Assembly (NCBI GenBank): GCA_001972305.1
Contig: BDDD01002260.1
Coordinates: forward strand, 129,454-193,453
Direction: 5' to 3'
DNA: 64,000 nucleotides
Origin: Cephalotus follicularis
Taxonomy: Eukaryota; Streptophyta; Magnoliopsida; Oxalidales; Cephalotaceae
Shown here: in pieces, positions 1 through 64,000 of the stretch
Position numbering within the stretch: position 1 is the stretch's first letter
Layout: every line of letters begins with the position of its first letter
The notes under the pieces: model-generated
What the model was told of the DNA's origin: nothing
What the model saw: only the letters and a program-made list of their open reading frames with translations
Database searches by the model: none
Program-made: the position numbers and the translations under genes

Positions 1-33
1 AAAAAAAAATTAATTTTGATTTAAGTGTTGCAG

Positions 34-2568
34 ATATTTGTCATGGGACGATTATTTTATGGCAATTGCATTTCTATCAGCTCAACGGTCCAAGGACCCA
101 AACAGGCAGGTCATATTCAATTTATTAATACTGATACATTAATTCCATGATTCTATTAAATAATTGATCTGTAATTTGAAATTAATTTCTAATTTATTTT
201 TTTTATTTATATAATTAATGTTGTAGGTTGGTGCATGCTTGGTGAGTAAGAATGGTGTAATTCTTGGTAACTATCATGTCCATCGAATTTCACTCAATGA
301 ATTAGCATCCTTGATTTTGAACTGTACATAACTCCATGTGGTTGAGACATCCCACATTACACTTATAGATACCTTTGTTTAAAGTGATTAGATAGTGAAG
401 TTACGAGTTACAGACAGAGTATTCAGCTGTGTTGTAATACTTTTGAGTTTGGTAATTACAGTTGAGGATAGTATTTTATGATACATGTCATTACAGTTGA
501 TGATTGTGCTTTATGATACACATCGCTTAATGCCCTTTTCTTTTATCAGGCATTGGATATAATGGGTTTCCTAGAGGTTGTTCAGATGACAAACTTCCTT
601 GGGCCAAGGTTGGTATTTGAAAATAAATGATTTTATTTATTTATTTATTATTATTATTGCTTAGTTATCATTTTGTGATAAATTTATCCTCGTTCGTTTC
701 AGAAATCGAAAACTGATAATCCTTTGGAGACAAAGTATCTGTAAGTGTGTGCTTTTAGTTTTTTTTTCTACTACATTGATCAATTTGTTCCCCCCATCAT
801 TGAATTTTAGGCAATGCTTCTGCTTCATCGAAACTTTAAACAATCTTTTCCTTGTCTCAGTTGATATGATTTTCATAATACCTCTGTTTAGTTGCTAAAA
901 TATGTTTGTTTACCGTAGTTATGTCTGTCATGCTGAAGTCAATGCTATCCTAAACACAAATCACGCATCTGCTGCAGGGCAGGTTAGTTATAATTGCTTT
1001 CAGTATGACAGCTTCTTTGAATTTTAATTTTTCTATATTGTTTGAATTTAATTTATTTGAAAATGAGATGCATTACCGGAACAAAATCAGGTAAAAGGGA
1101 GTATTTAACTGCATGTGATTGTAAATGATATCAGTTGACTTTCTTACTCAATCCTGCTAGTTTGATTGAAATCTTCTCTTCAGTACTAATGGCGGTCTCA
1201 ACTGAAATAATCTTTGCAGAGGCTTTATGTGACCATGTTCCCTTGCAATGAATGTGCCAAGATTATCATTCAGGTTTAGTCCCCATGTTCCCTTCTAGCA
1301 CATGTTACAATATATTTATTTGAACTATGAATTACCCTATGAGAGATGTACAAGTTTGATAAACAAAAATATCCAAATTGACTCCTGCCATTGCAAAGAA
1401 ACAGAATAGTTTGTTTCCGTTTCCCTGATTCTCAGGTAAACTAGATTACTAGAGCAGAGTTCCAACTATATTATGTTTAGTCACTATAGAGTAAATCAAA
1501 TCCAAATACAGCTGTTTTAGTTTAAGCATCTAGCACCTGGTTTTGCAATTTCTGTACCTGTTATGGAAATATTGTTAAAGGCTACTGTATTATCTCTGGT
1601 TTACTGAGTCACAGCAATGGTGCTAGGAATCTGAAATCTAGAGCAATGAGAACACAGTAATTGAAAGAAAAAAAAAACATAGGAATTGAAGGTTCTTTGT
1701 AAAGTGCTAAACTTTTTAGAAAACTAGAAGACATATCGGGTTGTTAAGGAAGTTTGGACGCTGTTTATACCATGATATAATATTTGAGATCCAGAAACAG
1801 CCCTACTAGAATCTCTTGGCATATATTGTGATGGAAATGCTTGGAAGGAAGGCATTTCAGAACTATAAGCGGAAAGTATTCATGAAGATGGTTGTTTGTT
1901 ACAGAATTTGTGCGGTTCAACACCTTCTTTTGCTTTTCCCTGGGCTTAATATTATTCCTTTGAAATGTCTCAGATATTGACTCTACATTTATTTACTTTC
2001 CCCCCTCTTCCCTAAGTTTTCATAATTAATTTCTATATGGATTTAACGTGACCTTTTAATAGCAGGCAGGCGTCTCAGAAGTTGTATATTTTGTGGAGAA
2101 GAGGTCAAATAATTCAGACATTGTGTACATTGCTTCGCACAAACTACTGTCAATGGCTGGTATTAAAGTAAGCGTTGCTTAGTCCTTGAATAGTATAAGC
2201 GTTGCTTAGTTGTTGAATAGTTGCGTCAAAATTTAGATAGAAATTATGCCTAGCAAAGCTATCTTAAAGCCTGCTGAAACAGATGATGGTTGGCTTACTT
2301 CGGCTGAAAAACTGTCTTGATGGGTTTGATACATCTACTTTTTATTAGTTTCCTGTTACTAGCCCATAGTAACTTGCTTTCATGTGAAGTTCATGGTGCA
2401 TGTTGCACTGACCTGAACACAAATGTTGATGTCAGTTACTTGCCAAGTTAAATTGTGCAAAAAACCTGTAGAATTCGTTTTTTTAATGTGAAATCTACAT
2501 TTATCTTGCAGGTCAGGAAACATCAACCACAGATGAACCAAATTCTATTAAAGTTTGACGAGTCCTAA
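34..2568 (+). CDS. dCMP deaminase, 3' part (5' end outside window)
   Basis: Deoxycytidylate deaminase converts dCMP to dUMP, the precursor for thymidylate, using a catalytic zinc. Eight exons read by eye with GT-AG borders and consistent phase: 34-109, 227-266, 550-608, 703-740, 919-982, 1220-1273, 2066-2167, 2512-2568. They give 162 residues ending at TAA 2566-2568. Visible zinc-site motifs are HAEVNAIL (His and catalytic Glu, visible residues 75 and 77) and PCNEC (both Cys, residues 101 and 104). Other family hallmarks are WDDYFM near the visible start and [12 protein letters not shown] in exon 3. Plant dCMP deaminases are around 230 residues, so roughly 70 N-terminal residues and the promoter lie left of the window. 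No break is seen in the exons. The gene is convergent with UBA5. I assign the family firmly from the motifs; the exon borders rest on frame continuity, not transcripts. Confidence 0.93.
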
Positions 2569-3129
2569 AATCAATTTATCTCTAATTTTCGTCGGGTATG
2601 ATTCTCACCTGTATGCTATGCATTATATATATTCGTGAACTTCTTAATGTTAGCTTTCTACTCGCTGGCAGACGTTACCTTCGTTCTGCAGTCCACTTCA
2701 GCTTCATGTACTTCCGAGTTCGATTGTTATTGGCTAAATTTTCTTTCATTATTTCTGGATTATGATTTCATATAAGTTTGCAATTTAGAAACTCAAATAA
2801 AAGGAACAAGCCATCTTGTATACTCAGCTGAATTTTTATAATAATGGCCATCTTGTACACAATTGGGACACAAAAATTCTGGGTCTGGCCTCTCCATAAA
2901 TGGTCCTTTACTGCAAAATTGATTCTAAATATTAAACGCTAGTGATCCTATGAAGCTAAATGACTAATGGTAGTTAGCAAAACAAGTTTTGTATTATACA
3001 CTGGCCTATAACCTAAAAAGCTTATGGCTAGAACTTACTTATTAACCCACAGATGGCATGGTTATAAAACTTGAGCCTTCAATTTGTTGCCAATTTGAGG
3101 AAGAAAATTGCTGGGATGTTAGCTCAGAG
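2569..3129. other. Convergent intergenic spacer
   Basis: This is the space between the stop codons of the dCMP deaminase gene (+) and UBA5 (-). It should hold both 3' UTRs. An AAATAAAA-type polyadenylation-like string on the plus strand near 2793-2800 could serve the deaminase gene. No coding region or repeat is seen. Confidence 0.6.
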
Positions 3130-6100
3130 CTATATTTTATTTAGAGCATCAAGTTGCCTGCGAAGATCTTCAAGATCATCAACAAAAGAAACTGTCACTC
3201 CTGCTGCAGGGTCCTGAAACTCATCTGCCCTTGGTAGCTCACGAGTGAGACCTTCTGGAAGAGCATCTGGCACATAAAATGGTCACTTGAAAAAATTAGA
3301 TTAAATTAAAAGGGCGGTAAAACAGAGAAATGTTACACTAGGTTTTCAAGCAAACGAATTAATAAAATAGGAGCTTCAGAGATGTTCAGTTATGTAGGGC
3401 AGGGTTTTAGATAGTCCAGATATAACATGCATAGAATTTGCAGGATGGTGCAATTTGGAAATTGAATTTCTGACTTGGCTAAAGTGCACCACTCAAACAA
3501 TCACTACTGTAATGTTTAATGAGTTCAGACATGCAAATAAGTCCCAAGTAGGGGTGTGCAAACCGAACTGAATTTTGGTTCGGTTTTTTTTTAATTGGAA
3601 ATTTTGAGAACAACAATCGAACACCAAACAAAACTATCTTTAAACTGAATTTTATTGCACTGAAACAATTTCTGTTTTTAACTGAATTTTTCAAAACTTA
3701 ATTCTACCTCATTTTTTGTCATGGTAAACAAACAGAAAATCTCCATAAAAGGTCCTACCATACCAGCCCAATAGGCATGGATTCAATTCAACAATTCCAT
3801 GCATAATGCATTACAAACTTAGACCCAAAACATGTTTTTGAAACGTCCTACTACAGTACTATTTTGTCTTATAATAATATAAACATTAAATGAATTCATT
3901 AAGCAACACAAAGAAGGTATTATATATCTACAGAACCATACCATGCCTGGCTTATTGGCTATCTTTCCATTCATCTCTAATATGTGCTAAGCAACACAAA
4001 GAAGGCATTATATATCTACAGAAAAATGCTTCAACAAAAACGAACAAATCCAACATCCCAGATTTGATGACTGTTTGAACACAACACAAACACCTGCATA
4101 CACATATATAACTGCTACATACACATATATAACTACTACAGAACCATAAAACAATTAATCATATAACAATAGAAATATCGAATGAATTCATTAAGAGAGT
4201 TATAAAATCAACATTCCAATAGTATATATCATTGAATAAACAAACACAAAATGCATTACAAACTTAGACCCAAATAAATTACTATTTTAAATTTTCTCAA
4301 TATTGGCCAAATCCTCAATGGATACCCCACGTGTTGATTGGAACCAATCTTGAGTGCATATTAGCGCTTCTGCCATCTTAGGAGTCACAGAGCTCCTAAA
4401 TGCATCAAGAACACGACCAACAGTGCTAAATGCGGACTCCGAAAGAACAGTGGATATGAGAATGGCCAGTAAATCACGAGCCAAATGCGAAAGGATAGGG
4501 AATGTAGGAGAATTGAACTTCCACCACTCCAAAATATCAAATTTGTCATTGCCATCCTCTATAGCTTCTCCTAGATACTTATCCAACTCCGACTTGCTAT
4601 CCGCACCTCCATATGTGATCTTACGCTTCTGAAACTCTTCTTCCATCCTCAATGATTGTTGGGGGTTAGTTGCTTGACATTTGATGTTGCTCACTTGAAC
4701 TTGAATCGATTTGCAATTGAGGTTGAGGGTTGTGCATTTTCTTATACTCATTAAACAACTCATTCGGTGCACCCCTAATTGTTTTCTCCATCTCCAAAAC
4801 TATCCCACCTTCATACACTTCAGTGATTGTAAATTCCATATACTCCCATTTGTGTTGTGGATCAAGGATGTTCACAACATGGATTAGCAATTTTATTTTC
4901 TTCGTGTCTCCCCAATACTTATCAAACTTTATCCTCAATTTTTTATCCATATTCAACACTTCATATTCTTCACTGTTTGACAATTCTTTCAAAAGAATGT
5001 CAAGACCACTGATTTCATTTAAATAACCATTCAATTTGACATAAGTAGATCCTGAGACCCTTAAAGTGAGACGGTAAAAATGCTCCAAGAACTTGATATT
5101 AGTCTAGCATTTTCCCAATCACTAAAAATAGGCCTACCCTTCCACAAAGTCCTAGTCATCGTCTCCTCCGCTGATGCCTCAAGCTCAAGACTATTAAAAG
5201 GATCCTCTTCATCATACCAATTAAAAATTACTTGGAACTTTAGGGCTGTTTCCAACATCAAGTATGTTGAGTTCCATCTCGTTGCTACATCAAGGCACAA
5301 CAAACTATTGGTAACCATTAGCTCCGCCTCTACAAATTCCTTAAACCTTTTCAACCTTGCTGGAGATTGTTGCACATATCTCACAGTTGCCCTAATCCGA
5401 GCAATAGAACCACCAACTTTAGTCGATCGTCAACCACAACGAGTGTGATGATGTGAGCAATACACCTGTTATGAAGAAACTCCCCTTTCAACACACCAGT
5501 ATTCCAATTGATAAGTCTGCCTTTTATAAAACTGCACCATCATTAGAATATGCATTATCCATAGTAATGGTCATCACTTTGGCAACCCCCCATTCAAGCA
5601 AACACTTCTCAAGCGCCTTCCCAATTTTCTCACCTTTGTGACCACAAATTGTACAAAAATTTAGGATTTTTTTGTGCAACTTCCAATCATTGTCAACAAA
5701 GTGACCTGTGAGACACATATAATTAATTAATTAATTGCAACGAAGCCCATGTGTCCGTGGTGAGACATTCTTTGACACGATTGTTTCAGAAATTGCTTCA
5801 ACTGTCTTTTCCTCCAAATAAAGTTTAAAGCAATCCCATGTGATAGTGCTACGTGAGGAAATTCGAAAGTAGGGACATGAACTAGACATAAAGTCTCTAA
5901 ATCCCTCATTCTCAACAAATCTAAAAGGGAGCTCATCCACAATTATCATGCGAGCTAACCCTTTTTTAACCGCCTCCTAATTAAATTTCCAAATAGTAAG
6001 AGTGTCCTCCCCTTCTTGCCCTTTTATCCCTTGAAGATTCAAGACTTGTTGACTTCTATCTACATTAAGGGCATATTTCTTGCAGGAAGCAATGTGAGAG

Positions 6101-6522
6101 TTAAAAACGGAGGTCCTGTTCTTTTTGGGATCACAACGTAACTCCCTCTCGCAATATTTGCATTTACCCTTAAGCAACCCATCATCTCCCTTGAACCTAG
6201 TGAAAAAACAGGCTTTGGGTCTATGTTTGTAATGCATGATGCATGGAATTGTTGAATTGAATTCGTGATAAAATATTAGAGGCAAATTACTTAATGTGGA
6301 GTAGAAATGAAAAATCAAATATATGATTTAGAGATGGGATAAATAAAAGGGAAAAATGGATACGTAGGATCATCTTAGATACAAGATCAAGTTCAAATAC
6401 AGGAGCACTTAAAAACATGTTTACGATTTATATCTTATAAATCATATGTCAATTTTTAATCGAATTAAAATTCTCTAACTATTTCATTTTCATGTAACAA
6501 TTTGAATCATCAAGCTGATTTT

Positions 6523-6562
<40 letters not shown>

Positions 6563-8283
6563 CAATGGATGAATTTATAAAATATAAATCATAGACCCAT
6601 AAAATAATGACATATTGCACCTAAATCTGATCCTGCACATAAGATGATCTTGCATATCTACGTTCCCCTAAATAAAAATACCTGAACTCGTGGCATCTGT
6701 TTTCTCAAGTTCAATATCATCAACAACCCTGAAATTAAACCATATGAAAATATATTAATGAATAAGGAGGTTAAGCTCCTAGGAAAAAACTAGAATTATG
6801 ATAATCATCTTCTAACAATTTGTAAATTCTTCTACCAGTTAAGAGGAGAATGATGTCACAAAGGTCAACTCTTCCTCTAAATTGCAGTTAATCTACTGAC
6901 TCATGTTGATTACTCAAATTCTAATCAAACCATTCTAAAAGCACACTTTCAAAGGGTATCGAAAAGACAAGTGTTCCTTTCCAATAATGCTTCTTACATC
7001 ATAAAACCACACAGAATCGCATTTTAAAAGCTTTTGAACGGCAGCTAGTGCATAAAATCAAAGATTCTAAAAACCCTCTTTCAAATGGCATTTATCCATT
7101 GCTATAGCATGACCAAAGCAATGTATGTTCCTTTCCAATATGACTTCTTGTACTATAATACCACACAAAATCACTTGTTAAAAGCATTTTCATAGCTACA
7201 CATGCATAATATCAAACCATTCTGAAACGACATTGTGAATTGAACTTCTACCAATTTGAATGTCATGACCAAAACAAGTGCTTCTTTCAATTACTACATT
7301 GATTATAAATAAGTAAATAAAAAATCCATGGAATTGCCTTCTAAAGGCATGTCAGCAGTTACAACTTACAAGTGCAGAAAATCAAATGTTTGTTACAGAA
7401 TCCTTTCAAATGGCTTATTTTCACAAGTACATAGTATTGGATGGTTCTAAAAGTGCTCTTTCAAAAGTTGATTTTTCCATGGTTACCATGACAATCACAA
7501 TAACACGGGTCTCTTTCAAATACTACTGTTACGTTACAAAACCACATAGAACCAACCTTAAAAAGCAATTTAATGACTACAGGAGCATAATATAAAAGGA
7601 TTCTAAATGGCACTTTCAAACAACGCTTTTCCATCATTAACACAACAAAAAAAACAGTGATTCCACTGGCAAAATTTGTGGACATTGCTGTCTTGAACCC
7701 GGTGTGAAAAACCTCTCTTTAAAATACTAAATTCAAAGCATTAACAACAAATGACTCCAAAATTAGGATTTTACATAGTTCTTTCTCTATATAATTACTA
7801 ATTCTAAAGAAGTGGCAATTGCAGAGTAGTACCTTATGTTCCATTCATTCTCATCATGAAGTGGGGTTTCCACAACTGATGATGCTTCAGCCTCCATTTT
7901 GGCTTTAGCTGCAGCATCCCTAGCTGGTTTTGCAAGAAGGTATTCGTTCTGCATTTGCAACAAATATTGTTTTAATCTATAGAATAATTAGATTTAAATA
8001 TATTTGATGGTGTTAACCATTGGTGTGTAACAAGGCTACTCTCAATCTGTTACCTGTCGCTCAAGACAAGCTGCATTTAAGCAATGTGGATTTGGCCTCA
8101 TTTCCATGGTTGGGAAGTAATCTTTAAGAGAATTGTAACCCTGCGATCAAGTAACCTAATCAAAATCAGTAAAAACTAAGGATGATCAACACGTAGTTAC
8201 TAATAACAAAGCTGGGTGATGATTGATGACAAGCCACATGTAAACTTCTACAAATTTACTAAATCCCACAAAAGCCTCAAATA

Positions 8284-8332
<49 letters not shown>

Positions 8333-9132
8333 AATGTAGGGTTTACCAAGTAAGGGGAAACATTTCCAAATTTCAGCAAGAACTTAAGCGTGTTTTGAAC
8401 TAACAGCCCGGCAACAACTCCCTGAAAAATCAATTGACGTTAGTAGCAACAAAAACCTATAGAGCATCAACCACTCAATCATTTATTTGAACAATCATGT
8501 ACTAAGTCAATAAGTGTCAAAAGTTATTTTGTTACCATATATTCACCATCCAGCAGAACACAAAATATTATAACTAACTACAAAACATAAAGAACATAGA
8601 AAGGTTGGGAGGAAAGCAGAAAATGACCATGGTTGTAGGCAATGACGCAGCACAAACCCCTTCACGTTTGAGTGTACGTTCATCTACTCCAGATGCTACA
8701 ACCTACACTTTTCACAATTATACAACAGGGCATTATTTCACTTGGTACAAAAATCAAGAAGTTTAGACCAGGAAGAAATTGGAAATGTTATAGCTACATC
8801 AGTCTATGCATTGTAAAAGTAAAATTTCATACCAGAGGCGGTGCACATGCAAAACAAGCAGTTTCTCCCGGAATCAACAATTGTATATGACCTGAAACAG
8901 CGTCTTCAGATACACCTGTCCAGAAAAATTCTTTCCGATAAGTGAATTCACTAAAAATGCCAAGGGGTTAACCAAGGATAAAATATGAAAGAAGCATACT
9001 TCAGAGACCATCTTTCATACAGGGCAACGCAAAAGGTCAATGTTGTCAAAACAAACAGAGAAATAAAGAAGAAAAGAACCAAAAATTCATGCATAGTATA
9101 TGTAGGAGATTTCCTGCTTATGTGCGCATATA

Positions 9133-9171
<39 letters not shown>

Positions 9172-11733
9172 GAAAGAGACCAAATCTTTCAGAAATACAT
9201 GTGTAGAAGTATTCTGAGAGACAGACCTATTACAATCATTTGTTGTACATGTTAACAAACATCAGCTACAGTAAGTTACACTAAAATTTTGTTCTCAAAA
9301 AAATAAAATAAGCAACATGAGAACTAAACTACTTACCAGACTCCATCCATATTTGATTCAACTCATTGCAAGCCTGTACAGCTCAATAAATCAGATAAGA
9401 AATATTAAAAAATCTAGACGCAGCTCAAATTCATAAGGGAAAATAAAAGACAACTTCCAGATCAGAAATTTATTAAAACAACAGTCTCCCTGTTGTAAAA
9501 GTATAGTTACCTGGTTAACAACCATCCTTGCTTCATAATTATCAACGCAGCTTAAAACAAGATCCACTCCGCTATCTTCTTTACTTGGGCGAAATGATTT
9601 ACTTTTTAAACTTGACATAAAGGTTTCAAAGCCTTTCACTGTGGTGATGTTCAGTGTATAGCTCTGAACAGAAAACAAACTGATCAGCACGGGGAAATAT
9701 GAAGAAAATGGACAGAGGGGTAAATTTGTTTAAAGGTTTTATATAAGAGTACACATAACACAAATCGGTGGCAACTTTTTGTGAAAGATTCGAACATTAT
9801 ACATCAAAAAACCTTTCTCCACAAAAGAAAAAGGTTCACCTGTAGTAACTTTTTGCCAAAGATTAGAAGATTATATATCAAACAATCTTTCCACATAAAA
9901 GAAAAAGGTTCACCAGTAGTAACTTTTTGACAAAGATTACATCAAACAATTTTTCTACAGGTTCATCTGAGCAGTATAAGAATACATGAGAAGGGAACTT
10001 TCATTTCTATTTTTTCACGTGCAAAAGATTCAAACTTGGCATTGAACTTGGTACATGTCCTATCACAGCAGAAATATTTGATTTTAAGAACCCACACCCC
10101 TCATAATCTATTTTTTTTGTATGAACTGCGCATGATATCTGTAAACCATGAAATTATTATAGGATTCATGCAAGAATAAATAATAAAAAAGAGATAAAAC
10201 AAATTAGCATTCATCAATTCTTCAAATAAAAATTTTATGAAGCCAAAATAAAACAAAAGTTATAGCAAAGCTTTTACCTCAAGCACAACATCAGGATTTA
10301 TATCCGAGAGGGTTTGAACAGCAGCATCGGTTTTTGTCATACCAGCCTTCAATAAACAGAATAAATTGCATAAGAAGATGGAAAATCCATTCTCATACTA
10401 AACCCATCTATGGTATGCCTAAAAATGTGTACATATAGCAAAATAATATCACAATGCGCATCCTATTTTTACTTTAAAAAGAAAGTACTTGCATTTCTTT
10501 CCTGATGCATGTCATATCCATGGTAAGAAATTCAGAACTAATGTGATAAAACACCTGGTCTGGACGGAAAAATAGCCTATTCATGTTAGCTAACTCCACT
10601 TTGTCATAATCGTACAACAAAAGGCGACCTATGCCACACCTTGTTAGCATTTCAGCTGCGACACTACCAACACCACCAATCCCCTGATTTCATGATGACA
10701 TTGAATGGGAAGATAATCAGAATTAAATCAATAATGCAAAGAAAATCATCAATAACACAGCAGGCTTATTCCACAAAAACAGTGTATGCAATTAGAAGTG
10801 TACTGTCTTGTAATATGTTAAAGAAGAAATAAGGAAAGAAAAGATAAATACAGACAACTATGGCAACCGAGAAGTCGCGTATTCTTTCATAATTCTCCAC
10901 AATACCCATCCTCTGAAGTGCCATAAGCCTACTGTAAGGATTGCTGTCTACCACCTCAGCACTCATATCCTATCACCCAAACGAAGTCCATTTGCATTAT
11001 TGTTACAAGTGCAGCCAAAGAATATAATTAGAGCAATGGAAATAAGAGGAGAAACAATTACAGAAAGGAGCCGAAGCACAGACCTTGACTTTTAAACGCC
11101 GAACACGTTCAGACTTTGCAAGATCCATAAGATGATCAACACGCAGTCGCAGCTACAAAAGATGTCAAGTTATAATCACTGTAAAGTGTAAAGTTCTCAC
11201 AATAGAATTCAAATCTCACTTTCTTCATAATTTAATAGAAATACATAAATAAGGGTCTTAGTTAAGGACTGATTTCTGCTATCATTCCATATAATATGAA
11301 ATGAAACATGTACACCGAAATTATGTTCTCATTTGTTAACAATTTTGAAAGTATCCCAAAGACCAAAGAAATCAGCTAACAAGAAATCTAATTGCATTTT
11401 TATAAAATAAACAAGGCATTGATTACAAATTGAACTCAAATTAAGACAACCATGAAATTTTGCTTCAGTGGAGAAACAAAGACAGAATTTAAGCCGAAAC
11501 CCTAAACCCTACAAATGGAAAGCAAATTCTATAATCTGACATGATGGATCCAAATTTAGCAGAATTAGCTCGCTTATACGCAATGATTAATCTAAAATGC
11601 ACACGCACACACACACACACACTTAAAATAATGAGTGAGATACCTTATCGATTGAAGCGTGATGATTAGAATCAACTAATGATCGCTTGAGAGAATCCAG
11701 GCCATCAAGCAGTCCTTTCAATTCTGCCTCCAT
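3130..11733 (-). CDS. UBA5: UFM1-activating enzyme E1 (UBA5), complete, 14 exons
   Basis: UBA5 adenylates the ubiquitin-like protein UFM1 and carries it as a thioester to UFC1, starting ufmylation. Exons on the minus strand: 11644-11733, 11084-11152, 10856-10969, 10555-10683, 10278-10346, 9511-9663, 9337-9373, 8833-8915, 8628-8702, 8347-8421, 8054-8140, 7833-7948, 6682-6728, 3130-3266. All join in phase to 426 residues plus TAG, close to the usual plant length. The start is the ATG at 11731-11733, beginning [11 protein letters not shown]. Seen: nucleotide-binding GIGGVGS (92-98); zinc ligands C241, C244, C318, C323; catalytic Cys265 in [14 protein letters not shown]; an acidic C-terminal tail with a DDLEDL stretch, the region that in this family binds UFC1 and UFM1. 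Intron 13 (3267-6681, 3415 bp) is expanded by a hAT element. A (CT)n tract lies just upstream of the ATG. No disabling change is seen. Confidence 0.95.
3781..6262. repeat. Inverted repeat pair 3781-3829 / 6214-6262 plus direct copy 4250-4274
   Basis: The 49-bp block at 3781-3829 reappears inverted at 6214-6262 with few changes (shared core AATGCATTACAAAC and AGACCCAAA). The 6214-6262 copy overlaps the start of the BED-finger ORF. A third partial copy lies at 4250-4274 in the same orientation as the first. A second block with core AAGCAACACAAAGAAGG occurs directly at 3900 and 3990. These look like rearranged pieces of the hAT element. Confidence 0.8.
4287..6318 (-). pseudogene. hAT transposase relic, RICESLEEPER/DAYSLEEPER type
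   Basis: hAT transposases cut and paste DNA using an N-terminal BED zinc finger, an RNase H-like catalytic core and a C-terminal dimerisation domain. Segments follow in order on the minus strand. 6318-5977 is a BED finger ([11 protein letters not shown], later HIASCKK), ending at an in-frame TAA (5977-5979). 5949-5731 and 5718-5524 stay in that frame and carry [14 protein letters not shown] and [11 protein letters not shown]. 5384-5061, 5088-4666 and 4772-4287 follow after frameshifts, the last with [14 protein letters not shown] and the dimerisation region. There are at least three in-frame stops and three frame changes, so it cannot make a transposase. I know the plant family from these motifs. 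Whether it descends from a mobile or a domesticated sleeper gene cannot be told; the broken frame inside an intron argues for an ordinary dead transposon. Confidence 0.88.
6527..6560. repeat. (AT)n microsatellite
   Basis: Pure AT dinucleotide run in UBA5 intron 13, just upstream of the hAT relic in the sense of the gene. Confidence 0.97.
8289..8330. repeat. (AG)n microsatellite
   Basis: Uninterrupted AG run in the UBA5 intron between exons 10 and 11. On the sense strand it is a pyrimidine tract close to the exon 10 donor. Confidence 0.97.
9133..9178. repeat. (GA)n microsatellite
   Basis: A nearly pure GA run in the UBA5 intron between exons 7 and 8, broken by one C. Confidence 0.97.
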
Positions 11734-12598
11734 CTCTCTCTCTCTCTCTCTCTAAAGCTAGCTTTGTTTGTGTCTGAATCTAACCAATACCGTGAAATCA
11801 GTGTGCATTTTTAGTTAGTGTTGGCATTAAAAATATTTCCTTTTTTTTACTGTTGAATTGCTGAATTGGAAACAACGGAATTTCTGATTCCTTTTTGATT
11901 AATTTCTAATTCGTGAATTCTATTTATTGGACTTGTTAATTGGGCTTAGGTTACGTAATGATGGACTGTCTACATCTAGGCTTACCTTAGTAGTTAAAAG
12001 AAATTGGGCTGGACACGGCGTCAATGTCTGTTTCTAAAAGCCCATTTTATAAGGTACAATACATAGCTCGCAGATCCTCCTCAATTATCATTCTATATTA
12101 GGCTCAGAGCTATCAAACCTATGATATTCGCATGGGGAGAATACTTTTTTTAAGGTCATTGGTAAAATCCTAAAGACGGACCACCCCAATAAATATATGG
12201 GCATAGTCATACAGAATGAATCTGGGCCCATCTTATACATAAGCGGGAACTCTTTTCGTGAGGTCTAGTTGGTTATTGATAATTTAACGTGGTGATGACC
12301 TGCCAATTAACTCCTATGGTATGATAATTTGACGTCATGATGACGTGATGATTAACTACTCATTTTAATAAATTTAGTAACGGAGGGTTAAAGATAAAAA
12401 TACTACGTGTTATGACAAAGTGTCTCCTCTAATAATAATTAATGAAATAAGATATGCAAGCAGAATAAAAATAATGGAACGTGATTCAGTTTCGATGTGA
12501 AACCTACGTCTACGACGAAGAGAAATCAACTTTCACTATCACCAATATTATGATTACAAAAATATGAGAATAATAAAGAAATCAATAAATTTCTTAAT
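11734..12598. other. UBA5 5' flank up to element A
   Basis: Sequence upstream of the UBA5 ATG. A (CT)n tract at about 11735-11753, read as (GA)n on the gene's strand, fits a plant 5' UTR. Beyond it I see no ORF, repeat or clear TATA box. The flank ends where element A inserted, about 870 bp from the ATG, so distal promoter elements may have been pushed 37 kb away. Confidence 0.5.
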
Positions 12599-12603
12599 AC
12601 ACC

Positions 12604-13153
12604 TGTTGATGCAGAAATCTTTCCTTCAATAGTACCCCACGTGTAGGGGCTTGATTTGTTTGGAGAAACGAGTGAATCTGTTCGAGAAATGGTGTTTGTT
12701 GGCTGGTTGGTAATCCCTGCACAAATAAAAGAGACAGATAGAAGGTCCAGGAGGTTGTTCTCCCAGGGACACTCCGACGCTCTAGTTAGTGATTGCACAG
12801 AGAGTATTGGGGTTCTTTTAGTGCTAAGAAATTGTTGACCTTTGTTCTGACTGTTGAACTGGTATTTATAAACTTTCCAGTGACTGATGAGCGTCATATC
12901 AGGAGTTGGTTGCCCATAGGGAAAAAGTGTCAGTGGTCCTGGCATTTCCCTTGATCTCTTCCCCATTTGGTGGTTATGGCCGCAAGCCCATTAATAGATT
13001 GGTGGGCTGTGCCGGCATGCCAGTTTCTTTTCCCATGTTGATGTGATGGCAGGCTGTGACGGCAGGCCACGTGTCCAAGCCTTGGCGCGACATCTGTCAC
13101 CCTTTCCTTGAGACGCGTGTCCTTATGCTTAAAAAAGGATTTTTTCTATATCA
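12604..13153 (-). repeat. Element A 3' LTR (left copy)
   Basis: It starts TGTTGATGC and ends TATATCA, and matches 49113-49662 over its full 550 bp with scattered substitutions. The target duplication ACACC precedes it at 12599-12603. On the plus strand the pair shares the string CCCCACGTGTAGGGGC, which contains a CACGTG (G-box) core. Confidence 0.95.
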
Positions 13154-13166
13154 TATGCCCCCCTGG
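13154..13166 (-). other. Polypurine tract of element A
   Basis: Read on the minus strand, CCAGGGGGGCATA directly precedes the LTR terminus TGATATAG. This is the expected place and base composition for the plus-strand DNA primer of a gypsy element. Confidence 0.75.
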
Positions 13167-13252
13167 TCCTTCTTCACTAACACTGGCAGAGGATGAGGAG
13201 CAGAGTTGAGAGCAGGTGCCCGGGCAATACTCCTAGGAAGGGCCCCTCCTGG

Positions 13253-13524
13253 ATAGGTTCCGGGACCCTTCCTGGGCTGACCAGGGGAAGGGAAGAGACA
13301 GAGCTGAGGACCCCTCCTGGGCAGGCTTGGGGACCTTTCCTGGGCTGACCAGGGGAAGGGAAGAGGCAGAGCTGAGGACCCCTCCTGGGCAGGCTTGGGG
13401 ACCCTTCCTGGGCTGACCAGGGGAAGGGAAGAGGCAGAACTGAGGACCCCTTCTGGGCAGGCTTGGGGACCCTTCCTGGGCTGACCAAGGGAAGGGAAGA
13501 GGAAGAGCTGAGGTCCCCTCCTGG
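13253..13524. repeat. 68-bp tandem repeat, about four copies
   Basis: Units begin at about 13253, 13321, 13389 and 13457, 68 bp apart (core GCAGGCTTGGGGACC). The outer two are more diverged. Each unit contains a strong imperfect inverted repeat, CCTTCCTGG ... CCAGGGGAAGG. The array lies just inside the 3' LTR, where Tat elements often carry tandem repeats. Open frames through it on the minus strand arise because no stop falls in the unit, so I do not call them genes. Confidence 0.9.
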
Positions 13525-13985
13525 GTTAGGCGAGCTTGGCCCAAACCTCATAACCCATGCCAACTGTTGATAAGATGGGACACGACAGGTGTCACCTCGC
13601 GCTGCGCCCCCTCAATTAAAACCCATCATTACGCCATAAATTTCGAAATTTAAACGCCTGACTATTCGATGCCCGCGCATGACCCTTCGTAACTTAAACG
13701 TCTGACGCTTCGATGCCCCCGCATGACCCTTTGTTTACCTCTCCTGATTTGACAGTGGGATCTCCACCATTAAACGTAACTGGGATCTACGGTCCAGATC
13801 CGTCCTTAGGGCCTTTAAATATCCATTCTCCCCTTAAGGATCATCTTTACGCTTTCACAAACCCTAGGAGCAACAGATATCTCAAATCCTTTGCTTTTCT
13901 TTCCTTCAAACTTCGTCTTCTTCTTCACTCAAGAACACAGGTGAACCCAGTTTCCATTCACCTCTTACTTGTCACAGCTTCCCAC

Positions 13986-14945
13986 ATGACTTCGTCTTCC
14001 TCGTCCTCTCTCTCTGACAACCCCATGGCCAGAACGAAGCAGACCAAGAGATTTTTCAGGCGCCCAGAAACGGTGGCTCAGGCGTCCGCAGGTGTCACTG
14101 TTGTCGTTCGTCCCCTCCGTATGGAGGTGGAAATGGAGGCCTCCGCCATTGGGATCCCCAATGTCGAGGCTACGGGGGTCGGAGTTCAGGTCTTCCGGGC
14201 TGATTTTGATGAGACCTCCATGCGCCCACAAAAATTGGCGCAACTGGTCAGGGAGTACGCCATCCATGGTGGTCTGGATCTGGAGATCCCAGCTGACCCC
14301 AGGGCAGTCACAGTGAACCAGCCTGGACACTTTGTGGTGTTCCAAGATGCCTTGGAGCATGGGCTGAGGCTTCCGCTGCCGCCGTTCGCCGTCACCGTCC
14401 TCGGGCATTACTGGATCCAACCTTCAATGCTGCAAGCTCAGTCTTGGGGGTTCATCATCGGATTCCTTGTGCGCTGTCTTGAAGCGGACGCAGTGCCCAC
14501 CATTGGGTTGTTTAAAGAATTCCACACCGTGGCTCCCTCCCCAAAGAAACGAGGCTTTCACTTTAAGTTGCGGGTGAGTCGCCCCAAGTTGCTGGCGGAG
14601 AACACCAAGACAGTCAAGTGCTGGAGGGAGAAGTACTTCCTGGTCAAGAACCTCCCTGGCTTTACCCCCTATCCTTGGACGGACACACTGGACAACAGAC
14701 GCCTAAACCGGAGGTCTTTTCTGACCAGGGAAGAGACAGCGGACCTGAGGAGGCTGCCGACCCTGGCACCCGAGGATGTGCTGAAGGTGGTGTCCGAGGA
14801 CCGCCTGCGGGGGCATGGACTGAGCATGTCCATAGGCTGTAGGACCAGGCTGGAGCTGGAGGCGGAGGAGGTGCCAACAGGGGTCCGGAGAGAGAGGGAC
14901 CAGGGTGGCCATGGTGGAGCAGCTTCCCCGGCGGCCTCACAATGA
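13986..14945 (+). CDS. Opposite-strand gene of element A, 5' part (putative gypsy-type transposon domain)
   Basis: The frame is open from 13713. I prefer the in-frame ATG at 13986 because 13810-13960 looks like promoter and leader (a TTTAAATA box at about 13816, then pyrimidine-rich sequence). The protein is about 320 residues. After a basic, low-complexity N-terminus it contains a conserved region (PGHFVVFQDALEHGLRLP, then GHYWIQPSMLQAQSWGFI) typical of the plant family annotated as putative gypsy-type transposon (PF04195). Its biochemical role is unknown. It runs opposite to gag-pol of the same element. The frame ends at TGA 14943-14945, and a splice acceptor at 15041 suggests the ancestral gene continued into the coiled-coil part at 15042. 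Arg/Lys-rich segments suggest nucleic-acid binding, but that is inference. Confidence 0.75.
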   Translation: MTSSSSSSLSDNPMARTKQTKRFFRRPETVAQASAGVTVVVRPLRMEVEMEASAIGIPNVEATGVGVQVFRADFDETSMRPQKLAQLVREYAIHGGLDLEIPADPRAVTVNQPGHFVVFQDALEHGLRLPLPPFAVTVLGHYWIQPSMLQAQSWGFIIGFLVRCLEADAVPTIGLFKEFHTVAPSPKKRGFHFKLRVSRPKLLAENTKTVKCWREKYFLVKNLPGFTPYPWTDTLDNRRLNRRSFLTREETADLRRLPTLAPEDVLKVVSEDRLRGHGLSMSIGCRTRLELEAEEVPTGVRRERDQGGHGGAASPAASQ

Positions 14946-15041
14946 GAGAGCCGTACTAAGCCTTCTATGGGGCTACTTTTCTTTTTAAATTTGTGTTTAA
15001 CTTTTTAACATTCCTAACTGCTTCTTCATTTGTCTGTGCAG

Positions 15042-15551
15042 AAAATGGCACGCCAGGATTCCGCAATGGACCTGATCAGGTCCAGTCATGAACAGGCCCG
15101 CTCTGCCGACCTCGGGGTACAGAGGAAGGATGCCGAGAAGAGGCAGAGGGCCTTGGAGAAGTCGCGGAAGGCGGTGGAGAAAACGGCAGCCAGGCAGGCT
15201 GAGGCGAGTTCCAGGCTGGATGAGTTGCCCCGGACCATATCCGAGGAGGCCAAGGTGGCCAGTGATGCGGAGGCCAGGGATGCCAAGGCCGGGGCAGCCA
15301 GGCTGGCCCCGGAGGCGGCAGCCATGGCTGCGAAGGCCAGGGAGGCCAGGGTTGTGGAGGCCCGGGCTGCTGAGGCGGAGCGTGCCGCCTAGGCGGAGCG
15401 TGCCGCCTAGGCGGAGCATGCTATTGAGGCCAGGGTTGCCGAAGAGGCCCGAGCTGCTGGGGAGGTCCCAGCTACCGCGGCCAAGGAACCCATGTCCGAT
15501 GCAGAGCTCGGCCGTCCTTCGAAGAGGCAGCGGATGGACAAGGGGAAGGCT
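15042..15551 (+). pseudogene. Opposite-strand gene of element A, coiled-coil part, broken by B1
   Basis: It follows an acceptor-like TGTCTGTGCAG at 15041 in phase with KMARQDSAMDL. The segment is Ala/Glu/Arg-rich with heptad character, so a coiled coil. Two in-frame TAGs (15390-15392 and 15408-15410) lie in an exact 18-nt tandem duplication, so the duplication copied the stop. The frame then continues to DKGKA, where B1 is inserted (duplication AGGCT, 15547-15551), and resumes at 33586-33591. The role is unknown. The conserved reading frame on both sides of B1 shows it was one exon before insertion. Confidence 0.75.
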
Positions 15552-15637
15552 TGTTTAGCATAAAAATGTGTTGTTTTTAATGCGTTATTTGTGATATTTT
15601 ATGCCTTGGAATAGACTACTTTGGTTGTGTTATATTG
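15552..15637 (+). repeat. B1 left LTR, first 86 bp
   Basis: It matches the first 86 bp of the 32208 LTR almost base for base and is closer to it than to the 24840 LTR. It is cut at 15637 by the copia element. Confidence 0.88.
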
Positions 15638-16883
15638 TGTTGGCCTTTGCAACCCCGATTAATTGCATTACATATGTTATTTTGATGATTAACAAACGTA
15701 GATTACTTGTATGCATAATTCTTTAAGTTATAACTGCATATACTCACTTGATCTTATGTCCAAAGTTGTACCAAGAACATTTATGCAGATACAGGCAAAT
15801 CCAGCCGACTGGAAAGCAAGCCAGTCGACTGCCAAGGTTAAACAGTCGACTCCCAAGGTTATGTCATCGACTGCTTCTTCAACCAAACTCAGAATCTGCA
15901 GAAACACCAATCCAGTCGACTGCCAGGCAAATCCAGTCGACTACCACAGGGCATCAGTCGACTGCCATGGGTACGAAATCAGGCAGTAGCTTCTGTAACA
16001 TTTAAACACCCAATCCAGCCGACTAAAGCAGGGCATCAGTCGATTGCCAGGGGGTCCAGTTGACTGCCAGGGAATCCAGCCGACTGTTTTCAATTGTGCA
16101 ATTTCAGACAGTAGCATTTGTAACCTCCAATTTCAGCTCAACACCCGACTGGAAGAGAGCATCCAGTCGACTGCCAGATAGACCGGTCGACTGCCTACAG
16201 GATCCAGCCGACTGCCCAACCCCAACGGCTATATTCAAATGTACGCGCCATCAATCCAGCTGACTGCCGTCCAAATCCAGCCGACTGGATTTGTAACAGA
16301 CAGTTAAAAATAGATCCGTTAGAGGCACACCTATTTAAGGAAATTTGGAGCTCTTGCACAAGTGATCAAGCATTCAAGTTGCATATTCTCTCAAGCTATC
16401 TCAAGTACAATACCAAGCTTTCACACAATCAAAAGAGATCAAATTCAAAGCAATCCTAAACATTACAAAGCTTTACTCTTACATTACATATACACTTGTA
16501 GCTTTGTTTAAAGTGAGCTTTATTGTAAAGCAAATTCCTACGAATTTGTAACTTTCAAACACTTATTTCACTCATACAAGAGATGTTGTCTCTTGTATTG
16601 CTCGGTTGGAGCAAAGTTGTAATTCGCTTGGTTGGAGCAAAAGTTGTTGGAGCTCGGTTGGAGTTTCAAGCCCGGATTGGGGCATACCTAGTGAATACTC
16701 AAGGGGAGGCCTTGAGGAGTGGACGTAGGCAGTTTCCCGAACCACTATATATCCGTTTGCAATCTCTAAACCCTACACTCTTTACATTTCCGCAATTGTG
16801 TGTTTGTGTTTATTCAATTATTTTGTGGTATAATTGCTAGTAATTTTTATAAGTCCATTCGCCCCCCCTCTAGACTTCCTACA
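15638..16883 (+). repeat. Copia element C 5' LTR (1246 bp)
   Basis: It runs from TGTTGGCC to CTTCCTACA, directly before the PBS. It contains a 17-unit palindrome array (15802-16288) and a CTATTTAAGG TATA-like box at about 16331, which places the array in U3 upstream of the likely transcription start. The partner LTR at 21937 differs mainly by C/T and G/A transitions in the stretches compared. Confidence 0.93.
15802..16288 (+). repeat. Array of about 17 GTCGAC/GCCGAC palindromes (element C LTR)
   Basis: About 17 copies of a 10-12 nt word, most often CAGTCGACTGCC or CAGCCGACTG, spaced irregularly by 10-60 bp. Variants differ mostly by C/T at position 4. GCCGAC copies match the published DRE/CRT core bound by plant DREB/CBF factors; GTCGAC copies are perfect palindromes. 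An upstream anchor, ATGCAGATACAGG, lies at about 15783. The matching 3' LTR array is at 22101-22587. Confidence 0.92.
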
Positions 16884-16885
16884 AT

Positions 16886-16897
16886 TGGTATCAGAGC
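16886..16897 (+). other. Primer-binding site, initiator Met tRNA (element C)
   Basis: TGGTATCAGAGC begins two bases after the 5' LTR. It is the standard complement of the plant initiator-Met tRNA 3' end. Confidence 0.95.
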
Positions 16898-16938
16898 GGG
16901 TTACTCTTTATTAAAGATTAACATCTTGAGTTTAGATC

Positions 16939-18726
16939 ATGGCCTCTACTAGCATGAACAACCAATCCCGACACAATGACGATGTCTCCGAATTTAAGGT
17001 CTCATTCTTTAGTGGTGACGATTTTCCTTATTGGAAAAGCCGTATGGAGATATACCTTAAGTCTAGAGACTTTAGGAATTGGCTTAGTGTTAAAAATGGC
17101 CCTCACAACCCTATGAAGCAAAATGATAAAAACGAACTCGTTTCTAAACCGGAAGACGAATGGGATGAGGAGGACTTTAGAAAATTGACTATAGATAACA
17201 AGGCCTTGAATATATTACTTGTATCTTTAGACAAGACCGAATACAGTCTCGTTAGGAGATGTACTTCCGCACATGAGGTGTGGAAATTGCTCATCCTTAC
17301 CCACGAGGGTACCGAGCAAGTTAAGAATGCTAAACTTGCCTTACTAAATAGAGATTACGAATTATTCAAAATGCAACCGAACGAATCGATTAAGAATTTG
17401 TATAATCGGGTGCTTGACATTACTAATGGTTTGCTTGGTCTTGGTAAGGTATTTGGGCAGGACGAACTTGTAAGGAAATTGCTAGGGTGTCTCAATGATG
17501 AGTGGGAACCCAAGGTAACGGCAATTGAAGAATCCAAAGACTTGAAGACCATGGAAATTGAAGAACTTCTTGGCTCCCTCATGACTCATGAGGTAAAATT
17601 GAACAAAAGATCCGCAAATGTGGTGGAGACAAAGCCGCAAGAGGAGAGAAGAAAGGACATTGCTCTCAAAAGTACACACAAGGAAGAAATGTCTAGTGAA
17701 GATGAGCTAGAGGAAGAGGAATATGTTCTCTTTGCGAAAAGGTTCACTAAATTTGCAAAGATGAACAAAGCAAGAAGGTTCCAAAGAAAGAACTTCAACA
17801 AGGGAGAGGGAAGCAAGATGGATCCTCCCACATGCTTTGAATGCAATAAACCGGGGCACATCAAAGTTGATTGTCCACAATTGAAGAAAAAGAAGTTATT
17901 CAAGAAGAAAGCACTCAAGGCATGGCACCTTAGTGATGACGAATCATCCGATGATGAAGTCACCGAGCAAGTGGCAAACCTATGCTTCATGGCATTGAGT
18001 GATGATGAGGATAGCGAAAATGAGGTAGGTGACTCTTACACTTTTGGTGAATTGTAATTTGCATTTGATGAATTGCTTGTAGAATTTAAGAAAAAATGTT
18101 CACAATGTTCACTTCTTAAGAAAACCATGACTAGTGTAGAAAAAGAAAAGGATTTACTAGTTGTTGAAAATGAGCATTTAAGAAATGGCATTGCTATGTT
18201 AGAGCATGAACTAGGTAAAAAGGAAAATGACATAGCTAAACCTAATTCATCTAGTGACATTGCATTAGAAAAAGAAGTAGAGTCCCTAAGAGAAAAGAAT
18301 GTGAATTTAGAAAAATCTTTTAGTAAATTCACATTAGGTAGCAATAAACTAGAAGAAATGCTAGGTAGCCAAAGATCTTACCTAGATAAGACCGGTATAG
18401 GTTATACCCCTCTAGAGGTTAAAGCTAAATTGAAAAATGCTAAAATAAGACCTCATTGTACTTATTGCAATAAATTGGGACATACTAGAAATAAATGTTT
18501 TAGAAGAATTGCACATTCACATCACTCACACACTAGACCATCACCTTATCATGATCCAATTACTTTTAGACAAGTGTGGGTTCCCAAGGGAACTATTAGT
18601 CCTAAAAGTAACATTAAAGGACCCAATAAACAATGGGTACCAAGATCAAATTCTTTTAATGTTTTTGTAGGTGGAACAATGCTTGCGGGCAAACCACAAA
18701 GAGGAGCAACCGTGGTATGTGGATAG
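16939..18726 (+). pseudogene. Copia element C gag (one in-frame stop)
   Basis: Gag packages the element RNA into virus-like particles. The frame opens at ATG 16939 and is interrupted once by TAA 18055-18057, then continues in the same frame to 18726. The first part (372 aa) has the plant copia gag fold (FSGDDFPYWKSRMEIYLKS near residue 24) and a zinc knuckle CFECNKPGHIKVDCP near residue 298. The second part (after 18057) is a coiled coil followed by another knuckle-like CTYCNKLGHTRNKCF. Lys-rich linkers fit RNA binding. The frame overlaps pol in another frame at 18671-18726. Without readthrough the stop leaves a gag lacking the second knuckle. Confidence 0.88.
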
Positions 18727-19936
18727 CGGGTGCTCAAAGCACATGACGGGTGACAAAAGCCTTTTCATCGATCTTAAAGAAGTTGATGGAGGAAAGGTCA
18801 CCTTTGGGGATAACAACAAGGCCAAGATTTGTGACATTGGTTCAATTGGTAACAATTTCTCAACTCTTATTGAAAATGTATCTTATGTTGTACGCCTTAA
18901 GCATAATTTGCTTAGTGTGAGTCAATTATGTGATAAAGGATACAAAGTTAATTTTGAGTCCTCACTTTGTCACATTATTGATTCTAGCACCAATATTGTA
19001 AAGTTTGTTGGTCTTAGACAAGGCAATGTGTATGTGGTTTACTTAAAAGAAATGTTTTCAAAAGATGTTTGTTTTAATGCAAACACAAATGACAAATGGC
19101 TTTGGCATAGAAGGTTAGGCCATGCTAGCATGGATGTCCTTGCCAAACTTTCTAGAAAATACTTAGTTATTGGTTTGCCAAAAATGAAATTTGAAAATGA
19201 TAAATTGTGTGATGCATATGCACAAGGCAAAGAAACTAGAACATCTTTTAAAGCAAAAAATGTTGTTTCAACTACTCGTATTTTACAACTATTGCACATT
19301 GACTTGTTTGGACCAACTAGAACTTTAAGTCTTGGTGGTAAACAATATGGCTTAGTTATTGTTGATGATTAATCTAGGTTTACTTGGGTTATATTCTTAG
19401 CTTTAAAGAGTGATGCCTTAGATTCCTTTGTTAATTTTGGTAGACGAATTCAAAATGAAAAGAGTCTATCTATTGTTAGCATACGTAGTGATCACGGCAA
19501 AAAAATTGAAAACCTTGGTTTTGAAACTTTTTGTAATGAACTAGGTATTCACCATAACTTCTCAGCTCCTAGAACTCCTCAACAAAATGGTGTTGTTGAG
19601 AGGAGGAATAGAACCCTAAAAGAAATGGGGAGAACCATGCTTTGTGAAAATAATTTACCTAAATACCTTTGGGCGGAAGCCGTGAACACCGCATGCTATA
19701 TAATAAATAGAGTCATGATTAGATCAATTTTAAAGAAAACCCCTTATGAGCTTTTCAATGAAAGAAAACCAAGTGTTAGTCACTTGAGACCTTTTGGTTG
19801 CAAAGTTTTCGTTTTAAATAATGGGAAAGATAACCTTGGAAAATTTGATGCCAAAAGTGATGAATGAATTTTTCTAGGCTACTCTTAAAATTCTAAGGCA
19901 TATAGGGTGTTTAATAAAAGAACTTTATTTCTCATT
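18671..19936 (+). pseudogene. Copia element C protease-integrase, truncated before RT
   Basis: This is the pol N-terminus in a different frame from gag. The aspartic protease has WYVDSGCSKHMTGD (copia DSG form). It is followed by the GAG-pre-integrase segment (WLWHRRLGHASMDVL, with later zinc ligands) and the integrase core (LHIDLFGP, then IRSDHGKK, then NGVVERRNRTLKE), giving the D,D,E residues. In-frame stops are TAA 19370-19372, TGA 19865-19867 and TAA at about 19886-19888. After YRVFNKRT the copia homology ends abruptly at about 19930 and sequence with GTCGAC motifs begins. There is no trace of the RT catalytic YVDD region or RNase H, so the element could not copy itself. Confidence 0.9.
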
Positions 19937-19946
19937 CTGCAGAAAA

Positions 19947-20018
19947 CAGCCGACTGGACAATTGGTCCAGTCGACTGCCTTGCCATCCAGTTGACTGCCA
20001 TTAGTGGCCAGTCGACTA
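19947..20018 (+). repeat. Short palindrome array at the copia replacement junction
   Basis: Four copies (CAGCCGACTGG, CAGTCGACTGCC, CAGTTGACTGCC, CAGTCGACTAG) immediately follow CATTCTGCAGAAAACAG at the point where integrase homology stops. The same anchor precedes the array in the B1 LTR (32375). It suggests that the foreign block entered as a piece carrying its own array, or joined at it. Confidence 0.88.
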
Positions 20019-20133
20019 GAACCACGACAGTCAGGGTTTTTAACCCAAAATCCCTACTGTTTTTTCATTCTCTCTCAAATCAAAAACCTCCCAAACACAT
20101 TTCTCTCTCAAAATCTGACCTGCAATCTTCAAT

Positions 20134-21288
20134 ATGGGACCAAAGAGAGCAAGAGCATCTACTTCAAGGCTACCTAGGGGCTCACAAGTGGAACTTGACT
20201 TCAACAATGACCTCTTTCTCTCCAAGGAGAAAGAAAATAGGTATAATTCTCATTTTAGCTCAGTTAAACTACATTTGGAGAAGTGGTTATCTAGGGATGT
20301 TCTCATTAGCAATCTTGCGATTGTAATGACGTGATTAGAGACTATGGGTTGGTTTGATTATATTTGCTCATCTCACATTATATACCCCAGGCTTGTGAAA
20401 ATGTTTTATGCCAATTTAGCATCCTCCACCACTTGCATTGCCAATTCATTTGTTTTAGGCACTCCTATTTCGATTACTCCCGACTTAGTTGCCGAAATAT
20501 TAGGAATTCCTAATGAAGGAATTACTAATTTTCATGATATTGGAAGAACGGAGGCCTTAGGAATTTGCTTAGAGCAACCAAATGTCAATCCACTTTTGAA
20601 TGTGACTAGTAGCCATTTGCCTATTGCTTCTAGGATCATTCTACTTCTTGTAACAAACACTTTTCTTCCAAAAGAAGGATCACACACCCTCCCCTCCGAG
20701 CGCGACCTTAAATTCGTCGCTTGTGTTAAGAACAGAACCCAAATTAACCTTCCCTATCTTATTGTCAACCACCTCTTGTCTAGACCAAATCACACTCCAT
20801 ATCCTATGCTTCTCAATAGGATCATTTCGTTTGTCCTTACTTCACTTAACATAGAAATTCCGGATGATGAGCAAAATATTAAACCTTCCCATAAGCAGTT
20901 AGTGAATAAAGCGGGACTTAGACATTGTAACATTGTTTTTGAGGATGGTGAGTGGGTCAAGTTGCAAGGAAGAGGTAGAGAGCAAGCAAGAGAACAAGTG
21001 GATGTTAGGGTTGGGGATGATGATGATGATGATGAGGACGATCTTCAACAGTTTGAGATGCGTCCGAGTGTTGGCCCGAGCAGCAGCAGCAGCAGGCCTA
21101 CCTTGGAGTCTCTTCTGGCAAGAATGGATCTTGCCCAGGCCGACATCGAGTTTATCAAAGGGGAAATGCATCAGTTTCGTGAGGGACAAGCAAACATTCT
21201 TCAAAGTCAAGCCGATCTTCTTCGGGGACAAGCAAACATCATTGACATGTTTCAAAATGCTTTCCCTCAGCACCCTCCTCCCTCTTGA
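20134..21288 (+). pseudogene. Extra ORF in copia C, putative plant transposon protein type, one stop
   Basis: The frame opens at ATG 20134 (MGPKRARAST, a basic start) and is broken once by TGA 20332-20334, then is open to 21288 (385 codons in all). The middle reads as the plant-specific domain often annotated putative plant transposon protein (PF20167-like): NSFVLGTPISITPDLVAEIL, then LPYLIVNHLLSR. The C-terminal part has an acidic DDDDDDEDD run, a Ser run and a Gln-rich coiled coil. It sits where RT/RNase H should be and has a pyrimidine-rich leader (20045-20130). Function unknown. Assignment to the domain is from remembered sequence character and should be tested by HMM. Confidence 0.65.
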
Positions 21289-21936
21289 GCTTACATTTGC
21301 ATTATCATGTTTTTCTAGTGTATTGCGAAAAGTTTGTTTTGTAATGGTTGATAAGCTTTGTAAAACACAAGTTATGTTGGTTAATGCATTTGATGTTTCT
21401 TCAAGTATTTAAGGATAAAATGCTTTGATAATTATTGTTTTATAAATGTGGTTTATGATTGAGGCTTTATGTGTTAAATGCCAAAGTGTTTTAATGTTTA
21501 ATGCTTTGTGTTGGATGAATGTCATTTATATGAATGTCTCTCATTGCATTTTTTTTAAACGGTATATGTATGCATATGTTGAGGGGGAGCTCTTCAATCC
21601 ATGCTATGATTGAAGGGAAGCTTCCACTTCTCTTTTTGTTGTTTGACAAAAAGGGGGAGAGATATTGCACATTATTGTTGCACATTATTGCATGAATATT
21701 GAAAGTTTGCATAAATGAAGTTGAATGCATTTGGGGAATATTTAGGGAATATATTGCAAATATTGCATATTGATGAGATGGCTTGTAATCTTGCTTTGAG
21801 CAAGTGTACTTTGTTATGACAAATGCATTGGATATGCCTATATTGGTAAATTTGGACTTTGGAACTAAAATGGGTAAAATTTGTCAAGATTTATGCAAAA
21901 TATGCATGTTTTGTCAATCATCAAAAAGGGGGAGAT
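21289..21936 (+). other. Copia element C 3' untranslated region and polypurine tracts
   Basis: Non-coding. It contains AAAAAGGGGGAGAGAT at about 21649-21664 and a second tract, AAAAAGGGGGAGAT, ending at 21936 directly before the 3' LTR. The second is the functional-position polypurine tract. Duplicate tracts are common in SIRE/Maximus elements. Confidence 0.85.
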
Positions 21937-22648
21937 TGTTGGCCTTTGCCACCCCGATTAATTGCATTACATATGTTATTTTGATGATTAACAAACGTAG
22001 ATTACTTGTATGCATAATTCTTTAAGTTATAACTGCATATACTCACTTGATCTTATGTCCAAAGTTGTACCAAGAACATTTATGCAGATACAGGCAAATC
22101 CAGCCGACTGGAAAGCAAGCCAGTCGACTGCCAAGGTTAAAGAGTCGACTCCCAAGGTTATGTCGTCGACTGCTTCTTCAACCAAACTCAGAATCTGCAG
22201 AAACACCAATACAGTCGACTGCCAGGCAAATCCAGTCGACTGCCACAGGGCATCAGTCGACTGTCATGGGTACAAAATCAGGCAGTAGCTTCTGTAACAT
22301 TTAAACACCCAATCCAGCCGACTGAAGCAGGGCATCAGTCGACTGCCAGGGGGTCCAGTCGACTGCCAGGGAATCCAGCCGACTCTTTTCAATTGTGCAA
22401 TTTCAGACAGTAGCATTTGTAACCTCCAATTTCAGCTCAACACCCGACTGGAAGAGAGCATCCAGTCGACTTCCAGACAGACCAGTCGACTGCCTACAGG
22501 ATCCAGCCGATTGCCCATACCCAACGGCTATATTCAAATGTACGTGCCATCAATCCAGCTGACTGCCGTCCAAATCCAGCCGACTGGATTTGTAACAGAC
22601 AGTTAAAAATAGATCCGTTGGAGGCACACCTATTTAAGAAAATTTGGA
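21937..22648 (+). repeat. Copia element C 3' LTR, truncated by gap
   Basis: It matches the 5' LTR from TGTTGGCC to about its position 712 (AAAATTTGGA), then Ns begin. It has the same palindrome array (22101-22587). In several units the two LTRs differ by a single transition, such as CAGTCGATTG against CAGTCGACTG, so the arrays were identical at insertion and decay by transitions. Confidence 0.93.
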
Positions 22649-22673
22649 NNNNNNNNNNNNNNNNNNNNNNNNN
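22649..22673. other. Assembly gap (25 N)
   Basis: Twenty-five Ns. The sequence on the left is mid-LTR of the copia element and on the right is a Tat fragment, so an unknown length is missing. Order and orientation across it are not proved by sequence. Confidence 0.99.
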
Positions 22674-23236
22674 GGTCGAGGCATGGCCACATTGGAAAGA
22701 AACTGGCTCGCCCGGCCCAAGCTCAACTAAACGAAGTTAAAAAGGCTCAGGACTCCTCGGACTCGATCGACAATTGGAACCTTGAGCGCTTGAGGACTTG
22801 AGTGAAGAGAGGCACAGAAGAAGGGCCTGGAGGCCAACCTGAAACTTAGCCCAAAGCACTAAAATTCCATGGACGAGGTCACTCAAGCTTTGGCAGTCCT
22901 CGTAGGACCCTTTATTTCTAAAAATGCTTAAGTAATTATAAGAAAATTTTTGCACTCACAGGTTGAGTTCTTGGTCTGCTCGGACAAGTTCCTATGGGTT
23001 TGCCGAGGAGAGTATCGTCTGACCTAAGAGGTTTTAGGACAGGTCGGCTGAGCTTTCAGTCCACTTGGAGACACTTGTATTAAAGTGCTCAGTCCGACGA
23101 GCTTGATCGTTGCGAGTTCCCATGGATTCGCCTTTCAAGTCACGATTTTAGGTCTGGTTGGACAAGTTCCTATGGTGTTGTCGACCAGTGTTTGCTCCCT
23201 TAGGAGTCTTAGTGCTTCCTTGGAAGTCTTTAGGCG

Positions 23237-23319
23237 TGCTCCTCGGAAGGAGTCTTTGCTGATGAATATAGGTGCTCCTCGGAAGGAGTCTTTGGTATGC
23301 TCCTCGGAAGGAGTCTTTG
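23237..23319. repeat. Three hairpin-T repeats in A' spacer
   Basis: Three copies of GCTCCTCGGAAGGAGTCTTTG. In each, CTCCT pairs with AGGAG across a CGGA loop and is followed by a T tract. Counterparts with different stems occur in A at 37695-38150. Confidence 0.85.
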
Positions 23320-23628
23320 GTATGTGCATCCTTGGATGCTCTTGAATGCCTGTTTCACTGGTCTGTCTGAGACCTCGGCTTGTGTTGGTTTTCCTTTTGA
23401 GAATTAGCCTCCGTAAGGCTTAGGAAGCTTTAGATCCCTAAATGCCCCCTTGGGGGCATGGTCTGAGATGCTTAGCTTAAGACTGAGGGAGCTGATCGGT
23501 GGCTGTTCAGAGGTTTGAGGACATGAACATTGGACCTCCGGTCCCTTGCAAACTTGGAACTATAATGTTGAACACAAATCTTGGACGAATCTTGAAAAAA
23601 TTCAAACTTCATTGAAAATATCTTACAA

Positions 23629-24839
23629 TTATTGATAATACTTCCTCAGATGCTCGGCATTCCAAGCTCTGGCAATCTCCCTACCCCCCAAAGTTTCAAG
23701 TTTGAATGTTCCTGGGCGGAGGACCCTTTTGATCTTGTATGGCCCTTCCCAGGCAGGGGCTAGCTTTCCTCTGGTACCAGTAGGATCTGCAACGGCTGAG
23801 TTGCGCAGGACTAGATCTCCTTGCCTTAGTGGTCTTGGGCTTACTCTTTTGTTGTAGTAACGACTTACCCTCTGCTGATAGGCTGCAACTCTGATTGCAG
23901 CCTTATCTCTGAGTTCTTCCACTAGGTCGAGGAGGCTCCTCAGCCCTTCTTCGTTATTGTCCTCAGTAAAGTGCACAACTCTTGGTGATTGTATTCCAAC
24001 CTCCACTGGTATCATGGCCTCTGCTCCGAAACATAAACTGTATGGGGATTCTCCGGTCGTAGTCCGAGGAGTGGTTCTATACGCCCATAATACACTTGGT
24101 AACTCCTCGGTCCACCTTCCTTTGCTATCTTCTAGGCGCTTTTTCAAGCCCGAGATGATTTCTCTGTTAATCACCTCGGCTTGACCATTACTTTGAGGGT
24201 AGGCTACTGAGGCAAGCCTATGCTCTATCCTCCATTCTCTGCAAAAGTCCCGGAAGGCTTGGCAATCAAACTGCTTTCCATTATCGGTGATAATTGTCCT
24301 CGGGACTCCGAATCTGCAGATGATTGACTTCCACACAAAGCTCTCTGTGTTCTTCTCTGTAATTGTGGCCAAAGGTTCTGCTTCCACCCACTTAGTGAAG
24401 TAGTCCACCGCTACAATGAGAAACTTCCTCTGGCCTGTTGACATAGGTAATTGTCCGACGAAGTCCATTCCCCACTGTGCGAAGGGCCACGGGCCGTAAT
24501 TGACGTCATAGGTTGAGAAGGCCTCCTACTTATATTGGCGTTCCTATGACATTTGTCACACTTCCTCACCAAGTTTATAGCATCTTGATGCATGGTCGGC
24601 CAGTAGTAACCTTGCCTTAGCAGCTTGTGAGACAAAGTCCTGGCCCCAGTGTGGTTGCCACAAATTCCTTCATGAACTTCCCTTAGAGCATAATCGGCCT
24701 CCGAGGGGTTCAAGCACCTTAACCAAGGAAACGAGAATGACCTTTTGTAGAGGATCCCATCTCGGATCTGGAATCTGTTTGCTCTGTAAACTAGCTTCCT
24801 CGCCTCTACTGGGTCCTCGGGCAGGATCCCGTCCCTTAG
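23629..24839 (-). pseudogene. Element A' integrase and preceding linker
   Basis: The retrotransposon integrase joins element DNA to the chromosome. Read from 24839 down: linker (YRANRFQIRDGILY), HHCC zinc region (H in EVHEGICGNHTG, then CDKCH), and catalytic core (MDFVGQLP near the first Asp, TDNGKQFDC second Asp, NGQAEVINREIISGL with Glu). The C-terminal module ends ARAWNAEHLRKYYQ at 23629. The core runs open for 279 codons from 24468. A frame change near 24470 and another small defect separate it from the zinc region (24713-24411). It lacks RT and gag in this window because B2 cuts it. Confidence 0.9.
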
Positions 24840-25219
24840 TGTTCAGCATAAAAATGTGTGATTTTTAATGAGTTATTTGTTATATTTTTATGCTTAGAAT
24901 AGACTACTGTGGTTGTGTTTATTTGATTTTCAGGTATTATGCTTATTATTGCGGAATAAGAGAAAATGGAGATAAAACTCTACTTTTCGGGTTAAAGTGG
25001 TTTGAAGTCAAAAATCGGTTAAAGAGTGCACCCACTTAAGCGAGATAAGTCAAGATTTAAAGCTCGGAAGATATTGAATATTGGGCTCATTTTGTTCATA
25101 AAATTATTTGGAGCACTTTTAATTCTTCGGAAAGACTCATTCTGAAGATCCGACGAAAAGATATCGCAAGAAAAGAACAAACATTGAAACAATTATTGTC
25201 AATCGCGCCGCGTGTCAGC

Positions 25220-25455
25220 AAAGCCATGCGCCAGAAAACATCAAGCATAGTTCCAATCCAATTCAAACACCAATATCTGCACGCCATCAGCAGCCCATGT
25301 GCCAGAAATTCACCGCCATGCATGCAACCCAAATTCTCAAGCCCATGTAATACATCCACATGCATTCCTCAAGTCACCACGCCCACATGCAGTCTTCAAA
25401 GCCACCCATGCATGCATACACAGCCCATGCAAGACCAATCAGTCTTCCACGCATG
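25220..25455 (+). repeat. CCCATG/GCATGC word cluster in B2 LTR
   Basis: About ten occurrences of CATGC-type words (GCCCATG, CATGCATGCA, CACATGCA). They sit in the same part of the LTR where B1 and the copia LTRs have GTCGAC arrays. The word is again palindromic, but the match to the other arrays is only positional. Confidence 0.65.
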
Positions 25456-25868
25456 CAGAATAGGAAATGCAAGCTGACAATCAAGCAACAATTGCCGTGC
25501 TTCTTTTTAATTGACAATAACTTAATGCTTTAGGTTTTATGGGCTGTGTATATATATATATTGAAACGTGAGGCAGAAAAAAGAAGAGGCACAAAGAAGA
25601 GTAACAACCGCACTGCCCCTGCTTCTTTACCTTTTAATTTTTTCTTTAATTTTTATTCAATGTTTAGTAGCTAAACTCTTTAAGGTTTTGGGGAAGAACA
25701 AAGCCTAGATTGTTATTGTTTCAATTCCATCAATAAAAATCCTTGAATATTTGATTTGTTCTTCAATATTTCTGCCTTCACACACACTTTGTCTGTCTGA
25801 TTAAAATCCACAAACATCTTGTCAGTGAAGCTTAAAGTTGGCGAATAAATGGTGCTCAATTCAACGGA

Positions 25869-26024
25869 GTCTACTCATACGATTTGTCGCAACGAACACA
25901 CTTCGTATAGACCTAGCATGACTACTCATACGTCTTGCTGCCACGTTTGCCGTACTTCGTATAGACCTAGCATGTCCACTCATACGTCTTGTCATCACTG
26001 CCGCACTCCGTATAGACCTAACTC
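25869..26024 (+). repeat. 51-54 bp tandem repeat in Athila-type LTRs
   Basis: Three units beginning with an ACTCATACG core and ending TATAGACCTA. The equivalent block is at 33185-33315 in the B1 right LTR. It lies near the 3' end of the LTR. It keeps open frames in both LTRs but has no start context or known domain. Confidence 0.85.
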
Positions 26025-26378
26025 TCGTTGTTTATCAAGGTATGATCGTTCAACTCAATGGAATCATTCAATACAATCTACGGTGAGTTTCTATACCCAA
26101 AAACCGTTTCTTTATTATATATTCTCTTTACTTTTATTTATTCCATGCTTTATTTCTTAGTACTTCAAATTCAACGTTATTAATTCTCGAAGTTTTTATT
26201 ATTTTATTTTGCATAATTAGGAGTAGTTTTTAATAGTTTATCTCATAAATTGGTATATTTCGCCTAGGTTGGATAAATTATAACTAGTTTACGTTTCCCT
26301 GCGTTCGACCCATTACTGCATGATCCGTGCACTTGCGGCTATAAATTTTAAAACATTCTAAATCAGTGAACAAGTTTT

Positions 26379-26396
26379 TGGCGCCGTTACCGGGGA
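26379..26396 (+). other. Primer-binding site, Asp tRNA type
   Basis: TGGCGCCGTTACCGGGGA matches the known Athila-type site complementary to the plant Asp-tRNA 3' end with one difference (A for G). It lies six bases past the B2 LTR. Confidence 0.9.
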
Positions 26397-26878
26397 AACG
26401 TTTAAATTAGTTTAAATTTATTTAACTGATTCGTAGTATTTAGTTTAGATTTAATTTATAAAAAACTGGTTTGTTTTTATTTTGTGTTTTTCTGCTTTAA
26501 TTTGTGTTAGTTAATATAATTAGTTTATTTCCGCTTTAGTGTGTGCACTACGTTAATTATTAATCCTCCGTGTGCGTGTTCCGTTTGTGTTTTATTTTAT
26601 TTTTCCCGTTTCTACGTTAATTGTTCTATTTTTATTTTTATTTTTATTTTTATTTTTCTGTTTATTTTATTTTTTCTGTTTTTGTGTTTTTCTAACAATT
26701 CTAATTCAGTTTAAATAGGTTCAGCATAATTTTTAACAAACATTTAACTTCATTCGCATAAACTTTAACAATTTTCTAACGTAGATAAATTAGGTTGATT
26801 GCCTTAAACTTTGTGTTTCCGTTAGCTTAGTATAATTAGGGTATTGCATAAGTTTTAACAACAAATTCTCATAAATCC
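26397..26878 (+). other. 5' leader of the Athila-like element
   Basis: T-rich, non-coding leader with TTTTTATTTT repeats at about 26630-26660. I see no ORF or structured repeat. Confidence 0.6.
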
Positions 26879-29256
26879 TTGCATAAGCTTTTAACGAACT
26901 CTAATTTTGCTAAGTTAATTTCTACCATTAGTTTAGGAGTCCTTTTAGGTCAGTTTATGACCGATTGGGTGCGTGGTCCAAATCATCGCTTAGAACGAAT
27001 TAATCAACCTAGACCTATGGCGGACGCACGCCCCCTTCAAACTCTTCGCGATAAATTCTACCCCGCTAGGACAGCGCAACCATCCAGTATCCTGTTGCCT
27101 GCACCTAACGGGAACAATTTTGAGTTAAAATCACAATTCATTAGCATGCTCCCGTACTTTCATGGTGTGCCCAATGAGGATGCATATCTCTTCCTTAGCG
27201 AGTTCGAGGAGGTATGTGCCCTCATGAAACTTCAGCAACTATCTGAAGATGATATTATGTTGCGATTCATAAATTTTGCTCTTAAAGATGGAGCTAAGAA
27301 ATGACTCTACAGTCTCTCAACTAATTCCATCTCCACTTGGGATCAGTTCACTGTTTCACTGTCTCGTTCCTTAAGAAATTCTTTCCACTTCATAAAACCA
27401 ATAAACTTAGGAATGACATTCTCCAGTTTCGTCAAAAACCCAATGAATCGTTTTCTAGATGTATGGAACGTTTCAAAGACCTTCTTTTAGAGTGTCCTCA
27501 TCATGGTTTAAACACGTGGCATTTATGCCAAATCATCTACGAAGGGATCGACTACCAGACCAAGCAATTAGTCGAATCTATGTGTCCCGATGGGTTCTCC
27601 TCGTACACCGATGAAAACGATGCATGGAATTTCCTTTTAGATTTGGGTGAGCGAACTAGAGAGTGGGAGTTAGCTCAAGTTTCCGAAATAGCATTGCCAA
27701 GTAAAGGGTACGTTATAGAAGGAGCAGTTGCTAAAGAGGCACAGTTAGACAGTCTCGTGAATAGACTAGAATCACTTATTAGGGGTTCCACACAAGTAAA
27801 TCAAATCAATCAAAACACCCCTATGTGTTCTTGGTGCCAGTCACCAAGTCATGTGATCGAAGAATGCCAAAGCTACATTAAAAATCAATATACTCCTGAG
27901 AATGTGTCTGCTATGAACCGATACAACCCGTATAGTAACACTTACAATCCGGGTTGGCGAAATCATCCAAACTTCTCATGGAGTCAATGGAAAAACATGC
28001 GAGGACAGTCTAGCTTTTCAGGGAAGCCAAGCATTGGTGCCCCACCTCCATACTTTTCAGGACAACCTTTGAGCTTCCCTAGCCAGTCTGCACCACAGCA
28101 GACATTTCAAAGGTTCTCCCAAAATTCAAACACTATTCGACCATCCTTCCCACCACAAAATCAAATCTCAAATCAACAAACATCGGGTTTGCCTAACCAA
28201 AAGGATGACACATCTAGGATTTCATCGTTAGAAAAGAGCGTAGAACTTCTCATGAGCACTATGATGACTAGTCAGCATAACATGGAGAAACAAATTTCAC
28301 AACTAGCATCAGCTTTGCACGAAAGAGAAAAAGGAAAAATGCCCTCACAACCTGACCCGAATCCTAGGATTGTCTTAAACCATTCTGCTCAATTCCAACA
28401 ACCTGTTAATCCACAAAATTTAGCTTCCTCCTCTGGTCCATCAAAGCAAGTTTTTGCCCTAAGGAGTGAAAATGAATACCATCCAGCGGATCAAACAGAG
28501 AACGTGAGCAAGCAAATGGAGGAATCATTGGCGCAAGAGAATTTTCAAGAACCATTGGCTGACCCATCCATGCAACCAATGCAATTGAATACGCACGATG
28601 ATTTGAGGAAGGAAGAAGAGGACGAAAAGAAGAAACAACCGGTCGAAGAGCAAAAACGTTCATTTGACCCACCAGCTCCCTTTCCAAAAAGATTGCAAAG
28701 CAAGAAAGCCCCAGCAATGGAAAAGATCATTGAAACATTTAAGCAAGTCCAAATCAACATTCCATTGCTTGAAGCCATTGAACAGGTGCCCTCTTGCGCA
28801 AAAGTCCTAAAGGACTTATGCACGAAAAAGAGGATCCTTCAGACACCGAAAAAGGCTTTCTTGGCAGCCAACATTAGTTCATTGTTTTTGCAACCCACGA
28901 TGCGAAAATATAAAGATCCTGGCTGCTCGACAATTGCTTATGTTATTGGAAACACAAAAATTGAGCATGCCTTGCTCGATGTAGGAGCGAGTGTGAACTT
29001 GTTGCCGTCATCGGTTTATAAGAAGCTTGGATTAGGAGATTTAAGACCAACCACGATGACATTGCAATTAGCAGATAGGTCTGTGAAGGTACCGCGAGAA
29101 AAAATTGAGGATGTGTTGATAAAGGTTGGAGAATTTTTCTTCCCTGTTGACTTTTTTGTCTTAGACACCCAGCCTGTTCCAAACTTAAATGATCAAATTC
29201 CTGTTATCCTTGGTAGACCTTTCCTTACTACAAGCAATGCGTTAATCAATTGTTGA
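26879..29256 (+). pseudogene. Athila-like gag and protease, broken
   Basis: The gag N-terminal part (26879-27304) has the plant gypsy gag motif MLPYFHGVPNEDAYLFLSEF and ends at a TGA. About 50 bp later an 8-nt tandem duplication (TTTCACTG next to TTCACTG, about 27345-27360) shifts the frame. The second part runs from about 27340 to 29256: gag remainder, zinc knuckle CSWCQSPSHVIEEC (about residue 164), a Pro/Gln-rich linker, and an aspartic protease with LLDVGASVNLLPSSVYKKLG, where the usual D-T/S-G reads DVG. The frame stops at TGA 29254-29256, in phase with the pol part that follows. Role: particle assembly and polyprotein cleavage. Confidence 0.88.
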
Positions 29257-29262
29257 AATGGT

Positions 29263-31236
29263 TTGATGAGATTAAGCTTCAGAAATACGTCCGTGGATTT
29301 TAATGTTTTTAGATTGGGTAAGCATTCCTCTGATTTTGATGATTTGAACGCAATCCACGCATTTCCAGATTATATAGAGACACACTTTGACATTGATTTT
29401 GATGGAAGTTTTAATGATTGCATGCGGGATTTAGAGGATGTCGATGGAGGAGCTTTCGTTGATGTGTTTAGTATGCAGCCATTAGAGCCAGTGGGCCCCT
29501 TGTCCACATCCTTGCCTAAACCATCAATTGAGGAACCTCCACAACTTGAACTTAAAGAATTGCCTTCTACGTTGAAATACTCGTTTCTAGGTGAAAACCA
29601 AACTCTTCTTGTTATTATTTCATCTGATCTTACTCCCAGTCAGGAAGAGAAGGTTATTGACCTACTCAAAGAAAACAAAGAGGCAATTGGTTGGACGATG
29701 GCTGACATCAAAGGAATTAACCCTTCCATTTGCGAGCATCACATAAATCTCATAGAAGGATCCAAACCTTCTAGAGAACCTCAGCGAAGAGCAAATCCCT
29801 TGATGAAAGAAGCCATCCAAAAAGAAATTTTGAAGTGGCTGGACAATGGGATCATCTACCCCATTTCGGATAGTCAATGGGTTAGTCCAGTCCACGTTGT
29901 TCCAAAGAAATCCGGAGTAACGGTAGTGCAATCCTTCACCAACGATTTACTTCCTACGAAAATCCAAACTGGATGGAGGGTGTGCATTGACTACCGAAAG
30001 TTGAATACCGCAACCTGGAAGGATCATTTTCCTCTTCCGCTTATCGATCAAATGCTAGATAGGTTAACTGGTCATGAGTATTATTGTTTTCTGGATGGGT
30101 ACTCCGGATACAATCAAATTCCCATCGCTCCGCAAGATCAAGAGAAAACCACATTCACATGCCCTTTCAGAACATTTGCTTACCGACGCATGCCGTTTGA
30201 CCTTTGCAATGCTCCCGCCACCTTCCAAAGGTGCATGATGAGTATTTTCTCTGACATGGTGGAAGATTTTCTTGAAGTATTTATGGATGACTTTTTTGTG
30301 CATGGTTCCTCCTTTTCTCAATGCCTTCATCACCTAAAATTAATACTCGAAAGAAGTCGAGAGAAGAATTCAGTGCTTAATTGGGAAAAGTGCAATTTCA
30401 TGGTGAAAAAGGGGATCGTTCTTGGACATGTGGTGTCAAAAGAAGTAACTCAAGTAGATAAAGCAAAATTTGAAGTCATCAAACATTTGCCTCCACCTCG
30501 TAATGTGAAAGATATCCGAGCATTCCTCGGACATGCTGGTTTTTATCGAAGGTTCATCAAGGATTTTAACAAGGTCGCACGTCCCTTGACTTCACTCCTT
30601 GCGAAGGATCAAGATTTTGTTTTCTCTGATGAGTGCCTTGTAGCATTTGACCGCTTAAAGAAGGAGCTCACTTCCGCTCCTATCATTCAGGCACCCATTT
30701 GGACTGAGTCTTTTGAGATCATGTGCGACACTTCCGATAGTGCCATTGGAGCTGTTCTCGGACAAAGAATGAATAAACTACCACACGTCATCTATTATGC
30801 TAGTAGAACCCTTTCCGATGCGCAATTGAATTACACGACGACCGAGAAGGAATTTTTAGCTGTGGTATTTGCTCTTGAGAAATTTCGTTCATATCTTTTA
30901 GGATCACATGTCATCGTGTATACTGATCATGCTGCGATTCGGCATCTCATGAGTAAAAAGGATGCAAAAGCACGTCTTATCCGATGGGTTCTACTCCTTC
31001 AAGAATTTGACGTTGAGATTCGAGACAAGAAAGGAACTGAGAATTTGGTAGCCGACCATTTATCCCGACTTCCCAATCCACCCGAAGTCCATGGTCTGAT
31101 TAATGAAAATTTTCCTGATAAGCACATTCTGCGCGTTGAGAGGAATCCATGGTATGCGGACATAGTGAATTATCTTGTTACGGGAAGTGTGCCCTCGGAA
31201 TGGTCTGCTCAAGTAAGGCATAGGTTTCTGTCGTAA
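29263..31236 (+). pseudogene. Athila-like reverse transcriptase and RNase H
   Basis: It is in the same frame as the preceding protease, separated only by TGA 29254-29256. Reverse transcriptase: [20 protein letters not shown] (finger/palm), [16 protein letters not shown], and the catalytic motif as FMDDFF, with both Asp kept. RNase [16 protein letters not shown], then [30 protein letters not shown] and [11 protein letters not shown]. The open stretch is 657 codons and the catalytic residues look intact. It stops at TAA 31234-31236 at a place where the frame simply continues into integrase, so this is a nonsense change rather than the natural end. Confidence 0.92.
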
Positions 31237-31950
31237 GTTAAATATTATTATTGGGATGATCCTTATCTTTTTAAAGCATGTCCGGATTTGATTTTCCGAC
31301 GATGTGTTCCTGATCATGAGCATCACTCGATTTTATCTTTTCATCATGATCAAGCATGTGGTGGACATTTCGGCCCGACCAAGACAGTGGCTAAGGTCTT
31401 ACAATGTGGTTTTTATTGGCCGATGATTTTTAAAGATGCATTTCAGTACTGTAAGGCTTGTGCTTCGTGTCAAGCTTTAGGCCGTGTGACGAAACGAAAT
31501 ATGAAGCCTTTGACACCGATTTTGACGATCGAGATCTTTGATGTTTGGGGTATTGATTTTATGGGTCCGTTTCCAAATTCATTTGGGAACTTATACATCA
31601 TTCTAGCTGTTGATTATGTTTCAAAGTGGATTGAGGCGATTCCTTGTCGAATAAATGACAACTCCGTAGTTGTTAAATTTCTCAAGGGGCATATTTTTTC
31701 TCGTTTTGGCACTCCACGTGCCATTATCAGTGATAGAGGTACTCATTTTTGCAATCGTTCTTTTGAAGCACTGATGAAAAGACATGGGATCACTCACAAG
31801 CTCGCCACACCGTATCATCCCCAAACAAGTGGGCAAGTTGAGGTATCTAATCGCCAAATCAAGCAAATTCTCGAAAAAACAGTCAACCCCAATAGAAAGG
31901 ACTATGAATTTTTGAGTATAGATACATTTTACCTGTTTTCAAAGTTTTGA
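31237..31950 (+). pseudogene. Athila-like integrase, C-terminally truncated
   Basis: It continues the pol frame past TAA 31234-31236. Zinc region (HHDQACGGHFGPT, CKACASCQ), core motif GIDFMGPFPNS with first Asp, ISDRGTHFC with second Asp, and TSGQVEVSNRQIKQ with Glu. After about 31895 (KTVNPNRKD) the family sequence ends and the frame closes at 31950. The last part of the core and the C-terminal DNA-binding module are missing. Only about 260 bp separate this from the LTR, so a deletion removed the 3' end of pol. Confidence 0.88.
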
Positions 31951-32207
31951 TGAACTGAATTTTGTGTGTTTATTCACTTGGAAAACACTCACGAGACAAA
32001 ACTCGTCCACTAGGGCCACCTAGGGGTTTAACGGCTTGTTGCATAAGCTAAATGCAATCGTGATTCCTACGAAAGTGAATTAGGTTTTTGTTTATGTTTC
32101 TTGTGTGTGTGTTTAGTTTTTGTTTTTATGTTTGCATGCGTTTTCTTGTTTTAGCTTTCTATTTTTTGTTTGCTTGAGGACAAGCAAAGCTTAAGTATGG
32201 GGGTATA
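31951..32207 (+). other. 3' untranslated remnant and polypurine tract before B1 right LTR
   Basis: Non-coding. CTTAAGTATGGGGGTATA at 32190-32207, next to the LTR start, is the likely polypurine tract. Confidence 0.7.
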
Positions 32208-33585
32208 TGTTTAGCATAAAATTGTGTTGTTTTTAATGTGTTATTTGTGATATTTTTATGCTTGGAATAGACTACTTTGGTTGTGTTATATTGATTTTCA
32301 TGTACAAGTGTTAAATGCTACCCAAAAGTGTGTAAAATTGGAGTTAGAAGAGTAAAGATTGAAGAAATGCCAAATTCTGCAGAAAACAGACCAAAAGCGT
32401 CGATGTCTTTCAAGAAGAAGTCGATGTCTTTTCTTGCTTTCACCAAATGCGTCGATGTCTTTCATGTACATCGATGTCTTTTCTGGGTTTAAATAATCGC
32501 GTCGACGTCTTTCAAGAAAAAATCGACGTCTTTTCTGAGCAACACAACAATCTTCAAAGAGCTATGAAAAAGAAGTCGACGTCTTTCTACAAACACGTCG
32601 ACGCCTTTCATGAAGATCGACGTTTTTCAACATTCACATCGATGTCTTTGAGAAAAATTGTCCTGTAACTTTTGGAGCAAAAGAAGTCGACGTCTTTCAA
32701 GAAGAAGTCGACGCCTTTCTCTCGCATCTCAGCAAGTCGCGATTTTTACACAAAGAAGTCGACGCCTTTCAAGAAGAAGTTGACGTCTTCCTCTGCAGCA
32801 GAAATAGAATCTTCAGATTTTTGCCATATTTTGTAACTAGGATTACTTTTATTCCGTTTTTGATCAATTTTGTAGTATATAAACAATGTATGGCCGGCCA
32901 AAAAAGAGTGTAAAAAAGTAGAAGGCAGAGTAGTGTAGAGTAGTAACCCTAATTTCTCTTTAGTTTTATTTTACAATGTTTAGTAGCTAAACCTTTTAAG
33001 GTTTTGGGAAAGAACAAGCCTAGATTGTTATTGTTTCAATTCCATCAGTAAAATCCTTGAATATTTGATTTCTTCTTCAATATTTCTGCCTTCACACATA
33101 CTTTGTCTGTCTGATTAAAATCCACAAACATCTTGTCGGTGAAGCTTAAAGTTGGCGAATAAATGGTGCTCAATTCAACGGAGTCTACTCATACGATTTG
33201 TCGCAACGAACACACTTCGTATAGACCTAGCATGACTACTCATACGTCTTGCCGCCACGTTTGCCGTACTTCGTATAGACCTATCATGTCTACTCATACG
33301 TCTTATCGACCTAGCTGCCGTTGTTTATCAAGGTATGATCGTTCAACTTCATGGAATTGTTCAATGCAATCTACGGTGAGTTTCTATACCCTAAACCGCT
33401 TTTTAATTACATTTTGTTATCTTTTATTCATTAGTTTGTTAGTTTATCTCAAAAATTGGTATACTTCGCCTAGGTTGGATATATTACAACTAGTTTACGT
33501 TTCCCTGCGTTCGACCCGTTACTGCATGATCCGTGCACTTTCGGCTATAAATATTAAAACATCATATTCTTTTTAACAGTGAACA
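32208..33585 (+). repeat. B1 right LTR (1378 bp)
   Basis: It starts TGTTTAGCAT and ends GTGAACA, followed by the target duplication AGGCT. Its first 86 bp match the left fragment at 15552. It contains the GTCGAC array 32397-32790 and a tandem repeat at 33185-33315. The middle differs completely from the B2 LTR. Confidence 0.92.
32397..32790 (+). repeat. GTCGAC/GTCGATGTCTTT array in B1 LTR
   Basis: About 15 units of the form GTCGA(C/T)G(T/C)CTTTC, often followed by AAGAA. They are preceded by AAATTCTGCAGAAAACAG at 32373-32390. Many units alternate GTCGACG with GTCGATG, again a C/T difference. Confidence 0.92.
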
Positions 33586-34683
33586 AGGCTCCCGAAGAGA
33601 AAACCGTCCAAAGGCGCCTCTGTGACCCCGACCATCCCTATCCGGCTGCGGAGCTCACACAAGTGAGGGATATCTTGGGGGAGCTTTGGCGAGCTGGCGT
33701 TTGCTTGAGGACGCTGGGGATCTCCAAGGAGTTAGGCCGGGCAGGCATGTTCCCCTATGAGGCGGGGCTGAGGGAGGAGTGGACGGCCGGGCAACTTTGG
33801 ACCAACCTCTTCCAATGCTGCCAGCGGGTAAGCACACTTGCCTTAACTTTCTTTTTTGAACTTGAACTTTTTCTAGCCTTGCACTGATGTTGTTTTATTT
33901 TTTTCTCAGGCCATGGTCAACGCTCATCTCCTAATGGAGGGGACCGACCAAGAGACCAGCCTGAACGAACAGCTCGGGGCTGAGAACGTTGAGCTGAGCA
34001 GGTCTCTGGCTGCGGCCCATGCCCAGCTGGATGAAGTGTTGGGAGCCCAGGAGAGCCTGACGGCCGAGAAGGATGATGCCGTGGAGGAGGCCCGGAGGGA
34101 GATGGGGCTCAAGATCGCTGTCGCGGAGCAGGCAGCTGGGCTCGAAGGCAGGGTGGAGGCCCTAAGTAGCCAGCTAGCAAGTGCCAAGAGCTTGGTGACG
34201 CCAGGGTCAAAGCCGCTGCGGAGAGGGTTGTCTTGGACTTCAAGGCGTCAGCTGAGTTCCGGGACGCGATGGATCAGGCCATGGAGCTCTACAAAGCTTC
34301 CGAGGACTTCAACCGTGAGGTCTTGAAGAAGTCCTCAGCCAATTTTCACCGGGGGTACTATACCTGCTGGAACATGGTCGAGTGCTTTCCGAATCTTCTA
34401 CTGGGCTCCTTTGTTTGTGGCCCATCCGTGGCTGAGTACGATTTCATCCTAGAGGGCATTGAAGAGGCCGAGGACGAAGCCTTCAGAGCCTTCGATGAAG
34501 AGTCGAGTCATGCCCAGGACCCCCGCTGGTCTCCCAACGGCCATGACCTGGTTTCCTTTATTACCTCTACTGAGGAAAGCGACATTGGGGCCTTTGATGC
34601 TGAGCCTCTCTCTCGCATCCTTGCTGAGGAGCCTGCCCCGGCAAGGACGACCGAGGATGATCCGGCTTTTTCTTCTGGTCCCC
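33586..34683 (+). pseudogene. Opposite-strand gene of element A, middle exons
   Basis: It resumes the exon cut by B1 (PEEKTVQRRLCDPD) and runs to 33827. A clean intron follows, 33828-33909 (GTAAGC ... TTTCTCAG), in phase 0 to AMVNAHLLMEGTD. The second exon is a long Glu/Ala-rich coiled coil (LNEQLGAENVELSRSLAAAH). A one-base frameshift near 34196 separates 33913-34190 from the continuation (FKASAEFRDAMDQAMELYK) at about 34200-34683. C1 interrupts it at the duplication TCCCC (34679-34683). Retained introns fit a gene transcribed opposite to the genomic RNA, in which they would not be spliced. Function unknown. Confidence 0.75.
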
Positions 34684-34828
34684 TGTAACGCCCGGGATTT
34701 TCATTAATGTAATATTGTAATTTTCAATGCATTTATGCATTTAATTAATGAGATTTATGACTTTTCCCTTTTTGTAATGTTAAACTTAGGCAAAAGTTGA
34801 AGTGTGAAAAGTGTTGATGCAGGGCGGG

Positions 34829-34970
34829 CAGCCGACTGCCCAAGAGGGACAGTCGACTGGACCCCCTTTTGAGTGGAACCAGCTGGCTGTTGTGAGAGAC
34901 AGCCGGCTGGGGATGGTGTCGGCAGAGACAGCCGACTGCCAAGATAAGGCAGTCGACTGCCAAGGGTTAA
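34829..34970 (+). repeat. Palindrome array 1 in C1
   Basis: About six units, including CAGCCGACTGCC, CAGTCGACTGG, CAGCCGGCTGG and CAGTCGACTGCCAAGG. The last is shared exactly with the copia C LTR array. It begins 146 bp into the LTR. Confidence 0.9.
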
Positions 34971-35495
34971 GTCAGATGAAAACGTGTTGGCAGTCTGTCA
35001 TTTAGCAGAAGGGATGGGAGAAGGGACAAGGGCTGGTGACAATGTCGGCTTGTGAGGAGGAAGGCACGAAAATGCCATAAAACCACACTTCCTCCCCTCA
35101 TTCCATCAGCTTTTCAAGAGAGGAAAAGAAATGGAGAGTTTGTGAGTGAGTGGAGTTAACCCAAATTTGCTCCATACTTTGGATCGGAAGCTTGTAGGCT
35201 TGAACCCGCGGGAGAACCGGACCTAGTGAGGTTGCCGAACGAATTCAGAGGCTTGGAATCTTGGATTGGAACTTAAAGAGGTGGATTGCAATTCCTAAAT
35301 TGGAATTCTAAGGTAGGGGTAAATCTCATAATTGTGATTTAAGTTTTGTTATAATGGAAGTTAATGGACGAAATGTATGCTATGGACTGTGTTATGAGCA
35401 TAAATGTGCGTTATTGCTGTTGAATGCTCGCTTTGGATTGGATTGAATTGAGAAAGACATGCATTTTCTGCTGTTTTTGCCTACTAATGTAAATC

Positions 35496-35803
35496 TAGTC
35501 GACTGCCAAGGCGGGCAGCCGACTGGCGAGTAAGAACAGCCGGCTATTCGGTGCGAACAGCCAGCTACTCAATAGGAAACAGCGGACTGGACGTAAGAAC
35601 CAGTCGACTGTTCATACGTTTAATAGAACATATCTGCAGAAGGTTGTGTAGTCGACTGCCATTTGAGGGCAGCCGACTAGGCGAGGTAGACAGCCGACTG
35701 TCAAGAGGAGACAGCCGATTTTTAAGGGAGGCAGCCGATTGTCAGAATTAGGACAGCCGACTGTTGAAGGAAAACAGCCGACAGTCAAGAGACACAGCCG
35801 ACT
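35496..35803 (+). repeat. Palindrome array 2 in C1
   Basis: About 13 units dominated by CAGCCGACTG, with TAGTCGACTGCC and CAGCCGATT variants. ATCTGCAGAAGG lies inside it at about 35632. Confidence 0.9.
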
Positions 35804-36120
35804 AGTTAGGGACTGACCCGTACTTTGAGCATATCTTTGCATTGGATTTTCATATGGAATGGATAGTTGACTGAATATGATTGAATTCTAAAGCGTTTTA
35901 TCATTTTAGAAGTGCATACATGATTTTATACAATCTTTATTTGAAATGAAAACATATATTTTGATAAATGTGTGTTTTCAAGGTATTGAAACAGGGTTTT
36001 AAAGATGAATCACATTTTGAATAAATGTAGTAATTCCAGTATTTTGTAACCTATAAACTACTTGGAAACGGTTTGATTTTGGATTGACCTCAGATTGATT
36101 GATTGATGTTTGTGTTTGGA

Positions 36121-36312
36121 TTGATGCTGCACTAGTTCCGTGACGGAGGTGTCATGAGGGCTACGGGCGGGATTGTGCGCCTAGGGGCCAGGAGTTGGCT
36201 AGGGACACCCACATTGATCGGATTGATGCTGCGCTAGTTTCGTGACGGAGGTGTCATGAGGACTAGGGGCAGGATTGTGCGCCTAGGGGCCAGGAGATGG
36301 CTAGGGACACCC
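36121..36312 (+). repeat. 102-bp tandem duplication in C1
   Basis: Two near-identical units begin TTGATGCTGC at 36121 and 36223 and contain GACGGAGGTGTCATGAGG. A diverged inverted counterpart lies in C2 at about 39590-39770, supporting common ancestry of C1 and C2. Confidence 0.85.
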
Positions 36313-36966
36313 ACAAACACTGTTTGCTTGACCTTTGTGTAACAAACAACAGATTGATTGAATTTATTGGATTGGTCCTCCAGGACATGACTGTTGGATT
36401 GGTGATTGTGGTCACTTGGCATGTATGTGTCTTTGGAATAGATACATATACATACGTATATATGTATTATGGTATATTATGCATTACATCATGAGTGCAT
36501 TCATTTCATGACATTCATTATCACTGACCTTGAATTTCAGTTATGATTTAGGCGAGTGAGGACAGAGGCTAACCCCCTACTATTGTAGATTGATGCAGTG
36601 TTATGGATATCGACCGTGCGCGGCCGAATCAGAGGGGAGATGGAGCTTTATTTGCTTAAAATAAATGTTAAATGATGTATTAAAACATGTTTTATTTTGG
36701 ATTACTGTTTTAATGTATTGATCGACTTTGATCACGCCCCGTTTGTGGGCAATTGACAATGACTTAGTGATGTTAAATGTTGGAATCATGTGGTATGGGA
36801 CACATGATTCGGTTTGTTTATTCAGCTTATTATTAAGTGATTTCACAAATGTTAATGGAATCGAAGTTTTAAATTTTATGGTATTTTGTATAAGCTGGAT
36901 AATATTATGTTGATTGCCTTTACCACTTTAATGTTGTCTTAATGGGGAACGGGGTGTGACATCCCC

Positions 36967-37064
36967 TCTTTGAGGACCCTCCTCCTCCTCTTCCCCTGAC
37001 GGAAGAAGAAGCTCCTCCTCCTCCTCCGCCCATAGTAGACATCCCCTCGGGGGACGAGGTTTAA
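36967..37064 (+). pseudogene. Opposite-strand gene of element A, 3' end
   Basis: Past C1 the same frame continues as an acidic, Pro-rich tail (PPPPL, EEEAPPPPPP, IVDIPSGDEV) to TAA 37062-37064. The in-phase rejoining after C1 confirms that the TCCCC duplication brackets an insertion in an exon. Confidence 0.75.
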
Positions 37065-38295
37065 GATAGATTTTATTTACTTTGCCTTGTAATTTTTCTT
37101 TTTCTTCTTAATAGTGTAATCTTTACAATGATCAGTAAAACGGAGTGTTTTTGTACCTCACTTGTTTATTTTACTTATCTGCTTTAACAACCTATAGCGT
37201 ACTTAGGAAGTATCATACTTTTTTACCCCAGGCTCTGCTTGCTTTGCGCGTTGTGCTTGGGCTCTTCCCGGGCATGCACGGTCCCCTTAGGACAATAAAA
37301 TGCAAATAAAATAACAATCTTCAAACTTGATAACCTAAGCTTTGTAGTCCTCTTAGGACGCCTTGTTTCAAAGGCGCTTAGGCAAAGAGGCTTGGTCTTT
37401 ACGAGTTCTATTGTGTTTGTAGACTAAGCTTCTGGTCTGCCCGGACAAGTTCCTATGGGTTTCCCGAGCAGGATGTCGTCTAGTTCAGCATGTTGTGAGC
37501 CAGGTCATCTGAGCTTGCAGTCCGTGTAGGGACACTTGTATTAAAGTGCTCATTACAGCGAACTTGATCGTTGCGAGTTTCCATGGGTTCCCCTCTCAAG
37601 ACACGACTTTAGGTCTGGTCGAGCAAGTTCCCATAGTGTTGTTGACCAGAGGGTGATCCCTTGGGAGTCTTATTACTTCCTTGGAAGTCTTCACGTGCTC
37701 CTGGGGAGGCTTTGTTGACCACTCCCCTGGGGGGAGTCTTTTTTTTGTGATGCCCTCCGAGGGGTCTTTTTTGTGGTGCCCCCTGAGAGGTCTTTTTGTT
37801 GTGGTGCCCCATGAGGGGTCTATGCCGCTCGGGTCGGTCGAACATAAGCTGAGGTCCGGTGGGGTCCTTGGGTGTTGGTGCCCAGGCCTGCTCGCGGACG
37901 TTAAGGGAAAGTAAGGAGTTTGCCTTAGTTTTGCCCGTTCTCCTGACCTCGGACCAGTCCGGTCCCTGGAGGTGATTTGTTAGGTGGGCCCTGGCGGACC
38001 CCTTGGGTACCTAGCAGGGGTGAGATTTCGTCTCCTTAGCGTTAGTTGAGCCTTTGGGGGACCTCAGGTGGTTCCCCCTACTTGGGGTTATTTGATATGC
38101 CCCATAGGGGGTCTTTTTGGTGCTCCCCTGGTGGGGAGGCTTTGAGGAAGTTGATCGGCGGCTGTTCAGAGGTTTAAGGACATGAACATTGGTCCTTCGG
38201 TCCCTTGCAAACTCGGAACTATAGTCTTGAACACAATTTTTGAAGAAAAATTCAGCTTTATTTCCTCTTTGGATTTTTGTACATTTGACAATTAT
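37065..38295. other. Element A spacer between the two convergent genes
   Basis: No ORF of note. It is homologous to A' 22960-23628 (both share CGGACAAGTTCCTATGGG and GCTTGATCGTTGCGAG-like stretches). It contains the hairpin-T repeats at 37695-38150. It should hold the 3' ends of both the pol transcript and the opposite-strand transcript. Confidence 0.75.
37695..38150. repeat. Hairpin-T repeats of element A with varying stems
   Basis: At least seven short inverted repeats followed by TCTTT: ACTCCCCTGGGGGGAGTC, GCCCCATGAGGGGTC, GCCCCATAGGGGGTC, CTCCCCTGGTGGGGAG and weaker ones. Stems differ in sequence from those of A' (CTCCT/AGGAG) but keep pairing. Confidence 0.75.
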
Positions 38296-40327
38296 TGGTA
38301 GTACTTCCTCAGATGCTCGGCATTCCAAGCTCTGGCAATTTCCCTGCCCCCCAGAGTTTCAAATTTGAATGTTCCTGGCCGGAGCACTCTCTTGATCTTG
38401 TATGGCCCTTCTCAGGCAGGGGCTAGCTTTCCTCTGGTACCGGTTGGGTCTGAAATTGCTGAGTTGCGTAGGACTAGATCTCCTTGCCTAAGTGGTATGG
38501 GGCTCACCCTTTTGTTGTAGTAACGGCTCACCCTTTGTTGGTAAGTTGCGACTCTGATGGCGGCCCTGTCTCTGAGCTCTCCTACTAAATCAATGAGGCA
38601 TATAAGTCCTGCTTCATTGTTCTCCTCCGTGAAGTGCACAACCCTTGGTGACTGGACACCAATCTCCACCGGTATCATAGCCTCCGCTGTGAAGCAAAGA
38701 CCAAATGGGGACTCACCAGTCGTGGTCCGAGGAGTGGTTCTATAAGCCCACAAAACACTTGGTAGCTCCTTTGTCCATCTTCCTTTGCTGTCTTCGAGGC
38801 ACTTCTTCAAGCCTGAGATGATTTCTCTGTTTATCACCTCTGCTTGACCATTACTCTTGGGGTAGGCTACGGAGGCGAGCCTATGCTCTATTCTCCATTT
38901 TTGGCAAAAGTCACGGAAGGCCTGGCAGTCAAACTGTTTTCCATTATCTGAGACTACTGTCCTGGGGACTCCGAATCTGCAGATGATGGACTTCCATACG
39001 AAGTTTTCCGTGTTCTTCTCTGTGATTGTTGTCACACCCCATTATTCCAATTCCAATAGAGACAACATATGTGGTGATATCAGAAATAAGTAAATAATCC
39101 AGCATTCCAATTAACAATTCAAATATATAAGCGGAAGCATTCCAAAAGCCGGATTATAAAATAAAAGTCATCCGCACGCAGCCCATACTACGTGCATAAA
39201 TAGTACCAACAATTATCCTTTTACATAAGGAAAGTAAAACAACAACACGAAGTGTGAACGTTCATTACAAATACAGTATAACATAAATTAAAAACCTTAA
39301 GCAGATAAAAGCTCTCCAATAGGCTTCAATAGCACCTCCCCAAATTGCCTTCACTTAATCTGAAATTGTAGGGGGTTAGCCGTTGTCCTCACTTGGCTAA
39401 GTAGGAATGATGCATGTTAAAGAATATATAAATGCAACATGTATGACATTTTATATTGAAAATAACATAATTAAGTATTCCAATATATAAGCAACCATGC
39501 CAAGTGGCCATAGACAGTACAATACAAGAATACCGCACAAGGGTACAATCAATCAGTACAGTGGTTTGAGTGTCACATGTCGCTAACTCCTAGCACCAAC
39601 TGTGCACCACCTATCTATCACCCCTCACTCCGGAGATGATAGATCAGGCCAATTACTACCGGCATTAGCGGGCAGCTTAACAATCAAGATCTGCATTGCA
39701 GACAATTTGGGTGGATACTCTAGCCAACTCCTGGCACATAGGACCACCTCCGTAGCCAGTGATGTCTCATATCACTCGACTAACGGCAATAGCATAGACA
39801 AACAATTCAATCAATTCAGTAGTAATATTACATAAGTTTTAAAATTTAATATAGAGTTGTTTTATTTTGAAACCTTTAACAATTCAGCAATCGTACATCT
39901 CATAGGAGGAAAACGATATTCAGTACAGTAACAGTACCTCTCATTAGAGGGAAAACAGAAATCATTAAGTTTCATTTGAAATGATAGTTGAAATCATTAG
40001 TTGCGCATATAGCACTTAGTTGGTTTAATACTTTGAAAACAATGGAACAGTAGTGTTTATGAACACTCAACTGGTATATACTAATTGTAACGGTAGCATG
40101 TACAGCAAAAACAGTAAAAGACAGTAGCAATTCCAAGGATTCAATCAGGTCAAGGCATACCATAGTCATTCTTGCACAACTTTTGCAAGGAGTGCATGCG
40201 TTGCTTAATTTCTGGAATGTAATTACATAAGGCCATGATCGACTGTTACAGTCATCCCATATGGAGGCCAGTTAATTACTTTCAATTTAGGGTCTAAACA
40301 GAATCGATATCAAAATTCTTTCCCAGG

Positions 40328-40442
40328 ACAGTCGGTTGTTCTCAAGAACAGTCGACTGTTTGGGTTGAGTAGTCGACTGTTTTCACTTAACAGTCGACTG
40401 GATAGGTTGAGTAGTCGAGTGTCATGAAGAAAAGTCGACTGC
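40328..40442 (-). repeat. Palindrome array in C2 (distal)
   Basis: About six units of CAGTCGACTG or AGTCGACTGTTT type, roughly 1.3 kb from the LTR start. The position is comparable to array 2 of C1. Confidence 0.88.
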
Positions 40443-41487
40443 TTTGCCCAGAAACTGACAGGCAGCAGTAGGGTATGCATGTTCAATATCCAATACTAAA
40501 TCAATCAATACATGTAATCAAACAGAAATTTAACCATACAAGATATGCATATTATATCTTCAAAAACATGTCATTACCCCTACCTTAAACGCTATCCTGA
40601 AATCAATTTGGATTGATTTCTCTCTTTAATGCCCAAGGCTCTTTCACCAACTTAACCTTCTAATCTCAGCAGAATTAATCTATACAATGCATGCTCGAAG
40701 GTTTAGACATTTAATCAGTAAGTTTAACTAATTATCCAGTTACAATTATTATTCTAACAGAAGCTCATCAATAGTTCATTAAGCCTCCATTCTTACATTT
40801 AACAACATCTCTCCATTAATCAACTCCAATTTCAGCAAGTACTAAGTTTGCATGTTACAGAGGGTATGTATAGAGGTTATTAGAATACATATACTTATTG
40901 ACAACCATAACAGCAACTATAATTCAATTTAGAGGCTTATAATCTCAACTCTTCTAGAACCATTTACCAATTCTATCCCAATTCAACTTATTAACTCTTA
41001 ATCAAGTTAACAGAAGATATGGGTATCTAATCCTAGTCTCTATTCCTAGCTATTAACCATAACAACATTAAGGGATTCGGATTAGTGACTTACCAGGAGA
41101 ATCAAAGCTTCGAAGTCTCCTTGAACACTCTAATCCTCAACATGCAAGCTCTAACAATTCTCCAGCAAGCTCTCCTCTATCCTCAGTGTTTTCTAACTCT
41201 CAAAACACTCAGGCAGCTTCTGTTTATAAGGGAAAAGTATTCACAATCCCGTTTTCATACATTAGCTTTGTCATTTAACATTTCCTCCCTTCTCTCTCTC
41301 ACATGCATAACTTCCTCTCACTTTACTTCTTTCAATTCTTATGTTGCAGGTTAGCAGGTCTGCAGAGCACATGCAGGGCACTCCTCCTGCATGTTATGGC
41401 AGCTGTTGTCTCGCATGACACCTGTCCATCATGCACTTCCCTTGGTTATGTCTCACATGCATGCACAGACTCCTGTTCTGTACCGTT

Positions 41488-41568
41488 CTAGTCGACTGTC
41501 TTTAACAGGCAGTCGACTGTCACACCACGCATCAGACAGTCGACTGTTACCCTGTGACAGTCGGCTGT
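41488..41568 (-). repeat. Palindrome array in C2 (proximal)
   Basis: Four units (TAGTCGACTG, CAGTCGACTG twice, CAGTCGGCTG) about 170 bp from the LTR start on the minus strand, matching array 1 of C1 in position. Confidence 0.88.
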
Positions 41569-42218
41569 TTGAGCTGGTTTTAGGGTTACTCAAGTTTGTT
41601 TTACCAATTTGCATTTCAAACCAACCAAAACATTCACAAATCACAATTATTATGATAATTGGACAAATAATCTCAATTAAAATGTATATTTTATTTAAAA
41701 TTAGAGCAATATACATTAATTGAAATTACGGTTTTTACAATTGTGGCCAGGGGTTCCACCTCTACCCACTTGGTAAAATAGTCCACTGCTACAATGAGAA
41801 ATTTTCTCTGGCCTATCGCCATTGGTAGTGGTCCTACAAAGTCCATTCTCCATTGTGCAAAGGGTCAGGGGGTCGTGATAGACGTCAGAGATTGAGAAGG
41901 TCTTCTACTTATATTTGCATTCCTCTGGCATCTGTCACATTTCCTTACCAAATCGATAGCGTCTTGGTGCAAGGTTGGCCAGTAGTAACCCTGCCTTAGT
42001 AGCTTGTGGGACAATGTCCTGCCCCCTGTGTGGTTGCCACAGACCCCTTCGTGGACCTCCCTTAGAGCATAATCGGCCTCTAAGGGAGTCAGGCATCTCA
42101 GTCAAGGGAAAGAAAATGACCTTTTGTAGATAATCCTGTCACGGAGCTAAAATCTGTTCGCTCTGTACACCAGTTTCCTCGCCTCCGCGGGGTCCTCGGG
42201 TAAAATCCCATCCCTTAG

Positions 42219-43205
42219 TCAGTTAATGAGCGGGGTCATCCAGTTCGGCTCCTGTGGTAAGTCAATGTCCATCACATCTACTTCAGAGATGGTGAGCCTG
42301 TCCAAGTAGTCTACCAGCACGATTTGATTCTTCTCTAGCTCTTCCGCAGTGGCTAGTTTTGACAATTGGTCTGCTCGGGCATTTTCTGCTCTAGGTATCT
42401 TCATAACTTTTAGAACTTCGAAGGCTGGATTCAAATTATGGAAGTGTGACAAATATTTCGCCATTGAGTTTTCTCGGGCCTCGTACTCTCCACTGGTCAA
42501 ACCGACCACTAGCTGAGAATCACTGGAGGCTTCTATCATTTGCACCTCCAAATGCTTCGCAATTATCAGCTCGGCTATAGGAGCTTCCCACTCAACTTCG
42601 TTGTTTGTGGATTTGAAACCAAACCTCAGAGCATACTCCAACGTCCACCCATTTGGACTTACTAGTACCACCCGTGCACCACTGCCAGTGATGCAGGAAG
42701 AGCCATCCACAGATAGCCTCCAAATCCCCCTCTCGCTCTCGGAGGGGACCTCCTCCATACACTCTGTAGGTGTATTATCTCTAACAAAGTCGGCTAGGAC
42801 CTGTGATTTGATTGCTGGTCTGGCTTCGAACTTCACATCATACTCGCCTAGTTCTACTGACCACTTGATTAGTCTGCCCGAAGTGTCAGGCTTTGCGAGA
42901 ACATGCTAGAGTGGCTTGTTAGTTAGAACCTTGATTGTATGGGATTGAAAATATGGCCTTAATTTTCTTGCGGTGATCATTAGAGCATATGCGAACTTCT
43001 CCACCTTTGGGTACCTCCCTTCAGCATTATTCAAAACCTTGCTCATGTAGCACACCGGCCTTTGGACTTTCTCCTCCTCCCTGACTAGCATTGCACTCAC
43101 TGCGCCCGGGGTGGCCGCAAGGTACAAATACAAGTCTTCCCCATTTTTAGGTTTTGAGATCAGAGGAGGGGAAGCTAGGTATTCCTTCAACTTTTCGAAG
43201 GCCGC
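42219..43205 (-). pseudogene. Element A double RNase H (retroviral-type and additional type)
   Basis: RNase H removes template RNA during reverse transcription. The first domain, 43190-42906, has LYLYLAATPGAVSAMLV, PKVEKFAYALMITARKL and KVLTNKPL. A stop at 42906-42908 separates it from the second, in the 42836-42219 frame: WRLSVDGSSCITGSGARVVL (Asp), NNEVEWEAPIAELIIAKHL (Glu), EASSDSQLVVG (Asp) and RAENARADQLSKLA (Asp). This second, archaeal-like RNase H is the diagnostic extra domain of the Tat lineage. All four expected acidic residues of the second domain appear present. Stops at 43206-43208 and 42906-42908 make the polyprotein non-functional as it stands. Confidence 0.88.
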
Positions 43206-43830
43206 TTAACATTGATCCAACCAGGAAAACCCCTTGGGATCCCTCAACACCTTAAAGAACATGAGGCATTTCTCTGCTGACTTAGAATCAAACCTGCTCA
43301 GGGCTGCTATCTTCCCACTTAGCTTTTGTACATCCCTGATGGTCTGGGGAGGTCTCATATTCTGAACCGCCGAGATCTTCTCCGGGTTGGCCTCTACTCC
43401 TCTGCTTGAGACCATGAACCCTAGGAACTTCCCCGAGGTGACCCCAAAAGTGCACTTGGAAGGATTGAGTTTCATTTCATATATTCTTAGTACCTCAAAC
43501 GTTTCCTCCAAGTTTTTGATGTGGGGGCTTCTGGCTAGGGTTTTGACGAGCATATCGTCAATGTAGACCTCCATGTTCCTCCCAATCTGGGGCTCGAAGA
43601 TTTTTTTGATCGATCATTGGTAGGTAGCGCCCGCATTCTTCAAACCAAAGGGCATGACCTTGTAACAATACATCCCCCGGTCCTTGATGAAAGCTGTCTT
43701 GTTCTCATCGGGCTCGTACATGGGGATTTGATTATACCCCGAGTAGGCATCCAAGAAGCTTAACATTCTGTAGCCCGAGGTCGCATCCACCAGCTGGTCT
43801 ATCTTTGGGAGAGGGAAGTGATCCTTAGGA

Positions 43831-46252
43831 TGTAGCGCCCCCGACCCGAGTCCGCTTTAAGTTCAAAGCGAGCTCCGAAGATCGGTGCGTTACGTGGGGT
43901 GAAACCTTAATCATCAAATCGTTTAATCATTAAACGATCCATTTCATATCATTTAATCTCAACTTAGATTTAAAATCTAACATCATTACTTAATAACTTC
44001 ACATGATCACATATACTTACATCTTTGAAACATCAATTTCAAAATGTCATATTCTCATTATCATGATCGTTTCTAATACCCTTGCATTTGTACATCACTT
44101 ACATGCAACCTTATACAATGGAAAAACATAAACCTTTTTACATCATAAAACCATCATATACTCACCTTTATCATTAACTTCTCTTACTCTCAAGTATGTT
44201 CAATAACTTTCAACACAGTTTCTAAACATCGTCATCTTATTCGAAAACGTCATAAACTATAACATTCACTTCTATACTTTAACATCTATACATCGTTTAT
44301 CATAACACATTACACAGCGGAAAACATTAACACATGACATTAAAACATAACTTCATAGCATATCCTACTTTCTTTCCTTACTCTTCCTTCGCGAACTTCC
44401 ACTAAAACTCGCAACTTCACGTTCAACGTTTCCTGGAAGATTAATTTGAAAACAAGACATTGAAAGGAGTGAGCTTTTAAGAGCCCAGTAAGAATCATAG
44501 TTATAAAACGTTATCGGAATTCGTTACTTTTGATAATTTATATCAAAACATTTCAACATCATACTTTTCAAAATATCTTTGGAAATCATTTTCTAGTTTT
44601 ATAAAAACCAGAACATTTCTAAAATCATACCTTTTCTGGTATATATAACCAGCATACTTGAAAACAATCAAAACGTTTTCCGTTTATACATTCTTGTGGC
44701 ATATATCTCAGCCAAACTTGAAAACATACTTTCTTTGAAAACCATTGTCTGGTCATAACCAGAACCTTTCATAAAACTTGTGGTTTAAAAACCTTTAATG
44801 AACCCATTTACACCGCTTCACCGGGGCATTGTGCACTTCTCGATTACTATCCTTACATCACATGCATGTCCGTGAGCACGCTCGGCTCCATTAACTTTGA
44901 GCAATCTCGCTCCATTCCCCTTGGATCACAATCCAAGGGCGGTTCATTCATCATATACTTTAAGTGATCAGCTCAAAGCATTCATAAAAATCATTTCATA
45001 ACATTCATAAACTTTTCTCTTCATTTGAGTAATTAACTCAAATGCATTCATAAAACATTTTCATAAATCTTTCTTAATACCTTGAGTGATTAGCCCAAAG
45101 CATTCATAAAACATCGTTGTAAATCTTTTCTAAAACTGGTTTCTCATATAGAAACCTTCATTTCATTTGATTTCACAATCATAAAACATTTCTCATCATT
45201 TTGAGTAATTAACTCAAAAACCTTTAGAAAACAGTTTCGCATACCTTTTGTAAAATAGATATTTCGTATAGAATTAATCACTGTCTCAGAAAACTTAAAA
45301 CATAAAAGTTAAATTAGACATCTCAATGAATCTATAGAGATAAAAATCATAAAATTCCATTGAGAAACGAAGCTGCAATGAATTTTTAAAGTTGCAGTTT
45401 CCTTTTGAAAATAGTACCTGAGCAGTGGAAGAAAACATGGCTTTTCATCAAGAATTTGAATGAATTTCGAGATGAATAAAACATAACAGATAAAGTAGAC
45501 ATCTTGAGGTTTTCAAAACATTAAACCATTCGAAATTTCATCAAGAAATAAGCAAGATATGAATTAAAGTATCTGCTGTATAATTTTGAATCAAAACAGA
45601 GGAAAACTTTGATGAAATGGGTATAGAATCTCCTTACCTCACTTGATCTCCTTCTCTTCTTCTCTCCCACGAAATCTCCCTCTTCAAATCAGCAGAAACA
45701 AGCATTTTGTTCAGCTAAGAAGGCACACATATATAAAGGGAAAGGGAAACTTGGAGGCTAAGCTTGGATGGTGTCATCCATGACTTCACCCATGTGAGCT
45801 TGTCTCCATGTGATGAAACTAAACCAATTCAGCTGATGCCACCTGCCCTATAGTAGCAAAATATCATAATTCATCCATTCCTTGCTTGACACGTGCCCTA
45901 TAAACCATTTAAATCCTCCAAAATGGGGTAAAAACCCATAATGCTGCACCTGACACAGGGCAAAGTGTCGACTCTTTACCTCTAAGCGTCGACCGTCACA
46001 GCCTTTTCCTGCGATTTTCACCTCTATCCCGACTAAAGCGCTGACGTTTTACAACAAAGCGTCGACGCTTTAAGTCTCCTCCAGGTCAATCCTCAACATT
46101 TTATCTCGAAGCGTCAACTTTAACATTTAAAGCGTCGACCGTTACCACCAAAGCGTCAGGTCATACTACGGGTCCCTTAAATTATCTGCCAATATACACA
46201 AAAGCAATCATTTCCATAATTAATATCTTTACTGGAAATTTGGGTCATCACA
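43831..46252 (-). mobile_element. C3: solo LTR, Tekay-like, in element A RT
   Basis: On the plus strand it runs TGTAGCGCCCCCGACCCG ... GGTCATCACA with the perfect duplication TAGGA (43826-43830 and 46253-46257). Read on the minus strand it starts TGTGATGACCCAAATTTCC, a typical start for Tekay-type chromovirus LTRs, and ends GGGGGCGCTACA. 2422 bp, no coding region, PBS or partner LTR. It has one palindrome array 90-290 bp from its start. Confidence 0.87.
45965..46162 (-). repeat. AAGCGTCGACGCTTT array in C3
   Basis: About eight units with flanks of the GC..GC type (AAGCGTCGACGCTTTAAG best) and decayed forms such as GCGTCAACTTT. It is the same flank type as copia LTR E, unlike C1 and C2. Confidence 0.9.
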
Positions 46253-46671
46253 TAGGACAAGCTTTATTGAGGTCTGTAAAGTCAATGCATATCCTCCACT
46301 TGCCATTTGCCTTTTTGACTAGGACTGGGTTCGCCAGCCAGTCTGAGTAATGCACCTCCCTTACGAACCCCGCCTACATGAGCTTGCTCACCTCATCGGC
46401 TATTACTTGTTGACGCTCAGGAGAAAAGTTCCTCTTCTTCTGCCTGGTCGGGGTCCTCGCCGGATCCACACTCAGTTTGTGAACCATTACGCTTGGGCTG
46501 ATCTCGGGGACCTCGTCTGCCTACCAAGCGAACACATCTCTGTTATTTCGGAGAAATATTATTAATTCCCCTTTCTCCACCTCTCCGAGCTGTGAGCCGA
46601 CTTGGAAGACTCTCTCGGAGTTGCCCGCTTCTAGGGGCACTTGGACCACATCTTTAACATGCTGTGGATGC

Positions 46672-47346
46672 TCAGGTTCCACGTCCCCCCTGAGCTCTAC
46701 ATTCACGATGGGGAGTACCTTGTCCTTCCCACGGTCCGCAACGGCAGTCTTGTAGCACTACCTGGCCACCTGCTGGTCTCCTCTGGCTTCTCCCACGCCA
46801 AACCTTGTGGGGGAACTTCATGAGTATGTGCCTCGTGGACACTATCACCTCCATCAGGTTCAGCCCTGGCCGCCCGATTATTGCATTGTATGGGCTGGGT
46901 GTATCAACCACCAGGAAAGTCATCTGCACCTGGGTTTGGCGTAGGGCTGTGCCTGCAACCACTGACAGTTCGATGGATCCCAAGGGATGGACCACCTCCC
47001 CTGCGAAGCTGACCAGTGGGGTCTTCACTGGCTTCAGCTGATCGATCGGTATTCTTAAATGATCAAAGGCATGCTTGTACAGAATATCGGCCGAGCTGCC
47101 GCTGTCAATCAAGATCCTCTTCATGGTGAAGAGTTCCACCATAAGGGTCACCACTACTGGGTCATCGTGAGGGAGACGTACTCCCTCATAGTCCGCCTCG
47201 GAGAAGGATATAACCTCCTCATCTCCACCAGTCCTCAGCCTCTTGCTGTGATGGACCTGCTGCACCGCAAGGGACTGCCTCCCGTAGGCCTTCCTGGCAT
47301 TCTTATGGTCCCCACCAAACGCGATCCCCCCGGAGATGGTGTGCAT
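46672..47346 (-). pseudogene. Element A aspartic protease
   Basis: A retroviral-type protease that cuts the Gag-Pol polyprotein. The 224-codon frame holds VVTLMVELFTMKRILIDSGS with the catalytic DSG, and later the YNAIIGRPGLNLMEVIVST flap and core end typical of Tat proteases. The last 40 codons (after about 46790) are read in the wrong frame because a frameshift precedes the linker to RT. It is preceded by the gag C-terminus (47616-47392). Confidence 0.87.
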
Positions 47347-47391
47347 GACCCCTCTGGGTTTCTGCTGCTACTCCTCCTCTTGTCGAGGAGC

Positions 47392-49068
47392 CTATTCTCT
47401 TCTTTGATCCCTTCTTCCTTGGGGAGCCTCGCTATCCACATACTTGCGCAGATGCCCCCTTCGGGTCAGATCCTCAATCTGGTTCTTCAGCTGCCTGCAC
47501 TCCTCGGTATCGTTCCCATGGTCACGATGGTACCGACAGTATTTTTCCACGTCCCTTTTCTCTGCTGGGGACCTCAACTTATCAGGCCACTGGATGGGGA
47601 CCTTATCCTGCTCCACGGCTAGTATTCTGGTGCGGGTGTCCAGGAGGGGGGCGAAGTTGTTGTAGGACGGGAGCGGTGCCCCTCCCTGGGTCGAGCCCTC
47701 TCTCCTGGAAAGCTTGTGCCTGAGGTCGTCCTTGGTTAGGTCTGACCTCTCTCTCTTCTTTTCCTTCTGTCCAGGAGCATTTCGTGAATGTTCCCATTTC
47801 TCCTCCTAACGGCCCGACCAGGGTGTTTTTTGTCTCCTGGCCGCCATCTCTTCCTCCGCATTGACGTACCTCTCTGCTCTCCTCACCAGGTCCTCCATAT
47901 CCACTGCGGGCCTCTTTAAAAGGGAGAAAGTAAAAGAGGAGTTATTCATCAGCCCACTATTCAATGCTGCCAGAGCGAAGGAGGGCTCCAGGTCTTTCAC
48001 TGTGAGAGACTCCCTGTTGAACCTGGTGAGGTAGTCCCTCAGCGACTCGTCTCTGCCCTGCACCACGTTGATCAGGTGAGTGGAGTTCCTCCTCTGTGTG
48101 GTGCTGTTGAGGAATTTTGTGACGAACAGCTCCGTAAGCTGGTCAAAGTCCTTCACCGACTTCTGAGCCAGGGTCGAGAACCACGACTGGGCAGCTCCAG
48201 TCAACGTTGCTGGGAACCCTCGGCATAGTGTGGTGTCTGAGACCTGGTGCACCAGCATGGTCTGGATATAAGTGCGCACATGCTGGATGGGGTCCGCGGA
48301 CCCATCATATTTATCCAGGCTAGGGAGCCGGAACCCGCTGGGGATGCGCTCCGTCATGATCTCAGCTGTGAAGGGGTGGGCACTGAGGTTACGTACCTCT
48401 TCCAAATACCCTCTTAGCTTGTCGGCTCCTTGGAGCCTTCTCTCCACCTCGGCAAGCCTTCGGTTCATCGCTTGCTCCACATCCTCGATGTCCCTAGCCC
48501 TGCTAGAAACACGTGACCCCACTGCCAACGCGGCCTCGTGGTCATGTCTGCTCCCCTGGGCCGCTCCAGCTCTGTGCGAGGCGTTGGAACGCACTCGCAC
48601 TTCCTCTTGAGGATCCACCTCCATAGCCTGGTGCTCGGGACTCACCCTCCTGGGAGCGTTGGGCTGGTCCTGAGCAGTTGATGACTCTGCCCTCTAAGAC
48701 GCATTAATCTTAGGTCTCCTCCCCAGGGGAACATTGTCCCCTGACCGCCTTGGGGGAAGTTTGTCTCCCTTAAGCGGGTTTCACCTGGCACCCCGGGGGT
48801 GCCCTATCTCCACCGCTGGCCTGTTGGGACCAGAAGCTCCTCGGACCACTGACGGAGCGGATTCGGCAGTTGTTGGTTGGCCAAAGTAGTGACCAACAAC
48901 TCGGTGAGGCGCTCCACCCCCTGAATCAGTTGGTTCAACCGCTCCCCCGTAATGGGGGCCTGTTATGCGATGGCGACAGGTTGAATAGTTTGAGATGGGT
49001 CACTTCGACCAGCAGGCCGGCTTCCACCTGTTGTGGAGTAGTTGTTGATGTTCTTCCTCGGAGGCATG
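47392..49068 (-). pseudogene. Element A gag
   Basis: The start is ATG 49066-49068 (MPPRKNINNYSTTGG), followed by an early stop and a low-complexity stretch. The main frame 48645-47806 (279 codons) has a Retrotrans_gag-type core: LPSLDKYDGSADPIQHVRTY near residue 113, ATLTGAAQSWFSTLAQKSV, FVTKFLNSTTQRRN and LRDYLTRFNRESL. Frame changes follow to 47797-47603 and 47616-47392, the latter with a knuckle-like KYCRYHRDHGNDTEEC. It has a Ser/Arg-rich N-terminus. Role: RNA packaging and particle shell. At least three defects. Confidence 0.88.
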
Positions 49069-49094
49069 ATTCTAAATGGCTTTTTGCTGCACTT

Positions 49095-49112
49095 CCCACA
49101 GACGGCGTCAAC
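49095..49112 (-). other. PBS-like site of element A
   Basis: On the minus strand, GTTGACGCCGTCTGTGGG directly follows the 5' LTR terminus CATCAACA. The GCGCCGTCTGTGGG-like site is usual for plant Tat elements. I do not assign the tRNA. Confidence 0.7.
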
Positions 49113-49662
49113 TGTTGATGCATAAATATTTCCTTCAACAGTACCCCACGTGTAGGGGCTTGATTTATTTGGAGAAACGCGTGAATCTGTCCGAGAAAGG
49201 GTGTTTGTTGGCTGGTTGGTAATCTCGGCACAAATAAAAGTGACAGGTAGAAGGTCCAGAAGGTTGTTCTCCCGAGTTCACTCTGACGCTCTAGTTAGTG
49301 ATTGCACAGAGAGTATTGGGGTTCTTTTAGTGCTAAGAAATGGCTGATCTTTATTTTGACTATTGAACTCGTATTTATAGACTTCTCAGTGACTGATGAG
49401 CGTTATATCAGGAGTTGGTTGCCCCTAGGGAAAAAGTGTTAGTGGTCCTGACATTTCCCTTGATCTCCTCCCTATTTGATGGCTATGGCCGCAAACCCAT
49501 TAATGGATTGGTGGGTTGTGACGGCATGCCAGTCTCTTTCCCCATGTTGATGTGATGGCAGGCTGTGACGGCAGGCCACGTGCCCAAGTCCTAGCGTGAC
49601 ATCTGTCACCCTTTCCTTGAGACGCGTGTCTTTATGCTTAAAAAAGGATTTTTCCCATATCA
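49113..49662 (-). repeat. Element A 5' LTR (right copy)
   Basis: 550 bp, the same length as the left copy. It is flanked by ACACC at 49663-49667. Promoter function is expected on the minus strand. It contains the CCCCACGTGTAGGGGC block. Confidence 0.95.
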
Positions 49663-49667
49663 ACACC

Positions 49668-49753
49668 AAATATGTGATCAAATATAGTCTTAACTATATA
49701 CCCAAATTACTCTATCTTATTTTGTATACATATTGTTTAATTTCAAAGACCAA

Positions 49754-49791
<38 letters not shown>

Positions 49792-50674
49792 GTTTTAGGT
49801 TTAGCTAATTATTTATGAGTTTTGGCTTGTTAATTAGAAATCAACCCAACATTACGAAATAAAATTTATAATAATTTGAAAATAAGTGTAACTAGGGTCG
49901 GAAGTACATGAGTCCCACTGGATTATGGTGAAACAAATCAATATATATTAGTTAGAAGTTCGAAATATACTTCTATGAGAAGCTCGGACTCTCATCTGCC
50001 ATTGCACTTCTTTCCAGTCCAATTTGATATCAAATAATAGACTTTAGCCCTTTTTTCTAAACTAAAGAGGAAATGTCCTTTTTAAGGTGTGTCATCAATA
50101 TTTTTTAAATTTAATTATTAGATGTGAAGTTCAATCAAGATCGATTACAATAGAAATTTTGTTGAAGATGTTGTATCAATATATGAATAAATAATAGAAT
50201 AGTTAAATTTTGTATATACAGATGAAATAGTTTAAATATATTATATTGACTTGAAATTTGCATAAATGATCTGCATTGATAGAATTTCAAATTAAACGGT
50301 TTGATTTCTAAAATATCAATCATGAGCTATAAAAGGAGATTTTTTTTATGTACAGATGAAATAGTTAAAATATATTCTATTGATTCAAAAATTTGCATAA
50401 GTGATCTTTATTAATAGAATATCAAATCAAACAGTTTGATTTCAAAAATATCAATCATAAGCCCTAAGAGAAGATTTCTTTTTAGTTGATGGAAAAAGAT
50501 TGAAACAAGTTCCCCGGAAGAAAAGTTGAACAATAATTAGTATTTTTTTTAATTAATGTGAGATTTAAAAAAAAATAACCAACTTTTTTTAAAGAAACCC
50601 CTGACCTCGCATATTTCTCTATTATTGTTTGAGGAAGTCAACGATTAACACACACTAACACGTCATTAACGTAC
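49668..50674. other. AT-rich host sequence with simple repeats
   Basis: No coding region. It has a (CA)n-(TA)n microsatellite at 49755-49790 and the 134-bp repeat described separately. Confidence 0.6.
50219..50470. repeat. 134-bp tandem repeat (two copies) with a dispersed relative
   Basis: The units start CAGATGAAATAG at 50219 and 50353 and share TTTGCATAA, TAATAGAAT and CGGTTTGATTT-like blocks with moderate divergence. A more distant relative occurs at about 54125-54240. Possibly a decayed MITE family; no termini defined. Confidence 0.75.
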
Positions 50675-50682
50675 GATATCGA

Positions 50683-51074
50683 TAGGAATGGCAACGAGCT
50701 GGTTCTGGTACGGGTAGTGTGAGGCTCGGACCCGGACCTGGACCCGCATACTTTGATATGGGACCGAAGCCTGTACGGGTACACTATATTAGTACTAGAA
50801 CCGATCCTACAGTAAAAAATAGGTACCAAACCGAACCGGATTTGTTAGTAATAAAAAAATCTAATAAATTATTTTTATTATTTATAGTTTAGATTTTATA
50901 TATATATAAAATTGAAAAAGTAATATACCCGAGTCGGTTCCAGATTCATAACTCTAATACCCAAAACTGACCAGAGTCTTATAAATTGGTATCGAATCCG
51001 ACCCGAAATCGAATTTCAAAAAAAAAAATCATCTCCTCATTACGGTTTCGGTTCAATTTTAATTATCATTTTTA
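50683..51074. mobile_element. Non-autonomous hAT-type element, 392 bp, 8-bp TSD
   Basis: It is flanked by the perfect 8-bp palindromic duplication GATATCGA (50675-50682 and 51075-51082). The left end is TAGGAATGGCAAC. The right end inverted is TAAAAATGATAAT. All differences among the first 12 bases are transitions. The interior is rich in CCCGGACCC, CGGGTA and CCGAACCGG strings with no ORF. The 8-bp duplication and TAGGGATGGCAA-like termini are typical of hAT MITEs. Confidence 0.88.
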
Positions 51075-51082
51075 GATATCGA

Positions 51083-51830
51083 GAATGACAAATCTGACTT
51101 CTCTATTGACTGCTAACTACTTCTCTCACAACACAACGGAAGGAAGCACAAGAGACAAACATTTCTTATCGTGATTAGATAAGAAACTTAGCAAAATAGT
51201 CCCCTAACTTTGGAAGCTTTCTAAAAGCACATTGTTTTTGTATGTTAGTTTTAATAGATATTTTTTGATGTCATGTTTTTCAAAGTACTTGTTAGAGATC
51301 CATCTATCTATGAATCTGTTTTGTTGAAACTTGGCTAGAGACCTTAATATTTATAACTATTTATGTTTCATTTCGTAAAAATGTGCATACGGTGAAAATG
51401 TGAACAATTATTTTAATGTTTATGGTACAAGTTGATGTGTGGATGAATTTAGCATTACAAAAGTAAATATTAACTTTTTTGAGATGGAACTAGTAATTGA
51501 CCATACTGATTCTTTTAATCAAGACATTTGTGGTGAATCCAAATTTCCTGAAATAATTACATTAGTAATTAAGGTAGTTTTGATTATTAGATTAAAATTT
51601 ATTGGATATAAATGCTCAACATCAGAAAATATTATCAATGATATTTTTAATGTGGTATATTTATAATCATTAGATTTTAATTCAATGAATGAAAAGAATT
51701 ATTGTAGGTACAATTATTATAGAAGATTTGGATTCTTCTCGAAATAAGTTGTGAACTTTTAACCTTGACTCTGTATTTTACACTATTAATGCTTGTTGTT
51801 ACCCTTGTTTTGAACTATCTGCATCCCAAG
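51083..51830. other. AT-rich stretch without recognised features
   Basis: I see no supported gene. An ORF of 75 codons at 51439 has AT-driven composition and no recognisable motif. Confidence 0.5.
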
Positions 51831-52341
51831 TGATATGGGAAAAATTCCACTTAAAGAATAGTGTCACGTATTCTCAGGAAAAGACGCTAGATGTCCTATT
51901 GAGGCATAAACACGTGATCGGGCGTTACACAAAATTTGGGAAGATAACGCGCCATAACGTCCAGACGCCAAATCCGGTGGAGAATCAGGGAAATGCCCGA
52001 AATACTCGACATTTCCTTAGGAGAACACTTATCACCTCCTAAAATAAAATAAGGCAGTTACAATCATCTCCTATAAATACAGGAATCAAACGTTTAACAC
52101 AGGTTGACCATTTTTACATACTAAAGTATCATGTGATTACATTCTTCCTTACCTTGTCTAACTTAAGCATCGGAGTGTCCCCAGGAGTAAATTCTCCTGG
52201 ACCTACGATATGTTGCTTACTTGTGTAGAGAATACAGTCACACTATCATTCTCATTACTTTCTCGGAACTCTCACAACGTTTCTCTCAACAAATCAAAGT
52301 TTTACACGTGAGATACTGTTAAGTAGAAGATTTCTATATCA
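51831..52341 (+). mobile_element. Candidate solo LTR (511 bp)
   Basis: It starts TGATATGGGAAAA and ends TTTCTATATCA, so the termini are an inverted repeat (TGATAT/ATATCA) like Tat LTRs reversed. It has a TATA-like CCTATAAATACAGG at about 52068 and GC-richer composition than its surroundings. Flanks CCAAG and ACATC do not match, so no target duplication supports it. Confidence 0.5.
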
Positions 52342-55300
52342 ACATCAATTAACATCGGTAATTAGGAAAATCATTATAGTATCACCGACAACAAATAAAT
52401 ATTAGAATAGGGCCAGGCACAGAAGTGCCCATGTGAAGCCCCGTGAAAAAGAAAAGTTATTGGACAACATATATAGACACAATGTGAGAAATTTAGGCAT
52501 ATCTGCATATAACGTGTGTTCATATCATTATTTATGATTACATATGCTCTGTTTATTCAAAAATCTCTTGAAATAAAAGTTACATATTAACTAAACTCGA
52601 TCATACTTATGTGGATGTCAATAATCAAGAATATATATCAATAATGTTATTGACAGCATATAAGATGATATAACAAATACATAATATATGATATATCATT
52701 TAATTAATTAATTAAATAATAAAAAACGATATAATTATTATATTTTTTATTAATTAGATAATATTTTATATATTATACATTTATTATCTAACTCATATAC
52801 TTTTAATAACAAAATTTTTAATAAATATGCATCACAGTTTGAGAGATGGATTAGTAGTTTTCGGGTAAGGCTCAATTCCTCAATTTCAAATATAAGACAG
52901 GAATACAGCCGTATAGATACTGGTATGATTGATGGAACTGGAGAATCGGAGATGGATTTTTTACTTTTGAGTAAAGACCACAAATGAATGAAATTCAAAA
53001 TTTTATTTACATTGTCAACCACGAGTTTCTCCACGTTAGCAACGGAGAAATTAAGAACAGAGTTTTGATACGCCACCCACCACGCCTTAAAGAAAATTAA
53101 ACAACAAAATTTAAAATTTGTCAACTCTTGTCTCCTCATATCCATGTTGTTTTTCGTGTTAATTATTTTTCATATTGTTTAAGCGTCCTATTTTATGCTT
53201 TTACCCTTTACGTGATCGAGGAGAGAACAGTTTTGTATATGGACTAATTAGATACATCATACAATTCAATTAAAGACCCGGGGGAGTACACAAAATTTTA
53301 AGACATTATCTACAACATCTAGACATATAATAGCGTCATCGATGTCTTGTTGAAACCAAATCATTGAGAATAATGCATAACCAAATTACATTTAGATTGT
53401 TATGGTAGATTAAACTACCACAGCCTCCAGAGATATATATTATTCAACATTTAAAAAAAGATGAGCAAAGTTTTTTTCTTTTTATATTATTTAAAAAATA
53501 AAAAATGAAACTAATCACACCTCTGAATATATTCTATTCGTAAACCTCTTATTTGCATCACACTATAAAGTAATAAGTTAAAAACTTACCTATGTGAAGA
53601 GCAAAATGCTTTTTTTTTTTAATTACCTTATGCGAGTGTGACGTGTTTGCATTTCCTTTTTGGTTGAGGTACTACTAAGAGGATAAAACCAAGCCTCGTC
53701 CTGTTTACACTATATATAGTAGGTATGTACCTTTTTTGGCCTGGACTTAGCCATATAGCCACTTCTTGCTCATGTAACAACCGTCATGACACCTTCATTT
53801 CATCATTGAAGGAACAATAATACATTATAAAACTTAACGTATTCATGAAGATATAAGTGTTTCTTCCGATGCTACTCAGCTTGTCCCATGCTAGTGTTGT
53901 TGCATATATTTCAAATATAAATAGAGGATATTTGTCAACGCACGGTGCTTATATCTATTGATATTTAGTTCATGAATAATTTATAATTTTAAAATTTAAT
54001 CAGTTTTATCTTTATAGATCATATATACAAATTTTCAATACAATTAAATATTTATAGATATATCATTTTATACACGGTCGTTATATGAGTCTCTTAGAAA
54101 TTCATATAACGTTTGAAATTATTACATGTGGATGTAATAATTAAAGATATTTTATTGATTTAAAAATTTATATACATGATTTACATGGATAGAACTTGAA
54201 ATTTAACGGTTAAATTTTTAAAATATATATCATGAATAGACGAAATACCGGTAGATAAGAGGAAGTTTCTCCGTACCGGTATAGAATTAGTATTATCTAA
54301 TATAATTATATCTAAATATGCAAGATATTGAATTTGCACATTTTAGTTTGGCTCCGAATGGGGAGGCAAGTACACTGTACCGTTAGCCATAGAGAGTGGC
54401 CCTCATTCATGGGCTTAATATTCTTTTATTGGTAGATATATTACTCCCCATAAAAGTGGCTCCACAAATGGTTTCCAACTTTCCTTAACTGTGTAAGTAT
54501 TCTTCCTTGCTGGTCTCGTGCACAAAAGGTTTGGATCGATATGGGAATTTCTTAAACAAAGACGAGTAATTCAAATTATTTTCACTACTCTTTTAAGCTT
54601 CACACGTCACGCTTGCTTTTTCATGTTCATATGATAGGCATGTCGAAACTCTGATTGTGCCAGCGATAGTGACAAAAGTTAACACAACATCAACGACTAT
54701 AATAATATTTAATCTTAATAACAAAGAATTCAGCGTAATCAAAAAACAAATATCCCTCAGATTTCTTTTTATCATAAATATTTTTCCCTAATTTTAAATT
54801 TTATAAAAACTTCTATAAATTATATAATTATCAAGCAAATATCTCTATTTATGTTTAAAATATTTAAAATATTTTCAGTTTTATTTTTCTAATATTTTTT
54901 TTTCATTTTATGAAAATATTAGTATGTTGCTTGTTTGTAGACCGTTTTGAAAAAGAAAAAAATACTCCTTAAACATATCTACATGTCTAATTTTTAATTT
55001 AAAAAATTTCATGAAAATTTTTTAATTATAAAATATTTGATGTTCAAGATATTATTATTTAATTATTTACCTTTCAAACTGAATTGTTTGTGTTTTTTAT
55101 TTTATAAAAATATTCGTACGTTATTCGTTAAATAATGCTCATTAAGAAGAATTAGATATCTAGTTTATTATTCAATAAATTTTATTAAAAAATTGTGATT
55201 AATTTTTTTCATGAAACTCATGTTGTATTGAAAACTAGTCATTTAAATATTCTCAACGAGTTTTTTTTGTGTGCTTAAAACGTACTACAAAGGAATAAAT

Positions 55301-55546
55301 ACTAATATTTTTGAAAAATAAAAAGAAAATATATTGAAAAAATAAAACTAAGGGTATTTCTGATATTTTAACATAAAATGAGGTATTTATTAGACAATTA
55401 TATAACTTATGGTAGATTTTATAAAACCTAAAAATAAAAAGAGGTATTTGTGGTGGTCAACAAAAATATGATTATGGTTTTTATAGTTTACCCAAGAATT
55501 TATGATTAAAAATACCTTAAAATAATATTATAGTCTAATAAATTTA
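52342..55546. other. Long AT-rich intergenic stretch
   Basis: No recognisable gene. A 131-codon minus-strand ORF (52750-53145) has no motif I recognise and lies in very AT-rich DNA, so I do not call it. A diverged copy of the 134-bp repeat lies at about 54125-54240. No RNA gene was recognised by eye. Confidence 0.5.
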
Positions 55547-56946
55547 GGTTTCGTTTGTTTGGAAGAAAATATTTTCTTGAAAAATATTTTCCTCATTTTC
55601 CTGTGTTTGCTAAAATTTAGAAAATAAGTCAACGCGAAATATTTTCCAGTCAACGAAAAATCTTAATATAAATATAGGAAAATGTTTTCCTAAAAAAAAG
55701 GAAAACATTTTCCCCTCCCTTATCTCTCACGATTAAAAAAAAATCATAACAAATCGTTCTCTCTCCCTATTCATGTAAGCTTTTCTCTCTATCTCTCCTC
55801 TCTCTCTAACTCTCTCTCTCTTTCTCTCTATATCTCTCTCTATCTCTCTTTCTCTCTCTATATTTCTTTCTCTCTCTATATCTCTCTCTATCTCTCTTTC
55901 TCTCTCTATCTCTATCTTAGTATGGATATTGTTGATACAAAAATCCTTCTCTCAACAGTATCCTACGTGGAGAACTTTAATTTGTTAAGAGAAACGCTCG
56001 AAAAGGATGCATGGGAGGAAGACGTCGATCTCTGATTCCTGCACTAGGTAACAAACTGGTGGAAGGTCCAGGAGGTTGTTCTCCCGGGGACACTCTGACG
56101 CTCAAGTTAGGCAATGTGCAGAGGGTATAAGGTTCTTTGCAATGTAAAAATGGCTGACCTTTGATTTGTGTTTGATTCTTGTATTTATAGGGCTAGTTTG
56201 TAACTGTCTGAGAGTGAAAAACGGAGGTGATAGCTGTTCCCTAAGGAAATGCCGAGGATCTCGGGATTTCCCTTATCTCCACCCGATTTATCTCTACCTT
56301 CCTTGTTGGTAGTTAACTGTATCTTATCTTCTATATTTGGAAGATATGGATCCCTGAAAAGTAGGCTAACTTCATGGCTTCATTACATAAATGAGGAGGG
56401 GATCCTCTGCAACAGGTCTGCCGAGGAGGCGAACCGTAGTAATGCTGCTGTGGTAGTCAGCCTCTTGCCTCAAGGTCTTCAGCGTCTAGAGTTTCTCCAA
56501 AGACTTGTGCTTGAAGTGAGTGGTCTTATGCTATGTAGCCGAGGAGATTCTCGACACTGTTGCTACAGAGGGGGTCCTCGGCCCTGATGCCGAAGAGAGT
56601 AATCTTTGCATAGCAACCGCGGGGTGGCTCCTTGGCACCTAGGTCGAGGAGGAATTTTTCACATGTCACTGTTTTTGTAGTTAATAAGCTTCCTCTGACT
56701 TGAGTTCGCACAAACTTTGAAACTCTTGAACACTTAGCGGTGTCTACGGAGGACACGTGTCGTTTTTTATTTAATTCAATTTTCCCCCATATCAGATATG
56801 TTAATGGACAAAAATTAATTTTATTAACAAAAGAAAATATTTTCCAGATTGTGTTCCAAACAGTAAAAAATATTTTCTAAATTATACACCAAACACAAAA
56901 AAAAAAATTCAAGAAAATATTTATTTTTTTCCAAACAAACGGAGCA
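55547..56946. mobile_element. Tourist-like (PIF/Harbinger) MITE split by a solo LTR
   Basis: The left end GGTTTCGTTTGTTTGG and right end (inverted) TGCTCCGTTTGTTTGG form a terminal inverted repeat. It extends inward through GAAAATATTTTC-type sequence. The flanking TTA (55544-55546 and 56947-56949) fits the 3-bp duplication of the Harbinger group. Removing the solo LTR leaves about 530 bp. The interior is rich in CT repeats (55795-55918). A hAT origin is possible, but no 8-bp duplication is seen. Confidence 0.65.
55930..56794 (-). mobile_element. Solo LTR, Tat-type, in the MITE
   Basis: It starts TGTTGATACAAAA and ends CCCATATCA with the perfect duplication GATAT (55925-55929 and 56795-56799). 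It shares with the element A LTR the CTCAACAGTATCC-like start, the GTCCAGGAGGTTGTTCTCCC block and the TATTTATAG box, but is 865 bp. Orientation is taken from A. Confidence 0.88.
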
Positions 56947-56949
56947 TTA

Positions 56950-57825
56950 GATATAGATTTTATGGTACTTATAAAAGGTAAGACTATAATAAAATAATTT
57001 ATAAACATCTGCATAACATCAAGGAGCTCATGAAACTTAGTCTGAAGATCAAACTGAGAGGTTTATTCATCAAACTATCCGTATCAAGTAGCTCCTCGAT
57101 CCCTCTCTCTCATTCTCTCTACTTACGCACTCAAAATAATAGAATTTGTTGGGTTTATTATCCATTGATGCAGTTTAACATTGCAATAAGGGTCGTTTAA
57201 TACACTGTTATATTAGGGAGGGTACAAATATAACTCTATTTAATATATCAATTTATAAAATTATTTTTTTATCTAAATTTTTACTATAATATTATATCAT
57301 CTAAAGTATTCACACAAAAATTAAAAAAAATTAATTTAAAAAGATATCTCAAATAACCCATAAATTGAGGACTATCTCATATTCTTTCGTAACAAACGAA
57401 CTCTAACTCTCAATCTTAATTTCCTCACTTGCGAGGTAAACAAGAGAAGTACATTAATGTGAATCACCCTATATAGCAAGTCAATTGAATAACGAAGTCA
57501 CATTACATTATTGACTTTCTACGGTGGATTTATAATGATAAAGAAAGAAAGAAAGAACTATAAATCATGCATTTGTTTAACTGCCTATAACCAACCAAAT
57601 TAACCCAAGTTGTGTGAGAAAAGATTCATGATGCATTTGCAAACCTTTGCTTGTGATCATGCCTAATCTTACACTCAGCCAATTAGAATTATTATTTCAG
57701 AAGTTTGATATGTTGATTTATTATTTGTCCATAAGGTAAAATAGAAGGATAGATATTCCAGCGTATATTTTGGTCGATCTTCTTATTGAGAGATATGGCT
57801 AAATATGTGTGTTTTTGATAGTTTC
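56950..57825. other. AT-rich spacer before element D
   Basis: No gene or repeat recognised apart from a short GAAA run near 57541-57556. Confidence 0.5.
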
Positions 57826-58503
57826 TGTAACACCCCGTGCCTGCAGGGCGGATATGTGGTATTACTCTCAATCCAAAACACAATACAATGGTCGGGACTA
57901 ACAATATAAAAATACGGAAAACTTAAAACTTTGCAATACATAACACTTGTGGAAGATACAATACAAATCCATCTAACAGTACAATGCAAAGCTTTTACAA
58001 TACAGTCTTTTACAATACATCATTAATCCTTCAATACAGTGTTACAATACAATACATAACAAATCAATCCTTTTGCCACGATGTGTCGATTTTGTGCAGA
58101 AAATAGGGCCAATCTCGGGTCAAAATCCAATTTAAAGCCATTATTTGAAAACCAAAGTTTGCAATCAATCATTTGAGGTTAGTAAGACTAGTTACAACCT
58201 CCCAAATTCGATTTCAATCATTCAATTTAACAATTAGGTTAAGGGTTTGCTATAAACCCTAGAAACCTCAATTCAATCACTCAATCACTCAATTCAATAA
58301 TGCAATTCAATCAATCAATCAATAAAACAATAGGCAATTCAGTAAACAAGTCCTACCTTTCACTGAAGCTTTAAAAGTTGAGCTTCCAATCACTCAATCG
58401 ATTTCTATTACGTTCAATCACCAATCCACTCCTTGCAATCGTTGTTCTTGTCGATGAAGATGCAATCCGGGGCTGCAATGGTGGAAGATGGAGCTGCCAG
58501 CAA

Positions 58504-58548
<45 letters not shown>

Positions 58549-58771
58549 GAAATGAGAAATGTGAGAGAAAGGAGAGAAAGAATTGACTTATATATTCAAT
58601 TCGATCAACTCTCCGAAACTCGGCCCAAAATCCCGACTATACATGCATGTGATCAATACAATATCAATAGGTATTAGAATACCTCAATTCAATACAGTTC
58701 AGTACGGTCTAATACGGTGCAATACGGTACGATGTATGCATGAACAGTACCAAAGGGAATTCGGGTTGTCA
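57826..58771 (-). repeat. Element D 3' LTR (946 bp)
   Basis: On the plus strand it runs TGTAACACCCCGTG ... GGGTTGTCA. The first 55 bp match the right LTR at 63105. It carries repeated ACCGTAT/CAATAC words at 58690-58740, where other LTRs here carry GTCGAC arrays, and a (GA)n run at 58506-58545. Confidence 0.92.
58506..58545. repeat. (GA)n microsatellite in D LTR
   Basis: GA run inside the element D 3' LTR. Confidence 0.95.
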
Positions 58772-58787
58772 CTTTCTCCCTTCCTTA
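58772..58787 (-). other. Polypurine tract of element D
   Basis: On the minus strand, TAAGGAAGGGAGAAAG sits directly next to the LTR start TGACAACCC. Confidence 0.9.
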
Positions 58788-58826
58788 AAGGAATATGGTC
58801 CCCAGATTCATCGGTCAAACGATCAA

Positions 58827-60020
58827 TCAATCAAATAGGAAAGGATATGTCTCTCTCATATCGTCCTCGTGCTCCCAGGTGCGCTCCATAGAACCATGAT
58901 ACTGCCATAGAACACTGACCAAAGGGATGGTCTTGTTCCTTAATACTCTGATCTGTCGGTCAACAATCTGTATAGGAGTATCTGTAAACGATAAGTCAGG
59001 TTCCAGCTGAATCTGACCATACTCAATGATGTATGAAGGATCCCGAACATATCTCCTCAACTGAGAAACATGGAACACATCGTGCACTCCCGACAATGCT
59101 GGAGGCAAGGCAAGCCTGTAAGCAAGTCGGCCAATCCGATCCAATACCTCGAAACGTCCAATAAAACGAGGAGAAAGCTTTCCTTTCTTCTCGAATCTCA
59201 TGACTCCTTTAGTGGGCGACACTTTGAGGAAAACATGGTCACCAACACTAAACTCCAAGCCTCTGCGATGAACATCAGCATAGCTTTTCTGTCTGCTCTG
59301 TGCAATAATCAGTTGGTCACTTATCAATTTTACTTTCTCTGCAGTAATCTGTACAATCTCTGCCCCCAAAATACTCTTTTCACCGACCTGATCCCAACAA
59401 GCTGGTGATCGGCACTTCCTACCATATAGGGCTTCATAGGCAGCCATCTGTATGGTCTCGTGATAACTGTTGTTATATGAGAACTCAATCAAATGCAAGT
59501 AGTCATCCCAACTACCTCCAAAGTCGAGAACGCATGCTCGAAGCATGTCTTCCAACGTCTGAATGGTCCTTTCGGACAAACCATATGTTTGGGGATGTAA
59601 AGATTTGCTGAAACTCAACTCTGTACCCATAGCTACCTGTAACTTCCTCCAAAACCCGGAAGTGAAGCGAGAGTCTCGATCCGAAACAATGCTGACAGGA
59701 GCTCCATGTGCTTTAACAATCTCTTTCATGAACAATCTGGACAACTTTTCTCTAGAATAAGCCATCTGAATCGGTAGGAAGTGGGCCGACTTCGTGAGTC
59801 GATCAACCACAACCCAAATACTATCATGTCTGTCATGAGTCAGAGGCAACCCAGACACGAAATCCATGGTAATATGCTCCCATTTCCACTCAGCAAAGGC
59901 TGAAGCAAGCCTGCCGGTTTCTGATGCTCTTCCTTTACTTGCTGACAAGTGAGGCATCTCGATACAAACTCGGCAACTTCTCTCTTCATGCCAATCCACC
60001 AATAGATAAGTTTTAAGTCA
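58827..60020 (-). pseudogene. Element D integrase with chromodomain-like tail
   Basis: The core frame is open from 60002 to 58827. It has [14 protein letters not shown] with first Asp, SIVSDRDSRFTSGFW with second Asp and YGLSERTIQTLEDMLR with Glu. The C-terminal module (PRFIGRFEVLDRIG) is followed by VSVLWQYHGSMERTWEHEDD to the end, a chromodomain-like tail that in this lineage directs insertion to marked chromatin. The start of integrase, with its HHCC zinc region (CLTCQQVK), is in the preceding RT frame. A small frameshift near 59900-59935 separates the two. Apart from that, catalytic residues look intact. Confidence 0.9.
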
Positions 60021-61744
60021 CGATATATCTTCATACTCCCTGGATGGACAGAGAGACGAGATTTATGAGCTTGAGAAAGAAGCTCTTCCTTCAACTCGCT
60101 ATCGGCTGGAATGCAAATTCTGTTCCTATATCTCAATAACCCATCTGTAGATAGAGAGAAATTGGGTTTTAATCTTTCATCAATAGCAGTAGCCACTTTC
60201 TGTAATTCAATATCCACTATCTGTGCATCTCTAATCTGGTCAAGCAATGTAGGTTGCACCTGAATATGGTAAAGAGTCATACAAGATAGCTTGTGACTCA
60301 ATGCATCTGCAACGACATTTGCTTTTTCAGGATGGTATTCAATGTCACAATCACAATCATTAAGAAGCTCAAACCACCTCCTCTGTCTCATGTTCAATTC
60401 CTTCTGTGAAAAGAGATATCTCAAACTCTTATGATCAGTAAAAACTGTGAACTTGGTCCCATAAAGGTAGTGGCGCCATTTTCCAAGAGCAAAGACAATG
60501 GCCGCCAGCTCCAAGTCATGCACTGGGTAGTTTTCCTCATGTGGTTTGATCTTCCTCGATGCATATGCAATCACTTTGGCGTATTGCATAAGAACACAAC
60601 CAAGCCCCTTTCCAGAAGCATCGGTGTATACAACAGAGTCTTCGTTCCCGTCTGGCAAGGCTAGGACATGAGCGGAAATCAATCTGTCTTTCAACTCTTG
60701 AAAACTTCTTTCACAATCACTATCCCATACAAAGGCAGCGTTCTTCTGTGTCAATCTGGTCAACGATGTTGCAATACGGGAAAATCTCTCAACAAACCGA
60801 CGATAATACCCTGCTAAACCCAAGAAGCTACGAACTTCGGAAGCATTCGTCGGTCGTTTCCAATCTTTCACTACCTCTACTTTCGATGGATCCACTGACA
60901 AACCATCACCAGAAACAATATGCCCTAGAAAAGCAACCTCCGATAGCCAAAACTCGCACTTGTCGAATTTGGCATACAGTCGATGATCCCTCAATGTTTG
61001 CAATACAATGTAGAGGTGCTGGGCATGCTCCTCATCGGTCCTGGAATAGACCAAGAGGTCGTCAATGAACACTATAATGAACTGATCCAAATACTGTCTG
61101 AACACTCGGTTCATCAGGTCCATCAAAGCCGCAGGAGCATTAGTCATACAAAAAGGCATAACTAAGAACTCATAATGGCCATATCTCGATCTGAAAGCAG
61201 TCTTCGGAATATCCTCCGGTCTGACTTTCAACTGGTGGTAGCCCGATCTCAAGTCGAGCATAGAAAACACTGTCGCTCCTCTAAGCTGGTCTAACAGCTC
61301 GTCAATGTGCGGTAGAGGGTACTTATTCTTCACTGTAACTTTATTGCGCTGTCGGTAGTCAATACACATGCGGAGCGATCCATCTTTCTTCTTGACAAAA
61401 AGAACAGGTGCTCCCCAGGGTGAAGTAGTAGGTCTTATAAAACCTTTGTCGAGAAGATTCTATAACTGTATCTTTAACTCTTTCAATTCTATCGGTGCCA
61501 TTCGGTACGGTGCTCGAGAAATCGGTGCAGTTCCTGGTATCAAATCAATCAAAAACTCTATCTCTCTATCTGGCGGCAACGACGTCAAATCCCGAGGAAA
61601 AACATCCCCGAACTCGCAAACCACTGGAATATCCTCAAGTTCCGGCCGCCATCTGTCTGTGTCGAGCATGTGTGCCAGAAACCCCTGGCATCCCTGTTGT
61701 AACAATCTGTCTCCATGCCAAGCCGAAATCATCGGAACAAACAA
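59930..61744 (-). pseudogene. Element D reverse transcriptase, RNase H and integrase zinc region
   Basis: One frame runs from 61744 to about 59930, broken only by TAG 61460-61462. The first part covers the RT entry (FGDVFPRDLTSLPPDREIEF). After the stop it reads [43 protein letters not shown] and the catalytic [15 protein letters not shown] (IDD, both Asp). RNase H follows ([48 protein letters not shown]), then the integrase HHCC region ([30 protein letters not shown]). The 509-codon open stretch is the best preserved RT in the window. Confidence 0.92.
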
Positions 61745-61777
61745 TGACTCTAAGGTGCCAAGAAACCGAAAAGGTTG

Positions 61778-62957
61778 TCATCCCGGAGGACTAAAAACCA
61801 CTACTTTCCGATGACAATCCACCTTAGCAAAGCTAGCAGACAACCAATCCATGCCAAGAATCACATCTAGGCAATCCATCAGTAAAACAATAAGATCGGC
61901 TAACAAGCTGATTACCACTCTCAGAAAGTCTGGAGGGTGCACCCTGACTAGGTGCTGAAGATCGGCCTCCTCGACATGCGTTCCTCGATCTGCCTCTCCT
62001 CTGGGAACGGGACAGATTCCCGCTATCCTAATTGCTACCCTGAGAACCAGGTGAGGGGCTACTATCAGTCTTCTGTGATTTAGCACTGCCACTGTCACTA
62101 CCACTCTGCCAAGAAGAAGGAGTAGGCCTGGTACGGGCTACATTCCTCATCAGTTTAGCCTCAGCTGCAATATCCTCAAGCTGCATAGCTCGGGAAGAAA
62201 TATCTGATATGGAGGTCAATCCCAAGGGAGTCAATTGCCTCCTCAAATCCAATCTCAGTCCCCAAAGGAACTTCTTTGCTCTACGCTCTTGGCCTTCCAC
62301 TAAGTACGGAGCAGATCGGGCTAATTGCATGAATCTTGCTTCATACTCAGCAACTGTCATGCTTCCTTGTACCAAGTTAGCAAATTCAATCTCCCTTCTG
62401 TCTATCTCAACTTGAGGGTAGTATCTTACATTGAATTCTCTTTTGAAGGCATCCCAAGAGCGGACTGTACCATTTCTTGTCCAATCTATGTTAACCATAG
62501 CCCACCAGTGCTCAGCTTCTCCTTGGAGCATATACACTGCCAATACCAATCTCTGTTCATCATCACATCCCATGACCTCAAAAATCTTTTCCAGATGGAT
62601 TAGCCAAGACTCAGCAAGGGTGGGGTCAGGGAGTCCTACAAATGCTGGAGGTTGCAACTTTAAGAAGCGGCTCAACATGTCTTCTCTCCTCGGTTTACGT
62701 TCCACTCTAGCCTGCTGGCGTCCCATCAGAGTATGCATCTGTGCCATAGTGGCACACAATTGTCTCCAAACCTCAGGGCCAGCACCCATTGGTGGAGCAT
62801 TGAGATCATACTCTGGAAAAGCATTACTAGGAGTCGGTTCATCATCAACAGGAGCAGGGGCAGGAGCAAGGGCAGAAGCATTCCTTCCACCCCGTCGGCC
62901 ACGCCTTCCTCTATTTTCCATTACTATAAGAGACAACAATGGGATGATCAGATGCAA
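61778..62957 (-). pseudogene. Element D gag and protease remnant with internal deletion
   Basis: Gag (62957-62028, 309 codons) starts MHLIIPLLSLIVMENRGRRG, or more likely at the internal MENRGRRGRRGG. It contains the Retrotrans_gag core WDAFKREFNVRYYPQVEIDR and MTVAEYEARFMQLARSAPYL. Right after the Ser-rich tail the sequence jumps to the protease C-terminal half in another frame (62104-61778: CLDVILGMDWLSASFAKVDC). The zinc knuckle and the protease N-terminal half with its catalytic Asp are missing, so a deletion joins the two at about 62030-61960. The element cannot mature its own particles. Confidence 0.88.
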
Positions 62958-63090
62958 TCACTTTCAATTCCAATATCAATCTATTTTCCAATAACAATAG
63001 CATGAATAAGCAAGAACACATATCATGCAAATCCATTCAGTCAATCTCAATCAACGCATTTATATACTTAGCTAGCAGGCTGACCAATAT

Positions 63091-63101
63091 CTCTGATACC
63101 A
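63091..63101 (-). other. Element D primer-binding site (initiator Met tRNA)
   Basis: On the minus strand, TGGTATCAGAG lies three bases after the LTR terminus TGTTACA, the standard chromovirus position. Confidence 0.92.
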
Positions 63102-63104
63102 TAC

Positions 63105-63164
63105 TGTAACACCCCGCGCCCGCAGGGCGGACACGTGGCATTACTCTCAATCCAAAACACAATA
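63105..63164 (-). repeat. Element D 5' LTR, terminal 60 bp
   Basis: It starts TGTAACACCCCGCG on the plus strand and follows the 57826 LTR to CCAAAACACAATA, where E begins. CAATA (63160-63164) should be E's target duplication. Confidence 0.9.
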
Positions 63165-64000
63165 TGTTGACATTTATGTCTCAATCCTAAGTTTTGATGA
63201 TAACATATTTGTGTTTAACAAAGTTTCTTGATGTGCAAGAAAGCCATGAAGTGAGAAAAATAGCACAGGAATTCTGCAGATACAGGTCAGACCGTCGACG
63301 CCCAAGGTTAAAGCGTCAGCGCTTTGAGAGGCAGTCGAGACAAGAGCCTAAGCGTCTACCGGTGGAGCGTTTGGAGAAGTGGAAAAAATAGCCAAACCGT
63401 CGACGCCCAGATTAAAGCGTCTGCGCTTTGGACACTAAGCGCCTGCTCTTTGTGCAAAGCGCCTGCCGTGTAAACCAGTGAGCACAATTGGAATTAAAAC
63501 TGGCCCAACCGTCGACGCCCAAGACTAAGCGTCAGCGCTTTGAGGTGCCGGTCGACCCCAACGCTTTGAACGCCTGCGCTTTGAGCTGACAATTTGAATA
63601 TGAGATCCCTAACGGTCACATAAGCGTCGACGCTTTAAAGGTGACAATCGACGCTTTGGTCGGCTGGAACAGTTTCTGACAGAGTTTTAGTGGACATTCC
63701 ATTATGGAACTAATCCCAAACTATTCCCAACGGATCTATGAGGCAAGAGGATATAAATACACGAATGTCTTGCAGAAAAAAAAAAAGAGAACAACACAAG
63801 CAAAACACAATACAAAGATCATTCAAAGAAAACATACAAAGAGCATTCAAATCCAAAGCTCATCTAAAAAGCTTTCATCTTACATCTTGAGTTACTTCTT
63901 GTTCTCACTGATTTTGAGCAAATTTATCTTGTAAAATCCAACCTTGTGAGAGGTTTAGATTTCAACATTACTCTTTATACTTTGATTGTAATAGGGGAGT
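63165..64000 (+). mobile_element. Element E: copia-type LTR, runs off the window
   Basis: It starts TGTTGACATTTATGTC with TTTTGATGATAACA soon after, as in SIRE/Maximus LTRs and like element C. It has a GTCGAC array (63291-63667) and a TATA-like GATATAAATACACG at about 63750. No end is reached. It interrupts the D LTR. Confidence 0.82.
63291..63667 (+). repeat. GTCGACGC / GCGTCAGCGC array in E
   Basis: About 15 units with GC..GC flanks (CCGTCGACGCCCAAGG, AAGCGTCGACGCTTT, AAGCGTCAGCGCTTTGAG). It is preceded by AATTCTGCAGATACAGG at 63270. GTCGACGCCCAAGGTTAAA corresponds word for word to GTCGACTGCCAAGGTTAAA of element C apart from the flank change. Confidence 0.92.

Follow-up and report, generated by a model that had tools for sequence, protein, structure and literature searches.

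GTCGAC-core word arrays in the LTRs of Ty1/copia and Ty3/gypsy retrotransposons of Cephalotus follicularis

Why would retrotransposons of different superfamilies carry the same short word, many times over, in their LTRs? The question is raised by a 64,000-nucleotide stretch of Cephalotus follicularis DNA (contig BDDD01002260.1; hereafter the window), in several LTRs of which a first-pass annotation had reported arrays of GTCGAC/GCCGAC. Counts across the window bear this out: GTCGAC occurs 47 times against 4.5 expected, a number reached by none of 100 shuffles, and GYCGAC gives 128 strand-hits against 15.9 expected. Nine named arrays, together 2,704 bp, hold 44 of the 47 GTCGAC; the others lie at 19970 and 20011, in a further array inside the element denoted Sirevirus C, and at 23180. 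The check originally proposed, a comparison with shuffled LTRs, was carried out for the seven array-bearing LTR copies of the window. Each contains 4-10 GTCGAC against 0.08-0.27 expected, and 0 of 2,000 shuffles apiece matched the observed number. Two control LTRs (the 5' LTR B2 and the 3' LTR of element D) contain no GTCGAC. A chance origin of the excess is thus ruled out by the window and LTR shuffles alike.

The excess is also seen in a 200-kb genome sample, a systematic rather than random draw of contigs (bases 50001-60000 of every 50th contig from C10 to C960; 20 stretches, including 15,271 N). GTCGAC is the top over-represented palindromic 6-mer of this sample, its spacing peaks at 21 bp, and 66 of 104 occurrences fall in clusters of at least three, spread over 8 of the 20 stretches. 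One 16-mer has 6,853 copies in the 1.58-Gb genome, compared with 22 for its reversed control. Separately, contig scans returned 0 and 3 loci for viral contigs, and 50 loci with prokaryote titles for genome contigs.

Six families of the window carry arrays: two Sireviruses (C and E; Ty1/copia), one Athila-like element (B1; Ty3/gypsy) and three chromovirus-type solo LTRs (C1-C3). The 5' LTR of Sirevirus C (15638..16883, +) pairs with the 3' LTR at 97.2% over 712 bp and ends in the LTR/PBS junction CTACA/ATTGG/TATCAGAGC at 16879-16897. It holds a class I array (CAGYCGACTG; 15804..16285, +) of 15 words with ≤1 mismatch, upstream of a TATA-like CTATTTAAGG at about 16332. The 3' LTR (21937..22648, +) is interrupted by a 25-N gap at 22649-22673, and its array lies at 22103-22584 (+). 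Polypurine tracts (AGGGGGAG) occur at 21582, 21652 and 21927, followed by AT/TG and the start of the 3' LTR at 21937, and a poly-C signal (CGCCCCCCCT) is found near the LTR end. No RT was found among the ORFs of element C that were scanned. A second class I array of 4 words (19949..20016, +) lies inside the element, 5' of an ORF in the env position (PF20167, 20335-21288); a genome copy, L054, likewise has a GTCGAC cluster in the region before this ORF.

Sirevirus E is present as a 5' LTR (63165..64000, +) that extends beyond the window end. Locus L086 supplies the LTR end, the PBS (LTR/PBS junction TATCAGAGC at 478) and copia gag and INT; the poly-C signal of E is CACCCCCCCCCCCC. A class II array of 9 words with ≤1 mismatch (63294..63664, +) is located upstream of GATATAAATA at 63752. 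As both C and E are Sireviruses, two of the six array families represent one known lineage. Sirevirus F has an LTR backbone homologous to that of E, with an exchanged U3 middle. An array at L073, considered as a possible Athila case, was rejected as such, as it aligns with F over 645 columns. Array-type swaps on homologous LTR backbones occur in B1/B2 as well as in E/F. The 5' LTR of the Athila-like element, B2 (24840..26362, +), is without GTCGAC and has CATGCA 8 times against 0.77 expected. The 3' LTR, B1 (32208..33562, +), matches B2 at both ends and differs in the middle, and is the only copy of the two with a GTCGAC array (class III, RTCGAYGTC, AAGTCGACGTCTTT; 32399..32784, +; 12 words with ≤1 mismatch), which lies upstream of TATATAAACA at 32876. 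Gypsy domains were found in this element, along with a PBS-like TTTTTGGCGCCGTTACCGGGG; its placement in Athila is tentative.

The remaining families are solo LTRs. C1 (34684..36961, +; TSD TCCCC) carries a proximal and a distal class I array (34831..34957 and 35498..35802, both +), and a scan of this LTR for a TATA-like box found none. C2 (39030..41739, -; TSD ATTGT) has a proximal class I array (41491..41565, -) upstream of TTATAAAC at about 41228 and a distal one (40351..40439, -). In C3 (43831..46252, -; TSD TAGGA), a class II array (AAAGCGTCGACGCTTT; 45967..46139, -) lies upstream of TTTATATATG at about 45735. C1 and C3 are of chromovirus type by LTR likeness only. The label Tekay-like, previously given to C1-C3, is not readable from the window because all three are solo LTRs; gypsy membership is upheld for the C2 type by its relatives L060/L082 and L061/L084, which have gypsy genes and the same 16-mer. 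L082 shows the gypsy order (RT before integrase) behind its LTR, with gag and INT identified by tblastn to D, and RVP_2, RVT_1 and RT_RNaseH by Pfam. The C2 type is therefore Ty3/gypsy by the genes of its relatives; the finer label chromovirus follows from likeness to D, whose PF24626 domain (Tf2-1-like SH3) we take to be chromoviral. Gypsy genes lie behind array LTRs at L082, L084 and L076. Since gypsy and copia genes both adjoin array LTRs, the possibility that all arrays belong to one mislabelled family, raised as a potential refutation at the outset, is rejected.

The first words (≤1 mismatch) are located at LTR positions 114-192, in agreement with the earlier estimate that most arrays lie about 100-200 bp from the LTR start. 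A TATA-like box, chosen by eye from scan hits, follows the array in five of the six window families (C, B1, E, C2 proximal and C3), and C1 and C2 have extra arrays further downstream. Words that lie close together are usually separated by 20-22 bp: this applies to 34 of 40 neighbour pairs, where the null gives a mean of 3.1 and a maximum of 9 (the array of the C 3' LTR was left out of this count). Among the 87 pairs within 70 bp in the genome sample, 27 are separated by 21 bp, 5 by 20 bp, 10 by 42 bp and 5 by 63 bp. There is little helical phasing at distances above 30 bp (best R 0.41, p 0.036, uncorrected over 7 periods). Sites that are one-sided are sense-only in 34 cases and antisense-only in 9, as counted over 11 hand-picked, oriented arrays (L073, L081 and the C 3' LTR omitted). 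The palindromic arms of some words extend up to 7-8 bp.

We asked which part of the word is constrained. In 15 hand-picked array sets (L073, L081 and the C 3' LTR omitted), two one-mismatch classes stand out, ATCGAC/GTCGAT (n=25, 22x background) and GCCGAC/GTCGGC (n=19, 31x), both of which retain RYCGAC, while the other seven reach ≤3x background. The GTCGAC row of this table is empty because the background omits about 150 bp around each GTCGAC. CpG decay was rejected as the chief source of variants, with CpG-transition variants just 3x enriched. A comparison of six copies of LTR C (C and L054-L058; L059 was omitted because L058 already represents this LTR) aligned 16 words, in which position 2 is C 60 times, T 34 times and A once. 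Variation at position 2 affects 8 of 16 words; at position 5, with which it pairs in the palindrome, 1 of 16 is affected (p 0.015). Taken together, the five core positions other than position 2 vary in 12 of 80 columns as opposed to 123 of 409 columns in the spacers (p 0.006); both p values are rough, as L054/L055 (98.3%) and L056/L057 (97.7%) may each represent the two LTRs of one element. Columns outside the array vary in 52 of 238 cases, a rate not much higher than that of these core positions, and mean divergence is 0.096 for whole cores, 0.097 outside the array and 0.132 for spacers. The core constraint is thus visible against spacers only, since the LTR outside the array varies about alike. 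The array words match the DRE/CRT core (RCCGAC or RYCGAC), and RYCGAC corresponds to the barley CBF/CRT entry CBFHV, as listed in PMC4482647. On these sequence patterns, the constrained unit looks like a directional RYCGAC, a DRE/CRT (CBF/DREB) site, and conservation does not seem to concern the palindrome as such.

How far does the sharing between superfamilies extend? C and C1 both contain CAGTCGACTGCCAAGG in identical form, and they share no longer string. All 15 blastn matches between the two LTRs fall within arrays or about 20 bp from them, in line with the initial remark that nothing else is shared. Every word class is represented both among the Sireviruses and among the Ty3 lineages. 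A comparison of the flank classes (CAG..CTG, GCG..CGC and AAG..GTCTT) groups C with C1 and C2, and C3 with E, thus crossing superfamilies; C and E also agree on the right flank (0/400), and C2 and E on the left flank (0/400).

The explanation we favour, with about even confidence, is that the arrays act as U3 enhancers for a predicted host AP2/ERF-type factor, acquired repeatedly by unrelated lineages and kept by selection. Each RYCGAC site (GTCGAC, GCCGAC or ATCGAC) would be a putative binding site for a host protein; the sites follow one another at two helical turns (20-21 bp), and most of them precede the LTR TATA box. The likeliest reader would be a DREB/CBF-type (DRE/CRT-binding) AP2/ERF protein, in which case whatever stress or developmental cue activates this factor would also turn on the elements. 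As the flanks differ by class, a single factor may be unable to recognise every class. Sireviruses, chromoviruses and the Athila-like element would each have gained arrays as units that began as chance sites were duplicated locally, perhaps with a contribution from short exchange between co-transcribed elements, and selection for transcription would have retained them. A common selective force, one of the two possibilities put forward by the first-pass annotation, is supported by the shared spacing, the RYCGAC-keeping variants and cores that vary less than spacers. Several observations count against the enhancer proposal: the core constraint shows against spacers only, palindromic arms of 7-8 bp exceed the need of a monomeric site, phasing beyond 30 bp is slight, second arrays lie further downstream in C1 and C2, and the array of C is no poorer than the rest of the LTR in differences between the 5' and 3' copies (17 of 20 fall in it, while it makes up 482 of 712 bp). 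In a wider and less likely possibility, one factor family, host or TE-encoded, would be a 'master key' of LTR promoters. Ty1 and Ty3 would have converged on one grammar, in which directional RYCGAC recurs at 21-bp intervals before TATA and a CTGCAGA word often opens the series, flank classes would switch independently of descent, and array class, not phylogeny, would predict expression timing.

Exchange is the better fit for the longer resemblance that C shows to L061 and C1a, and for the shared orientation. It is conceivable, though we consider it rather improbable, that arrays were passed between families by template switching (co-packaged RNAs) or nested-copy recombination and then duplicated locally, with short pieces moving, in either direction, between Sireviruses on the one hand and chromoviruses and Athila on the other. 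Identical 16-mers, the flank classes that group elements across superfamilies, the 34 to 9 sense bias of one-sided sites and the U3 middles exchanged on the B1/B2 and E/F backbones all point this way. So do 3 of 10 same-class cross-superfamily array pairs, which were matched by fewer than 6 of 100 shuffles that keep the words and 4 flanking bases: C-L061 (39/43 bases), C-C1a (40/49) and F-B1 (34/40). When spacers were shuffled at three flank settings, these were equalled by 0/100 each for C-L061, by 0, 1 and 1 for C-C1a and by 0, 0 and 1 for F-B1. However, the other 7 pairs were matched by at least 6 of 100 word-keeping shuffles, no same-class alignment across superfamilies exceeds 60 columns, and we found no donor-recipient pair in which the junction was sharp. 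The other initial suggestion, a moving cis-module, is not supported as a long transfer; short exchange could have occurred.

Three further readings were weighed against host-factor enhancers. That the words are targets of a putative TE-encoded, VANC-like anti-silencing protein, borrowed in trans by unrelated elements, is unlikely. The design is the same (oriented motifs in dense, non-coding, tandemly duplicated arrays), VANC6 motifs are also present in the unrelated AT9TSD1 according to the motif data of PMC5735166, and array types change on homologous backbones; against this, the core fits a host cis-element and the arrays are mostly at promoters. An action as RNA, in which transcript hairpins would affect packaging, dimerisation or small-RNA silencing, appears very unlikely. 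All five arrays tested fold better than the shuffle mean (z -1.7 to -4.3) whereas a control U3 does not (z 0.55), and palindrome regions of maize Sireviruses are described as small-RNA hotspots in the relevant parts of PMC5311732 and PMC10760457. Yet good folding is expected of any palindrome array, shuffles fold as well as the array in 6 of 100 cases for E and 6 of 200 for C3, and the fold tests on the five arrays and the control do not discriminate between readings. The asymmetric variation (position 2 free, partner position 5 fixed) and a 21-bp spacing with no obvious RNA reason also speak against it. Finally, it is highly improbable that functionless unit slippage merely multiplied chance words as a neutral minisatellite. 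This would accommodate the 20-bp units (76-78%) that Tandem Repeats Finder reports in C, the gathering of mutations after insertion and a core divergence equal to that of the LTR outside the array, but not that unrelated LTRs, backed by gypsy and copia genes, have one core and one unit length in common, nor that cores vary less than spacers.

If the arrays are indeed enhancers, a 1.58-Gb plant genome would hold thousands of copies of one regulatory word, with a bearing on how stress wakes transposons, on how these compete for or share host factors, and on enhancer seeding near genes. The purpose of Sirevirus palindromes would become a testable question, namely whether one-way RYCGAC at 21 bp drives transcription.

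In the U3 subfamilies of Tnt1, regulatory blocks differ on otherwise homologous LTRs, as here, but within one family; we know of no sharing of these blocks across superfamilies. The earlier statement that no such system has been described is mistaken for the copia part, as Sireviruses have palindromic repeated motifs (RMs) upstream of the TATA box, including CGGTCGACCG of Vitis (Bousios et al. 2010, PMC2829016). The arrays resemble these RMs, as presented in that paper's sections on the motifs, in having many short palindromic words in U3 shortly before TATA and more upstream of env, where the second C array is placed, and the Vitis motif includes GTCGAC. C and E contain 15 and 9 words upstream of TATA, an RM being a palindromic word with at least 8 copies there. 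In contrast to the CGG-CCG signature of 12 of 13 RMs, CGG-CCG is not the rule here, typical words being CAGYCGACTG, GCGTCGACGC and AAGTCGACGTC, and the constrained unit looks like a directional RYCGAC at 20-21 bp. The RMs were also called Sirevirus-specific and absent from the 30 classic copia elements studied, whereas the same core occurs here in two Ty3 lineages (PMC2829016). ONSEN and other heat-responsive copia elements offer a parallel in that several LTR families independently gained sites for one host factor; those are HSF sites in Brassicaceae copia families, and a common Ty1/Ty3 spacing does not feature in the part of the account concerned with them (Pietzenuk et al. 2016, PMC5059998). 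The same source mentions the MCIRE LTR of alfalfa, in which a CRT/DRE core, CCGAC, was proposed as a cold element; the DRE/CRT core inside an LTR is alike, but there it is the putative element of one family and here arrays are common to families (PMC5059998). VANC targets in VANDAL elements, as outlined by Hosaka et al. 2017, are similarly dense, oriented arrays of short words in non-coding TE DNA that differ among related TEs (PMC5735166). Relative to these systems, the new features are the sharing with two Ty3 lineages, the common 21-bp spacing, the word classes that cross superfamilies and the array-type swaps on homologous backbones.

The first-pass annotation had described arrays of short words with the core GTCGAC/GCCGAC in the LTRs of unrelated retrotransposon families, and this was borne out by counting. 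GTCGAC occurs 47 times in the 64 kb window (4.5 expected), with 44 of the 47 located in nine arrays totalling 2,704 bp. Comparison of LTRs with shuffled LTRs revealed a strong excess: seven array-bearing LTR copies contain 4-10 GTCGAC each, a number reached by none of 2,000 dinucleotide shuffles of their own sequence, and the word is absent from the two other window LTRs counted. A spacing of 20-22 bp was found for 34 of 40 close neighbour pairs (words with at most one mismatch, no more than 30 bp apart; random placement: mean 3.1, maximum 9), and each of the six families has at least two such pairs. The arrays are a real feature, plentiful also beyond the window in the same genome. The 16-mer CAGTCGACTGCCAAGG occurs 6,853 times in the 1.577 Gb assembly (reversed control: 22); among eight loci listed, six are Sirevirus C (two within one LTR) and two are C2-type. 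Within 200 kb of sampled genome (20 stretches, one from every 50th contig), GTCGAC ranks first for over-representation among the 64 palindromic 6-mers (104 vs 14.4); GCGTCG, TCGACG and GTCGAC lead all 6-mers counted 40 times or more. GYCGAC pairs no more than 70 bp apart in this sample (n = 87) include 27 at 21 bp, 5 at 20 bp, 10 at 42 bp and 5 at 63 bp.

Element C is a Sirevirus (Ty1/copia), as identified by its domains (copia gag, gag-pre-integrase, integrase), its LTR junction (CA-ATTGG-TATCAGAGC), three AGGGGGAG tracts 5' of the 3' LTR followed by AT|TG, and a poly-C signal. Its region 16884-21936 encodes these domains and a PF20167 ORF, with no RT in the ORFs scanned; Sirevirus C is possibly a non-autonomous family. 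It lies (15638) 86 bp inside another Athila-like LTR that begins at 15552. Element E is a Sirevirus too: past the window end it has a C-type junction, a copia gag and an integrase that shares 63% identity with the C integrase. Its insertion site (63165) is the 5' LTR of the gypsy element D, the 3' LTR of which (57825-58780, minus strand) has its own repeated word, GTATTG (11 vs 0.43 expected). The Athila-like element carries gypsy gag, RT and integrase, flanked by a B2-type 5' LTR and a B1-type 3' LTR. C1, C2 and C3 are all solo LTRs; their TSDs are TCCCC, ATTGT and TAGGA, respectively. In two C2 relatives from elsewhere in the genome (L060 and L061, both with CAGTCGACTGCCAAGG), the LTR leads into a TGGTATCAGAGC primer site and then gypsy genes; one identical 16-mer is therefore present in LTRs of both a Ty1 and a Ty3 element. 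For the relatives L060/L082 and L061/L084, Pfam identifies a protease, an RT and an RNase H in L082, and gag is found in both L082 and L084, with RT identity to D of up to 70% and 64%, respectively. The sampled locus L076 likewise belongs to gypsy and is D-like, with RT pieces that match D at 51-72%.

The words fall into three flank classes: class I (CAGYCGACTG) in Sirevirus C and the chromovirus-type C1 and C2; class II (GCGTCGACGC) in Sirevirus E and the chromovirus-type C3 and L076 (both LTRs of the latter); and class III (RTCGACGYC, AAGTCGACGTCTTT) in Athila-like B1 and LTR F, the type of loci L080 and L073. LTR F can be assigned to the Sireviruses from its likeness to the LTR of E. In flank permutation tests, C groups with both C1 and C2 on both sides (0/400) and C3 with E (0/400 right, 5/400 left); for C and E, agreement is limited to the right side (0/400; left 372/400), and for C2 and E to the left. 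Word class therefore does not simply track descent. The middle has been exchanged on homologous LTR backbones: B1 and B2 are 88-92% alike at their ends and unalignable in the middle, with a GTCGAC array in B1 and a CATGCA array in B2, while E and F have ends 82-84% alike and carry class II and class III words, respectively. The Athila-like element, whose LTRs (24840-26362 and 32208-33562) have common ends but different U3 middles, is probably a recombinant of two subfamilies; no matching TSD was found by eye for this pair. CATGCA, the RY motif and a B3-factor site, is a second word common to unrelated LTRs, enriched in B2 (24936-25639; 8 vs 0.77) and the C2 LTR (39030-41739; 7 vs 0.63). CTGCAGA is present at or within arrays of C, B1, C1, E and F (15896, 19937, 32377, 35634 and 63274; ~9230 in L080), and also elsewhere in the window (2685, 24314, 38977, 41360 and 59338). 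Sirevirus C and B1 have an identical ATTCTGCAGAAAACAG.

Across 15 array sets, strong enrichment among one-mismatch variants is confined to ATCGAC/GTCGAT (25, 22-fold) and GCCGAC/GTCGGC (19, 31-fold), both of which retain RYCGAC on one strand; the CpG-decay variants GTTGAC/GTCAAC number 8 (3-fold). F, C1, C and B1 contribute most to these counts. Within 16 aligned words from six copies of LTR C, position 2 is variable in 8 (C/T, one A) and its palindromic partner, position 5, in 1. One-sided sites follow the transcription direction in 34 of 43 cases (11 oriented arrays, mostly F, C1 and C). A directional RYCGAC best fits this variant enrichment, position asymmetry and orientation bias, and the palindromic form may represent a by-product or an optimum. 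The remaining five positions vary in 12/80 cases vs 123/409 spacer columns, but LTR C columns outside the array vary in 52/238, which counts against a special constraint on the core, as does the mean divergence of whole cores (0.096), no lower than that outside the array (0.097; spacers 0.132). RYCGAC covers the DRE core RCCGAC, and is the barley CBF/CRT entry CBFHV in an excerpt of PMC4482647.

TATA-like boxes, chosen by eye from scan hits, lie downstream of the array in C, B1, E, C2 (proximal array) and C3; the scan of C1 found none. C1 and C2 have an additional second array farther downstream, and Sirevirus C a further array 5' of the env-position ORF. The arrays are putative U3 enhancers, whose units would be candidate sites, spaced two helical turns, for a DREB/CBF-type AP2/ERF factor, a binding protein that we infer from the word sequence. 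Three observations count against this reading: the word flanks vary, the arms of some words extend over 7-8 bp, and the array is not protected after insertion, since 17 of the 20 differences between the two LTRs of C fall in it (482 of 712 bp). A moving cis-module had been proposed alongside a common selective force, and families may have traded short array pieces: of ten cross-superfamily pairs of the same class, three beat nearly all word-preserving shuffles (39/43 bases alike in C-L061, 40/49 in C-C1a and 34/40 in F-B1) and seven do not. Long array transfer was not seen in the ten comparisons.

Excerpts of the literature describe TE cis-regions as often arrays, at times palindromic (PMC10760457), copia families that have repeatedly gained heat elements, with mention of a CCGAC element in MCIRE (PMC5059998), and VANC motif arrays (PMC5735166); palindromes at insertion sites, not arrays, are the subject of PMC6911290. 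Among the matches listed from open-licence PMC papers, as excerpted, no report of array sharing across Ty1 and Ty3 was found. The earlier suggestion that no such system had been described does not hold for Sireviruses, 13 of which have palindromic RMs, termed Sirevirus-specific, in 8-32 copies (Bousios 2010, PMC2829016, in excerpt), Vitis CGGTCGACCG being one. Like the arrays of C, these RMs are palindromic and lie upstream of the TATA and of ENV.
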